From Ianthella basta (lineage: Eukaryota > Porifera > Demospongiae > Verongiida > Ianthellidae), in contig OZ025876.1 in NCBI GenBank assembly GCA_964019415.1, forward strand, positions 1,788,802-1,852,801: a stretch of 64,000 nucleotides of DNA, written 5' to 3'. Each line of letters begins with the position of its first letter. Position 1 is the stretch's first letter. The translations under genes and the position numbers were made by a program. The notes beneath the pieces are model-generated. The model was not told where the DNA came from. It searched no databases and saw only the letters and a list, made by a program, of their open reading frames with translations. Below, in pieces: positions 1-64,000 of the stretch.

Positions 1-90
1 CGGGCTTAGCTCCATTATATATAGGATACATACAAACCGGAGACGGCAACGCATCATGATTACTTGCCTCGCCTTTCGGCTCGGCAATTA
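1..90. repeat. Dispersed repeat fragment, cut by window edge
   Basis: The first 90 bases closely match the right half of a roughly 180-bp sequence at 35081-35260, including the imperfect hairpin in TTGCCTCGCCTTTCGGCTCG. The element is unclassified; the hairpin near its end would suit a small non-autonomous transposon. From 91 to about 750 I recognise nothing coding. Confidence 0.5.
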
Positions 91-749
91 ACCTACACCT
101 AACTAGACACTCCCTTCCCTTCTGCGCATCCGGCGCTCATTGGGATGGTCTAGCTAACCAGACTAGCAAGATGGTGACTCTCCAACTGTTTTCCTCAGCA
201 TAAATGTGCTAGACACCATGGCAACAAGGTGATATGGTGTGGGTCAGATGGACCACTTACCCATGCCCACTAATATACTGACAATGTCATGCATCAGCAT
301 GCAGAATGCACTAGATGAGCAGCCATGCTCGAAGAGAACTTGCTGCATCCAACTTTGATCGCTGAAGAGATCTAGCTGGTCACAGGCTAGAACAATCGCT
401 GGTAGACATGCTGTTGTTCCAATGGAATGTTGACTGTAGGCACCTGACCATGAAGATCACGCAGAAAGCACTGCATAGAATATCGTCACTCCAGCTGACG
501 TTCCAACAGGGTGTGCGCAGTTGGTAGGCTGTCTTTGTTTCAGAGTGTGCATGGTTAGCAAGAGTACGAGCAGCAGCCATGTTCTTCAACTTCCGGTAAG
601 ATGTACCATCTATTCTAAATACATAATAATAATAATACAGAGACTTCCGCACCACGCTTCACGCTAGAGTGGGGCTCGCTCAGGCTTGCCAATAAATAGA
701 TTCAACCAATTAATATTAATTAACCATTCTATGCACATCTCAATGTACT

Positions 750-950
750 ATAAATACTGATATAGTATGGCAATTGTGCAATCATACGAAGTTAACTATT
801 GTGAGGTGGTCTAATATTATGTGATATCGACCTGCTTTCAGGTCTAGATCTAATAACTGATTTCAGGTCTGATAGAGCCGACTTTTGGTCCTTGCACTCG
901 ATTGCCAAAGAAGGTATGTTTCGGTTTCACAAATGCCATACTATATATTA
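750..950. mobile_element. MITE-like inverted-repeat element
   Basis: The left end (about 752-770, ATATAGTATGGCAATTGTG) is the approximate reverse complement of the right end (about 926-947, CACAAATGCCATACTATATA). Related sequence recurs near 1540-1660 and 12440-12620. It has no coding capacity, so it is probably a small non-autonomous DNA transposon. From 951 to 1690 nothing else is recognised. Confidence 0.45.
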
Positions 951-1696
951 TATACGAGCAAGTGCGGCTGAAGCTCTACGTCACGTCACTGAGTGGACAA
1001 CGCAGCCATCCATCACCATTTGGGTGATTGCAGCTGGGTGACACTGACTGGGTATAGAGCTGATCTTGTTTGCACTGACATTGGCCACTGTCGTACATCA
1101 TCATATATATCATATACATATAGCTACACCTGCACCATGTCAAAAGTATTGAGTAGTTCCTTAGCCAATAAGGCAGTGCCGAAGCCAAGCATGCTTTCTG
1201 CACAATAGCTTACTTTTCAATAGAGAGAGGCCTTTCAGCAGCCCGGAATGCTGACAGCTAAAGTACCCAAATAGCAAAACAATAATACCCATGTATCGAT
1301 AGCCGGAGCAGCTCCCTCCCACCAGATAATAACAGTAAACTTCTGCGCAAGTGTGTGTCGTGCCTGGGAGACCCAAACTGAGGAGCGCAGAGTGTCTAAG
1401 AGACAGCTGGCTGCGAGGCACATGCACACTGCTAGAGTGGCCATGTTTGTGGTTACATCATTGCATCGTCCAATCAAATGCCTGTTTTTACTGCCATGCA
1501 CAAGCAAACCAACACACATACTGGAAAAGATTAAATACATTAAGGTCAGTACGGTAGGTCGGTCCATAGCCTCAATATAATATGACCTCAGCGTTCATAC
1601 GTATATATATTTCAGCTATGGACCTCCCTACTGTACTGTATAATTATATAACGAACAGGATAATACTGATGACCATATGACATGTGTACCATTTCC

Positions 1697-1703
1697 TATA
1701 AAA
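1697..1703 (+). promoter_or_regulatory. TATA box of caveolin-like copy 1
   Basis: TATAAAA lies 91 bp before the ATG at 1788 and is followed by GCTCACTCAGTGTCC. The same block precedes copies 5, 6, 8 and 10. Transcription would be expected to start about 30 bp downstream, near 1728. Confidence 0.65.
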
Positions 1704-1787
1704 GCTCACTCAGTGTCCATATTGTCAGTTTGCAGTGGGAACCAGGTTACCATCCTTGCAGCCTGTAGTCACGTCTGCTACTGAAAG

Positions 1788-2694
1788 ATGAGTGGCAATA
1801 GGCATAGATCTAGAGCACCACTTCCCCCTCCTCACTTGTCTTCTCACGCAGCAGTGCCAGTAGGACAGCCACACAACCCTCCACCACCACTTCCACTGCG
1901 TCATCCACAGCACATAACTCCAGGACCTTTTCCACTCACTGAACAAGGCCCTCCTCCACTGCCTGAGGTGTGGAACAACCCACCTGAGACTCATGAGGCT
2001 GTTACAGAGCCACCAGTAGCTGTCTCTGGCACTGCTGAGAACAATGATACTGATCCACCTGCCACTGGTGAAGGAACTGTAGCAGCAAAGGCAACAAAAA
2101 CAGTCCCAAATGATCTTGCCCACATAGAAAGAAATGTAAGTTGGTTTTAAGAGATGAATCAAAATTTGATCCATATTCAATAATTTATATTTATCAGCTA
2201 GACATGTTAAGCTATTAGTACAGCTACATCATCCCACATACATGTCTTGTTCAGATGTATAACTTATCTGTGCAGCTCGTTCAGCCCCAGAGGTTGGCTA
2301 ACACACTAATGCATGGTCACAGGTCACTTGTACAGTTGTTTCTTTTTACTTTCAGTTGGGATTTGAAAGCTCATTTCCAGAAGAAGAGGAGACCAAAGCA
2401 GTGCCCCCCATTGGCAAAGCACTTAAATATGTTTACCGCTGCACCAAGGTCGGTGTGTACCATGGATGTGTTGTGGTAGTGGGATTTCCTGCCGCAGTTC
2501 TGTGGGCTATTTCAGCTGCCATCTTCTCTTTCATCTTCACATGGTTCATACTGCCATGTTTGAACATGCTGGCTGTGGGTGCCAAGATGCTTTTGCCACT
2601 GCTGCGTCTGCCGATGCAGCTTTTCACTGAAGTATTCTCTCCATGTCTGGAGGTGTGCGTCCGGTCAGCTATTCAGGTACTTGCGAGGAAGTAG
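1788..2694 (+). CDS. Caveolin-like protein, copy 1 (two exons, 228 aa)
   Basis: Exon 1 is 1788-2135 (116 codons, ending I-E-R-N), the donor is GTAAGT at 2136, and exon 2 is 2356-2694 after TTTCAG; the intron is phase 0. Residues 1-116 are rich in proline, alanine and threonine and lack any recognised domain. Exon 2 opens L-G-F-E and carries the caveolin core: T-K, Y, then G-F-P-A-A-V-L-W (about residues 159-166), A-I-F-S-F, W179 and P183-C184, matching vertebrate caveolin TK-x3-Y ... G-I-P-x-A-L-x-W ... W-x3-P-C in order and spacing. The family inserts as a hairpin in the inner plasma-membrane leaflet and scaffolds caveolae. The long proline-rich N-terminus and the absence of an exact FEDVIAEP motif set it apart. 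The start is chosen because ATGAG[TC]GGCAA is conserved among paralogues. Function is inferred from the fold signature only. Confidence 0.8.
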
Positions 2695-3194
2695 GAATTA
2701 ACTGCAGAATTTACATAACATGATAACTAAAGTTTACTAGCTAGCTGTGGTATATTTCATTTATAACTGCCTTTCTTCATTCATTAATTCATAATCATGT
2801 TGCAACAAGACTGAAGAATTGAACATATATACAGTAATATAATTATTATATACCAATATAATTTATGTGTTCATGTACCCACTCCTTACTCTCTTATGAT
2901 ATGTACCTATATATTATATGCATGAGCAGTGAACTCTCTTCAGCGGGTACCAGGGGCTGCATGCAAAATTCTTGTTACAAAGGCTACTAGTCACGTGTAT
3001 AGCAATACTTAAGATACACTGAGAGGAAACAGCTTGTGCCCATGATATGTACATACTCAAAACGCATACATAAGTGTTTAATTTGCATATGTGTATAAGC
3101 AATGGAGATGAGATAACCATGCAAAAGGATATCTCACACATGCGGCTAGTACGTAGTGAGAGAAAGAGTGCTGTTTTTATGCAAGACAACTAAC
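2695..3194. other. 3' flank of caveolin-like copy 1
   Basis: This non-coding flank contains the block GCATGAGCAGTGAACTCTCT (about 2921-2940), which recurs downstream of copies 3, 4, 5, 6, 8 and 10. It marks the extent of the amplified unit. Nothing else is recognised. Confidence 0.4.
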
Positions 3195-3302
3195 TTTCTT
3201 CTCAAACTGTTTGGTCCTCTTCTGTGCATCCTGCTGGAGACCTTGCAGTGTCTTTAACTTGTCCTTTCTTTTCTCCTTCTCTTTTTGCTTGTCAAATGCC
3301 CC
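3195..3302 (-). CDS. Possible orphan exon, GNL3/nucleostemin-like coiled coil
   Basis: On the minus strand a 108-bp open segment is bounded by an AG acceptor (before 3302) and GTTAGT (after 3195), with phase 0 at both ends. It encodes 36 residues, beginning G-A-F-D-K-Q-K-E-K-E-K and ending Q-K-R-T-K-Q-F-E-K-K. The lysine/glutamate-rich pattern resembles the coiled coil of GNL3/GNL3L nucleolar GTPases (KEREK ... TL ... QD ... RR ... EFE). No GTPase exon was found on either side, so it is a stray exon copy, part of a gene with long introns, or a chance low-complexity match. Confidence 0.28.
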
Positions 3303-4670
3303 CTGCTCATGGCATAAGACAGAAACAGAACCAATTAAATGCCTTGGGAATGGAGTTCTTTCATTCTCTCTATGCAAACAATCATATCCAACTGCACAGC
3401 TTAAACTACAGCCATAATGTTACATACGACGGTTTTACGTATGATGAACAAGTCGGTTGTAACTGCGTTGAGTCTAATGAAAGTCGCGACTAGGAAGAAA
3501 TGTTGGAAAGAAAGGAAAAATTGGCACCAGCTGACAGCTGAACCAAGGCCGGACAACTTATACCCTAACGTGGGGTTTCAGCAGCCCAAGCCAACCAACC
3601 AGGCCAGAACAACTCGCCCTTTCTCTCCTTATAGGCTAGTTCCGAATGATGGAATGGTTCAACTAACCTTTGCAGGTGTGCCGCTAACTGCTGCCACTTA
3701 GAACCTGCGTACAACAAGTCAGTACGAAACGATGACAAGGTTCCACTAACCTGAACGGGCGGGCTGCTCGCTGCTGCCACATACTTATGTACAGGTCCAC
3801 ATATACTTCACCAACACATCTCTCTGTCACCACCACACCACCACATCCCTCAACACACCAGGGGAAGGAGGACAGACTGGCAATGCAGAGGTGTTTATAT
3901 TGCAAGAGAAAAATTGAACCAGGTCATGGGCCACTGTGGGGTGGCTACCGGCATAGAGTGTGCCTTGCACATGTGGTATATACAACACAGCACAACACAT
4001 AGGGACACCACTGATGTCTAGATGCATAAAACCATCAACAATTGCAGATCCACTGTGAGGTATGTGGGTAGTGCCATCCCACACTCTCATTGGATCTATG
4101 GTAGTGTCTGTGGGTGTGGTTCAGTGCATGCATGAGCATATGCACATATTATCACATCTGGTGTTTAATAGGGTTAAAGTTCGTCAGCCCTGTAGACTGA
4201 GATGATGATGTGTTGGTTTGTGGTGTACGCATTTCACCAAATGCCGCAAACTCAATATGTCAGGTGAAGTGGTAGCCTGTCCCTGTTGGTCTTGTCATCT
4301 TTGTGATGAGTTATGTAGTACGTGCTGCTTTAGTTATTCAAACCCTTCTGTACCTTCTGTACTACCTGGTATGTGACATCTAAATGTGTGCAAACACACA
4401 CGCGTGGGTTTGAGTTGCAAAATGCCAAAGCGCGGTCTAGCTTGATAGACTATAAGCGTCCCTTAAGTCACATTAGCAACAGTGTATGATTGTTCATGTT
4501 ATAGTATTATGTAAATTTTAATGTCTGTTGTACACATACAATTGCAAATTGGCACAATCATACCTGCTCACATGGAACTATACCAACAAATTCTCCACCA
4601 TCAGATGCTCATCTGATAAAGTTAAACTTTGGATGAAAATCTTCTATTAAAACTTGCAGAGTACACCATT
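3303..4670. other. Intergenic, mostly unrecognised; single-unit relative of the 31-bp minisatellite
   Basis: Positions about 3940-4130 match the flanks of the minisatellite element at 7728-8560 (GGTGGCTACC at the left, TGGTTCAGTGCATG at the right) but without the expanded array. A short open stretch just before (about 3880-3975) encodes C-L-Y-C ... H-R-V-C, possibly a zinc-binding remnant of the parent element. Two imperfect copies of a roughly 70-bp segment lie at about 3650-3780. Confidence 0.4.
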
Positions 4671-4677
4671 TGTATTT

Positions 4678-4727
4678 CTTGCATACATAGACCACTTTTC
4701 TGAAAGTGGTCTAGCTATGCAAGACCA
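4678..4727. repeat. Imperfect palindrome upstream of Frizzled-CRD-like gene 1
   Basis: CTTGCATACATAGACCACTT and AAGTGGTCTAGCTATGCAAG form a hairpin with arms of about 21 nt. Related hairpins occur at about 10420-10470 and 30243-30292. It is probably a tiny MITE; a regulatory role is possible because two copies lie about 190-260 bp before a start codon. Confidence 0.55.
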
Positions 4728-4910
4728 TGCAGGCATTAGTTAGCAATTGCATGCACCCTTTTCACAATCCGTTTGTTGTTCTTTTGAAGTTGCTCAACTC
4801 ATTAACATTTTGAAAGAGAATCATAATTGGCCAAACTAAGGCAGCATTGCATGATTGCACTGTTGTGTTCTGTGGTAGTTGGATAATTTTCAACTTGACA
4901 TGGCTTTAGC

Positions 4911-4930
4911 ATATATATCTGCCCCCTTAC
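4911..4930 (+). promoter_or_regulatory. Shared core-promoter block of Frizzled-CRD-like genes
   Basis: ATATATATCTGCCCC followed by a TTACA...TGTGTC stretch lies about 60-75 bp before the first ATG. Equivalent blocks precede the genes at 9104, 13140 and 30481 (TATATCTGCCCC or a close variant), so it is the best core-promoter candidate for this family. Confidence 0.45.
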
Positions 4931-4988
4931 ATGATGCCTGTGTCCACCTCTATAGCTGCTGCTGTTATAGCCTACATCTGGTTGCAAG

Positions 4989-6564
4989 ATGAAATTTCTG
5001 ATGCCCCTGCTTGGAATTCTTACTGCCCTTGGTATATATGATCATCAGTGCACCTCTATTACTGTCTTTGCCAACGGTCTCACAATTATTGCTATTATAG
5101 CATGATTGCCTAGTACTTTGAAATGGTGGCTTTTTCAATGCTATGATTTCATTGTTTGCCTTCACTTATATAATTTTATATGAAATTTTGCCCTCCCCTT
5201 TTTTCAATGCCGGTGTAAATATCTCTGGTCTTTAGGAGCTTCAGCTTAAAGGTGGGTTAATTGTGACTCAGATGCGATCACGTGCATTTAAAATGGTGCT
5301 CACACTGCAGGTCTTCTTTAGTGCACAGCTGTTTGGTGTATGATGGGAGTGAGTGTACCACTATTTTTGGCCATGCTAACATCTCCTACAACCCTGATAT
5401 CAGAGCCTCAGATGCAGGATTACATGCTCATTTAACTGGTAGTCATCCAGCACTTCAGAACTCTTTCAGTTACAGCACAAGCTGTCAGAGCATTGTTCGT
5501 TTTATCCTATGCCTTCAATTCTTCTCCCCTTGCTCCGGTACCGTATGGTGTGGCTCCAGCTCAAAGGATGCTCTAAAGGCAGCTGTAGCTGTCAGTGCTT
5601 GTGAATGTAGTGATGCTGAATCTTGCAGATATAATGGATACGATGTTATCAGGGGCATTGATAATATGCCCTACTATGGAGGAAGCTCCGTAGCTTATAT
5701 CAAGAGATATGACATTGTTGTTTGCCAGGATGTTAAATCTGGTGAGAAAGATGTGTGGATGTATAATTACATACGTGCATGCTCTAGATCTGCAGTGCCT
5801 ATACTTGCAAATCATGTGAATGTCAATACAATTTTATTTGTATCACCTGGCCACCAGGGGGTAGCAGTAACCATTAAGGCTATTTCATTTCAGCCTTCTA
5901 TCTATTGTTATAAAGATCTACTACCAGTCCTCAAACTGCAGTTCCCTCTATCAGTGTCTGCTGTGATTAAGCTCAAGATTCCTTCCTTTTTATCCAAGCA
6001 TGAGCAATTATAATTTTTGGGTCTGTACACAATAATGGTAATTTAAAAAAAGAAAATATATAAAAGTTACCGAGTTAACAACCATTGGGTGGTTGCCAGT
6101 GAGGTATTACAGCTGTCGGCGAAGGCCAGAGTGCTGAGTTTAATCTCCAGCGTGCCACCTTTCTTTCCAGCCCTATGTATGTAGTTTCGACCAAAGGTAA
6201 ACAAACAGTAACCACACCGATTGTGTCTTGATTCGACACATCGTCTATTGGTCTTCAGACTGAAGCCCTTCCATCAGGCTTGCCTAGCTATAATTTTACT
6301 TAGGATTCCTTCCTTCTCCAAATTAGTATTCTCAACTTTATCCTTTATAACTATTTTGTCATCCTACGTATAAATATTAATTGTATGTAGTTAAACCTGT
6401 AATTATTGTGATTAATTGACATTGGCGTCAAATGAATAGCATGTGTTAAATCTCTCTTGCTCTCTTTTAAATGTGATACTGCAGGTGCCTATGGTAGCAA
6501 AAGAAGGTCTGTGATGCTCTGCATACTGTCGGCCATGTTGCTGTCCATTGGCCTGTTGCTGTAG
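4989..6564 (+). pseudogene. Frizzled-CRD-like GPI-anchored protein gene 1, probably inactive
   Basis: Exons by comparison with gene 2: 4989-5031 (signal peptide MKFLMPLLGILTALG), 5236-5251 (16-nt microexon), 5311-5741 (cysteine-rich domain), 6485-6564 (tail). Exon 3 has C-x7-C, a D-A-G-L segment, then C-x8-C-x6-C, the Frizzled CRD cysteine pattern. Exon 4 encodes a basic hinge (S-K-R-R) and a hydrophobic tail ending G-L-L-L, as in GPI-anchor signals. The microexon reads CTTAAAG where the other copies have CTCAAAG, giving TAA in frame directly after the signal peptide; skipping the microexon also runs into an early stop. I therefore call it a pseudogene, although exon 3 is otherwise open. The open frame running from exon 3 to 6013 is intron read-through. 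Confidence 0.65.
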
Positions 6565-7222
6565 GCAACCATCCACATATGGTATAACGGTGTGTGATCA
6601 TGAGCTAGAGTCATTATAGGATGTGGTCTGTTCTAACAGTTTACGGTATGTACTGTTCAAGTGCAGCAGTAAGTGTGACGTAGATGCAATGGCATATTTC
6701 CAATGTGTATTATTATTGTGAGAATATTGTACTAAATATATAAACACAGTATTGATAGAATTCTGCACTACACTGAAAGACGTGCAGTAACTATTGGCCA
6801 CTGGCTTGGATTATCCACTGACTTGGCCACCAATGAATCACGCATGGCCCTCTACTAAATTCCTATAACATGTGCCTATAACATATTGAACATTTGAAAT
6901 TTGATGTTATACTGTTGATATTTCATGCTGTGTGTATTGCCTCGTGTTTTTTTATATGTATACGTACTGTATGATCCAAGTGTTTATATAAAAAAGTAAT
7001 TATTGGTAACTGTATATTGATGTCAGTACTAGAAAGGGCCCCTCAGTATATATATATATATAATGCCCTATAATACATCTCGTAAGCATGTACACTTAGT
7101 TTTTGAAAGTCATCAGCTCTAAGCAATGTAGCGTCTGGTTTGTTGTATAGTGGTTGTTTGGAATAGACTCTGTTATGTGTACAATTTCACCTTCAAGCAC
7201 TGCATGGTGTATGGTTGTATGT
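6565..7222. other. 3' flank of Frizzled-CRD-like gene 1
   Basis: Non-coding. The sequence after the stop (GGCAACCATCC...) is conserved downstream of all four paralogues, and the segment from about 7000 recurs near 14760, 28590 and 32030, which shows the duplicated unit extends well past the gene. Confidence 0.45.
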
Positions 7223-7442
7223 GATGTAAACGAGGATCTCTGTTATGGAAACATGCATGCAGTTTACATTTGCATGTGTAAAGGACAATTTTCATCTACC
7301 TAGCATGGTACAAAGAGTATGGCTACGTCCATGATGTAAACGAGGATCTCTGTTATGGAAACGTGCATGCAGTTTACATTTGCATGTGTAAAGGACAATT
7401 TTCATCTACCTAGCATGGTACAAAGAGTATGACTGTGTCCAT
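7223..7442. repeat. Tandem duplication, 2 x 110 bp
   Basis: GATGTAAACGAGGATCTCTG begins at 7223 and again at 7333; the 110-bp units are nearly identical. The related flank at about 28758 has a single copy, so the duplication is local. Confidence 0.75.
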
Positions 7443-7727
7443 GAAATAACTATGCCTTCACCATGAGTAGGTACATATAATTAATAACAAATAGGTCTTG
7501 TACTTTGTAACCAGAGACATGTATTTATGCCACCTACATGATGGCTGTGTACAGATCTAGATATATTAACTAGCATGTACATGCTATTATTTATATATAT
7601 TATTACAGATTGCTAGCTGCAATGTACATAGTAGGAAATTGAATGTCATGCACTAGTGCTGATGTCAATGTGCCATTTCATTTGGAATACAGAGGAAGTC
7701 AGTGATAAGGGTGAAAGCAGTAGTGAA

Positions 7728-8560
7728 AGGGGTGGCTACCAGCACAGAGTGTGCCTTGCACAGGGGGAGTGTACGCAACAAAACACATAAGGGAGTGTAC
7801 ACAACACAACACACCACATAGGGGGTAGTCCACAGCACACCCAACCACATAGGGGGTAGTCCACAGCACACCCAACCACATAGGGGGTAGTCCACAGCAC
7901 ACCCAACCACATAGGGGGTAGTCCACAGCACACCCGACCACACAGGGGGTAGTCCACAGCACACCCAACCACATAGGGGGTAGTCCACAGCACACCCGAC
8001 CACACAGGGGGTAGTCGACAGCACACCCAACCACATAGGGGGTAGTCCACAGCACACCCAACCACATAGGGGGTAGTCCACAGCACACCCAACCACATAG
8101 GGGGTAGTCCACAGCACACCCAACCACATAGGGGGTTGTCCACAACACAACACACCACATAGGGGGTAGTCCACAGCACACCCAACCACATAGGGGGTAG
8201 TCCACAGCACACCCAACCACACAAGGGGTAGTCCACAGCACACCCAACCACATAGGGGGTTGTCCACAACACAACACACCACATAGGGGGTAGTCCACAG
8301 CACACCCAACCACATAGGGGGTAGTCCACAGCACACCCAACCACACAGGGGGTAGTCCACAGCACACCCAACCACATAGGGGGTAGTCCACAGCACACCC
8401 AACCACATAGGGGGTTGTCCACAGCACACCCAACCACATAGGGGCACCACTGAAGTCTGGATGCATAAAGCCATCAGCAATTGCAGATCCACTGTGAGCC
8501 ACCAGGGTAGGGCCAACCCACACTCTAATTGGATCTACGGTAGTGTCTGTGGGCGTGGTT
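7728..8560. repeat. 31-bp minisatellite inside a dispersed element
   Basis: About 20 units of 31 bp run from about 7816 to 8445 (consensus core CCACATAGGGGGTAGTCC plus CACAGCACACCCAA). A variant unit with TTGTCCACAACACAACACA appears at about 8136 and 8260, four units apart, so blocks of units were duplicated together. The flanks (GGTGGCTACC, left; GTGGTTCAGTGCATG, right) match an unexpanded relative at about 3940-4130. The minus strand has no stop in any frame because the unit contains none; I do not treat this as coding. Confidence 0.85.
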
Positions 8561-9040
8561 CAGTGCATGTGCATAAGTTCGGCAGACCTGGAGAATGTGA
8601 CTGGCTACATAATTATACAGACTGAGAGGGACTTCTGCAGCCGCTGTCCTTAGCGTGTATTCCAATGTATCAAGCTTGTGATGTAGCACACTGAATGGTG
8701 AGGAAGTGTATGTGTGTACATACATGTATGTACAAACTCGTCTTCCTCTCCACCTTGTACTTTTGTTTTGCTTGTACACGTCTGTTCTTCTTACCTACAT
8801 AAAGAAACACAATCAACAGCATATCAGTGAAGAAGCAGTCAAATAGTGAGCACTGAGTAACAGTACGAAGCCACTACACAAGTTACAATGAGAGACTTTA
8901 TGGCATAAGTGCTGCACAGCACTCACGTTTGAAACTTTTCACCATTCTCTCTGCTCTGCATGGACTGTTGTGTTTTGTGTCAGTGGATAGTTTCAATTTG
9001 ACATGGCTTTAACTGGTCGTAGTTAGCATATGTATGTAAA
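8561..9040. other. Intergenic before Frizzled-CRD-like gene 2
   Basis: I recognise no gene here. The right-hand part (about 8940-9100) is the 5' flank conserved among the Frizzled-CRD-like genes. Confidence 0.3.
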
Positions 9041-9103
9041 TCTGCCCCTTACACGACATTTGTGTCTGCCTGCTGCTGTTATAGTCTATAGATGGGTTGC
9101 AAG

Positions 9104-10988
9104 ATGAAACTCCTGATGCCTCTGTTTGGAATTCTCGCTGCCATTGGTAAGATTGATCACTGCACCACTATTACGTACAACAGATTGATTGCTGTCTTTG
9201 CTAACAGTCTCAACTACTATTTACAGTAATTTAGCAATTATTGCATTTATTAAATTTCTTTACATCCTGGTCATTGATTCAATGCCTACTTTGAAATAGT
9301 GAATTTTTTCAATGCTATAATGTCATTAGTTACCTTCACTTGAAATTACTAATGTTATGTAATTTTGCTCTCCCCATTCTGCAATATGCTGATGTATACT
9401 TCTGTGATTTTGGTCCATAGGAGCTTCAGCTCAAAGGTGGGAAAATTGTGACTCACAGCAGTGATTGTGTTCATTAACTATGGTGTTAACACTGCAGGTC
9501 TCCAGCGCATAACTGTACAGTGTATGAAGAGAGCGAGTGTGCTGCTATTTTTGGCCGTGCTAACATTGCCTACCATCCTTATGTCAGAGAATCAGATGCA
9601 GGATTACGTGATCTTTTCTATGGTGATCATCGATCAACATTTTACTTACCCAGTTACAGCCCAGGCTGTCAGAACTTTATTCGTTTTATCTGGTGCATCA
9701 GCTCCTTCCCGCCCTGCCCTGGTACTGTATGGTGTGGCTCCAGCTCAAAGGAGGCTCTAAAGGCAGCTGCTGCCACTGCCTGTTCCTGTGCCAATGCTGA
9801 ATACTGTAGAGCTATTGATGTCAGTGAGTACATAGATAGACTTAGTAGATACTACAAAGGAAGCTCCGTGACTAGACTACTTGGTCTCAGCAGAAATGAA
9901 GTTTGCCAGGATGTTGCTGTTACATCTGGCCAAGGTGAGATATATGTGTGGCTGCGTACATGCATGCTCAATATCTTACATATACTGATATATCATGCAA
10001 ATTTCATATGTAATGTTTTGCAAATTAACTGGTCATCAGGAAGAGTGTTCACTAGTAAGACTATTTCTTTTGAGGTCTACAGCTATGCAGTGGCAGCCCA
10101 GTTTTGTCTGATTCAACATGTCTACTATCAGTCCTTAGATTGCGCAGTTCCCTCTATCAGACTCTGCTGTGATTATGCTCAAGGTTCCCTCCTATTCAAC
10201 CATTATTAAGCAAGTATAATCCAAATGTGTATGTGGGTATATATGTGCAGTGTATGTGCATTTTAATGCATATTAACTGTACACAGTACAAATTTTTAAA
10301 TGTAACTGCTTACACATTTACTATACCTGAAATTAGATGTACATTCGACTTTAAAGTTAGCTAACCCCCTAAGCTTGGCGAGTAAATCTTCTTCTAAGTA
10401 CCTGCACTAGCCGTAGGTCTTGCATAGTCAGCAGGCCAATTTCCTGAAAAGGGACTGGCTATGCAAGACTAGACACTTATTAGCAATTGAATGTGCCATT
10501 TTCACAGTCCATTTGTTGTTTTTTGAGGTTGCCCCAATCTTTCTCATTTTGAAAGAGAACCCTATATCTGCATGCTGTTTCCTTGTGTCTGATTCAACAT
10601 GTCTACTATCAGTCCCAGGACTGCACAGTTTCCTGTATTAGACTCTGCTGAGATTATTGGTCAAGATTCCTGCCTATTCAACCATTAATTAGCGCTTATA
10701 ATATTTGGATCTGTACACAAATATAGTGAAAGGAAGTGTAAAAGAAATTATAAAATTAACTGAGTTAGCATTCATAACTGTAATTATCATTAATTTTGCC
10801 ATTGTTTTTAAATGCTTTTATAGCTAAACCCAGAATTATTTGACCATGTGTAGCATTGATGCTCTCTCCCTAAATGTACCATTGCAGGTACTGCAGGTAC
10901 CAGTACTAGTGGTAGCAGATCTGGAATGAGCTCTGTGATGCTCTGCATACTGTCAGCCATGTTACTGTTCATTGGCCTGTTGCCATAG
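9104..10988 (+). CDS. Frizzled-CRD-like GPI-anchored secreted protein, gene 2 (four exons, 198 aa)
   Basis: Exons: 9104-9146, 9421-9436, 9498-9934, 10888-10988; phases 1, 2 and 1 are consistent throughout and all junctions are GT..AG. Residues 1-19 (MKLLMPLFGILAAIGASA) form a signal peptide with likely cleavage after A-S-A. The mature domain reads N-C-x7-C, then R-x-S-D-A-G-L, G-C-Q-N-F-I-R-F-I-W-C-I-S-S-F-P-P-C, matching Frizzled CRDs in cysteine spacing (x8, x6) and the D-A-G-L helix, followed by C-G-S-S-S-K-E-A-L and further cysteines. The C-terminus has a Ser/Gly/Thr linker (possible anchor site) and a 20-residue hydrophobic tail, so GPI anchoring is likely. Such domains bind Wnt-type lipids or other ligands; the ligand here is unknown. 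Exon 4 has two in-phase acceptors 9 nt apart. Confidence 0.72.
10415..10690. repeat. Internal duplication within the last intron of gene 2
   Basis: This stretch carries the CTTGCATAG...GGCTATGCAAG hairpin and flank normally found upstream of the gene family, then a second copy of the sequence at about 10105-10210 (TGTCTGATTCAACATGTCTA...). The intron therefore contains a duplicated promoter-side segment. Confidence 0.55.
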
Positions 10989-13020
10989 GCAACCATCCAT
11001 ATGGGTCGGTGTATTGCTGTGTGAGCTTAAGTTTCATAGGGTGTAGCTAGTTTGTTCTAACAGTTTAAGGCTTGTACTGATCAACAGCATTAAGTGTGAT
11101 GTAGAATACTATTACAAATTGTAACGTCAATTAACTCTGTTTGCCAATTTTGAAAGGTTTGCAAGAATATTGTACTACATAATCATGATTCATAGACAGA
11201 AAATTAAAAGAACTATACACTACGTACACTGAACTGGCTATCGCTCCTGGCACCAGTGCATTACAGAGCATACCCCTCGAGCTTGGTATATTTAATGCCG
11301 TGTAATATGATACATAAGATTAAGCATGCATGCACCATTAATTTGAACGTCATCAGCTCAAAGCAAGCATCCTGGTTTAGTAAACAAATGGCTACTCTCG
11401 CATAAACAGAGCTGCTTTCAGTACACACTGCATGACATATGCTACACATTTGCCATTTAATGTGGGACACCTGGTCAATCAAGCTAGACTGCTCTTTGGC
11501 ATTTTGCAACACGTGCATGCACAAACACATACCCCAAAAATTACAATGATTCATATAATTTCATGATAATGTATAATTTATACAGCAAACAACACAAGTG
11601 CCAGCAATTGTACTTCATTCCTCTCTGCATTGAGAAAGTTAAGTTGCAACAATTTTGCAATATAGTCCAATATTTAGTGATAATAAAGTTAAAGAATGAA
11701 AAATATTCAAACAATTCTATTTTGCATTACCCCCACTTGTTGCATAATACAAAGTTGTTCTCTTGCAGTAGTCCAGCACTCCAGCAGTGTTTGTCAAGGT
11801 GTTGAGCATTAACCTCTCTGCACGAACATACAGAACATTGCAGTGAGCGGACACAAAACCAAGTACTCAAACACTAGCTTGTATATACGTGCCTACATTC
11901 AAACACAAACACACACATTCAACAAGCCAAAAAAGAATGCGAACAATGTTACATGATTACACTATATGTCAGTATCACACTCACAGTGTACAAACATAAC
12001 TGATGTCTCATGCTGAGCTGTGTGCCCAACTGCATAGCATCTCACTTGACTTGGGGAGGAGGTGTTCCATCATGTACATGAGATGATGATGGAAGCAAGT
12101 GAAGGGAGTACCCAAGGAGAGACCTATACCTCAACCTGAGAAAGAATGAGACCACATATGTAACACCGACACAACTTTGGAAATGATTAAAGTGAGACAA
12201 AGAGCATTGTATGAGCTGTCAAATGTAACACAAGATCAGGAAGCATGCAATCATAACAGGCTCAAATTAACATGCACACATACATTACAATGCCATGCAT
12301 GCCTGCATTCATATATTCACACGTATCCACAAATGCACACATAATTATGTAATTATAATTATGCATACTGTGCTTGTAACAAATTGTACACATGTGCAAA
12401 CATGCACACATGTACACACTCTGAGCTAACTTTCAGCCATTCCTCGCAATTGCTAAAGAAGGTAAGCACCTGTTGCGCTTGCATTCACCATACTACACAA
12501 GACATATAGTATGGTAGGTAGGCCTTTTGCCTCTATATACGACCTTGGTGCTCATAATTACCTTAGTCGTATATATCAGCTATAGACCTCCCTATACTGT
12601 ACTATATGGTATGGTGATTGCGCAACCATAGGAACTCCATACTCTTTGCAACATGGTATAGGTTGATGAATATTGTTTTCTGCACAGTCATGCAAATGCA
12701 AACTGCTTGTTTCCATAACAGAGATCCTGGTGTAATTCCCATGCAACCATGCGATGTAGTGCTTGAAAGTTAAAATGTACACGAAGTCATATGTGGATGA
12801 AGTCTATACATATTCCAAGCAACTACAATTGCAAGTACCAATTTCACAGTTCATTTGTTGTCCTTTGAGGTTGCTCACTGCATTATCACTATACAGTAAA
12901 TTAAAATTGGAAGAGAATCACAACTGACTAAACCATAGCAGTATTACTGTATGTAACTGTACATGTTATGTTCTGTGGCAGTCTGGTATAATGTTTAACT
13001 TTCAACATAATATGTATGGT
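10989..13020. other. Intergenic, no gene recognised
   Basis: AT-rich, with scattered short open frames lacking splice context or domain similarity. About 12440-12620 resembles the MITE at 750-950. The last few hundred bases are the conserved 5' flank of gene 3. Confidence 0.35.
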
Positions 13021-13139
13021 TTTAGTCGGTAGTAATCAGTGTACATATATGTACATATATATATATATATATATATCTGCCCCTTACACAACATTCTGTG
13101 TCTGCCTGCTGCTGTTATAGCCTATAGATCTGTTTCAAG

Positions 13140-14514
13140 ATGAAACTCTTGATGCCTCTGCTTGGAATTCTCACTGCCCTTGGTACGTACGATCAGCTGC
13201 AGCTAGTGCATGCACCAATAGTACAGGTTGCTGTCTTCGCCATCAGTCTCAAGTGCCAAGAAATTCTTAGCAATTGAGCACTAGCTGATTCAATGACTAC
13301 TTTGAAATGGTGGATAGATTTTATTGATGCTATTGATTTTATTGTTCGGCTTTACCTGAAATGTAATTGCACAATTTTGTCCTCCCCTTTCTACAATGGA
13401 CGGTATATGTTCCCTGATTCTGGTCCTTGGGAGCTTCAGCTCAAAGGTGGGTTGTGACTCAAAGTACTAGTAGTGATTTTGTGCATTCACTATTGGGTTA
13501 ACACTGCAGGTCTACTCCATTGCACAACTGTTCGGTGTATGATGGGAGTGAGTGTACTGCTATTTTTGGCCACGCAAGCATCTACAGCAGCCCTGCCATT
13601 ATCAGAACCAGAGACGCAGTATTAAGAGATTATTATTTCAGTGGCAACGGGCCAGCAAATTTAGACTTTTTCAGTGACAGCACAAGCTGTAAGAACTTCG
13701 TTCGTTTTACCCTGTGCCTTCAATATTTCCCCCCCTGCCCTGGTACTGTATATTGTGGCTCCAGCTCAAAGGAGGCTCTAAAAACAGCTGCTGCCACTGC
13801 CTGTTCCTGTGTTGATGCTGATTTCTGCACAGTTGGTGTATACGATGTCAGCCAGAGTATAGATACTATGTCTTACTATGAAGGAAGCTCTGCAACTGAG
13901 ATTCTTGATTACAACAGAAATGATGTAACATGCCAGGATGTTACATCTGGTGAGAAATGTGTTTGGATGTATTATATGTTCATGCATGCTCATGCACTAT
14001 AGCATACTGCATATCAAGTGAATGCCATTATTCAAATTAACTGCTTGCTAGGGGGTAGCAGTAACCAGTAGGACTATTTTATTTGAGCCCTCTATCTTCT
14101 GTTCCATGGTCTGTGGCCAGTGGCAGCCCAGCCCAAATCGTGTCTGATGTCTACTATCATTCCTCAGACTGCAGTGCCCTCCATCAGACTCTGCTGTGAT
14201 TACATAATTCCTTCCCATTCAACCATGCAAGAGCAATTATAGTTTTGGACCTGTACACAATAATGGTGAAAGAAAGTATTTAGCATTATCTGCATTAACA
14301 TTTAATTTGTAACTTTAATTACTCTTTGCCATCCTTTAATTGCCAATTTAATGTTTCTATATCTACGCTCATAATTATTTCATTAATTGACTGTGTGTAG
14401 CATTGATGCTCTCTTCTTAAACATGCCATTGCAGGTGCCCATGGTAGCAAAAGAAGGTCTGTGATGCTCTGCATACTGTCGGCCATGTTGCTGTCCATTG
14501 GCCTGTTGCTGTAG
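13140..14514 (+). CDS. Frizzled-CRD-like GPI-anchored secreted protein, gene 3 (four exons, altered splice site)
   Basis: Exons: 13140-13182 (MKLLMPLLGILTALG), microexon ending 13446, 13510-13949, 14435-14514. The domain keeps the Frizzled pattern (N-C-x7-C; S-C-K-N-F-V-R-F-T-L-C-L-Q-Y-F-P-P-C; C-G-S-S-S-K-E-A-L; C-S-C-V-D-A-D-F-C) and the tail matches gene 1 exactly. The canonical acceptor of the microexon is changed: TCCTTGG|GAGC instead of TTTAG|GAGC. An AG three bases further in (GGGAG|CTTCAG) keeps the frame and would only drop one glycine, so a 191-aa product is still possible. Without that shift the gene would be inactive. Expression evidence would decide. Confidence 0.6.
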
Positions 14515-15942
14515 GCAACCATCCGTATGGTTATACATTGCTGAGTGAGCATGAGTTTGATATATAGGCTGTAGTCATTAGATCTATTCTAACAGTATAA
14601 AGTACGTATGTACTGATCAAATACAGCACTAGGTGTACATGTGATGTAGATACAAGGGTAAATTTTGAATGAAAATTAGTCTGATTCTATCGTCAAAATT
14701 TGTGATTATATTGTACTACATGAATCATAGGCAGAGTAGTAATAGAATTTTACACCATATTTATCCATCTGTTGATGTCAGTGCTATAGAAAGAACCCTT
14801 CCAAAGAATGCCCTATAATACATCTTGTAACCATACACCCTAAATTTTGACGGTCATCAGCTCTAAATAATGTATACAGCGTCCTTGTTTGTTGTATAGT
14901 GGTTGTTTGGAATAGACTCTGTTATATGCGTACATTTCACCTTCAAGCACTGCATGATGCATGTAGTTGTATAATTATAATTATGGTAATGTAAACAAGG
15001 ATCACTGTTATGGAAATATGCAGTTTGCATTTGCATGATTGTGCAAAGGACAATTTCCATCAACCTATACCATATTGCAAAGAGTATGGCTGCGTCCATT
15101 ATATAATTATGCCTCCTGCATGAGCAGGTACACGAAATATAACAGACAGGTGTTATGATTTGCAATCAGAGACATGTGCATATGCTGTACATGATCATGA
15201 TGGCAGTGCATAAATCTTGATGAAACTACATACAAAATACTTATAATTACAAAGTGCTAGCTATATATATTGTGTGTACTATATAGCTATAGGAAATTGA
15301 ACATTGTGCACTAGTACCGATCAATGTTAATAAGCCATTTCATATGGAATACGAAGTAGATCAGTGCTAAAGGTGAAAACAGCGGCGAATAATCATTTGC
15401 TACACTAGGTCACATGCATGACCATAGCGGCCCAGTGCTCCTTAATATAGGAGTGGTATTCCCTGAAAGGCCTTCAAGCACTGTGGTAGTGCAGCAATTT
15501 GTTGACTTTTTATACAGACTCTGAGTAAGTATCCTTTTTGGACAGACCATTCAGTTTTGCTGCACACATCTGACCTGAAGAGAATCCATGTCTTAAATTG
15601 TTCAATAAATAAGTCAATTCACATCAGTATGACGTTGTGGTGTTACTGGTTAACCTTGTCCTCATCATCTTTAGCTTATTGCATGTGAAGTGCTGCATGT
15701 ACATGAGGCCGGTGCAGACGCCAATGGATCTATCACTCCATCAGCTCCACTAATGTACCACTTATAGACATGTTGCACTGGCAATAGGCATGTGCATGTG
15801 TTTGATGTCATGATTACTGCGTATTGTACATTGTGTAGTGTTCTGCATTTGAAAGGAAGTGTGCATGAGCATTGATCCAGACACCTATAGCAGGTCAGAT
15901 ACCCGCACATACGTATGTACATGCCACACACTTATATACATA
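14515..15942. other. 3' flank of gene 3
   Basis: Non-coding and broadly collinear with 31795-33190 downstream of gene 4 (for example GTGAAGT...TGAGGCCGGTGCAGACG at about 15687 and 32952). No gene recognised. Confidence 0.5.
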
Positions 15943-16321
15943 CTAGCAGAGTGGCCCGCCTTTGGCGAGCTACGGCGCCCGATGCCTGTCCCCCGATGCT
16001 CTCAGCAACCATGTTACTGCTACAGCTCAAAAATTAATGATTATCGGTTTAAATTCGAACGTAAGATGACAGCGAATCCGCTAAAAACCGGAAGTCGATG
16101 AGAACGTAATTGGAAAATGGCAGTCGTCGGCGAAGGAAAAAGCGGAAATGGACGGATAACTCGCTGCGAACCGCAAGACGGGCGACGTCAAACCCACTAT
16201 AACCTGACCCCCGGTGCGCCCAGCAGCCACAGCGAGTTTGAGGGCGACGGAGCAAGAAACGCGCGCGGTTATCGCGAACACACACACAGACAGACAGACA
16301 ATTTCGGCTTTATATATTAGA
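15943..16321 (-). mobile_element. Short non-autonomous Helitron
   Basis: Read on the minus strand the element starts TCTAATATATAAAGCC and ends CTGCTAG, fitting the Helitron 5'-TC...CTRR-3' rule, with a hairpin (15954-15970, GCCCGCC-TTT-GGCGAGC, six of seven pairs) 11 nt before the terminus. It sits between host A and T with no target duplication. At 379 bp it is too short to encode Rep/helicase. It is clearly more GC-rich than its surroundings. The paralogous flank near 33195-33205 lacks it. Confidence 0.72.
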
Positions 16322-18560
16322 TGCGTGCCCCACACACCCAACTACACACCCAACTGCACAGGCATATATCCAGACACACCCACATGTACTTGGCATGTAT
16401 ACTCGCACACATACGTAAACTAGGCTAGGCATGTGCACATTCCTGTCTTGCATGTATTTTAAACAGCAGGTCTACTATAGAATAGCTGACAAATCTTCAA
16501 GGCTCATTGCCATATGACCAACTGGAAGCTGCTGAAGACTGTTCTGAAGTGGTGGAGTCGACCAGTCTGCTTAGCTTTGCTATGGCTTACCAGTGGGCTA
16601 TTGTCCCAACTTGAGGGTATTCCCATGAAGTCCCCACATCCTGCCAGTGAATAAATATAGAGCAGTACCATATATTGTCATTTGCTGTGTATTGGGTTGA
16701 CCTCAATTGAGTTATATTATGTAGGCTTGATGGAGAGTTCCCTTCAAGTATTATATGATTATAGATTACTTTGGGCAAGCACTTTGCCTTCAAATAAACA
16801 AAGTGTACACGTACATGATTGTGTTGCTACTAATAATTGAAGTATTTATAATGAGAGGTGGAACGGCCCCTTTCTATATTGAGACTGGCAGATGAAGAGG
16901 TGTTCCAGGAGAAGAGAGAATATGTAGGGGATGTGGGATGAATGAAGTGGAAGATTGTGATATTGGCTGCTATATAAGGTGTTGGAGGTGGGATGTATAG
17001 AGAGGTGACATCTGCTGACAAATGTTGGAGAAAGGATCCCCAATTTTGCATCTGCACTTGATGACTTCCAAAGAGCTAGCTACAATCACAGACTTGGTGT
17101 GTGCAAACTGGGGGATTGCCCAGCTCATCTGTGCAATGTGGACTGCGAGATTTGGATGATTTAACCTGACATTATGACTATATCTATGCATGGTGTTTCC
17201 ACACAGTCATGACAGTGGCCCATTGGGATTGTGCCCTACATGGTGCCTTGTTCTGTACGTTGATATTGACATACGTGATCTGAACATGAAATGGGTCACT
17301 GGCATGCCATTCTTGTTGTGCCCTTCACAGTGCCACTATTGCCTGCACCACTGCACCCATAGCTAATGCTGCCTTGCTTGCATGAGTGCCTACACAGCCA
17401 TTGTTATGGCCTCGTTCCCAAGCCATCCGAGTTAATTAGTGTGGGGGCAGAAAGGGCTGCCTGGGAATGAGGCTAGTTACAGCCAGACTGCCTTTCACTG
17501 CTTTGTGTACAATGCCTTAGTGTTGTTTGGGCTCCTCTCTACCACAATATTATGACCACCTGAAGACCCAAAGCCCCCTCCCCTGCATATAGCTGATAAC
17601 CATCTAAGTACATGGTGCATGGTGAATCCTTCCCTGTGAACCCATCAGAGAAGGGTGTGGCTTGCTATATACGTATACTGGGGTCTGCAGGTTGTCCCCC
17701 ATGGCCAGGGTGTGGAACTTAGGAAGCCAGCAATGCAATTATTAAAGCACTTGAAATAGAGGCATACCAGGCTGGCTGGCTTGAGAACATCTCTTGTGTA
17801 TTGTCTTGTTATACTATAGGATCTGTTACATAAATTTACCATCTTTATGTCTAATGACTGATTTGCATGGGTTATGTACGTACAAGGATCTTGCTCAGTA
17901 GAGCCAGGATGGTCCGTTTGCTGCAGGAAATCAAAACAGCTTATCATCTGCAGCCACCAGCTACTGAAGACATGATAAATAACACAGCAAATAAATTTTA
18001 CTATATAGACAAGCCTGATACTTTAGAGGCTCATTGTTACATGTCATACATAATATATATAATGTGAAGGTTTGAGCAATTCACATAACACAGTGTTATA
18101 ACAAGCTACAGATTCAGAACATCTCTACCCTTGGGCTGAAAGGTCCCGAATCTTGTTACCATTTTATGTTCATTGTTGCGTGAATTGCTCAAAGTCTCTG
18201 CCTTCACATAATAGGCCTATTTCACCATTCTTACTTAGTCTCAAGCACTTCCAGTCCCTACTTCTCCACATGCCTGGTATTGCAATTGCACAATGATAGG
18301 GGCTGGCGTGCGAGACTAATGCTTTCTCTCCACTTCCAATTTAAATATGCTGAGGACACCTTGACTCCAATGGTTGTTACTAACATGGTGTCAGTGAGGT
18401 GCACACAATAAGGTGAAGCACTAGTAGTGAAGCCATCATATAAGGAGATATCCCAACCAAATCACATTCTGCAGCTGAATATAGCTACGTATACTGTGAT
18501 GGGATATGGGGGAGACATAATTTAATGACTCTGACACTATAAAGAGAGCACATTCAGTAC
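16322..18560. repeat. Segmental duplication A, copy 1
   Basis: 16322-17065 is nearly identical to about 33200-33931, and 17415-18560 to 33931-35080. The intervening 17066-17414 is missing from the second copy, with a short shared TTCC at the junction. Repeated low-value open frames in both copies have no domain or splice support, so I do not call genes here. Confidence 0.8.
18538..18544 (+). promoter_or_regulatory. TATA box before orphan caveolin exon (copy 2)
   Basis: TATAAAG followed by AGAGCACATTCAGTAC lies 128 bp before the ATG at 18666. An identical promoter at 35058-35064 is cut off from any caveolin exon by the junction at 35081. Confidence 0.5.
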
Positions 18561-18665
18561 TGTACATAATATGCTTACAGTCAAGTTGCCTGTGTACAGA
18601 AGGCTGGAACCAGTTCTTTGATCATTTCTTTACAACCCGTAATCACAAGTGACTGCAGCTGGAAG

Positions 18666-18910
18666 ATGAGCAACAGCAGGCCACCCTCTCGTGAACTGCC
18701 AATACTAGTGGCACATGCAGGCAACTCTCCTCCAACTAGTCCAAGGAATGAAACAGCAGCTACTGATATTGAAGTTGTTGTGGGTCAACCCACAGCAGAG
18801 TCTGCCCCTGAAAGCAATGGTGCCGCTGTGCCTGCTACAGATACAGGACCTACACCTACTGTTGAAGCAAACTTACCCAAATTAAACGACCTGCTAACAG
18901 TGAAAGAAAT
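18666..18910 (+). pseudogene. Orphan caveolin-like first exon, copy 2
   Basis: ATGAGCAACAGCAGGCCACC opens a proline/alanine-rich exon like those at 25562 and 35813 (shared A-P-E-S-N-G-A-x-V-P-A-T-D) and ends at the same GAAAT|GTAAGTGGGG donor. Its length (245 nt) is not a multiple of three, so the donor is out of phase for exon 2. No caveolin core exon follows: the intron is replaced from about 18998 by an inverted-repeat transposon and nested repeats. It is a decayed or truncated copy. Confidence 0.7.
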
Positions 18911-18997
18911 GTAAGTGGGGATTTAAATCTAGGAGATAGATAGACATAATTATTTGTGCTTTTGAGTCTTATAGAAAACTGTTCAATGTCCTGACTT

Positions 18998-19862
18998 GAA
19001 TACATTTGCACCATCCCTACATCTGGCAACATTTTGCTGCGCTTGCAGTCTTGCTACCATCCCCTATTTCTTCACCTGCATATTGTTATGCAATTGTGAG
19101 TGCGCAGTAACAAGCTAACGAGCTGCTACATGCAGGCAATTAAGATTGCATGCCTATTCCAGCTGTGCATCTTTGCATGTACACATCACCAAACTGTATG
19201 CATACACCCATGTACATGACTAAAGCGCCTTTGAGGAAAGGCTGTACAGCTATATATATAGCAATTGCAGAATCTGGTGAACACTGTGGGACATGCATAG
19301 GTATCAGTGTGTTCTGATATACTGTAAGACACTAGCTACCTGGATATATGTATGTGTATGGAGGTTGACTTCGCAAACATTGGTAGTGAAGTGTACAATG
19401 TTTGTGCTGGCCTAGAGCTAAACAGTGTGGGCATGAAAGTGGGTGTGGTGGTTTGTAGGCAGCGATGTAGTGAACAGCTATGGTAAGTATTGCCACTGCA
19501 TTTGAGCTTAGTGCTTTGCCGCAGGGTTTCATGGCAGAGCGAGATAGCTACATAAGAGATGAATTAACCCAAAGAATATGGAGCCTGCAACTGATACTTA
19601 CATGGAAACACATAACGAACTGGAAGAGTAGGAGGTTCTAGATTCTAGAGCACAGCAAAGTAGATTGGGTAGTAGGCAATTTGCAGGGATAAACCTTGTG
19701 GAAAGGAAAGATAGAGCACAGCAAAGCAGAGAGATGGGTGAATTGTAAGACTGTACCTGTAGGTGCAAAAGGGAAGCTGAATAGCTGGAATGGTTGTGCA
19801 GTAGTAGCTAGGAGGCACGGAAAAATGTTGCCAGATGCAGGGATGGTGCAAATGTATTCAAA
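18998..19862. mobile_element. Non-autonomous DNA transposon with about 40-bp inverted ends
   Basis: The left end reads CATTTGCACCATCCCTACAT then CTGGCAACATTTT; the right end is its near-perfect reverse complement (AAAATGTTGCCAG ... GGGATGGTGCAAATGTATTC). The interior is non-coding and reappears in opposite orientation at about 51690-52340 and more distantly at about 49340-49940. This is a mobile family without a recognised transposase in the window. Confidence 0.7.
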
Positions 19863-20551
19863 GTCAGCGAATGTTAATGACCTGCATGGGTTTTGTGTGG
19901 ACAGGCTGGCCCCCCTCTTTGCATGGACCGGCCCTCCTCCTTGTTCCTACGGTTTTTCCGCCAGTTGGTTTGCCATGCCCTTCAGAGGCACACTGCACCA
20001 TCCCTACATTTGCCCTTGTTTTTGGAGGAAATATTTTTATTCTTCTTCTCCGTCAGCCGTAATCCACAATTCTACAGCGCTTTCGACGGGTAAGTGCCTT
20101 TTGTAGGTTTGATGACTCCGCGAGCAAGTCCACAAATGGAGGTTACTAGACCTCGGGGAGGCGTTCCTAGGAGAAAGACGCCATTTTACGCTGACGTAAC
20201 TACACGTTCGGACACACTTGATCGCCTAATCCTCTTACAGTTGCGATTCAATAGATACACAATGCAGTGACATGACTGTTCTAGGATGTGTACAGGAGAT
20301 GCTTCGACCGACATTCGCCCGCGCACAGTTTCGGAGGTTATCCGCGGCCGTGCCATTTGGCAGCCATTTCCCCTTACAGCGCGGTTGCTTCCGGCCGACA
20401 TTTCCGCGTTCGCTTGGCGATGAGAGCTAGCTGTCACTTCTGGTTCCTCTCCACAATCATCCTACATTCAATGGTGCAGCTCTTTTATGTACATGTAGGG
20501 GCCGTACCTCTAGACCGCCTGTGGTGTGGGTAGATACGTAGCTATAGCCAA
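19863..20551. repeat. Composite repeat, left of the pogo element
   Basis: Contains the block ATGGACCGGCCCTCCTCC ... CACCATCCCTACAT (also at 23155-23330, about 49950-50130, about 52350-52520) and a segment from about 20040 (TCTTCTTCTCCGTCAGC) shared with about 38765-39200 and 50990-51440. No coding support in the short open frames. Confidence 0.6.
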
Positions 20552-20553
20552 TA

Positions 20554-23054
20554 AGGTAAAGGCGGGTAATTTCGGGAAGCGGGTAATTTCGGGAATTATA
20601 AGTACTTCGCGATCTGCTAGCTGAACGGAACGAATCCATCGTATGAAAATAACATCGCTGCAAACCATGACCCACGTGCTTCGTACCTCCGCCAACTAAA
20701 CAACACTCATGTCGTTGACTCGCCTTAGATCATTCTAAATAGATCCTATGGCGGCACTCACCTCAACATAAAGTCGCTAGAACTTCTCCATGCAAAACCC
20801 TACCATTAGCAGTTCCTGCGCGGAGAAACCGTCGACTGTAGGGTAGTAACTTGCAGCGAACCCAAGTTTCCTAGCTGTGTATACTACTCGAAACTTTCAC
20901 CTTACTTGACCTCCATTTGCAAGCGAATTACATCCGTTATCGCCACATGCAATTATCAATTAAAGTAATCGCGCGCACCGGATGTTGGTATCCTAGCGAA
21001 GATGCCTAAGTGGAAGCAAGAACAGCTCGAAGCCGCGTTGAATGAGATCGAATCTGGCAAGGGGAAGGAGTCAATTCATAAACTAGCTAAGAAGTATGGC
21101 ATTCCATCGTCTACATTGTACGATCATGCAAGGAAGAAGGTTTCCAAGAGCGGTACAGGAAGGCCCACTGTTTTAACTCGGGCGGAGGAGGAGGAGCTTG
21201 TATACTGCTGCCAAGTCCTACAGGAGATGGGATTTGGGATGACAAAAGAGAATGTGACTGCAATCGTCACAGATTATGTCAGTACCAATGGGCGTAAAAA
21301 CCCATTTCATGGTGGAGTCCCAGGGAAAGACTGGTGGATTGGATTTCTGCAGCGTTGACCAAAGCTAGTAGAGCGAAAGCCACAGCACCTCTCAAAGCAA
21401 AGAGCAAGTTCAGCAAACCCAGCAACTGTGGAAGAATACTTCAAGAAGGTTGAAAAGTTGATGGATGAGCTGGGCATTAAGGATAGCGAAGACTTGGACA
21501 GAAGGGTGTGGAACTGTGATGAATCTGGTATAGCAACTGCAGTGGCATCCAAAGTCATCCTTGCTAGGCGCGGGTCCAAGTGGGTGCATGAGACAGGAGG
21601 TGGCTCTGGAAGAGAAGTGATCACTATAATGGGGTGTGGATCTGCAGCAGGGGAGCGGCTACCACCAATGGTATTGTACAAGGGCAAACACTTGTACTCG
21701 ACGTGGACTCTCAATGGCCCACCAGGAGCACTCTATTCCAAGAGTGAATCCGGGTGGATGGAAAAGGAGAACTTTTTCTTTTGGTTTCAGAAGTGCTTTC
21801 TGCCAGCTGTTAAGGATCTCCTGAAGACTGGACCAATTGTTCTACTTCTGGATGGCCACCATTCCCACCTAAGTATTGCCTTTCTCGAACTGGCAAAGGA
21901 ATCCAATGTACACCCCTTCTGCTTGCCATCACACACCAGTCATTTCCTGCAACCACTGGATGTGGCAGTATATGGGCCCTTGAAGACAGCTTGGAAGTCA
22001 ATACTGAAGGACTACAAAGTCACCACACGTGCCAGTAATCTCACCAAGGAGGCATTTCCATCAATGGTTACCAGATTGTGGGACAAAGCATTCCAACCCC
22101 AACACCTAAAGGCAAGATTTCGTGCATGTGGATTGGTGCCATTTAATGCCAATGCTGTCCTCCCATACAAGATGGCCACTGCTTTGCCCTTCACAGAAAG
22201 CAGTGAGGCATTGCCTAATCCATCGAGGCCAGAGACACCATTGAGGAAAGAATTGAGAGACTTTTTTGCAGATCATCTGAAAGCAAAGGCGAAAACACCT
22301 AAGGCTAAAAGAAGACGTGTAGACATTCATGCCACCGGAGATGTCCTGACCAATGATAGTGTACTTCGTCTTTTGAAAGAAGCCGAGGCAGAGAAACAGG
22401 CTAAGCGCAAGCAGAAGAGCAAGAAGAAAGTGATGGAACCCGTCAGTGATGACTTTGATGAAGATAAAGATGTCGATCACTGCTTCTCATGCGGTGAGGA
22501 ATGCATAGATGGTCAAGAGAAACTATGGGTTGGCTGCGATGAGTGCTACCGTTGGTATCACTACAAATGTGCTGGATTTTCCAGGCGGCCAAAGCGTGAA
22601 GAAGAATTCATTTGTAATATCTGCAGCTCTTGACTTTTCAGGATCCAACAATCTTCAAACTGCTCATTCATTCCTTGATTGTAATTCACTTTAAGCTTAG
22701 CAAGCGACTTTGACTTGACTGTAAAAGCAATAAATATAATCCTGTACAGCAAATATCACAATCTATACACAGCAAACATAATAATGTTGTTGGGACGGCA
22801 CCTACCATTCTTCCAACGAGAGAAACGACTCCAAACGGACATTTTCCGGAATTATCCGCCCCGGGCGTTTATCAGTGATTCTGTTCGACGAGCCCTCCAG
22901 ACCGCTAGTTAACCTTGGCGCGAACGGTTTGCTGTCAAAGTGCAGGTAAGAGTTAGTACTTCACCTTGATAGCAAGCGGTTTTGAAGAATTCGTTGCAGT
23001 CGTTTACACGAGTAAGAAACGTCGAAGTGTTTCCGAAATTACCCGCAATTACCT
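20554..23054 (+). mobile_element. pogo/Tigger-type DNA transposon (2.5 kb)
   Basis: Terminal inverted repeats: left AGGTAAAGGCGGGTAATTTC, right the reverse complement AGGTAATTGCGGGTAATTTC. TA dinucleotides at 20552-20553 and 23055-23056 are the target duplication. The left end repeats GCGGGTAATTTCGGGA twice, a likely transposase-binding site. The flanking sequence is present without the element at about 51430-51470 (an empty paralogous site, GTAGCCATATCCCTCC). Confidence 0.88.
21002..22633 (+). pseudogene. pogo/Tigger transposase with C-terminal PHD finger, one in-frame stop
   Basis: A single frame of 544 codons. The N-terminus (M-P-K-W-K-Q-E-Q-L...) has a pipsqueak-type helix-turn-helix (K-Y-G-I-P-S-S-T-L-Y-D-H), and the catalytic core carries D in N-C-D-E-S-G, D in L-L-L-D-G-H-H-S-H and D in Q-P-L-D-V-A-V with 35 residues between the second and third (DD35D). 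The C-terminus ends in a PHD finger (C-F-S-C ... C-D-E-C ... W-Y-H-Y-K-C ... C-N-I-C). The only visible break is TGA at 21356-21358, where a one-base change from TGG (R-W-P-K-L) is the likely origin. One stop in more than 540 codons points to a fairly recent insertion. Transposase would cut at the terminal repeats and insert at TA. Confidence 0.88.
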
Positions 23055-23056
23055 TA

Positions 23057-23330
23057 TCCATCCAGACAGTGAGTCAGAGTGGCAGCAACATATGATTGGG
23101 ATTGTGGGTGCTACTCTGTGACCAAGCCAGTCTTGCCTACCGCCATGACTTGTGAATGTTAATGATCTGCATGGGTTTTGCAGGGACAGGCTGGTCCCCC
23201 TCCTTGCATGTACCGGCCCTCCTCCTTGTTCCTATGGTTTTTCCGCCAGGTGGTTTGCCATGCCCTTCAGAGACACACTGCACCATCCCTACATTTTCCC
23301 TTGTTTTTGAAGGAAACATTTTTACGCACC
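23057..23330. repeat. Composite repeat, right of the pogo element
   Basis: Continues the sequence interrupted at 20552: CCAGACAGTGAGT onward matches about 51455-51535. Then 23155-23330 repeats the ATG-rich block with GGACAGGCTGG and CACCATCCCTACAT seen at about 19870-20020. Confidence 0.6.
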
Positions 23331-23440
23331 TCACTTAAGTGTAAAATACTTTATGCAAGCATCTGCCTTGCAATGAATAAATTTTACAATAATTGCACAC
23401 CCAACGTACAATATCAAAATAGAGCAATGGCATGTACATG

Positions 23441-23606
23441 TAGTGGAACCTGTCTAAGATGGTCACTGAGTTAGGCAGCCATCTCTAAAACAGCCAGCCT
23501 CCCTGACCCCAATTAGCACTATTGCAATCAACCCCTGTGACCTCTCCAGAAAAAGGTCAGTTAATTAGATCTGGCCCACAGGTGGCTGTCTTAGGCAGGT
23601 TTCACT
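23441..23606. mobile_element. pogo-like MITE (inverse orientation)
   Basis: Ends TAGTGGAACCTGTCTAAGA and TGTCTTAGGCAGGTTTCACT are inverted repeats of the TACAGTGAAACCTGTCTAAG type. Same family as 27031-27198, 37273-37440, 47649-47835 and 56290-56473. Non-coding. Confidence 0.65.
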
Positions 23607-23915
23607 CACATACTAGTGTGACCTAACCATGCACCCATGCATATGCAGACTAAAGCCCTGAGCCACATGGTTGTCCATGCATGACACAGATGGACTACCT
23701 TTCACAGAATCACGGGTTAGTGTATATGCAGCACTCTGCCTTAGTGTGCTTGCTCTACTACTCCATCATGCCACTCTTCAGCACATTATGGCCTGAGGGA
23801 TCTACGTACCCCTGCTAGCAGATAAGCAGTCTCAGAACAATACAAGGCACTACGTACAGTGGAAATTGTTTGTTAGGCATGCTGAATGATAAATTACTAA
23901 TCTTCTTCTTTGGAC

Positions 23916-24770
23916 AGTCTAGCACACCAGAATATCACTTTCAATTAATCTTTCATTGCGTCATTTTGTCCATCTTGGGCTTCATCAGGCAAAGTGATCT
24001 ACAACTGAAAATTGACACTTTGCAGAAGCAGGTATGAAGATGTGAAGCAGGGAGAAAGAGTAGGAACAAGAAGAAGGGCTGAAGCTGTGGCAGAGTCGAA
24101 GAGAAAGACACTCTGTATCATCCTTTATGTCGGCAGAACATCTGACATAATGGGGAACATATGCAGAGAGTATGGACTGCAGCCAGTGTTCAAACAGAGG
24201 AGCCCCCTAAGAGAGTTGCTGATGCAGATGAAGGGACCACAGAAGCATGTGAACAAGAGTGTAGTGTAAATACCGGATACCCTACAAGTAGAGCAATCAG
24301 GTGTACATAGGTAAGATGGGAAGACCATTGAAGACAAGAGTTGTTTAACACAAGAGAGCGGTGAGCACAGGAAATGCATGAAGAATGCCAACACAGTACA
24401 TTGGGAGCAGAAGGAATATGACATGGTCTAGGATACTATAGAAGTGATTGACAGGTGAAGTGGTTGGAAATAGAGGAAGATCAAGGAGAGTGTACACATT
24501 AGTAGGAACAGGACCTACAACATGGACTCAAGGTACCCCCTGAGCCCCATCTGGTACCCGCACATCAGGACATTAGTTTGATTGGTCAGATGCACTCTGT
24601 GTTTTGATTGGGTGTACATTCCACCAATAACCAGTCATGTTTTCCATTGCTGCCAATCATCACCTGTCAATTTTCAGTTGTAGATCATTTTGTCTGATGT
24701 AGCTTGAGATGAGCGAAATGCTGCAATGAAAGATTGATTGAAAGTGACTTACTGGTGTGCTAGACTGTCC
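23916..24770 (+). mobile_element. Penelope-like retroelement remnant with inverted ends
   Basis: Inverted repeats of about 100 bp (left GTCTAGCACACCAG..., right the reverse complement ending CTGGTGTGCTAGAC) flank a short coding fossil at 24012-24269. That fragment resembles the linker between reverse transcriptase and the GIY-YIG nuclease of Penelope-like elements (Y-V-G-R-T-S-D-I-M-G-N-I-C-R-E-Y-G-L). It is broken and non-autonomous. This is a different subfamily from the elements at 44.3 and 60.2 kb. Confidence 0.5.
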
Positions 24771-25448
24771 AACAAAGAAGTCAGTAACACAAGGCACGTA
24801 CTGCCATAGACGTTCAAATCAACAATTGCAAGACTCCATGATTTAATGTCACATAGATTTGATCAGCAGAGGATGTGGTTTGCTATAATAATTATATGCC
24901 ACTTGGGGATTATACAGGGTGTTCCCCAGGGTGTGGAAGTCAGCAATGGAAGTATTGATCGAGGCACTTTGTAAATAGTGAAAGATATACCCTGGCATAC
25001 TAGTTATATAATAATAATTATAATAAATATCACCTTCATTAATATATACGTATTGCAACACTGAAGCATAATATGGTCCAATGACACTAACTAGGTTCCA
25101 TGTATATACAGGTAAGGATCTTGCATATATGTTCATGAGAGCCAACAGTGATCAATTAATTTGCTGCAGGAAAACAGCCTTCCAATCTGCGATCACCAGC
25201 TACTGAAGATGAGTAACACAGCAATCATAGATAAGTCTATACTTCATCATGGCTTTAATTCTCTCCACTTCATGATCAACTTTAAAGGTCATCCGAGGAC
25301 ATCATGAATCCTATATAGTTGTTACTTACACGGTTTCAATGGGTTTATTACAGGGGGTGACTTAATTAAGCATGAAGCCAACAAGATATGGGTTTGTCCC
25401 AAACAAATTATATCCCACATGGGTTCAGACGACCCATGACCCTGATAC

Positions 25449-25456
25449 TATATAAT
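25449..25456 (+). promoter_or_regulatory. TATA box of caveolin-like copy 3
   Basis: TATATAAT followed by GAGCTAGCTCACTCAGT lies about 110 bp before the ATG at 25562. The CTCACTCAGT element is shared with the other caveolin-like promoters. Confidence 0.6.
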
Positions 25457-25561
25457 GAGCTAGCTCACTCAGTATAATTCTGCTTACCATCAAAGTTCTC
25501 AGTGTGCAGAAGGAACCAGTCCTCATTCTTCCTACCTGTGATCACAATTACTGCATGAAGG

Positions 25562-26506
25562 ATGAGCAACAGCAGGCCACCTCTTCCCCCTCCTCACATG
25601 TCCTCCCGTGCAGCAGTGCCAGTACAAGGACAACCATACAACCTTCCTCCACCTCCTATCCCAAGGAACAAACCAGTTGAGGTTGAGATTGCTATGGATG
25701 AACTAGTAGCTGATCACAAGACTGCCCCTGAAAGCAATGGTGCCCCTGTGCCTGCTACAGATGCAGGACCCACTATTGTCAGTGAACCAAACATACAGAA
25801 ATTATCCAAACTACACGATCTTGAGGGCAATGATAGAAATGTAAGTGGGGATTATTAGGAGATGGATCATTAATTCATGTGTAGGCTTACATTTATGTAT
25901 TATGCATAAACATTAATAATTATTGCTATGTAGCTATGTATACGTAGATAGGGGTATACATAGAAAACAGTTCAATGTTTTGTTCAGCACATGCAGCCCT
26001 TTGAATTGAATCTGCAGAGAGCATTGATACTTATTAACACAGACACTATCGACAGCATGGTGTTTGTATAGCTATACACATTGTTTCTTGGCACCATGTA
26101 CATTCAGATAAAATCTATCCACTGTATGTCATACATATATATATATATGTTGTTCCTGGCCCCACAGTTGGGATTTGCAAGCACATTTCCAGAAGAAGAG
26201 AAGACCAAAGCAGTGCCTCCCATTAGAAAAGCCCTTGAGTGTGTTTACCGTTACACCAAGCTTGGTGTGTACCATGGATGTGTTGTGGTAGTGGGATTTC
26301 CTACCGCAGTTGTGTGGGCTATTGTAGCTGCCATCTTCTCCTTCATCTTTGTCTGGTTCTTGCTGCCATCTATGAACATGTTGTCTGTGGCTGCCAAGAT
26401 GCTTTTGCCACTGCTGCGTCTGCCAATGCAGCTCTTCACTGAAATCTTTGCCCCTTGTATAGAAGTGTGTGTCCGGTCTTGTATCCAGGTGCTTATGAAG
26501 AAGTAG
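25562..26506 (+). CDS. Caveolin-like protein, copy 3 (two exons, 205 aa)
   Basis: Exon 1 is 25562-25840 (93 codons, ending N-D-R-N before GTAAGT), exon 2 is 26168-26506 after CCCACAG, phase 0. The N-terminal region is shorter than in copy 1 and of a second type (P-V-E-V-E-I-A-M-D-E-L, then A-P-E-S-N-G-A-P-V-P-A-T-D). The core keeps Y-H-G-C, G-F-P-T-A-V-V-W, A-A-I-F-S-F and W, but has P-S in place of P-C after the membrane segment. The end is A-P-C-I-E-V-C-V-R-S-C-I-Q-V-L-M-K-K, with several cysteines that could be acylated, as in vertebrate caveolins. It lies in a recent duplication with copy 4. Confidence 0.8.
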
Positions 26507-27030
26507 GAACTTCAGAATTATACCACTTAGTGATGGCTAACAAGTTTGTTAGGTGACTGTATGAATGCATTCCTTTTGGCTCATCAGATGTGCTTAATTC
26601 ATTATATGGATTCATCATTCTATCATTATATTATTTTCTGTCAGTCTTCATTCATTCGCTTGTAATCATGCCACAGCTTGGAGGTGAAGCTGTTCACTCA
26701 GTGCGTGAGTAAATGCTGCATATACTATAAATTAATTATACCCTCAGGAATGTCCAAGTATGTATGCTCCACTTAGACACAAGGTTTACCGTTATAAGTT
26801 TTAGTTCATGCATATGCAACTAAAGTAATGATTTGCATGAATAGTTTAGGATCTGGTCTACGTGGATAGCAATTATACAACTTTTCAAGTTTGTTCTAGC
26901 GCATAAATTCTTTTGCTGCACAACACATTTCTGCAGGTACAGATTTTACATTACTTACACGCTGAATTTGCACAACTCAGTCCAGGCTCCTGTTAAAGTT
27001 AAAACCCATGTACAAAAGGCAAAACTAGTA

Positions 27031-27198
27031 CAGTGAAACCTGTCTAAGACAGCCACCTGTGTGCCAGTTCTGACTGACCTTTATACAGAAGGGCTGCTTT
27101 ACAGAGGTAGATTGCAGTGCTGTTTGGGACCAGAGAGGCTAGCTGGCTGTTTTAGACAGATGGCTGCCTAACACAGTGACCAACTTAGGTTCCAACTA
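27031..27198. mobile_element. pogo-like MITE
   Basis: CAGTGAAACCTGTCTAAGAC at the left and GGTTCCAACTA at the right, flanked by TA on both sides. 168 bp, non-coding. The orthologous copy in duplication B is at 37273-37440. Confidence 0.65.
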
Positions 27199-28500
27199 TA
27201 TAATACAATTTGCTGTCTGACTAATTCCTGCTATATAACTGTCCGCATGTGTTATCAAACAAATTGCACTCTAGCTATATTATAATAGAATAAACTGACT
27301 GCTTGTTGAAAGCTACCACTTACAAAGTATGCACTATAGGAAACTATGACGAAATGCCAAGGCACTGAACATGTGAGACATGAAGTCGGGACTGTGGCTT
27401 TCAGTAAGCTCACGTACAGTCATGATTAGGGAAGAGGGAGACTTCAGCTTCAGTATAATTATATTTGTGCATGCTAATGTATAACAGTTTGAATTTAAAG
27501 CATAATATTAATACATATTGCAGTAGTTTGAATGACGTAATGTGTATTAAAATTTTATACAGGCTCTTAAAATGTAGCTACAATTAGCTACTTAATGACA
27601 ACATTGGACCTTGGTAAACCACTCTACTTGTATTGGTACCTTGAACTATACCCTTCACTGTTAAAAGTGAGGTGTGACGTCACAATCACACCAATTATCG
27701 CTCACACCAATGGTGTGATCGGTCAAACCAATGCCGCCATTTGCGCTATGAAGTAACATCATGTGTGCCACCATTTTTGGTACGTTTGTATTCTAGGAGT
27801 GCTAGTGGCCAAATTGTCAACTGATGTAAAGATTTGAGCGAGATCGCAAGTGGATTGGACTTCCGATAGACCGTGTGTAAGGCAAAATAGGGGATTTCCA
27901 TATTGTAATGGAACCCCCTGTGGCAGTCTACACACATGGCGGCCGGCGGAAAGGATCAAGTAGTATAACATTTTACACGTATATACCTGTTATAGGCACG
28001 AGCAGTGAACTCTCTTCAGTGGGTACAAGAGACTACATGCAAATTAAATCCTTGTAAGAAAGTAACTAAAATGTTTCAGTCACATGTACATACCCTTATG
28101 AAAGAGGTGAGAAAGAGGTGAGAGTAGACTGTCACCTACATATATATTTGGAGGGGTCTTGTTGGTGAATTTGCATGATCTACCCATACTTTCTCCTATG
28201 GCTTGCAATACATCTTTTCAGTTTACTTCGCAACGATTCCGCAATCTCCTGCAAATTACAGCACTTGCATGATGAAATAATTATTTAAGAGATTACAGAA
28301 TTCAGCTACTTGCATGCAGTAATTTAAAGTATATCGGACAGCACGGTAGCTAGTGCTGTCTATGTAGGGATGGCCGTGGTTGTTTGTATGCTGTAATACA
28401 AGCGGAAAGTAGTGCTACTCCTGAACAGTAGTAAGAACCGACAAAAGGAACCGCTAGCAAGGAAGGGAGGCTGTACAGTTTACAGAGCTAACCTTACTTC

Positions 28501-30240
28501 CAAGCACCAGCATAATATTGTACTACATGAAACATGGCAGAATATTATTAGAATTGTATTCTACATTAGCTGTTGATGTAAAGAACCTATTGGTGGAATG
28601 CCCTATAATACATCTCGTAAGCACGTACCCTAAATTTTGAAAGTCATTAGCACTAAGCAATGTAGCGTCCTGGTTTGTTGTATAATGGGTTGTTTGGAAT
28701 AGACTCCGTTATGTGTACATTTTCACCTTCGGGCACTGCATGGTGTGTGGTGGTATGTGATGTAAACGAGGATCTCTGTTATGAAACATGCATGCAGTTT
28801 ACATTTGCATGTGTAAAGGACAATTTTCATCTACCTAGCATGGTACAAAGAGTATGACTGTGTCCATGAAATAACTATGCCTTCACCATGAGTAGGTACA
28901 TATAACAGATAGGTCTTGTAATTTTGCAACCATGCAGAGACATGTATTCATGCCACCTACATGATGGCTGTGTACAGATCTAGATATAATTATGTACATG
29001 TTGCTTATACATAATTACAGAATGCTAGCTGTAATGTACGTATATAGTAGGAAATTGAACATCATGCGCTAGTACTGATGTCAATTTGTCGTTTCATTTG
29101 GAATATGGAGTAGGTAAGTGGTATATAAGGGTAAAAGCAGTAGTGCAGCAGTAATCATTTGCTAGACTATATGTAGGTCACATGTCCATAGCTAGTTTTG
29201 TCGTCTGGATGCTGCCTGCCCAGTGTTGCTTATACTAGGAGTAGTATTCTCTGTAAGGTCTTGTAACACAGTGGTAATCCTGCCATTTGTCAAGTTTATT
29301 AAAGAGGTAAGTATCCTTTTTGAACCATTCGGTTTTGCTGCACACAGCTGATCTGAATTACAGTCCATGGCTTTGCTCAGTAAATAAGTCAACGCACATC
29401 AGTATGACATTGTGGTGTTATTGGTTGACCTTATCCTCGTCATTTTTAAGCTTATTGCATAGGAAGTGGTGCACAAAATTGGTTATAATAGATGTTTAAA
29501 TAGATTCCTGATTGAATGATAGATTCATTAATGGATCTACAGCACCCACACCTACACACCCATACCTACCCAACTGCACACCCAACTGCACAGACATATT
29601 ATTATATACACCCATACAGACACACACACACACTTGCATTTGATGTGCATATAATTATACATACACATGTACACTAGGAATGTGCAGTTTTTTCTCTCTT
29701 GCATGTATTGTAAGCAGCAGATCTGTTACACAATAGTTAAAATCTTCAAGGCTCATTTTCATATGTCCAGCTATAAGCTGGAGTGGTGGAGTCGACAAGT
29801 CTGCTTAGCATTGCTATGGCTTACCAGTGGGCTATAGTCCCAACAAGGGGCCGGGTATTCCCACGAACTCCCTGCATCCTGCCAGTGAAAATAGAGCAGT
29901 GGGTAAGTCATTTGTTGTGTATTGGGTTGACTTATTGAATTGTATTATTATATAGTAACATATTATTGGGCATAAATGCATGTGTGTGTGTGTGTGTTGC
30001 AAAGAGCAGTCTAGCTCAATATACTAGGTGTCCCACATTAGTTGGCAAAGGTGTTGTGTATGTCAGTGTATATAATTATGTGCATTTTAATACCTATTGT
30101 ACACAGTACAAATTGAAAAGCACTGGCCTGCTCACATTAGACTATACCAACAACTCTTCACAATCATATGCACATCTGACAAAGCTAACCTTTTGGTGCT
30201 AATCTTATTTTAAACCCTTCAGAAACATGTCATTTGTGGT
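28501..30240. other. Relic 3' flank of a deleted Frizzled-CRD-like gene
   Basis: From 28501 the sequence switches abruptly to the region normally found downstream of the Frizzled-CRD-like genes (compare about 7000-7680 and 14700-15400), without any exon of that family before it. Another gene copy probably once lay here and was lost when caveolin-like copy 3 and its flank were joined on. Confidence 0.5.
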
Positions 30241-30242
30241 CT

Positions 30243-30292
30243 CACATAGCCAGACCGCTTTCCTGAAAGTGCATGGTCTGGCTATGCAAGAC
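30243..30292. repeat. Imperfect palindrome upstream of gene 4
   Basis: CACATAGCCAGACCGCTTTC and the opposing GGTCTGGCTATGCAAGA form a hairpin, about 190 bp before the ATG of gene 4 and equivalent to the one at 4678. Confidence 0.5.
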
Positions 30293-30480
30293 TAGCTATT
30301 ATTTTGTTAACATTTGCATACAACATTTTCACATGTCCATGTGTTGTTCGTTTGAGGTTTTCAACTTGACATTCCTTTAGCTGGTAGTATTTAGTGTAAG
30401 TATACGTATATCTGCCCCACACACAATTTCTGTGTCTGCCTATGGGCCTGCTGCTGTAATAGTCTAGATCCAGTTGCACG

Positions 30481-31794
30481 ATGAAACTCCTGATGCCCCT
30501 GCTGCTTGGAATTCTCACTGCCCTTGGTATGACCAGTGCATCACTATTATAACAGATTGCTGTCTTTGCCAATGGTGGCAAATAATTATTAAAGAAATTC
30601 TTGCATCTTGATTACTGATTTAATGGCTACTTTGAAATGGTGAATTCTTCAATGCTATATGATTTCATCATTTGCCTTCACAAGAAATATATAATTATAT
30701 ATATGTAATTTGACACTCCCCTTTCTACAATGCCGGTGTACATTTCCCTGGTCTTTAGGAGCTTCAGCTCAAAGGTGGGTTAATTGTGACTCATCATAGT
30801 TGTGATTATGTGCACTCACAATGGTGCTCACACTGCAGGTCTCCTCCTGTGCACAACTGTATGGTGTATGATGGGAGTGAGTGTACCACTATTTTTGGCC
30901 ACGCGAACATCAACAGCCATGACATCAGAGCCACAGACGCAGCAATACATGCTTACTTCAATGGTGATCAGATGGCAAATTTTACCTTGTACAATCACAG
31001 TACAAGCTGTCAGAACTTTATTCGCTTCATCATGTGCATCAATGCCTTCAACCCCTGCCCTGGTACATTTTGGTGTGGCTCCTACTCAAAGGATGTTTTA
31101 CTGACAAAAGCTGGCAATGCTTGTTCCTGTGCTGATGCTGAATCCTGCACTGTTGGTGGAGTTGATGTCAGTTCGGGCATAATTCTTCTGAATCCTCACT
31201 ACTACGAAAGAAGCTTCATACCTAGGGTTTACGGTTACAACATTAATGATGTTTGTCAGGATGTTACACCTGGTGAGTAATGCGTGCCTCTACACATGCA
31301 TACACAGTATGCTATATACTGGCACATAATGTGAATGTTATCAATGTTATGGCCGTTTACTGGCCACTAGGGTAGCAGTAACCAGTAAGGCTATTTCATT
31401 TCAGCCTTCTATCAGCTGTTCCAAAAGTCCTTGAACTGTTGTTCCCTCTATCCGACTCTGCTGTGATTATACTCATGATTCATTCCTATTAAACCATTAA
31501 TGAGCAAGTATAGTTTTGGGATCTGTACACAATAAAGCTGAAAGGAAGTATATAAAATTAACTGGGTTAACATTCATAACTTTGTTTACTATCCACAATC
31601 CTTTAAACATTTATGTAGCTAAACCCAAAATTATTTAATTAACATAGGAACCAAATGTGTACCATGTGAGAAAACTCTCTTTGCTCTCTTCAGAACCTAG
31701 TAATGCAGGTACCAGTGGTAGCAGATCTGGAATGAGGTCTGTGATGCTCTGCATACAGTCGGCCATGTTGCTGTCCATTGGCCTGTTGCTGTAG
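30481..31794 (+). CDS. Frizzled-CRD-like GPI-anchored secreted protein, gene 4 (four exons, 193 aa)
   Basis: Exons: 30481-30526 (MKLLMPLLLGILTALG, one leucine longer than the paralogues), 30759-30774 (16-nt microexon, G-A-S-A-Q), 30839-31272, 31709-31794; all boundaries GT..AG and in phase. The domain shows N-C-x7-C, H-A-N-I, D-A-A-I-H, S-C-Q-N-F-I-R-F-I-M-C-I-N-A-F-N-P-C, W-C-G-S-Y-S-K-D, then C-S-C-A-D-A-E-S-C: the Frizzled-type spacing x7, x8, x6. The tail has a G-T-S-G-S-R-S-G linker and a hydrophobic end, with one polar change (M-L-C-I-Q-S-A-M-L-L) that might weaken the anchor signal. Secreted, probably lipid-anchored; ligand unknown. Confidence 0.7.
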
Positions 31795-34700
31795 GCAACC
31801 ATCTGTATGGTATATACATTGCTGAGGGAGCTTGAGGTTTAGTGTTATAGGATGTAACCGTTTTCTAATTAATAGTTTGTTGTATGTACTGATCAAGTAC
31901 AGCACTAAGTGTGATGTTGATATGAAAGTAAAGTTTTGCCATGTCAATTAAGTCTGATTCTTTTGCCAAAATTTGTGACAAAGATGTACTACATGAATCA
32001 TAGACAGTGTACTAATAGGATGATCAAGCTGTTGATGTCAGGGTTAGAATGAAAGAACCTCTTGGTAGAATGCCCTATGATACATCAGAACTCATAAGCA
32101 TGACTGCATCCTTAATTTTGAAAGTCATCAGCTGTAAACAATACAGCATCCTGGTTTGTAGTATAGTAGTGGTTGGTTTCACCTTCAATTGCAAGCATGG
32201 TGTATGCATGGTTGTATCACTATGGGAATGTAAGCAAGGATTCTCTGTTCTGAAGTATATATGATTGTACATTTTGCATTTGCATGTGATCGAGGAGAAC
32301 AATATTGATCAACCTAGCATGTTGCAAAGAGTATGGCTGTGTCCACGATCTATCTGCATGAGCAGGTGCACATAGCAGACGTCATGATTCGTAACCAGAG
32401 ACATGTTTTTATGTCATTTTCATGATGGCAGTGCACAGATCTTTGGATAAAACTATATATACATAGTACTTAAACACAATTACAGAGTGCTAGCTATATT
32501 GTATATGTATATACTGTATAGCTATAGGAAATTGAACGTCATGCACTAGTACTGATGTTAATTCGCCATTTCGCTTGGATAACAGAGGAGGTCAGTGATA
32601 GTGGTGAAAGCAGCAGCAAAGGATCATTTTCTACACTATAGATCATAATATTATGCATAACCATAGCTATAGTCGTCTGGATGCAGCCTGTGCCCAGTGT
32701 TGCTTTAATATAGGAGTGGTATTCCCTGAAAGGCATTCCCGCACTAGCTGTGGTAATGCAGCAATTTGTTAACTTTTATACATGCACACTCTGAGGTAAG
32801 TATCTTTTTTAGATGGACCACTCAGTTTTGCTGCACATAGCTGACTTGAAGAGAATCCATGTCTTTATTCAGTAAATAAGTTAGTTCACATCAGTATGAC
32901 ATTGTGGTGTTACAGGCTGACTATGTTTTCATCATCTTTAGCTTATTGCATGTGAAGTATTGCACGTACATGAGGCCGGTGCAGACGCTAATGGATCTAT
33001 CACTCCATCAGCTCCACTACTGTACCACCTATAGGCATGTTGCACTGGCAATAGGCATGTGCATGGGTTTGATGTGATGATTACTGGGTACTGTACATTG
33101 TGTAGTGTGCTGCAAGTAAAAGGAAGTGTGCATGACATAGATCCAGACACCTATAGCAGGCCAGATACCCACACATGCGTTCATTCCACACACCTACGTA
33201 CACATGCACCCACACACCCAACTACACACCCACCTGCACATACATATCCAGACGCATGCACACATGTACTTAGCATATATACTCACACACATGCGTACAC
33301 TAGGCATGTGCACATTCCTCTCTTGCATGTATTTAAACAGCAGGTCTACTGTAGATTAGCTGACAAATCTTCAAGGCTCATTGCCATAAGACCAGCTGGA
33401 AGCTGCTGAAGACTGTTCTGGAGTGGTGGAGTCAACCAGTCTGCTTAGTATTGCTATGGCTTACCAGTGGGCTATTGTCCCAACTTGAAGGTATTCCTGT
33501 GAAGTCCCCCTGCCAGTGAAGAAATATAGAGCAGTACCATACATCTTCATTTGCTGTGTATTGGGTTGACCTCAATTGAGTTATATTATGCAGGCTTGAT
33601 GGAGAGTTCCCTTCGAGTATTATATGATTATAGTTTACATTGGGCATGCTTTGCCTTCAAATAAACAAAGTGTACACGTACATGATTGTGTTGCTACTAA
33701 TAATTGAAGTATTTATAATGAGAGGTGGAACGGCCCCTTCCTATATTGAGACTGGCAGATGAAGAGGTGTTCCAGGAGAAGAGAGAATATGTAGGGGATG
33801 TGGGATGAATGAAGTGGAAGATTGTGATATTGGCTGCTAAGGTGTTGGAGGTGGGATGTATAGAGAGGTGACATCTGCTGACAAATGTTGGAGAATGGAT
33901 CCCCAATTTTGCATCTGCACTTGACGACTTCCCAAGCCATCCGAGTTAATTAGTGTGGGGGCAGAAAGGGCTGCCTGGGAATGAGGCTAGTTACAGCCAG
34001 ACTGCCTTTCACTGCTTTGTGTACAATGCCTTAGTGTTGTTTGGGCTCCTCTCTACCACAATATTATGACCACCTGAAGACCCAAAGCCCCCTCCCCTGC
34101 ATATAGCTGATAACCATCTAAGTACATGGTGCATGGTGAATCATTCCCTGTGAACCCATCAGAGAAGGGTGTGGCTTGCTATATACGTATACTGGGGTCT
34201 GCAGGTTGTCCCCCCATGGCCAGGGTGTGGAACTTAGGAAGCCAGCATATAGATGCAATTATTGAAGCACTTGTAATAGAGGCATACCAGGCTGGCTGGC
34301 TTGAGAACATCTCTTGTGTATTGTCTTGTTATACTATAGGATCTGTTACATAAATTTACCATCTTTATGTCTAATGACTGATTTGCATGGGTTATGTACG
34401 TACAAGGATCTTGCTCAGTAGAGCCAGGATGGTCCGTTTGCTGCAGGAAATCAAAACAGCTTATCATCTGCAGCCACCAGCTACTGAAGACATGATAAAT
34501 AACACAGCAAATAAATTTTACTATATAGACAAGCCTGATACTTTAGAGGCTCATTGTTGCATGTCATACATAATATATATAATGTGAAGGTTTGAGCAAT
34601 TCACATAACACAGTGTTATAACAAGCTACAGATTCAGAACATCTCTACCCTTGGGCTGAAAGGTCCTGAATCTTGTTACCATTTTATGTTCATTGTTGTG

Positions 34701-35080
34701 TGAATTGCTCAAAGTCTCTGCCTTCACATAATAGGCCTATTTCACCATTCTTACTTAGTCTCAAGCACTTCCAGTCCCTACTTCTCCACATGCATGTTAT
34801 TGCAATTGCACAATGATAGGGGCTGGCGTGCGAGACTAATGCTTTCTCTCCACTTCCAATTTAAATAAGCTGAGGACACCTTGACTCCAATGGTTGTTAC
34901 TTACATGGTGTCAGTGAGGTGCACACAATAAGGTGAAGCACTAGTAGTGAAGCCATCATATAAGGAGATATCCCAACCAAATCACATTCTGCAGCTGAAT
35001 ATAGCTACGTATACTGTGATGGGATATGGGGGAGACATAATCTAATGACTCTGACACTATAAAGAGAGCACATTCAGTAC
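31795..35080. repeat. 3' flank of gene 4 and segmental duplication A, copy 2
   Basis: Collinear with 14515-18560. It lacks the Helitron present at 15943 and the segment 17066-17414. The final stretch ends just after a TATAAAG promoter at 35058-35064, with the caveolin exon that should follow missing. No gene recognised. Confidence 0.8.
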
Positions 35081-35260
35081 TTTCGTGGCCGATGGTGGCC
35101 AGGTAGAGCGTTTTATTGTCGTGAGCACCTGCGGAGAACACCGGACTATTGCACAATCTATCGGGTTGACATGGGACGGATATACATATATACATACATA
35201 CATACAAACGGGGGACGACAACGCATCACGATTACTTGCCTCGCCTTTCGGCTCGGCAAT
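35081..35260. mobile_element. Small dispersed element at a duplication junction
   Basis: About 180 bp, higher in GC than its surroundings, ending in the hairpin TTGCCTCGCCTTTCGGCTCG. It lies exactly between the end of duplication A and the start of duplication B, and its right half matches window positions 1-90. Confidence 0.55.
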
Positions 35261-35699
35261 AATTATAGTAAATACCATCTTGATCAATTTAATGTATACG
35301 TATTGCAACACTGGCAACACTGAAGCATAATATGGTCCAATGACACTAACTAGGTTCCATGTATATACATGTAAGGATCTTGCATGCATGTTCAGAGAGC
35401 CAAAGGTGATCAATTAATTTGCTGCAGGAAAACAGCCTTCCAATCTGTGATCACCAGCTACTGAAGATTGAGTAACACAGCAATCATAGATAAGCCTATA
35501 CTTCATCATGGCTTTAATTCTCTCCACTTCATGATCAACTTTAGGTCATCCGAGGACGCCATGAATCCTGTATAGTTGTTACTTACACGGTTTCAATGGG
35601 TTATCACAGGGTGACTTAAGCATGAAGCCAACAAGATATGGGTTTTGTCCCAACCAATTTAAATCACACATGGGGCCGGATGTCCCATGACCCTGATAC

Positions 35700-35707
35700 T
35701 ATATAAT
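35700..35707 (+). promoter_or_regulatory. TATA box of caveolin-like copy 4
   Basis: TATATAAT with downstream CTCACTCAGT, about 106 bp before the ATG at 35813. A second, older promoter of the copy 2 type lies upstream at 35058. Confidence 0.6.
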
Positions 35708-35812
35708 GAGCTAGCTCACTCAGTATAATTCTGCTTACCATCAAAGTTCTCAGTGTGCAGAAGGAACCAGTCCTCATTCTTCCTACCTGTGATCAAAATT
35801 ACTGCATGAAGG

Positions 35813-36749
35813 ATGAGCAACAGCAGGCCACCTCTTCCCCCTCCTCACATGTCCTCCCGTGCAGCAGTGCCAGTACAAAGACAACCATACAACCTTCCTC
35901 CACCTCCTATCCCAAGGAACAAACCAGTTGAGGTTGAGATTGCTATGGATGAACTAGTAGCTGATCACAAGACTGCCCCTGAAAGCAATGGTGCCCCTGT
36001 GCCTGCTACAGAGGCAGGACCCACTATTGTCAGTGAACCAAACATACAGAAATTATCCAAACTACACGATCTTGAAGGCAGTGATAGAAATGTAAGTGGG
36101 GATTATTAGGAGATGGATCATTAATGCATGCATAGGCTTACTTAATTATGTATGCTTAAACATTAATAATTATTGCTATGTAGCTATGCATATGTAGATA
36201 GGGGTATACATAGAAAAAGCTCAATGTTTTGTTCAGCACAGGCAGCCCTTTGAATTGAATCTGCAGAGAGCATTGATACTTATTAATATAGACACTATCA
36301 ACAGCGTGGTGTTTATATAGCTATACATATTGTTTCTTGGCACCATGCACATTCAGATAAACACTATCCACTGTATGTTAGACACACATGTGTTGTTCCT
36401 GGCCCCACAGTTGGGATTTGCAAGCACATTTCCAGAAGAAGAGAAGACCAAAGCAGTGCCTCCCATTAGAAAAGCACTTGAGAATGTCTACCACTACACC
36501 AAGCTTGGTGTGTACCATGGATGTGTTGTGGTAGTGGGATTTCCTGCCGCAGCTATTTGGGCTATTGTGGCTGCCATCTTCTCTTTCATCTTCGCATGGT
36601 TAATACTGCCATTTATGAACATGCTGTCTGTGGCTGCAAAGATGATCCTACCACTGCTGCGTCTGCCAATGCAGCTCTTCACTGAAATCCTTGCCCCTTG
36701 TATAGAAGTGTGTGTCCGGTCTTGTATCCAGGTGCATATGAAAAAGTAG
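35813..36749 (+). CDS. Caveolin-like protein, copy 4 (two exons, 205 aa)
   Basis: Exon 1 is 35813-36091 (93 codons), exon 2 is 36411-36749, intron phase 0 with GTAAGT and CCACAG. The N-terminal exon is almost identical to copy 3. The core exon reads G-F-P-A-A-A-I-W, A-A-I-F-S-F-I-F-A-W, L-P-F-M-N-M and ends A-P-C-I-E-V-C-V-R-S-C-I-Q-V-H-M-K-K. The segment A-W-L-I-L-P-F-M-N-M-L-S-V-A-A-K-M-I matches copies 5 and 10 rather than copy 3, a sign of gene conversion. Likely inner-leaflet membrane scaffold; function inferred from the family. Confidence 0.8.
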
Positions 36750-37272
36750 GAACTTCAGAATTATACCACTTAGTGATGGCTAACAAGTTTGTTAGGTGAC
36801 TGTGAATGCAATCCTTTTGGATCATCAGATGTGCTTAATTCATTATATGGATTCATCATTCTATCATTATATCATTTTCTGTCAGTCTTCATTCATTCGC
36901 ATGTAATCATGTCACAGCTTGGAGATGAAGCTGTTCACTCAGTGCGTGAGTAAATGCTGCATATACTATAAATTAATTATAACCTCAGGAATGTCCAAGT
37001 ATGTATGCTCCACTTAGACACAAGGTTTATCGTTATAAGTTTTAGTTCATGCATATGCAACTAAATGTAATGATTTGCATGAATAGTTTAGGATCTGGTC
37101 TACATGGATAGCAATTATACAACTTTTCAAGTTTGTTCTAGCGCATAAATTCTTTTGCTGCACAACACATTTCTACAGGTACAGATTTTACATTACTTAC
37201 ACGCTGAATTTGCACAACTCAGTCCAGGCTCCTGTTAAAATTAAAACCCATGTACAAAAGGCAAAACTAGTA

Positions 37273-37440
37273 CAGTGAAACCTGTCTAAGACAGCCACCT
37301 GTGTGCCAGTTCTGACTGACCTTTATACAGAAGGGCTGCTTTACAGAGGTAGATTGCAGTGCTGTTTGGGACCAGAGAGGCTAGCTGGCTGTTTTAGAGA
37401 GATGGCTGCCTAACACAGTGACCAACTTAGGTTCCAACTA
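37273..37440. mobile_element. pogo-like MITE (in duplication B)
   Basis: Same element and position as 27031-27198, inherited through the duplication rather than inserted independently. Confidence 0.65.
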
Positions 37441-38770
37441 TATAATACAATTTTGCTGTCTGACTAATTCCTGCTATATAACTGTCCGCATGTGCATGGA
37501 TTGTAGGACAGAACGCTAGAGGTGGGCATAGGTTATCAAACAAGTTGCACTCTAGCTATATTATAATAGAATAAACTGACTGCTTGTTGAAAGCTACCAC
37601 TTACAAAGTATGCACTATAGGAAACTATGACGAAATGCCACGGCACTGAACATGTGAGACATGAAGTCGGGACTGTGGCTTTCAGTAAGCTCACGTACAG
37701 TCATGATTAGGGAAGAGGGAGACTTCAGCTTCAGTATAATTATATTTGTGCATGCTAATGTATAACAGTTTGAATTTAAAGCATAATATTAATACATATT
37801 GCAGTAGTTTGAATGACGTAATGTGTATTAAAATTTTATACAGGCTCTTAAAATGTAGCTACAATTAGCTACTTAATGACAACATTGGACCTTGGTAAAC
37901 CACTCTACTTGCATTGGTACCTTGAACTATACCCTTCACTGTTAAAAGTGAGGTGTGACGTCACAATCACACCAATTATTGCTCACACCAATGGTGTGAT
38001 CGGTCAAACCAATGCCGCCATTTGCGCTATGAAGTAACATCATGTGTGCCACCATTTTTGGTACGTTTGTATTCTAGGAGTGCTAGTGGCCAAATTGTCA
38101 ACTGATGTAAAGATTTGAGCGAGATCGCAAGTGGATTGGACTTCCGATAGACCCTGTGTAAGGCAAAATAGGGGATTTCCATATTGTAATGGGACCCCCT
38201 GTGGCAGTCTACACACATGGCGGCCGGCGGAAAGGATCAAGTAGTATAACATTTTACACGTATATACCTGTTATGTGCATGAGCAGTGAACTCTCTTCAG
38301 TGGGTACAAGAGACTACATGCAAATTAAATCCTTGTAAGAAAGTAACTAAAATGTTTCAGTCACATGTACATACCCTTATGAAAGAGGTGAGAGTAGACT
38401 GTCACCTACGTATATATTTGGAGGGTTCTTGCTGGTGAATTTGCATGATCGACCCATACTTTCTCCTATGGCTTGCAATACATCTTTTCAGTTTACTTCG
38501 CAACGATTCCGCAATCTCCTGCAAATTACAGCACTTGCATGATGAAATAATTATTTAAGAGATTACAGAATTCAGCTACTTGCATGCAGTAATTTAAAGT
38601 ATATCGGACAGCACGGTAGCTAGTGCTGTCTATGTAGGGATGGCCGTGGTTGTTTGTATGCTGTAATACAAACGGAAAGTAGCGCTACTCCTGAACAGTA
38701 GTAAGAACCGACAAAAGGAACCGCCAGCAAGGAAGGGAGGCTGTACAGTTTACAGAGCTAACCTTACTTC

Positions 38771-39425
38771 TTCTCCGTCAGCTGTAACTCACGAACGAAA
38801 AAGATTAAGAGAATATTTTATCCAGAGTTTTATGGCGCTTTTGGCAAGTAAGTGCCTTTTGTAGGTTAGATGATTCTGCGAGCCAGTCCGCTGCTAGGCG
38901 CAAGACGCCATTTTACAATGACGTATTCATATGTACACATTGGTTGGTGGCCTTTCTTTTAGGTTTTGGGCCAATAGCCCCACAACGCGGTCAGACGAGT
39001 GTTCGCAAGTGCATACGGGACAAGCTTTGGTCGCCGTTAGGCAGCGCGCCGTTTAGAAGGACGACTGCGGTGGTTGTGTCAATGGGCCGCCATTTTAATT
39101 AGCTACTGCGAGGTCGCTATAATCGGTGGACTTTTCTGAGTTCGTGCGGCGTCTAGGTTCTAGCTGCCACTTTGGTTCCGCTCCAGAACAATAACATGAG
39201 GGCCATATGCCTGCATTGCTGTCCTGTGGTTGTGGCAATGTAGCAAATCTGAGCTTTGCTACGCTCCATAAAAAGTGCAGAAACAAGAAGGAATAAAGAT
39301 TTTCTACAAAAACTACTAGAGATGTACGGCTGGCATAAAAGTACAGAAACAAGGAAAGGCAGTGGAGCATTCACCACGATTGTTCCTACATTGAAGAGTG
39401 TTGCACCATATAGTACTGCACTCAG
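38771..39425. repeat. Composite repeat shared with 20040-20530 and 50990-51440
   Basis: Begins TTCTCCGTCAGCTGTAACTC and contains CCTTTTGTAGGTTAGA and TAGCTGCCACTT...GGTTCCGCTCCA, matching the other two copies in order. No coding support. Confidence 0.5.
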
Positions 39426-40000
39426 CAGGTGCGAGGACATTCAGCACACGGGATGCTAGCTATAGACCACTCCCTTCCTCTTAGCCACTGCGACTGGGTC
39501 ATTGGGGTGGACCAACACCTGCTTCAGGGTCTTGAGGGAGCGAAACGTTACCCGGATGGAAAATGGGCCGAGGATCCATCGAATCGACTCCAACAGACCG
39601 TAAGGTGCTACATCATCCTGGGAGGCCTGGTCACTCCTTGGGCACGTCTGCCCGTGGATGAACCTCTTGGGGTACCCATTCTTCCAAAGGGCTTCCATCA
39701 CATGCTTCTGCTCTTCTACCCGGCTACCTTTTCCCACCCACCCTTTTTCTTTTAGCCCATTTTCGGTCCTGTAGCTTTATGACATGTACTTATTTCAATC
39801 TACTTCATTCCCACCCTTCCTGCTTCCTGCGCTCATCTATCCCTCATGTGACTATCCCTATTTATACACCTCCGCCTGTAAGTGCCATTATTCACTAATG
39901 AAGGCAGCCGTAGTGTTGGCAAAACGCCTGATTAAACAAGTGCATGGTTTGGCTAGTGTGATCAAAAAGCTTATGATCTCACTGTGCCATAAATATATAC
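39426..40000 (-). mobile_element. Penelope-like retroelement fragment
   Basis: The minus strand carries the start of a GIY-YIG-type region seen more completely at 44.6 and 60.5 kb, then one terminal arm (39783-40000) equivalent to the right arm of those elements. The other arm is absent. Broken fossil. Confidence 0.6.
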
Positions 40001-40045
40001 TGAAACGGACAATACTGATGACTAGATGACATGTGTATCATTTTC

Positions 40046-40052
40046 TATAAAA
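40046..40052 (+). promoter_or_regulatory. TATA box of caveolin-like copy 5
   Basis: TATAAAA with downstream GCTCACTCAGTGTCC, 91 bp before the ATG. A Penelope-like terminal arm ends only about 50 bp upstream. Confidence 0.65.
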
Positions 40053-40136
40053 GCTCACTCAGTGTCCATGTTGTCAGTTTGCAGTGGGAACCAGGTTACC
40101 ATCCTTGCAGCTGGTAGTCACGTCAGCTACTGAAAG

Positions 40137-41047
40137 ATGAGTGGCAATAGGCATAGATCTAGAGCACCACTTCCCCCTCCTCACTTGTCTTCTCATGCAG
40201 CAGTGCCAGTAGTAGGACAACCACACAACCCTCCACCACCACTTCCACTGCGTCATCCACAGCACATAACTCCAGGACCTTTTCCACTCACCGAGCAAGG
40301 CCCTTCTTCACTGCCTGAGGTGAGGAGCAACCCACCTGAGACTGATGAAGTTGTTACAGAGCCACCAGTAGCTGGCTGTGGCACTGCTGAGAACAATGAT
40401 ACTGATGCACCCGCAACTGGTGAAAGAACTGTAGCAGCTAAGGCAACAAAAACAGTCCCAAATGATCTTGCCCACATAGAAAGAAATGTAAGTTGGTTTT
40501 AAGAGATGAATCAAAGTTAGATCCATATTCAAGAATTTATATTTGTCAGCTAGACATGTATAAGCTATTAGTACAGCTACTACATCCCACATGCATGTCT
40601 TGTTCAGATGTATAACTTATCTGTGCAGCTCATTCAGCCCCAGAGGTTGGCTAACACACTAATGCATGGTCACAGGTCACTTGTACAGTTGTTTCTTTTT
40701 ACTTTCAGTTGGGATTTGAAAGCTCATTTCCAGAAGAAGAGAAGACCAAAGCAGTGCCTCCCATTAGCAAAGCACTTGAGTGTGTTTACCGTTACACCAA
40801 GCTTGGTGTGTACCATGGATGTGTTGTGGTAGTGGGATTTCCTGTCGCAGTTCTGTGGGCTATTGCAGCTGCCATCTTCTCTTTCATCTTCGCATGGTTA
40901 ATACTGCCATTTATGAACATGCTGTCTGTGGCTGCCAAGATGATCCTACCACTGCTGCGTCTGCCAATGCAGCTCTTCACTGAAATCCTTGCCCCTTGTA
41001 TAGAAGTGTGTGTCCGGTCTTGTATCCAGGTGCTTTTGAAGAAGTAG
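40137..41047 (+). CDS. Caveolin-like protein, copy 5 (two exons, 229 aa)
   Basis: Exon 1 is 40137-40487 (117 codons), exon 2 is 40709-41047, phase 0. The N-terminus is of the copy 1 type (M-S-G-N-R-H-R-S-R-A-P-L-P-P-P-H) with one extra valine. The core has F-E, T-K, Y-H-G-C, G-F-P-V-A-V-L-W, A-A-I-F-S-F, W and L-P-F, and ends A-P-C-I-E-V-C-V-R-S-C-I-Q-V-L-L-K-K like copies 3 and 4. So its first exon groups with copy 1 and the end of its second exon with copies 3 and 4. Probably functional: no stop, and conserved promoter and splice sites. Confidence 0.8.
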
Positions 41048-43140
41048 GAACTTTACGATCATACTGTTTAGTGGTGTTTCATTCGTTAATTCACAATCAT
41101 TTTGCAACACAAATAAAAATTATATCTGTACATGTGTGGATGTACTCACTCCCTATTCTCTCGTGATACAGTAAACCTATTACATATGCATGAGCAGTGA
41201 ACTCTCTTCAGTTGGTACAAGAGACTGCATGCAAATTAAATCCTTGTAACAAAGTAACTAAACTGTTTTCTATCAGTTACATGTACCCTTATGAAGGAGG
41301 TGAGAATCACACTGTCACCTATACGTATTTGGAGGGGTCTTGTTGGTGAATTTGCATGATCGACCCATACTTTCTCTTATGGCTTGCAATACATCTTTTC
41401 AGTTTACTTCACAACGATTCTGCAATCTCCTGCAAATCACAGCACTTGCATGATGAAATAATGATTAAAGAGATTACAGAATTCAGCTTTAATTGCATGC
41501 ATTAAAGTAAATACATAATTATACAAAAGGATGATGACTGTATGATATTCTGCTTACAAGGTATGTAGTATGTATGAGGGCTGCAGTTTAGTACATCAAG
41601 TATACATATATCCTGTGTATAATATATATGTATTGCATTGTTCAGACTGCGCTGATATTGTTAGTCAGAAGGTTGTGCTGAAGGTTGTGCATGCATTATA
41701 TATACAATTATACAATGCTACACATGCTATGAATATCTACCAATCATGCAGCTTATACTAGGGGTATATTTCCATTTAATTATAGCTTTGCACCCAGGCC
41801 CTACATTTATTGCATAATAACAATATCTGCATTGCTCTCACTGATCCATTCACATATCCTGGGTAGTGCATGGGTAATTTTACATTGTACAAATGTCATG
41901 CTGACATGCATGCATATGCATATGTCTGACAAAAGCAACATTTTGAATATGAACTCTCTACGTGTACAATGATAATGCGCATACTTATTTATAAGAATAG
42001 CTTTACACACATACATGCAGTGTCATGGTAACTATATAGTCTTATGTATCAGGCCTGTAAGCAAAGGGCCGGCGGGTGTTTGATGTTGTATGAACCCCCT
42101 GTCCCCCTTCCAAGATCTCTGTGGTGAATAGAATTAAGAACCTATATCCATTTTCTAGCAGTCAAATTCTTTACTGATGACCAGAAGCATTGTTTTTTTT
42201 GAAGCTTTGTCGCTCCATTTCAGCATTTTCAGTACACACGTATGACCGTGTTTTCCATTTTGATATGCCGCAACTTTAGGCCTTTGACTTTTCAGAACTC
42301 TGCATACAGGACTGTGCATATAACAAACCCGGCCCCTTTCCTTAGGCTATTTCCATTATCTTGCTGACACCAACATTACTCCTGTACATGTGACTAATGA
42401 ACATGACACCACATTTGCGTTAATATAGGAAAGAGCTGGCAAGCAGATAATTATTATGTAAAGTTAATTTCAGCTGGGAACTGTTAGTGCACCCTGACTT
42501 ATAGCATGAACTGTAACAATGAAGACCCCATTGTAGCTACATATAGGCATTATACATACTATGAGCTGATTGTGACAGATATGTACGTACTTATATTAAG
42601 CTGTAGGAAACTGTTAATTTGTGATATAGGTCATATACTGTATCTGTAGTGTAGGAAACTGCAGTGAAACTGCATCTATGTTGAATAGTAAACTGTATCC
42701 ATGTGCCTTGAGTTGTGAGTTAAGTTTGGACAAATGGGAAGTTTCCATTTCAAAGTTTTGCATACACATGTGAGCTCTTTTGCAGAAAATTGATGATGAC
42801 GTTTGCAGAAAACTGATGATGATGTTTGCCAACCATCCAGCAATGTACATGTCATGCAGCTCCAATTTATTAACTTTAGAGCTCCATACACATACGTACA
42901 CATAAACATGCATGTTACTATCAAGTTGCCTGTACAATAAACTGCCACTCGTGTAGCTATTCTTGCTGCCACGCCCAGGAGTGAGCACACCATTCATTGC
43001 ATGCACCACCACCACCACCATGGCCAGCTGCCACGGTTTCATTTCAAATGTACTGAATATGCCCCGTTCTGGTATGCTCCCTTCCACGCACTTTTAAGTC
43101 CAAACTATCTGAGGATAACATGATCATCACTAGTAACTAA
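41048..43140. repeat. Segmental duplication D, copy 1: 3' flank of copy 5
   Basis: Near-identical to about 53040-55130 and partly to 62262-62700 and 63390-64000. Contains the GCATGAGCAGTGAACTCTCT block and a C-rich tract near 42100 that is a long poly-C run in the other copies. Minus-strand open frames at 42614-43087 are not supported by a domain; the longest relies on a non-ATG start. Confidence 0.8.
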
Positions 43141-43155
43141 ACAGAAATGGATCCC

Positions 43156-43169
43156 GTTGCCATGGTAAC
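43156..43169. promoter_or_regulatory. Perfect RFX X-box consensus
   Basis: GTTGCCATGGTAAC fits the X-box consensus GTHNYYATRRNAAC bound by RFX factors. It lies within a near-palindrome CCCGTTGCCATGGTAACGGG. It recurs at 55174-55187 through duplication D. No target gene is recognised nearby. Confidence 0.4.
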
Positions 43170-43230
43170 GGGCCTCTAAACGATGGTTCTAAATCTCTGA
43201 GAAGCATTCCAATTGCTCGCGTGTGAGTCT

Positions 43231-43355
43231 AAATCCCATAATCGTACGTTGCGCGCAGAGCGTGGGGGTTATAAATCCCATAAAGTACGTTGCGGGCAGA
43301 GCGCGGGGGGTTATAAATCCCATATAACCATCTGCGGGAACTCCGCGGGGGCAAA
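43231..43355. repeat. Tandem repeat, three 42-bp units
   Basis: AAATCCCATA starts at 43231 and 43273 and AAATCCCATATAACC at 43315, each followed by a GC-rich GCGGGCAGAGCG-like stretch. Copy at about 55250-55375. A GC-rich spot in AT-rich surroundings. Confidence 0.65.
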
Positions 43356-43452
43356 TATCATCGTAATATGTCGTCATTCACGCGTACGCTATCAAGAAGC
43401 GAGAGTAGGGCGAAATTATTGGCTAAGCGAACGGATTTTGATCTATATCACT

Positions 43453-43565
43453 TAAATGGCGACCAATCGGTGTCTCTACGCGATTTAGACCACTCAGCAC
43501 TCGGGCGCTTCGCGCCCTCGAGCTTCGTACTCTAAATCGCGTAGACACCTCTTGGTCGCCATTTA
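43453..43565. mobile_element. Foldback (hairpin) element
   Basis: TAAATGGCGACCAA at the left and TTGGTCGCCATTTA at the right bound arms of about 38 nt (with CTACGCGATTTAGA opposite TCTAAATCGCGTAG) around an inner hairpin GGGCGCTTCGCGCCC. Also at 55473-55585; the right arm alone survives at about 46727-46753. Confidence 0.75.
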
Positions 43566-43652
43566 CTATTACTTATTTCATTCGCACATACAACAGATTA
43601 GTGTGAGGAAGTACCACGATCAAACACGCAGTTCAACACCTGACACCTGCGC

Positions 43653-43985
43653 ACCCTGACACCTACGCAGTCTCCCAACGAGAGAGGCAGGAGTGGTGGC
43701 GGCTGCAGCCGAGGCGAAGAAGATCGAGAAGTACACTGAGTTGGCTAGGACTCACCATGTGGCCCCCACTGGTGGTCGAGACATCTGATGTGTTTGGCTC
43801 AGGGGCTCGCGAATTCTTCACTGAACTGGGCAGGCGGTTGATCCGAGTCACGGGGGATTTAATGTCCCAATGCCACATGATTCAGCAGATCTCAGTTGCC
43901 CTACAAAGAGGCAACGCTGCCTCGGTGCTGGGCACCATTGAGCAATGTAATTTAATTGACAATTAATTACTATTCAGACATTGCA
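43653..43985 (+). mobile_element. 3' fragment of non-LTR retrotransposon
   Basis: Matches 59540-59895, the end of the larger element at 57110-59895. It begins inside the endonuclease-region coding sequence (CCCTGACACCTACGCAGTCT) and lacks a short internal stretch. Start of duplication E, which is shared with 59590-61362. Confidence 0.7.
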
Positions 43986-44289
43986 TAGGTGGTGCTGTGC
44001 ACTGCCTATTAACTACTTTGACTCAGTTATTATTTGATAATAGGTCGTATTGATGCATGTATAATTACCCACAATTAGCTTACAATTACTTACTTAGTTG
44101 TGTACTGCAGACCTAAATTATAAGGTTATATGAGAAAAATAATTGATTCATATATAGTTTGCATGGGTCTCACACATTATTATGTTAGAGGTGCCAGTTC
44201 AGCCAGAAATATGGGTTTTACTAGTTTCAACCTATTTATTAACCATTTTATGTACATCTCACTGTGCTGTAAAGGCCTGAGTGGCTAGA

Positions 44290-45292
44290 AAGAGACATCA
44301 TAAGCTTTTCAATCACACTGGCCAAATCACTTGTTTAATCAGACGTTTTGGCAACACTACGGCTGCCTTCATCAGTGAATAATAGCCCTAACAGGTGGTG
44401 GTGGTGGGGGGGATAAATAGGGATAGTCACATGAGGGATAGATGAGCACAGGAAGCAAGAAGGGCAGGAATGAAGTAGATTGAAATAAGTACATGTCATA
44501 AAGCTACAGGATCGGAAATGGGCTAAAAGAAAAAAGGAGGGTGGGAAAAGGTAGTTAATTAATCAGTTAATAAAGTTGCATAGAGTCCTGGCAAGGGTCC
44601 CTTCTCTCTGTTGAGAGGGGCCTAATGATGTTGGATGTGCCAGGATTCCAGCAAACAGTGAGTCTGTGTGGGTGGGTGGAAGTCTACAACTGATGCCTTG
44701 GACAAGTCAACTGAATGGCCAGCTTGAAACACACGCTCTGCAACAGCAGAGGCTGCAACGTGAGCATTCTTGAGAGCCCGATGGTGTTCCTGCAGGTGCA
44801 TGTCAAGTGACCTCCCGGTTAGTCCAATGTAGGTGCGAGGACATTCAGCACATGGGATGCTATAGATCACTCCCTTCTTCTTAGCCACTGTGACTGGGTC
44901 TTTGGGGTGAACCAACATCTGCTTCAGGTCTTGAGGGAACGAAAAGTTACCTGGATGGAAAGTGGGCTGAGGATTCGTCGAATCGACTCCGACAGACTGT
45001 TGATGTAAGGGAGGGTCAAATTGACCCGTAATTATTTCAATCTATGTGCTTCCCGTGTGTAGATTGAAATAAGTACTGGTCATTAGTATGACATGCACAT
45101 GTTTTAATCTACTTCATTCCTGCTCTTCCTGCTTCCTGTGCTCATCTATCCCTCATGTGACTATCCCTATTTATACACCTCCGCCTGTAAGTGCCATTAT
45201 TCACTAATGAAAGCAGCCGTAGTGTTGCCAAAACGTCTGATGAAGCAAGTGGTTTGGTTAGTGTGATCAAAAAGCTTATGATCTCACTGTGC
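44290..45292 (-). mobile_element. Penelope-like retroelement remnant with GIY-YIG nuclease
   Basis: Inverted terminal arms of about 200 bp (44290-44495 and 45085-45292) flank a minus-strand fragment at 44622-44918 with G-V-I-Y, Y-I-G and L-L-E-S in order, the GIY-YIG endonuclease pattern of Penelope-like elements. Reverse transcriptase is not present. Broken fossil, duplicated with the element at 60.2 kb. Confidence 0.72.
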
Positions 45293-45361
45293 TATAAATA
45301 TATACTGAAACGGACAATACCGATAGCCAAATGACATGTGTATGACATGTGTACCATTTCC

Positions 45362-45368
45362 TATAAAA
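45362..45368 (+). promoter_or_regulatory. TATA box before caveolin-like copy 6
   Basis: TATAAAA followed by GCTCGCTCAGTGTCC, 95 bp before the ATG at 45457 and about 70 bp after a Penelope-like arm. Confidence 0.6.
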
Positions 45369-45456
45369 GCTCGCTCAGTGTCCATGTTGTCAGATTGCAG
45401 TGGGAACCAGGTTACCATCCTTGCAGCTGGTAGTCACGTCAGCTACTGAGCTAGAG

Positions 45457-46373
45457 ATGAGTAGCAATAGGTATGGATCTAGAGCACCACTTCCCCCTCC
45501 TCACTTGCCTTCTCATGCAGCAGTGCCAGTAGTAGGACAACCACACAACCCTCCACCACCACTTCCACTACGTCATCCACCACAGCACGTAACTCCAGGA
45601 CCACTTCCACTCACCGAGCAAAGCCATTATTCACTGCCTGAGGTGAGGAGCAACTCACCTGGGACTGATGAAGCTGTTACAGAGCCACCAGTAGCTGGCT
45701 CTGGCACTGCTGAGAACAATGATACTGATGCGCCCGCAACTGGTGAAGGAACTGTAGCAGCAAAGGCAGCAAAAAATGTCCCAAATGATCTTGCCCACAT
45801 AGAAAGAAATGTAAGTTGGTTTTAAGAAATGAGGCAAAGTTTGATCCATATTCAAGAAAGATATTTATCAGCTAGACATGTAGGCTATTAGTACAGCTAC
45901 TACATCCCACATACATGTCTTGTTCAGGTGTATTGGTGGATAATTTATGTGTGCAGCTCATTCAGCCACAGAGGTTGGCTGGCACACTAATGCATGGTCA
46001 CAGGTCACTTGTACAGTTGTTTCTTTTTGCTTTCAGTTGGGATTTGAAAGCTCATTTCCAGAATAAGAGAAGACCAAAGCAGTGCCTCCCATTTACAAAG
46101 CACTTGAGTGTGTTTACCGTTACACCAAGCTTGGTGTGTACCATGGATGTGTTGTGGTAGTGGGATTTCCTGTCGCATTTGTGTGGGCTATTTCAGCTGC
46201 CATCTTCTCTTTCATCTTCGCATGGTTAATACTGCCATGTATGAACATGTTGTCTGTGGCTGCCAAGATGCTTTTGCCACTGCTGCGTCTGCCAATGCAG
46301 CTCTTCACTGAAATCCTTGCCCTTTGTATAGAAGTGTGTCCGGTCTTGTATCCAGGTGCTTTTGAAGAAGTAG
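45457..46373 (+). pseudogene. Caveolin-like copy 6, disabled
   Basis: Exon 1 (45457-45810, 118 codons) is intact and ends at GAAAT|GTAAGT. Exon 2 (46037-46373) has TAA at 46064-46066 where the paralogues have GAA-GAG (F-P-E-E-E-K), and a 2-nt loss in GAAGTGTGTCCGG (paralogues GAAGTGTGTGTCCGG) that changes the reading frame before the C-terminus. The membrane core between these is well conserved (G-F-P-V-A-F-V-W, A-A-I-F-S-F), so inactivation is recent. The promoter and both splice sites remain, so a non-coding or truncated transcript is possible. Confidence 0.85.
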
Positions 46374-46800
46374 GAACTTTACAATCATACTGTTTAGTGG
46401 TTTTTCATTCATTAATTCACAATCATTTTGCAACACAAATGAATAATTATACCTGTACATGTGTGGATGTACTCACTCCTTATTCTCTCGTGACACAGTA
46501 AACCTATTACATATGCATGAGCAGTGAACTCTCTTCAGTTGGTACAAGAGACTGCATGCAAATTAAATCCTTGTAAGAAAGTAACTAATCTGTTTTCTAT
46601 CAGTTACATGTACCCTTATGAAGGAGGTGAGAATCACACTGTCACCTACGCATTTGGAGGGGTCTTGTTGGTGAATTTGCATGATGGAATCCTGTTTTTC
46701 TCTTATGGTTTGCAATACAGCTAATTACATAGACACCTCTTGGTCGCCATTTAACTATTACTTATTTCATGATAGAATAGAGATTCATTACCACGTCTGG
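46374..46800. other. 3' flank of copy 6 with deletion junction
   Basis: Follows the flank of copy 5 up to about 46715, then jumps to the right arm of the foldback element (ACACCTCTTGGTCGCCATTT, 46731-46750), skipping about 2.1 kb present at 41.4-43.5 and 53.4-55.6 kb. Confidence 0.6.
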
Positions 46801-46803
46801 ACA

Positions 46804-46988
46804 TTGATAAAAGGGGGATTTCCTGAGCGTTAAACATGTGGTACACTTTTTTACCAAAAGGCAAAATGTTTCAGCCCCAAAAGGGCCTTCTTGGCCCAAA
46901 ATGGCCTTCTTGGGGCCGCGAAACATTTGCCTTTTGGTAAAAAAAGTGTACCACGTGTTTAACGCTCAAGAAATCCCCCCTATATCAA
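46804..46988. mobile_element. Long hairpin MITE (185 bp)
   Basis: Left arm TTGATAAAAGGGGGATTTCC... and right arm ...AAATCCCCCCTATATCAA are inverted over about 70-75 nt, including GGTACACTTTTTTACC-type sequence, around a centre with GGCCTTCTTGG repeats. The paralogous site near 55600 lacks it; similar TACTTATT(T/C)CA sequences at about 46752 and 46990 may be the target duplication with some extra sequence. Confidence 0.75.
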
Positions 46989-47318
46989 TACTTATTCCAT
47001 TCATACATACAACAGATTATTGTGAGGAAGTACCACGATCAAACATGCAGTTCAACACTGGGTCTACAGATTGCAGTCTTGGGCACGCAGGCAGCACGTT
47101 AGGCAAGCTAGCATCAACAGAATGACACCATATATGGGCATATATTAATATTGAAATGGGACATAGTCAATGTGATGAATATCAGCATTGATATTATCTA
47201 TATAACGGAAGACTTACTCAACATTCTAATAAACCCAGTATACTGTTTGCAGAAGGAACCAGCTAGTCCTTTATTCTTCTAACTTGGGATAGTTATCGCT
47301 AGCTACTGAGATCTAGAG

Positions 47319-47560
47319 ATGAGCAGCAACAGGCCTAGACCTCCTCCTCACCTGTCCTCCCTTGCAGCAGTACCCGTGGCACAGCCACATGACACTCCAC
47401 CTGCACTGCCACCGCACCCCCCTCCTAGGCACCCAGCATCACACAACGTTAACCCTCTACCGCCACAGGGCGATTCACAGGTAGCCCCAGGGCTCCCTCC
47501 TAATGTGAGGTACAGATCGGATGAGACCGAGATCACTATGAAACCACCACAATTACCTGC
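47319..47560 (+). pseudogene. Orphan caveolin-like first exon, copy 7
   Basis: ATGAGCAGCAACAGGCCTAG opens a proline/histidine-rich frame (M-S-S-N-R-P-R-P-P-P-H-L-S-S-L-A-A-V-P-V) like other first exons, preceded by a TATATAA at 47199 and the AGAAGGAACCAG leader. The frame runs on without a GTAAGT donor into sequence matching the distant 3' flank of copies 3 and 4 (ACATTACTTACA...GCTGAATTTG), so a deletion removed the donor, intron and core exon. The open frame continues to 47600 but has no membrane domain. Not a functional caveolin. Confidence 0.7.
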
Positions 47561-47648
47561 ATATTTTAAATTACTTACAGTACATGCTGAATTTGTATAA
47601 CTCAGTCCTGTTAAGATTAGTACAAAAGTACAAAAGGCAACACTAGTA

Positions 47649-47835
47649 CAGTGTAACCTGTCTAAGACAGCCACCTGTGGGCCATACAGTTCTAACTGAC
47701 CTTCATATACAGAGCGGTGGCTGCTCTACAGAGGTAGATTGCAATACTTAAGTGTTGTTTGGGGCCAGGGAAGCTGGCTGTTTTTAGGAGAGGTGGCTGA
47801 CTAACACAATGACCATCTTAGACAGGTTCCAGCTG
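47649..47835. mobile_element. pogo-like MITE
   Basis: CAGTGTAACCTGTCTAAGAC at the left, GGTTCCAGCTG at the right, TA on both sides (47647-47648 and 47836-47837). Confidence 0.7.
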
Positions 47836-48479
47836 TAATGCAATTTTTCTGTCTGATTAATATACCTGTTACTTAACTGTACACACATGTGTATGGGTTA
47901 TAGGACAGTGTGTTAGAGATATATGGGTTGTCAAACAAATTACACTACATAGGATATTTGATTGCTTGTTGAAAGCTACCATTTACAAAGTATGTACTAT
48001 AATAAGAAAATATGATGAAATGCTAATGTACATGGGAGATATGAAATAGGAAGTGTGGCTTTCAGTATAAGCTCATGTACAGTCATGATTTGCGTGGGAA
48101 GAGGGAGAATTCAGCTTCAGTATGATACATGTGCATGCTACTGTGCTGCAGCTTAAATAGAAAGCATAATATTGTACATATTGCAGTAGTTTCAATGACA
48201 TAATGTGTATTAAAGTGCATGCTCAATTTTGACATAATTATTTTATGTCAAAATTGGACCTTGGAAGCTATTAATCCACTCTACTTGTATTGGTATTTAA
48301 ACTATTGTTCATAGTTATCAGGTTGCAATATATTGTATGCATCCTGCCTTCCATCATGACTGTCCATATATACTCTATAACATAATTAACCTACACCTAA
48401 ATGACAGTATATAAATATTATCATAACTATACAATTGTTATTGCCATGCATATCACTATATTGGCGCTGGAAAAGATGG

Positions 48480-49300
48480 CTGACCAAGGACTGATCGATG
48501 TTGATTGATGATTGTTCTTTGAGCCTCTTCTTCCACCTCGCTCCCAATTTCTTGAAGTGTACTGATTTCTTGAAGTGTATTTCTCTGGTTGCCATATTGT
48601 ATAATTCTAGTCTCCTGTAGACTTTTGATGGCACTTCCGTTGGACACGCAAGATGAGAGATCCCCCTCGAACGGTTTGTGTGTGATGTGCATGCGCTCTA
48701 TGCCTTTGAGGAAGGATGGGGCAGTTTGTGTGCATAGGCCAGTTGTAAGCCGTTGCCCTGCATCTGGTAAACAACCAAGGGGCACACATCCTGCCGTCCC
48801 CATGTGTGCAGTCAGTGTGGAGGTCATGTGGATGAGCTGGGCATACATGGCCTCAGCTGCAAGTTCAGTGTAGAGTGTCTTCCGTGGCACACAGCAATCA
48901 ACACTATTGTCAAGACGTCCCTAGCCAGAGTGCAGTTTCCATCTACACTGGAGTCCTAAGGCCTAGCCGGTCAGATGGCAAACGTCCATGCAGATGAGGC
49001 TACCATCACTCCATGGCGAAGAAGATTGAGAAGTACGCTGAGCTGGCTTAGGACTCACCATGTGGCCCCCACTGGCGGTCGAGACATCTGGTGTGTTTGG
49101 CTCAGGGGCTCACGAATTCTTCACTGAACTGGGCAGGTGGTTGATCCGAGTCACGGGGGATTTGATGTCCCGATGCCACATGATTCAGCAGATCTCAGTT
49201 GCCCTACGAAGAAGCAATGCTGCCTCGGTGCTGGGCACCATTGAGCAATGTAATTTAATTGACAATTAATTACTATTCAGACATTGCATAGGTGGTGCTG
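48480..49300 (+). mobile_element. Internally deleted non-LTR retrotransposon copy
   Basis: 48480-48783 matches the 5' part of the element at 57110; it then joins directly to sequence equivalent to 59288 onward. The join falls at CTGCCGT, present at both ends of the missing 1.85 kb, so it looks like a microhomology deletion that removed the whole reverse transcriptase. The C-G-G-H-V-D-E-L-G-I-H-G-L-S-C zinc motif survives. Confidence 0.75.
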
Positions 49301-50125
49301 CAACCACTGTAACACCTTTAGTCCCTGAGAAACACCAATGGTGGTCTGAATCCAACACTGTTTTACAGTGTACACCAGCATAAACATTGTACACTTCACT
49401 GTCAACACTTGCGAAGTTCAAATTAACTCCCTATATCCTGGATGCAATGTCTTATACAGTGTACAGAGTGCAGCTGTACATGCGCCATGGTGCACACCAG
49501 ACTGCAATTTCTGGCTATTCAGGCTTTCCTCATTAGCGCTTTAGTCATGTACAATGGATTTACGCAACCTTGCAACAGTTCCCACACCATGGGCAGTCAT
49601 TACCTATAGCTAGGATATGGACTGGTACTGTACACACCTATTATATGTCACCCTGTTCGTATCCTAGGTAATGACTACCCAGGTATGGGAACTGCTGCAA
49701 GGCTGCATAAATCCGCTGTACATGGATGTATGCATACAGCATGGTGGTATATATGTACATGGGAACATGTAGCTGGAATGGGCATATGCAGGCAATAGGA
49801 TAGTCTCCTGTGGCAACCCTTGTTATTGCACGCTCACACGTACAATTGCACTATAATGCGCAGGTGGAGAAACAGGGGATGGTAGCAAGACCACAAGAGA
49901 GGCAAAATGTTGGCAGATGTAGGGATGGTGAAACCTTATTCAAATTCAGCGCATGTTAATGACCAGGGTTTTGCATGGACCGGCCTTCCTTGTTGCATGG
50001 ACCGGCTGGCCCCACTCTTTGCCTGGACCAGCCTCCTCCTTGTTTCTACGGTTTTCCATCAGGTGGTTTTACCTTGCAGATACACACTGCACCATCCCTA
50101 CATCTGCCCTTGTTTTTGGAGGAAT
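49301..50125. repeat. Diverged TIR element with a nested foldback
   Basis: About 49340-49940 resembles the TIR element at 18998-19862 (AAACATTGTACACTTCACTG; GATGTAGGGATGG). Within it, 49546-49725 is an inverted repeat (left GTACAATGGATTTACGCAAC, right the matching GCATAAATCCGCTGTAC) of about 65-nt arms. About 49950-50125 is the GGACCGGC...CACCATCCCTACAT block. Confidence 0.55.
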
Positions 50126-50240
50126 TCACTAATGAAGGCAGCCTAGTGTTGCCAAAACGTCTGAATATTAAGCAAGTGGTTTGGTTAGTGTGATCAAAAA
50201 GCTTATGATCTCACTGTGCCATAAATATATACTGAAACGG
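50126..50240. mobile_element. Penelope-like terminal arm fragment
   Basis: ATTCACTAATGAAGGCAGCC to TATGATCTCACTGTGCC matches the inner-to-outer end of the right arm at 45.2 and 61.1 kb. Only this arm remains, directly upstream of caveolin-like copy 8. Confidence 0.65.
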
Positions 50241-50277
50241 ACAATACCAATAACCAAATGACATGTGTATCATTTCC

Positions 50278-50284
50278 TATAAAA
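50278..50284 (+). promoter_or_regulatory. TATA box of caveolin-like copy 8
   Basis: TATAAAA with GCTCACTCAGTGTCC, 94 bp before the ATG at 50372. Confidence 0.65.
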
Positions 50285-50371
50285 GCTCACTCAGTGTCCA
50301 TGTTGTCAGTTTACAGTGATGAGAACCAGGTTACCATCCTTGCAGCCGGTAGTCACGTCTGCTACTGAAAG

Positions 50372-53035
50372 ATGAGTGGCAATAGGCATAGATCTAGAGC
50401 ACCACTTCCCCCTCCTCACTTGTCTTCTCACGCAGCAGTGCCAGTAGGACAGATACACAACCCTCCACCACCACCTCCACTGCGTCATCCACAGCACATA
50501 ACTCCGGGACCACTTCCACTCCCCGAGCAAGGCCCTCCCCCACTGCCTGAGGTGTGGAACAACCCACCTGTGACTGATGAAGTTTTTAAAGAGCCACCAG
50601 TAGCTATCTCTGGCACTGCTGAGAACAATGATACTGATGCGCCCGCAACTGGTGAAGCAAAGGCAACAAAAACAGTCCCAAATGATCTTGCCCACATAGA
50701 AAGAAATGTAAGTTGGTGTTAAGAAATGAGACAAAGTTTGATCCATATTCAAGAAAGATATTTATCATACAGCACGGTAGTGCTGTCTATGTAGGGATGG
50801 TGGTGGTTGTTTGTATGCTGTAATACAAACAAAAAGTAGTGGTACTCCTGAACAGAAGTAAGAGCCGGCGAAAGAAACCGTCTATGACAAAAGGGAGGAT
50901 GTACAGTATTCAGAGCTAACCTTACTTCCAAGCGCAAGCGCGCCGTCTGGTAGAAAGCGTCGTCGTCATTTTCCGTGTTACGTCTTCTTCATCTTCTTCT
51001 CCGTCAGCTGTAGCTCACGAACGACAAGGATTAAGACAACAGTTCATTCGCAGTTCTTCTCCGCGGCCCCCTTCCTGGCTAGTACCTTTTGTAGGTTAGA
51101 GGATGCTGCGACGTAGTATGGCATGTGGCGATTCTCCGGTCTAAGGTGCCCATAGCTATGGTCAGATGTTCCAGGGTGCATACGAGACATGCTTTGCCCG
51201 CCATTCCCCCCCGCACCTTTTCGGAGGTTCTCCGCAGTCGTGCCATTTGGCAGCCATTTCACTTATTGCGCGATTGCTTCCGTCCGCCACTTTCGCGTTC
51301 GTTTGGCGGTACAGAGCTACTTGTCACTTCTGGTTCCACTCCACAAGCATCCTGCATTCAAAGAGTAGGTATAGTGCAGCTCCTTTGTATGCATGTAGGG
51401 GCCGGGCCGCCTGTGGTGTAAGTATATACGTAGTTGTAGCCATATCCCTCCAGACAGTGAGTGAGAGTGGCAGCGAAATATGATTGGGATTGTGGGTGTT
51501 ACTCCGTGACCAAGCCAGCTTGCCTACTGCCACGATTTCCTGAAGCAAGTACGTTTTGGAGGGCTATAGCCCCCTAGCCCCCCCCCCCCCCCCCCTCTAT
51601 TCTGCCATCCTAGCCTTATCACAGCTAACTCTGCAACATGATAGCCTATCCGAAACGACGTAATACATCTTGCACCCACCCACCATCTTCCCTTTCCACC
51701 AGGTGTATCCCTGCAAATTGCTGGCTACTCAATCTACTTTGCTGTGCTCTAGAATCCTCCTACTCTTCCAATTCATCACGCGTTTCCCTGTAAGTATCAA
51801 TTGCAGGCTCTTTGGGTTCATGTGTAGCCATCTCGCTCTGCCATGAGACCCCGGCCCGGCAAACCACTAAGCTTATACTAATGCTTACCATAGCTGTTCA
51901 CTACATCGCTGCATGCAAACCACCACACCCACTTTCATGCCCACACTGTTTAGCTCTAGGCCTGCACAAACATTGTACACTTCACTGCCAATGTTTGTGA
52001 AATTCAGGGAGCTAGTGTCTTACAGTACATCAGAACACACCTGTATATATGTATGCGCCATTGTGTACTAGATTCTGCAATTGCTAGATAGCTGTACATG
52101 TACAGCCTTTTATCATCAGTGCTTCAGTCGTGTACATGGGTGTATGTATGCAGCTTGGTGATGTGTACATAGGAAGATGCATAGCTGGAATAGGCATCCA
52201 ATTTCAGTTGCGTGTAGTAGCCCTTTAGCTTGTTATTGCACACTCATGATTGCATAAAATGCAGGTGGAGAAAAAGAGGATGGTAGCAAGACTGCAAGCG
52301 TAGCAAAATATTGCCAGATGTAGGGATGGCACAAATGTCTTCAAAGTCAGCGAATGTTAATGACCTGGGTTGTGCATGGACAGGCTGAGCTCCCTCTTTG
52401 CATGGACCGGCCCTCCTCCTTGTTCCTACAGTATTTCTGCCAGGTGGTTTGTCATGCCCTTCCGAGACACACAGCACCATCCCTACATCTGTCCTTGTTT
52501 ATGGAGGAAACATTTTTACACACCCTTTATTTAGCTAGACATGTATATATATAGGCTATTAGTACAGCTACATCATCGCACATGTCTTGTTCAGGTGTAT
52601 AACTTAATGTGTGCAGCCCATTCAGTCAGAGAGGTTGGCTAACACACTAATGCATGGTCACAGGTCACGTGTAAAGTTGTTTCTTTTTGCTTTCAGTTGG
52701 GATTTGAAAGCACATTTCCAGAAGAAGAGAAGACCAAAGCAGTGCCTCCCATTAGCAAAGCTCTTGAGTGTGTTTACCGTTACACCAAGCTTGGTGTGTA
52801 CCATGGATGTGTTGTGGTAGTGGGATTTCCTGTCGCAGTTCTGTGGGCTATTGCAGCTGCCATCTTCTCTTTCATCTTCGCATGGTTAATACTGCCATGT
52901 ATGAACATGCTGTCTGTGGCTGCCAAGATGATTCTGCCACTGCTGCGTCTGCCAATGCAGCTCTTCACTGAAATACTCTCTCCATGTCTTGAGGTGTGCG
53001 TCCGGTCAGCTGTTCAGGTGCTTGCGAGGAAGTAA
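50372..53035 (+). CDS. Caveolin-like protein, copy 8 (two exons, 2-kb intron, 224 aa)
   Basis: Exon 1 is 50372-50707 (112 codons, ending I-E-R-N before GTAAGT), exon 2 is 52697-53035 after GCTTTCAG, phase 0. The core is intact: F-E-S-T-F-P-E-E-E-K-T-K-A, G-F-P-V-A-V-L-W, A-A-I-F-S-F, W, P-C, ending S-P-C-L-E-V-C-V-R-S-A-V-Q-V-L-A-R-K. Other copies have a 220-330-nt intron; here the intron is 1989 nt because about 1.77 kb of repeat was inserted at about 50767-52533. Intron sequences on both sides of the insert align to the ordinary intron, so exons 1 and 2 belong together. Splicing across it is plausible but unproven. Confidence 0.72.
50767..52533. mobile_element. Composite repeat inserted in the copy 8 intron
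   Basis: Left end ACAGCACGGTAGTGCTGTCT with TGTAGGGATGG, right end CACCATCCCTACATCTGTCC; these are partly inverted. Inside are the segment shared with about 38.8-39.2 and 20.04-20.53 kb, the empty target site of the pogo element (about 51449), a poly-C run at about 51580, and an inverted copy of the TIR element (about 51690-52340). Confidence 0.65.
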
Positions 53036-55650
53036 ACTGCAGAATTTACATAACATATAGCTACATTTTACTATAGCTAGTGATTTATATCTCAGGTGTA
53101 CATTAATAGATATTCATTTGGCTATAACTGCCTTTCTTCATTCATTAATTCATAATCATGTTGCAACACAAATGAATAATTATACCTGTACATGTGTGGA
53201 TGTACCCACTCCTTATTCTCTCATGATAGAGTAAACCTATTGCATATGCATGCATGAGCAGTGAACTCTCTTCAGTTGGTACAAGAGACTGCATGCAAAT
53301 TAAATCCTAAGCCTTGTAAGAAAGTAACTAATATGTTTTCTAACAGTTACATGTACCCTTATAAAGGAGGTGAGAATCACACTGTCACCTACGCATTTGG
53401 AGGGGTCTTGTTGGTGAATTTGCATGATCGACCCATATACGTTTCTCCTATGGCTTGCAATACAGCTTTTCAGTTTACTTTGCAACAATTCCGCAATCTC
53501 CTGCAAATCACAGCACTTGCACAATAAAATATAATTATGAAAGAGATTACAGAATTCAGCTATAATTGCATGCAGTAAATTGAATACAAAAGGATGATGA
53601 CTGTATGATATTCTGCTTACAAGGTATGTAGTATGCATGAGCTAGGCCTAGGGCTGCAGTTTAGTACATTAAGTATACATATCATTTATACTGTATATAA
53701 TATATATGTATGGCAATGTTCAGACTGCACTGATAATGTTAGCCAGAAGGTTGTGCTGAAGGTTGTGCATGCATTATACAAGTATATAATGCTACACATG
53801 CTATGAATATCTACCAATCAGCTTAAGCTAGGGGTATATTTCCATAAATGATAGCTTTGCACCTAGGCCCTACATTTATTGCATAATAATGATGCATTGC
53901 CCTCACCGATCCATTCACATATCCTGGGTAGTGCATGGGAAAATTTCCATTGCACAAATGTCATGTTGACATGCATGCGTATATGTATGTCTGGCAACAG
54001 CAACATTTTGAATATGAACTCTCTACATGTACAGTGATAATGCACATACTTATAAGAATAGCTTTACACACACACATGCAAGGTGTTGTGGTAACTATAT
54101 AGTCTTATGTACCAGGCCTGTAAGCAGGGGGGTTTGATGGGATCGTATGACCCCCCCCCCCCCCTTTCCAAGATCTGTGGTGAATAGAATTAAGAACCTA
54201 TCCATGTTCTATATAGTAGTCAAACTCTTTACTGAAGACCAGAGTCATTGTATTTTAAGCTTTTTCAGCATTTCCAGTACATATGTATGACCATTCACAA
54301 TGTCTTCCATTTTGATATGCTGTAACTTTAAGCCTTTGACTTTTCAAAACCCTGCATTCAGGACTGTGTATATAGCAAGCCCCTTCCCTTAGGCTATTTC
54401 TGTTATCTTGATGACATCATCTCCTGTACATGTGACTAATGAACGTGACATCAGCATTACTATAGTTATGGCCGGATGTAGGAAAGAGCCGGCAAACAGA
54501 TAATTATTATGCAAACTTAATTTCAGCTGGGAACTGTTAGTGCACCCTGACTTATAGCATGAACTGTAACAATGAACCTATTGTAGCTACATATACATGC
54601 TATGAACTGATTGCGGCAGGTATGTATATATATTAAGTTGTAGGAAACTGTTAATTTGTGATATAGTTCATATACTGTACGTGTAGTGTAGGAAACTGCA
54701 GTGAAACTGCATCAATGTTGAATGATAAACTGTAGCTATCCATGTGCCTTGAGTTATGAGTTAAGTTTGGATAAATGGGAAGTTTCCATTTCAAAGTTTT
54801 GCATACACGTGTGAGCTCTTTTGCAGAAAATTGATGATGAGGTTTGCCAGCCATCCAGCAATGTACATGTCATGCAGCTCCAATTTATTAAATTTAGAGC
54901 TCCATACACATACGTACACATAAACATGCATGTTACTATCAAGTTGCCTGTACAATAAACTGCCACTCGTGTAGCTATTCTTGCTGCCACGCCCAGGAGT
55001 GAGCACACCATTCATTGCATGCATGCCCACCACCACCATGGCCAGCTGCCACGGTTTCATTTCAAATGTACTGAATATGCCCCGTTCTGGTATGCTCCCT
55101 TCCACGCACTTTCAAGTCCAAACTATCTGAGGATAACATGATCATCACTAGTCACTAAACAGAAATAGATCCCGTTGCCATGGTAACGGGCCTCTAAACG
55201 ATGGTTCTAAATCTCTGAGAAGCATTCCAATTGCTTCGCGCGTGATTCTAAATCCCATAATCGTATGTTGCGTGCAGAGCGCGGGGTTTATAAATCCCAT
55301 AATGTACGTTGCGGGCAGAGCATGGGGGTTTATAAATCCCATATAACCATCTGCGAGAACTCCGCGGGGGCAAATATCTTTGTAAAATAGTCGTCATTCA
55401 CGCGTACACCATCAAGAAGCGAGAGTAGGGCGAAATTATTGGCTAAGCGAACGGATTTGGATCTATATCACTTAAATGGCGACCAATCGGTGTCTCTACG
55501 CGATTTAGACCACTCAGCACTCGGGCGCTTCGCGCCCTCGAACTTCGTACTCTAAATCGCGTAGACACCTCTTGGTCGCCATTTACTATTACTTATTTCA
55601 TTCGTACATACAACAGATTAGTGTGAGAAAGTACCACGATCAAACACGCA
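53036..55650. repeat. Segmental duplication D, copy 2: 3' flank of copy 8
   Basis: Near-identical to 41048-43640. Contains a poly-C run near 54152, the X-box copy (55174-55187), the 42-bp tandem repeat (about 55250-55375) and the foldback element (55473-55585). No gene recognised. Confidence 0.8.
55473..55585. mobile_element. Foldback element, second copy
   Basis: Same arms (TAAATGGCGACCAA / TTGGTCGCCATTTA) and inner GGGCGCTTCGCGCCC hairpin as 43453-43565, duplicated with its surroundings. Confidence 0.75.
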
Positions 55651-55918
55651 GTTCAACACTGGGTCTACAGATTGCAGTCTTGGGCACGCAGGCAGCAAGT
55701 TAGGCAAGCTAGCATCAACAGAATGACACCATATATGGGCATATATTAATATTGAAATGGGACATAGTCAATGTGATGAATATTAGCATTGATACTATCT
55801 ATATAACGGAAGACTTACTCAACATTCTAATAACCCAGTATACTGTTTGCAGAAGGAACCAGCTAGTCCTTTATTCTTCTAACTTGGGATGGTTATCGCT
55901 AGCTACTGAGATCTAGAG

Positions 55919-56160
55919 ATGAGCAGCAACAGGCCTAGACCTCCTCCTCACCTGTCCTCCCTTGCAGCAGTACCCGTGGCACAGCCACATGATCCTCCAC
56001 CAGCACTGCCATCGCACCCCCTTCCTAGGCACCCAGCATCACACAACGTTAACCCTCTACCGCCACAGGGCGATTCACAGGTAGCCCCAGGGCTCCCTCC
56101 TACTGTGAGGTACAGATCGGATGAGACCGAGATCACTATGAAACCACCACAATTACCTGC
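55919..56160 (+). pseudogene. Orphan caveolin-like first exon, copy 9
   Basis: Almost identical to the orphan exon at 47319: same ATGAGCAGCAACAGGCC start, same fusion to the 3'-flank sequence (TTACATTACTTACAG), no donor and no core exon. It arose by duplication F after the deletion. The frame remains open to 56200, which may only reflect its youth. Confidence 0.7.
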
Positions 56161-56289
56161 ATATTTTACATTACTTACAGTACATGCTGAATTTGCATAA
56201 CTCAGTCCTTGCTCAAGAATCTCGTATCATCGTAACTCAGTCCTGTTAAAATTAGTACAAAAGTACAAACGGCAACACTAGCTATAGTA

Positions 56290-56473
56290 CAGTGTAACCT
56301 GTCTAAGACGGCCACCTGTGGGCCATGCAGTTCTAACTGACCATATACAGAGCGGTGGCTGCTCTACAGAAGTAGATTGCAATACTTTAGCATTGTTTGG
56401 AGCCAGGGAAGCTGGCTGTTTTTAGGAGAGGTGGCTGACTAACACAATGACCATCTTAGACAGGTTCCAGCTT
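56290..56473. mobile_element. pogo-like MITE
   Basis: CAGTGTAACCTGTCTAAGAC at the left and GGTTCCAGCTT at the right, TA at both flanks; duplicate of 47649-47835. Confidence 0.65.
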
Positions 56474-57109
56474 TAATACAATTTTTCTGTCTGATTAATA
56501 TACCTGTTACTTAACTGTACACACATGTGTATGGGTTATAGGACAGTGTGTTAAAGATATATGGGTTGTCAAACAAATTACACTACATAGGATATTTGAT
56601 TGCTTGTTGAAAGCTACCATTTACAAAGTATGCACTATGAAATTATGATGAAATGCTAATGTACATGGGAGATATGAAATAGGAAGTGTGGCTTTCAGTA
56701 TAAGCTCATGTACAGTCATGATTTGCGTGGGAAGAGGGAGAATTCAGCTTCAGTATGATATTTGTGCATGCTACTGTGCTGAAGCTTAAATAGAAAGCAT
56801 AATATTGTACATATTGCAGTAGTTTCAATGACATAATGCGTATTAAAGTGCTTGCTCAATTTGACATAATTATTTTATGTCAAAATTGGACCTTGGAAGC
56901 TATTAATCCACTCTACTTATATTGGTATTTTGAACTATTGTTCATAGTTATTAGGTTGCAATATATTGTATGCATCCGGCCTTCCATCATGAGTGTCCAT
57001 ATATACACTATAACATAATTAACCTACACCTAAATGACAGTATATAAATATTATCATAACTATATATACAATTGTTATTGCCATGCATATCGCTATATTG
57101 GTGCTGGAA
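56474..57109. other. Duplication F, non-coding
   Basis: Collinear with about 47836-48475; no gene recognised. Confidence 0.5.
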
Positions 57110-59895
57110 AAGATGGCTGACCAAGGACTGATCGATGTTGATTGATGATTGTTCTTTGAGCCTCTTCCTTCCATCTCGCTCCTGATTTCTTGAAGTGTAC
57201 TGATTTCTTGAAGTGTATTTCTCTGGTTGCCATATAGTATAGTTCTAGTCTCCTGTAGACTTTTGATGGCACTTCCGTTGGACACACAAGATGAGAGATC
57301 CCCCTCGAACGGTTTGTGTGCTGTGTGCCTACGCTCTATGCCCCTGAGGAAGGATGGGGCAGTCCGTGTGCATGGGCCAGTTGTAAGCAGTTGCCCTGGA
57401 TCTGGTAAGCAACCGAGGGGCACACATCCTGCCGTGTCTCCTGCCCCCACGATGCCCCTGTCTCCCCCGTGTAGCCAACCCCCAATCGCGCCGTCAGCCA
57501 GCAAGTTGTCGACTGTTCTAGAGGAGGTGAACCGGAGCAACAACGTGAGTGCTTGGACTAGGCTGTTGAATTTCTCTCGATGGTGCTTTCGGGTTCCTGG
57601 AAGAGGACAACGGTGGAACCTTGCTTGACTGGTTAATCAGCAGGTAGCTGAAGAGAATGATCCTACACTGGTAACACCAGACCCAAGTGTTGCCCATCCT
57701 CATCGTCATGCCAGCAAGTCACAATCTGATCCACTTCATTCTCTGGCCACTAAGCTACTCAACTAAGCTGGAGGAGGGGGATTTCAGAGGCACGGTACGC
57801 TTGGCTTGCTCAGAGGATGCTGTTGCAGAACACAATGATGCCACCGTAGCAGCCTTGTGGGCCAAGCACCCAGCCCCGCATCCTGATACCAATTTCCCAT
57901 TGCCTCCCCAGGAGAATGAACCACAGCCCCCCATAGCAGTGACAGAGCAGGATGTGGCCCGGGCTGTCCTTTCTTTCCCTAGGGGTTCTGCAGGAGGCCC
58001 TGACGGACTCCTGCCTCAACACCTCAAGGATCTCATCAGCTATTCTGCCAGGGCGGGAGGCAAGAAGCTGTTGGCAGCACTCACGGCTTTCACCAACCTT
58101 GTGCTGTCTGGAATCACACCTGTGCAGGTACGGCCCCTCTTTTTCGGAGCAACCTTAACAGCGCTGAACAAGAAGGATATGGTGGATTGCGCCCCATTGC
58201 GGTTGGTTGCACCCTTCAACGTATGGTGGCAAAAGTGGCAAGCAGAGCTGTTCTGGAGCGTATGGAATCACTACTGGCACCACTCCAGCTAGGATTCAGA
58301 ACGTCCTTGGGAGCAGAAGCAGCAGTCCACTCCACAAGGGTCTATCTCCACCACCTGCTCCCAGACCATGTCCTCCTCAAGCTTGACTTTAGGAATGCAT
58401 TCAATAGCATTAGAAGGGACATGCAAGATGTTGGAAGTGGCAAGGGAACGCATTCCAGAGCTTTTCCACTATGTCTTCTCCTGTTACTCCGCGCCATCTA
58501 CCCTTTTCCTGCACGGGACAACCCTGCAATCTGCTGAGGGGGTTCAACAAGGAGACCCTCTGGGACCCCTCCTCTTATGCCTGACCATCCACCCTCTCAT
58601 CGCACCCCTGAAATCAGAATTCAGGGTTTTCTATTGGGAAGATGGCACAGTTGGAGGTGCTGAGGAAGAGGTGTTATGAGACCTACAGCACATTGAATGC
58701 CAGGCTGCCCACTTAGGTCTATTTCTGAACCATGCAAAGACAGAGCTCATTTATGAAGAACCAGCTGGTGATCTTTCCTGGCCTCTTTCGACCAGGAGCT
58801 ACGATCAATCCTCACTACTATCTTGAATGTCAGCCTGGACGACCACTCAACCTGGATACAAGCCACTCTTCCTGTTGTGGGTGAAGGTTTTGGGGATCCG
58901 AAGGGCCACCCAGCTTGCCCCCTCTGCCTTTTGGCATCTGCTGCTGGGTGCAAGGATCTTTTGAACCAGATCCTCCCTAACAGGTTGAAAGACACCCCCC
59001 CCCCCCCCCCCATACACCCTGAGTGGCAGCAGGGTCACCAGCACACACCACCTCCCACCCCAGTGAAGCAGCAGCAGAAAGAGTGGGACAAGCCCCACAT
59101 TGAGGCGACTCAGCAAGGGCTGCTGGACTCTGCTGCAGCCCCCAGGATGAGAGCTAGACTTTTGGCAGTTCAGGCTAAGGAGTCTGGTGTGTGGCTGAAT
59201 GCACTGCCGTTCCATCCCTGAGGCTCCGCCTTGATGATGAAGTGGTGCGCATTGCTGCTGGTCTTTGTCTCGGTGTTCCCCTCTGCCGTCCCCATGTGTG
59301 CAGTCAGTGTGGAGGCCATGTGGATGAGCTGGGCATACATGGCCTCAGCTGCAAGTTCAGTGCAGGGCGTCTTCCGCGGCGCATGGCAATCAACACTATT
59401 GTCAAGACGTCCCTAGCCAGAGCGCAGTTTCCATCTACACTGGAGCCCTCAAGCCTCAGCCGGTCAGACAGCAAACGCCCAGATGGGGTTACCATCACTC
59501 CATGGCAAGCAGGTCGCACCCTTGTTTGGGATGTGACCTGCCCTGACACCTACGCAGTCTCCCATATGGTGTTGGCAATGAGAGAGGCAGGAGCAGTGGT
59601 GGCTGCAGCCGAGGCGAAGAAGATCGAGAAGTACGCTGAGTTGGCTAGGACTCCCCATGTGGCCCCCACTGGTGGTCGAGACATCTGGTGTGTTTGGCTC
59701 AGGGGCTCGCGAATTCTTCACTGAACTGGGCAGGTGGTTGATCCGAGTCACGGGGGATTTGATGTCCCGATGCCACATGATTCAGCAGATCTCAGTTGCC
59801 CTACAAAGAGGCAACGCTGCCTCGGTGCTGGGCACCATTGAGCAATGTAATTTAATTGACAATTAATTACTATTCAGACATTGCATAGGTGGTGC
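57110..59895 (+). mobile_element. Non-LTR retrotransposon (LINE) with restriction-like endonuclease region
   Basis: The most complete copy in the window. Domains in order: N-terminal cysteine motif C-A-V-C (about 57325) and W-T-R-L-L-N-F (about 57560); reverse transcriptase motifs G-G-P-D-G-L-L-P-Q-H-L (about 57990-58025), L-K-L-D-F-R-N-A-F-N (about 58376-58405), G-V-Q-Q-G-D-P-L-G-P-L-L (about 58540-58575); a degenerate catalytic box (Y-W-E-D-G-T-V-G-G near 58635, expected Y-x-D-D); zinc motif C-S-Q-C-G-G-H-V-D-E-L-G-I-H-G-L-S-C (about 59296-59355); and R-P-D-G ... W-D-V-T-C (about 59475-59540), fitting a PD-(D/E)XK nuclease. Coding frames change at least at about 58180, where two extra bases interrupt N-K-K-D-G-G-L-R-P, so it cannot move by itself. 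Class assignment rests on motif order and not on a search. Confidence 0.75.
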
Positions 59896-60194
59896 TGTGC
59901 ACTGCCTATTAATTACTTTGACTCAGTTATTATTTGATAATAGGTCGTATTGATGCATGTATAATTACCCACAATTAGCTTACAATTACTTACTTAGTTG
60001 TGTACTGCAGACCTAAATTATAAGGTTATATGAGAAAAATAATTGATTCATATATAGTTTGCATGGGTCTCACACATTATTATGTTAGAGGTGCCAGTTC
60101 AGCCAGAAATATGGGTTTTACTAGTTTCAACCTATTTATTAACCATTTTATGTACATCTCATTGTGCTGTAAAGGCCTGAGTGGCTAGAAAGAG
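59896..60194. repeat. Duplication E spacer
   Basis: Near-identical to about 43985-44289; no gene or element recognised. Duplication E as a whole (59590-61362 against 43665-45470) links a LINE end, a Penelope-like remnant and a caveolin-like promoter. Confidence 0.6.
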
Positions 60195-61190
60195 ACATCA
60201 TAAGCTTTTCAATCACACTGGCCAAATCACTTGTTTAATCAGACGTTTTGGCAACACTACGGCTGCCTTCATCAGTGAATAATATCCCTAACAGGTGGTG
60301 GTGGTGGTGGGGGGGATAAATAGGGATAGTCACATGAGGGATAGATGAGCACAGGAAGCAAGAAGGGCAGGAATGAAGTAGATTGAAATAAGTACATGTC
60401 ATAAAGCTACAGGATCGGAAATGGGCTAAAAGAAAAAAGGAGGGTGGGAAAAGGTAGTTAATTAATCAGTTAATAAAGTTGCATAGAGTCCTGGCAAGGG
60501 TCCCTTCTCTCTGTTGAGAGGGGCCTGATGATGTTGGATGTGCCAGGATTCCAGCAAACAGTGAGTCTGTGTGGGTGGGTGGAAGTCTATAACTGATGCT
60601 TTGGACAAGTCAACTGAATGGCCAGCTTGAAACACATGCTCTGCAACAGCAGAGGCTGCAACGTGAGCATTCTTGAGAGCCCGATGGTGTTCCTGCAGGT
60701 GTATGTTGAGTGACCTCCTGGTTTGTCCAATGTAGGTGCGAGGACATTCAGCACATGAGATGCTATAGATCACTCCCTTCTTCTTAGCCACTGTGACTGG
60801 GTCTTTGGGGTGAACCAACATCTGCTCAGGGTCTTGAGGGAGCGAAAAGTTACCCGGATGGGAAAGTGGGCTGAGGATTCATCGAATCGACTCCGACAGA
60901 CCGTTGATGTAAGGGAGGGTCAAATTGGCCCGTACTTATTTCAATTTACGTGGTTCCCGTGTGTAGATTGAAATAAGTACTTGTCATTAGTATGACATGC
61001 ACTTATTTCAATCTACTTCATTCCTGCCCTTCTTGCTTCCTATGCTCATCTATCCCTCACGTGACTATCCCTATTTATACACCCCCACCTGTAAGTGCCA
61101 TTGTTCACTAATGAAGGCAGCCCTAATGTTGCCAAAACGTCTGATTAAGCAAGTGTTTTGGTTAGTGTGATCAAAAGCTTATGATCTCAC
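60195..61190 (-). mobile_element. Penelope-like retroelement remnant with GIY-YIG nuclease
   Basis: Inverted arms (60195-60395 and 60990-61190) flank the best-preserved nuclease fragment (60462-60821, minus): G-V-I-Y ... T-Y-I-G-Q-T ... H-L-Q-E-H ... L-L-E-S-W ... L-N-R-E-K-G-P-L-P. No reverse transcriptase. Fossil, non-autonomous; inverted terminal repeats are known for this family. Confidence 0.75.
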
Positions 61191-61253
61191 TGTGCTATAA
61201 ATATATGCTGAAACGGACAGTACCGATAGCCAAATGACATGTGTATCATTTCC

Positions 61254-61260
61254 TATAAAA
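61254..61260 (+). promoter_or_regulatory. TATA box of caveolin-like copy 10
   Basis: TATAAAA with GCTCACTCAGTGTCC, 95 bp before the ATG and about 65 bp after the end of a Penelope-like arm. Confidence 0.65.
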
Positions 61261-61348
61261 GCTCACTCAGTGTCCATGTTGTCAGTTTGCAGTGGGAACC
61301 AGGTTACCATCCTTGCAGCTGGTAGTCGCGTCAGCTACTGAGCTAGAG

Positions 61349-62261
61349 ATGAGTGGCAATAGGTATGGATCTAGAGCACCACTTCCCCCTCCTCACTTGC
61401 CTTCTCATGCAGCAGTGCCAGTAGTAGGACAACCACACAACCCTCCACCACCACTTCCACTGCGTCATCCACAGCACGTAACTCCAGGACCACTTCCACT
61501 CACTGAGCAAGGCCATTATTCACTGCCTGAGGTGAGGAGCAACTCACCTGGGACTGATGAAGCTGTTACAGAGCCACCAGCAGCTGGCTCTGGCACTGCT
61601 GAGAACAATGATACTGATGCGCCCACAACTGGTGAAGGAACTGTAGCAGCAAAGGCAACAAAAAATGTCCCAAATGATCTTGCCCACATAGAAAGAAATG
61701 TAAGTTGGTTTTTAAAAGTGAGACAAAGTTTGATCCATATTCAAGAAAGATATTTATTTAGCTATACATGTAGGCTATTAGTACAGCTACATCATCCCAC
61801 ATGTCTTGTTCAGGTGTATTGGTGGATAACTTATGTGTGCAGCCCATTCAGCCAGAGAGGTTGGCTGACACACTAATGCATGGTCACAGGTCACGTGTAA
61901 AGTTGTTTCTTTTTGCTTTCAGTTGGGATTTGAAAGCACATTTCCAGAAGAAGAGAAGACCAAAGCAGTGCCTCCCATTAGCAAAGCTCTTGAGTGTGTT
62001 TACCGTTACACCAAGCTTGGTGTGTACCATGGATGTGTTGTGGTAGTGGGATTTCCTGTCGCAGTTCTGTGGGCTATTGCAGCTGCCATCTTCTCCTTCA
62101 TCTTCGCATGGTTAATACTGCCATTTATGAACATGCTGTCTGTGGCTGCCAAGATGATTCTGCCACTGCTGCGTCTGCCGATGCAGCTTTTCACTGAAAT
62201 ACTCTCTCCATGTCTGGAGGTGTGCGTCCGGTCAGCTATTCAGGTACTTGCGAAGAAGTAG
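61349..62261 (+). CDS. Caveolin-like protein, copy 10 (two exons, 229 aa)
   Basis: Exon 1 is 61349-61699 (117 codons), exon 2 is 61923-62261, phase 0 intron. The downstream ATG (M-S-G-N-R-Y-G) is chosen over an in-frame upstream start at 61292 because it is the position conserved in all paralogues. The core reads F-E-S-T-F-P-E-E-E-K-T-K, G-F-P-V-A-V-L-W, A-A-I-F-S-F, A-W-L-I-L-P-F-M-N-M as in copy 5, then switches to S-P-C-L-E-V-C-V-R-S-A-I-Q-V-L-A-K-K as in copy 1; the 3' flank also follows copy 1. That mosaic points to conversion or unequal exchange within exon 2. Probably functional. Confidence 0.8.
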
Positions 62262-62699
62262 GAATTAATTGCAGAATTTACCTAACATAATAACTAAAGT
62301 TTACTAGCTAGCTGTGGTTTATTTCTCTGGTGTACATTAATAGATATTCATCTGACTATACTGCAACTTCCTTTCTTCATTCATTAATTCATAATCATGT
62401 TGCAACACAAATGACTAATTATACCTGTACGTGTGTGGATGTACCCACTCCTTATTCTCTCATGATAGAGTAAACCTATTGCATATGCATGCATGAGCAG
62501 TGAACTCTCTTCAGTTGGTACAAGAGACTGCATGCAAATTAAATCCTTGTAAGAAAGTAACTAATCTGTTTTCTAACAGTTACATGTACCCTTCTAAAGG
62601 AGGTGAGAATCACACTGTCACCTACGTATTTGGAGGGGTCTTGTTTGTGAATTTGCATGATCGACCCATACTTTTTTCTTATGGCTTGCAATACATCAA
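62262..62699. other. 3' flank of copy 10
   Basis: Follows the flank of copy 8 (about 53036-53465), including GCATGAGCAGTGAACTCTCT, up to the point where the minisatellite begins. Non-coding. Confidence 0.5.
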
Positions 62700-63372
62700 G
62701 TTGCACTGGTGGTGGTCTTTTTCTATGACCAACTAGCACAGATACTTTATTGGCACAGGTGGTGGTGGCTGCGATATTGTAACTTGCACTGTGGGGTGAT
62801 ACGTGGTGGTGGTGGTCTGTTTTCTATAGCAATGGTGCATAAACTGAATGCATGCATTTTAAGTTGCACTGTGTGGTGGTACGTGGTGGTGGTGGTCTGT
62901 TTGCTAGAGCAACGGCGCATGAATGCATGCATTGTAAGTTGCACTGTGAGGTGATACATGGTGGTGGTGGTCTGTTTGCTAGAGCAACGTTAACGGCGCA
63001 TATACTGAATGCATGCATTGTAAGTTGCACTGTGTGGTGGTACGTGGGTGGTGGTAGTCTGTTTGCTAGAGCAACGGCGCATATACTGAATGCATGCATT
63101 GTAAGTTGCACTGTGTGGTGGTACGTGGTGGTGGTGGTCTGTTTGCTAGAGCAATGTTAACGGCGCATATACTGAATGCATGCATTGTAAGTTGCACTGT
63201 GTGGTGATACGTGGTGGTGATGGTCTGTTTGCTAGAGCAATGAAGCGTATACTGAATGAATGCTTTCATTGCATTGTAACTTGCACCATGTGGTGGTGGT
63301 GGCTGTCATTTTCATCTGGGAATGCATGTGGTGGCCATAATAATTATTGTAACCTGCACTGTGTGGTGATGG
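62700..63372. repeat. Minisatellite, units of about 75-90 bp
   Basis: About eight or nine units start GTTGCACTGTGTGGTGG and contain GGTGGTGGTCTGTTTGC, AGAGCAACGGCGCATA and CTGAATGCATGCATTGTAA. It occupies a position where copies 5 and 8 have ordinary unique flank. Open frames across it on both strands follow from the repeat and are not genes. Confidence 0.85.
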
Positions 63373-64000
63373 TGGTATACGTAATATATATGTATGGCAA
63401 TGTTCAGACTGCACTGATAATGTTAGCCAGAAGGTTGTGCTGAAGGTTGTGCATGCATTATACAAATATACAATGCTACACATGCTATGAATATCTACAA
63501 AGCTAGGGGTATATTTCCATTAATTATAGCTTTGCACCCAGGCCCTTAATTTATTGCATAATAACGATGCATAATAACGATGCATTGCCCTCACTGATCC
63601 ATTCACATATCCTGGGTAGTGCATGGGTAAATTTCCATTGCACAAAGGTCATGTTGACATGCATGCATATACATATGTCTGACAACAGTAACATTTTGAA
63701 TATGAACTCTCTACGTGTACAGTGATAATGCACATATTTATAAGAATAGTTTTACACACATACATGCAATGTGTCATGGGAACTATATAGTCTTATGTAT
63801 CAGGCCTGTAAGCAGGGGGATTTGATGGGATTGTATGACCCCCCCCCCCCCCCTTCCAAGATCTGTGGTGAATAGAATTAAGAACCTATCTATTTTCTAG
63901 TAGTCAAATTCTTTACTGAAGACCAGAGTCATTGTTTTTTAAGCTTTTCAGCATTTCCAGTACATATGTATGACCATTTACAATGTCTTCCATTTTGACA
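63373..64000. repeat. Segmental duplication D, partial third copy
   Basis: Matches about 53700-54330 and 41610-42270, including a poly-C run near 63839. Runs off the window end. No gene recognised. Confidence 0.75.

Follow-up and report, generated by a model that had tools for sequence, protein, structure and literature searches.

The caveolin-like genes that follow one another along a stretch of the Ianthella basta genome raise two questions: are they true caveolins, and how have their cores stayed alike while their N-terminal tails drifted apart? We addressed them in a window of 64,000 nucleotides, the whole stretch of contig OZ025876.1 that was analysed. A protein-to-DNA scan found on its plus strand ten proline-rich first exons, named A to J, with starts spanning 1788 to 61349, and seven caveolin-like second exons; these make up six complete two-exon genes and one disabled gene, which leaves three first exons as relics. 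The figure of about ten genes given in an earlier note on this DNA holds for exon 1, which is present in ten copies, but not for complete genes, of which there are six loci, and its reading of six open copies of exon 2 and one disabled copy was borne out. All seven two-exon copies have the donor GTAAGT, an acceptor ending in CAG and an intron in phase 0, and exon 2 consists of 112 codons plus a stop in six of them. The intact genes are A (1788-2694; exon 1 1788-2135, intron of 220 bp, exon 2 2356-2694; 228 aa), C (25562-26506; exon 1 25562-25840, exon 2 26168-26506; 205 aa), which has the second class of exon 1, D (35813-36749; exon 1 35813-36091, exon 2 36411-36749; 205 aa), E (40137-41047; exon 1 40137-40487, exon 2 40709-41047; 229 aa) and J (61349-62261; exon 1 61349-61699, exon 2 61923-62261; 229 aa), together with H (50372-53035; exon 1 50372-50707, exon 2 52697-53035; 224 aa), whose coding sequence is intact and whose intron, at 1989 bp, has gained about 1.8 kb of sequence with repeats in it.

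The remaining copies, likewise on the plus strand, are damaged in different ways. Copy F (45457-46373) is a pseudogene with an open exon 1 (45457-45810) and an exon 2 (46037 to about 46373) in which codon 10 is an in-frame stop and the frame shifts late on. Copy B (18666-18910) is an exon-1 relic that has a GTAAGT donor and no exon 2 ahead of gene C. The exon-1 relic G (47319-47549), of a third class, lacks the donor of the other copies, and its donor, intron and exon 2 appear to have been deleted; relic I (55919-56149) is a duplicate of G with an identical junction, as would follow if the deletion had occurred once and then been copied (46989-48797 vs 55590-57435, 93.5%). Self-comparison of the window, from which matches shorter than 150 bp and those within the two minisatellites were dropped, revealed nested segmental duplications, among them 43654-46376 vs 59541-62264 (94.6% identity) and 25013-28500 vs 35258-38770 (94.4%), the latter placing gene D within a 3.5 kb block that matches the block of C. 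The copies arose through repeated segmental duplication accompanied by deletion, insertion and pseudogenisation. At the right-hand end of the window, 63382-63998 matches the 3' flanks of E and H (41620-42263 and 53693-54315), and on this likeness the array pattern may go on past the window ends.

Several other elements are interspersed with the array. A cysteine-rich family has four plus-strand copies (4856-6039, 8961-10220, 13063-14267 and 30359-31572) with 66-72% DNA identity and a conserved Cys pattern; none of the four matched Pfam, a profile of the family found no PDB match, and its AlphaFold2 (AF2) model was poor (pLDDT 51.5) with no credible fold match. Between relic B and gene C lies a plus-strand DNA transposon (20969-22633) of two adjoining open frames with a Psq-type helix-turn-helix, a DDE_1 endonuclease and a C-terminal PHD finger. 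A reverse transcriptase match at 58004-58537 (plus strand) was weak and below the cut-off, and a GIY-YIG match at 44622-45041 (minus strand; similar frame at 60462-60878, also minus) was likewise weak (E 0.085); both are probably retroelement remains. In addition, a minisatellite at 7813-8444 (31-bp unit, 20.4 copies) is open in three minus-strand frames, and a degenerate tandem array with a period of 86 or 167 bp lies 3' of gene J (62776-63263).

The caveolin identity of the array is carried by exon 2. The four motifs pointed out in the earlier note stand in the claimed order and at one fixed spacing in all seven copies, a six-frame scan of the window gave exactly seven matches, and a looser first half of the motif string had no match in 50 mononucleotide shuffles of the window. 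The profile check proposed there also came out in favour of caveolin: the Pfam Caveolin profile (PF01146) scored 33.7-45.8 bits against a cut-off of 25 in seven of seven second exons, copy F being scanned only downstream of its stop. A profile of the six intact second exons aligned with human Cav1 residues 66-143 without a gap (78 residues, E 2.6e-7) and, more weakly, with the caveolin of PDB 9dn0, again ungapped (76 residues, E 8.9e-4). Along the ungapped Cav1 alignment, and in agreement with the motif string found in all seven copies, the signature motif, the scaffolding helix and the intramembrane stretch follow one another in order, and gene J and human caveolin-1 (PDB 7sc0) have 22 of 78 residues in common across the aligned core. 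The alignments start at Cav1 residue 65-66 and leave unmatched the pin region (Cav1 49-60), the motif that precedes the hook in type II caveolins (Cav1/2/3). Two scans of other genomes, each with two short peptide patterns, gave 62 pattern matches in viral and 89 in bacterial/archaeal contigs, none of them a confirmed caveolin.

The gene structure provides a second line of evidence. Human CAV1 is reported to have exons of 30, 165 and 342 bp (PMC5896723), so that its last intron precedes codon 66 in phase 0. In the array, exon 2 begins with the codon that aligns with Cav1 residue 66, and the array intron lies directly before the signature motif, also in phase 0, at a position equal to that of the last CAV1 intron; the last exons have 112 codons in the array and 113 in CAV1 (PMC5896723). 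Although this position is a supporting character of our own choice rather than a published criterion, its being common to both lends independent support to caveolin homology. In contrast to CAV1, which has two coding-region introns, the array genes have one, and they stand in tandem. As far as homology can be read from sequence, the array members are true caveolins, and this homology of the copies, together with the segmental duplications, upholds the earlier suggestion of a local caveolin expansion.

Unlike human Cav1, in which the N-terminus is of another kind, the array proteins carry a proline-rich tail in its place: in the seven copies with a paired exon 2, exon 1 encodes 93-118 residues with 19-23% proline. 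Its composition suggests that the tail is probably cytosolic and disordered. The first exons fall into three classes, A, E, F, H and J in one, C and D with the related B in another, and G and I in the third. The two first exons scanned out of ten, those of A and B, had no Pfam match, and what had been taken for a new N-terminal domain fits instead the variable N-terminal region described for caveolins in general (PMC12330381). Five of these seven exons, those of A, E, F, H and J, contain PxxPxR, a string of the SH3-ligand type that is short and of a kind common by chance. In the 31 aligned codons with which exon 1 begins, dN is below that of the remainder in all five cross-class pairs (for C-E, 0.16 vs 0.99), which hints that the extreme N-terminus may hold a short functional motif.

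Nine of the ten exon-1 copies, including all six intact genes and excepting B, have a TATAWAW no more than 150 bp ahead of the ATG, against a background of 101 such strings per 64,000 bases on the plus strand of the window; in gene J, TATAAAA lies at 61254-61260 (plus strand), 95 bp before the ATG. The string precedes TCAGT by 28 nt in A, E, H and J and by 20 and 50 nt in C and D; F lacks the second TCAGT, and TATAAAAGCTC is common to the five copies of the first class. A polyadenylation signal, AATAAA or ATTAAA, follows the stop within 600 bp in D, E, F, H and J, and within the same distance neither was found in A or C. Every gene would presumably be transcribed independently.

The two parts of the genes appear to have had different histories. 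When genes of the two main exon-1 classes are compared, identity is 84-95% in exon 2 and 61-63% in exon 1, and it is 49-57% in the intron (a comparison that leaves out H) and 51-54% in the 3' flank. In five bootstrapped cross-class pairs, out of 8 possible among intact genes, dS was 0.07-0.33 in exon 2 vs 0.72-0.98 in exon 1 as aligned pairwise (0.67-0.76 for cross-class exon 1 on the multiple alignment), and the 95% bootstrap interval of the difference was above zero in each of the five. Moreover, similarity changes partners along exon 2. In columns 261-336 the copies form two groups, E, F, C and D with 1-4 differences and A, H and J with 3-6, separated by 17-22 differences; E differs there from C at 2 positions and from H at 17, whereas in columns 1-200 the near copy is H, with 2 differences from E, and C has 15. 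The A-E pair inverts the usual order of divergence, with 8 of 220 intron sites and 43 of 339 exon-2 sites differing (Fisher p 0.00024). This inversion was significant in only one of the six pairs tested; in A-J and E-J the intron is more diverged than exon 2, as usual (p 0.029 and 0.011), and F-J, E-F and C-D gave no significant difference. With a run-length permutation test for conversion, a simple one of our own design on gap-free columns 1-336, only 3 of 21 pairs had a global p < 0.05. Exon 2 is a mosaic, which ectopic gene conversion has apparently homogenised, while most of exon 1 has diverged; the pattern itself is observed, and conversion is the cause that we infer to explain it best.

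Could purifying selection on the protein alone have kept exon 2 alike, with no need of conversion? The disc interface would be a plausible constraint, and none of the 15 exon-2 pairs reaches a dN/dS of 1 (0.14-0.88), in a table that covers the six intact genes, without F, B, G and I, and in which pairs share branches and mosaics distort the estimates. Values are high in A-J (0.88) and D-E (0.70), 30 of the 45 variable exon-2 codons are residue-changing, and exon 1 itself stays below 1 in 13 of 15 pairs (0.42-0.93; E-J 1.21, H-J 1.56). Given the shared branches, the mosaics and the many replacement codons, dN/dS is weak evidence of selection, which on exon 2 is, by these sequence estimates, not strong. 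Selection on the protein would leave unexplained that exon 2 falls below exon 1 in synonymous divergence as well in all five bootstrapped pairs, that E is near C in one block and near H in another, and that A and E differ more in exon 2 than in the intron, the other five pairs being without a significant inversion; we therefore disfavour selection alone and regard it as improbable. The other doubt about exon 2, that it encodes a helical membrane protein made caveolin-like through convergence only, might draw on the low core identity of 22 in 78 residues and on the structural modelling. AF2, given exon 2 of J and its five paralogs, six closely similar rows, returned a low-confidence monomer (pLDDT 70.5, pTM 0.30) that is essentially one helix over residues 20-112 with no C-terminal strand, and Foldseek found no match for this model in the PDB; built on so few and such similar rows, the model says little for or against a fold like the Cav1 disc protomer, the comparison by which the earlier note would have its reading refuted. 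Convergence is nevertheless hard to reconcile with Pfam Caveolin matches in seven of seven copies, an ungapped alignment across the signature and scaffolding regions, and an intron position and phase in common with CAV1, and we reject it as scarcely conceivable.

The number of genes has also to be defended against two readings. Invertebrate assemblies can contain unmerged haplotypes, and these or a misassembly might have inflated the array beyond its real copy number, as the high similarity of 17415-18561 and 33929-35081 (98.5%) could suggest. However, caveolin units show 81-95% identity within a class and carry different insertions, deletions and order, and coding sequences differ among the six intact copies, so that we consider inflation unlikely. 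According to the second reading, B, G and I serve as alternative first exons spliced to the next downstream exon 2, which would give one core several tails; each does lie upstream of a complete gene (C, H and J, respectively), and B retains its GTAAGT. Yet the 245 nt from the ATG of B to its donor put it out of phase with a phase-0 exon 2, and G and I, which are without the donor of the others, soon run into DNA matching C more than 400 bp 3' of its stop codon, as at a deletion junction. We reject this very unlikely alternative on the phase of B and on the lost donor and deletion junction of G and I.

Taken as a whole, we think it likely that the locus is a lineage-specific tandem array of true caveolins in which exon 2 is kept alike by conversion and selection and exon 1 diverges. 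A TATA-type sequence stands ahead of each intact gene. Exon 1 would supply a proline-rich, probably disordered cytosolic tail, and exon 2 the whole conserved caveolin unit, that is, signature motif, scaffolding helix, spoke region and C-terminus. By homology, this unit would lie in a single leaflet of the membrane as an amphipathic helix and form a disc-shaped oligomer that bends or buffers the membrane. Ectopic gene conversion together with selection would hold exon 2 alike and leave most of exon 1 free to diverge, and the likely outcome is a set of caveolins that resemble one another in the core and differ in the tail, which would provide both dosage and tail diversity. More speculative, and in our judgement doubtful, is a modular cluster in which conversion, acting chiefly on the disc-forming exon, keeps the assembly interfaces interchangeable, so that different paralogs could join in one disc and present their various proline-rich tails along its rim.

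Caveolins have been described from across the animals and from a choanoflagellate (Han et al. 2025, PMC12330381), and the array genes fit the published picture of the non-vertebrate members. According to the same source, the sponge Amphimedon queenslandica has five 'atypical' caveolins, and the N-terminal variable region is a general element of the family; in both sponges there are several paralogs per non-vertebrate genome and a variable region before a conserved core. In contrast to the five Amphimedon proteins reported, with which we compare by description, Ianthella has six intact genes and four damaged copies in 64 kb. According to published modelling, two of the Amphimedon caveolins are predicted to form a mixed complex, and one Amphimedon caveolin has been expressed in E. 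coli membranes (PMC12330381). With multiple non-vertebrate paralogs already published, five of them in Amphimedon (PMC12330381), the locus, a real and well-preserved array, does not stand as the undescribed system that it had been taken for. What this analysis adds is the evolutionary part, the apparently homogenised mosaic of exon 2 beside a mostly diverged exon 1, and the least ordinary feature is how the disc exon, kept alike, contrasts with tail exons that have drifted apart; neither a tandem caveolin array nor gene conversion among caveolins was found in titles and abstract openings of open-licence PMC articles among the matches listed.

The position of the last intron, common to the array and human CAV1 despite only 22 of 78 identical core residues, is an independent character that ties the two together. 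Non-vertebrate caveolins are little studied, and cavins appear confined to vertebrates (PMC12330381), which raises the question of what caveolins do where classical caveolae are missing. With a homogenised core and a diversified tail encoded by different exons, the array offers a natural experiment on which part bears lineage-specific function. If mixed discs with varied tails do form, they would constitute a combinatorial membrane scaffold.
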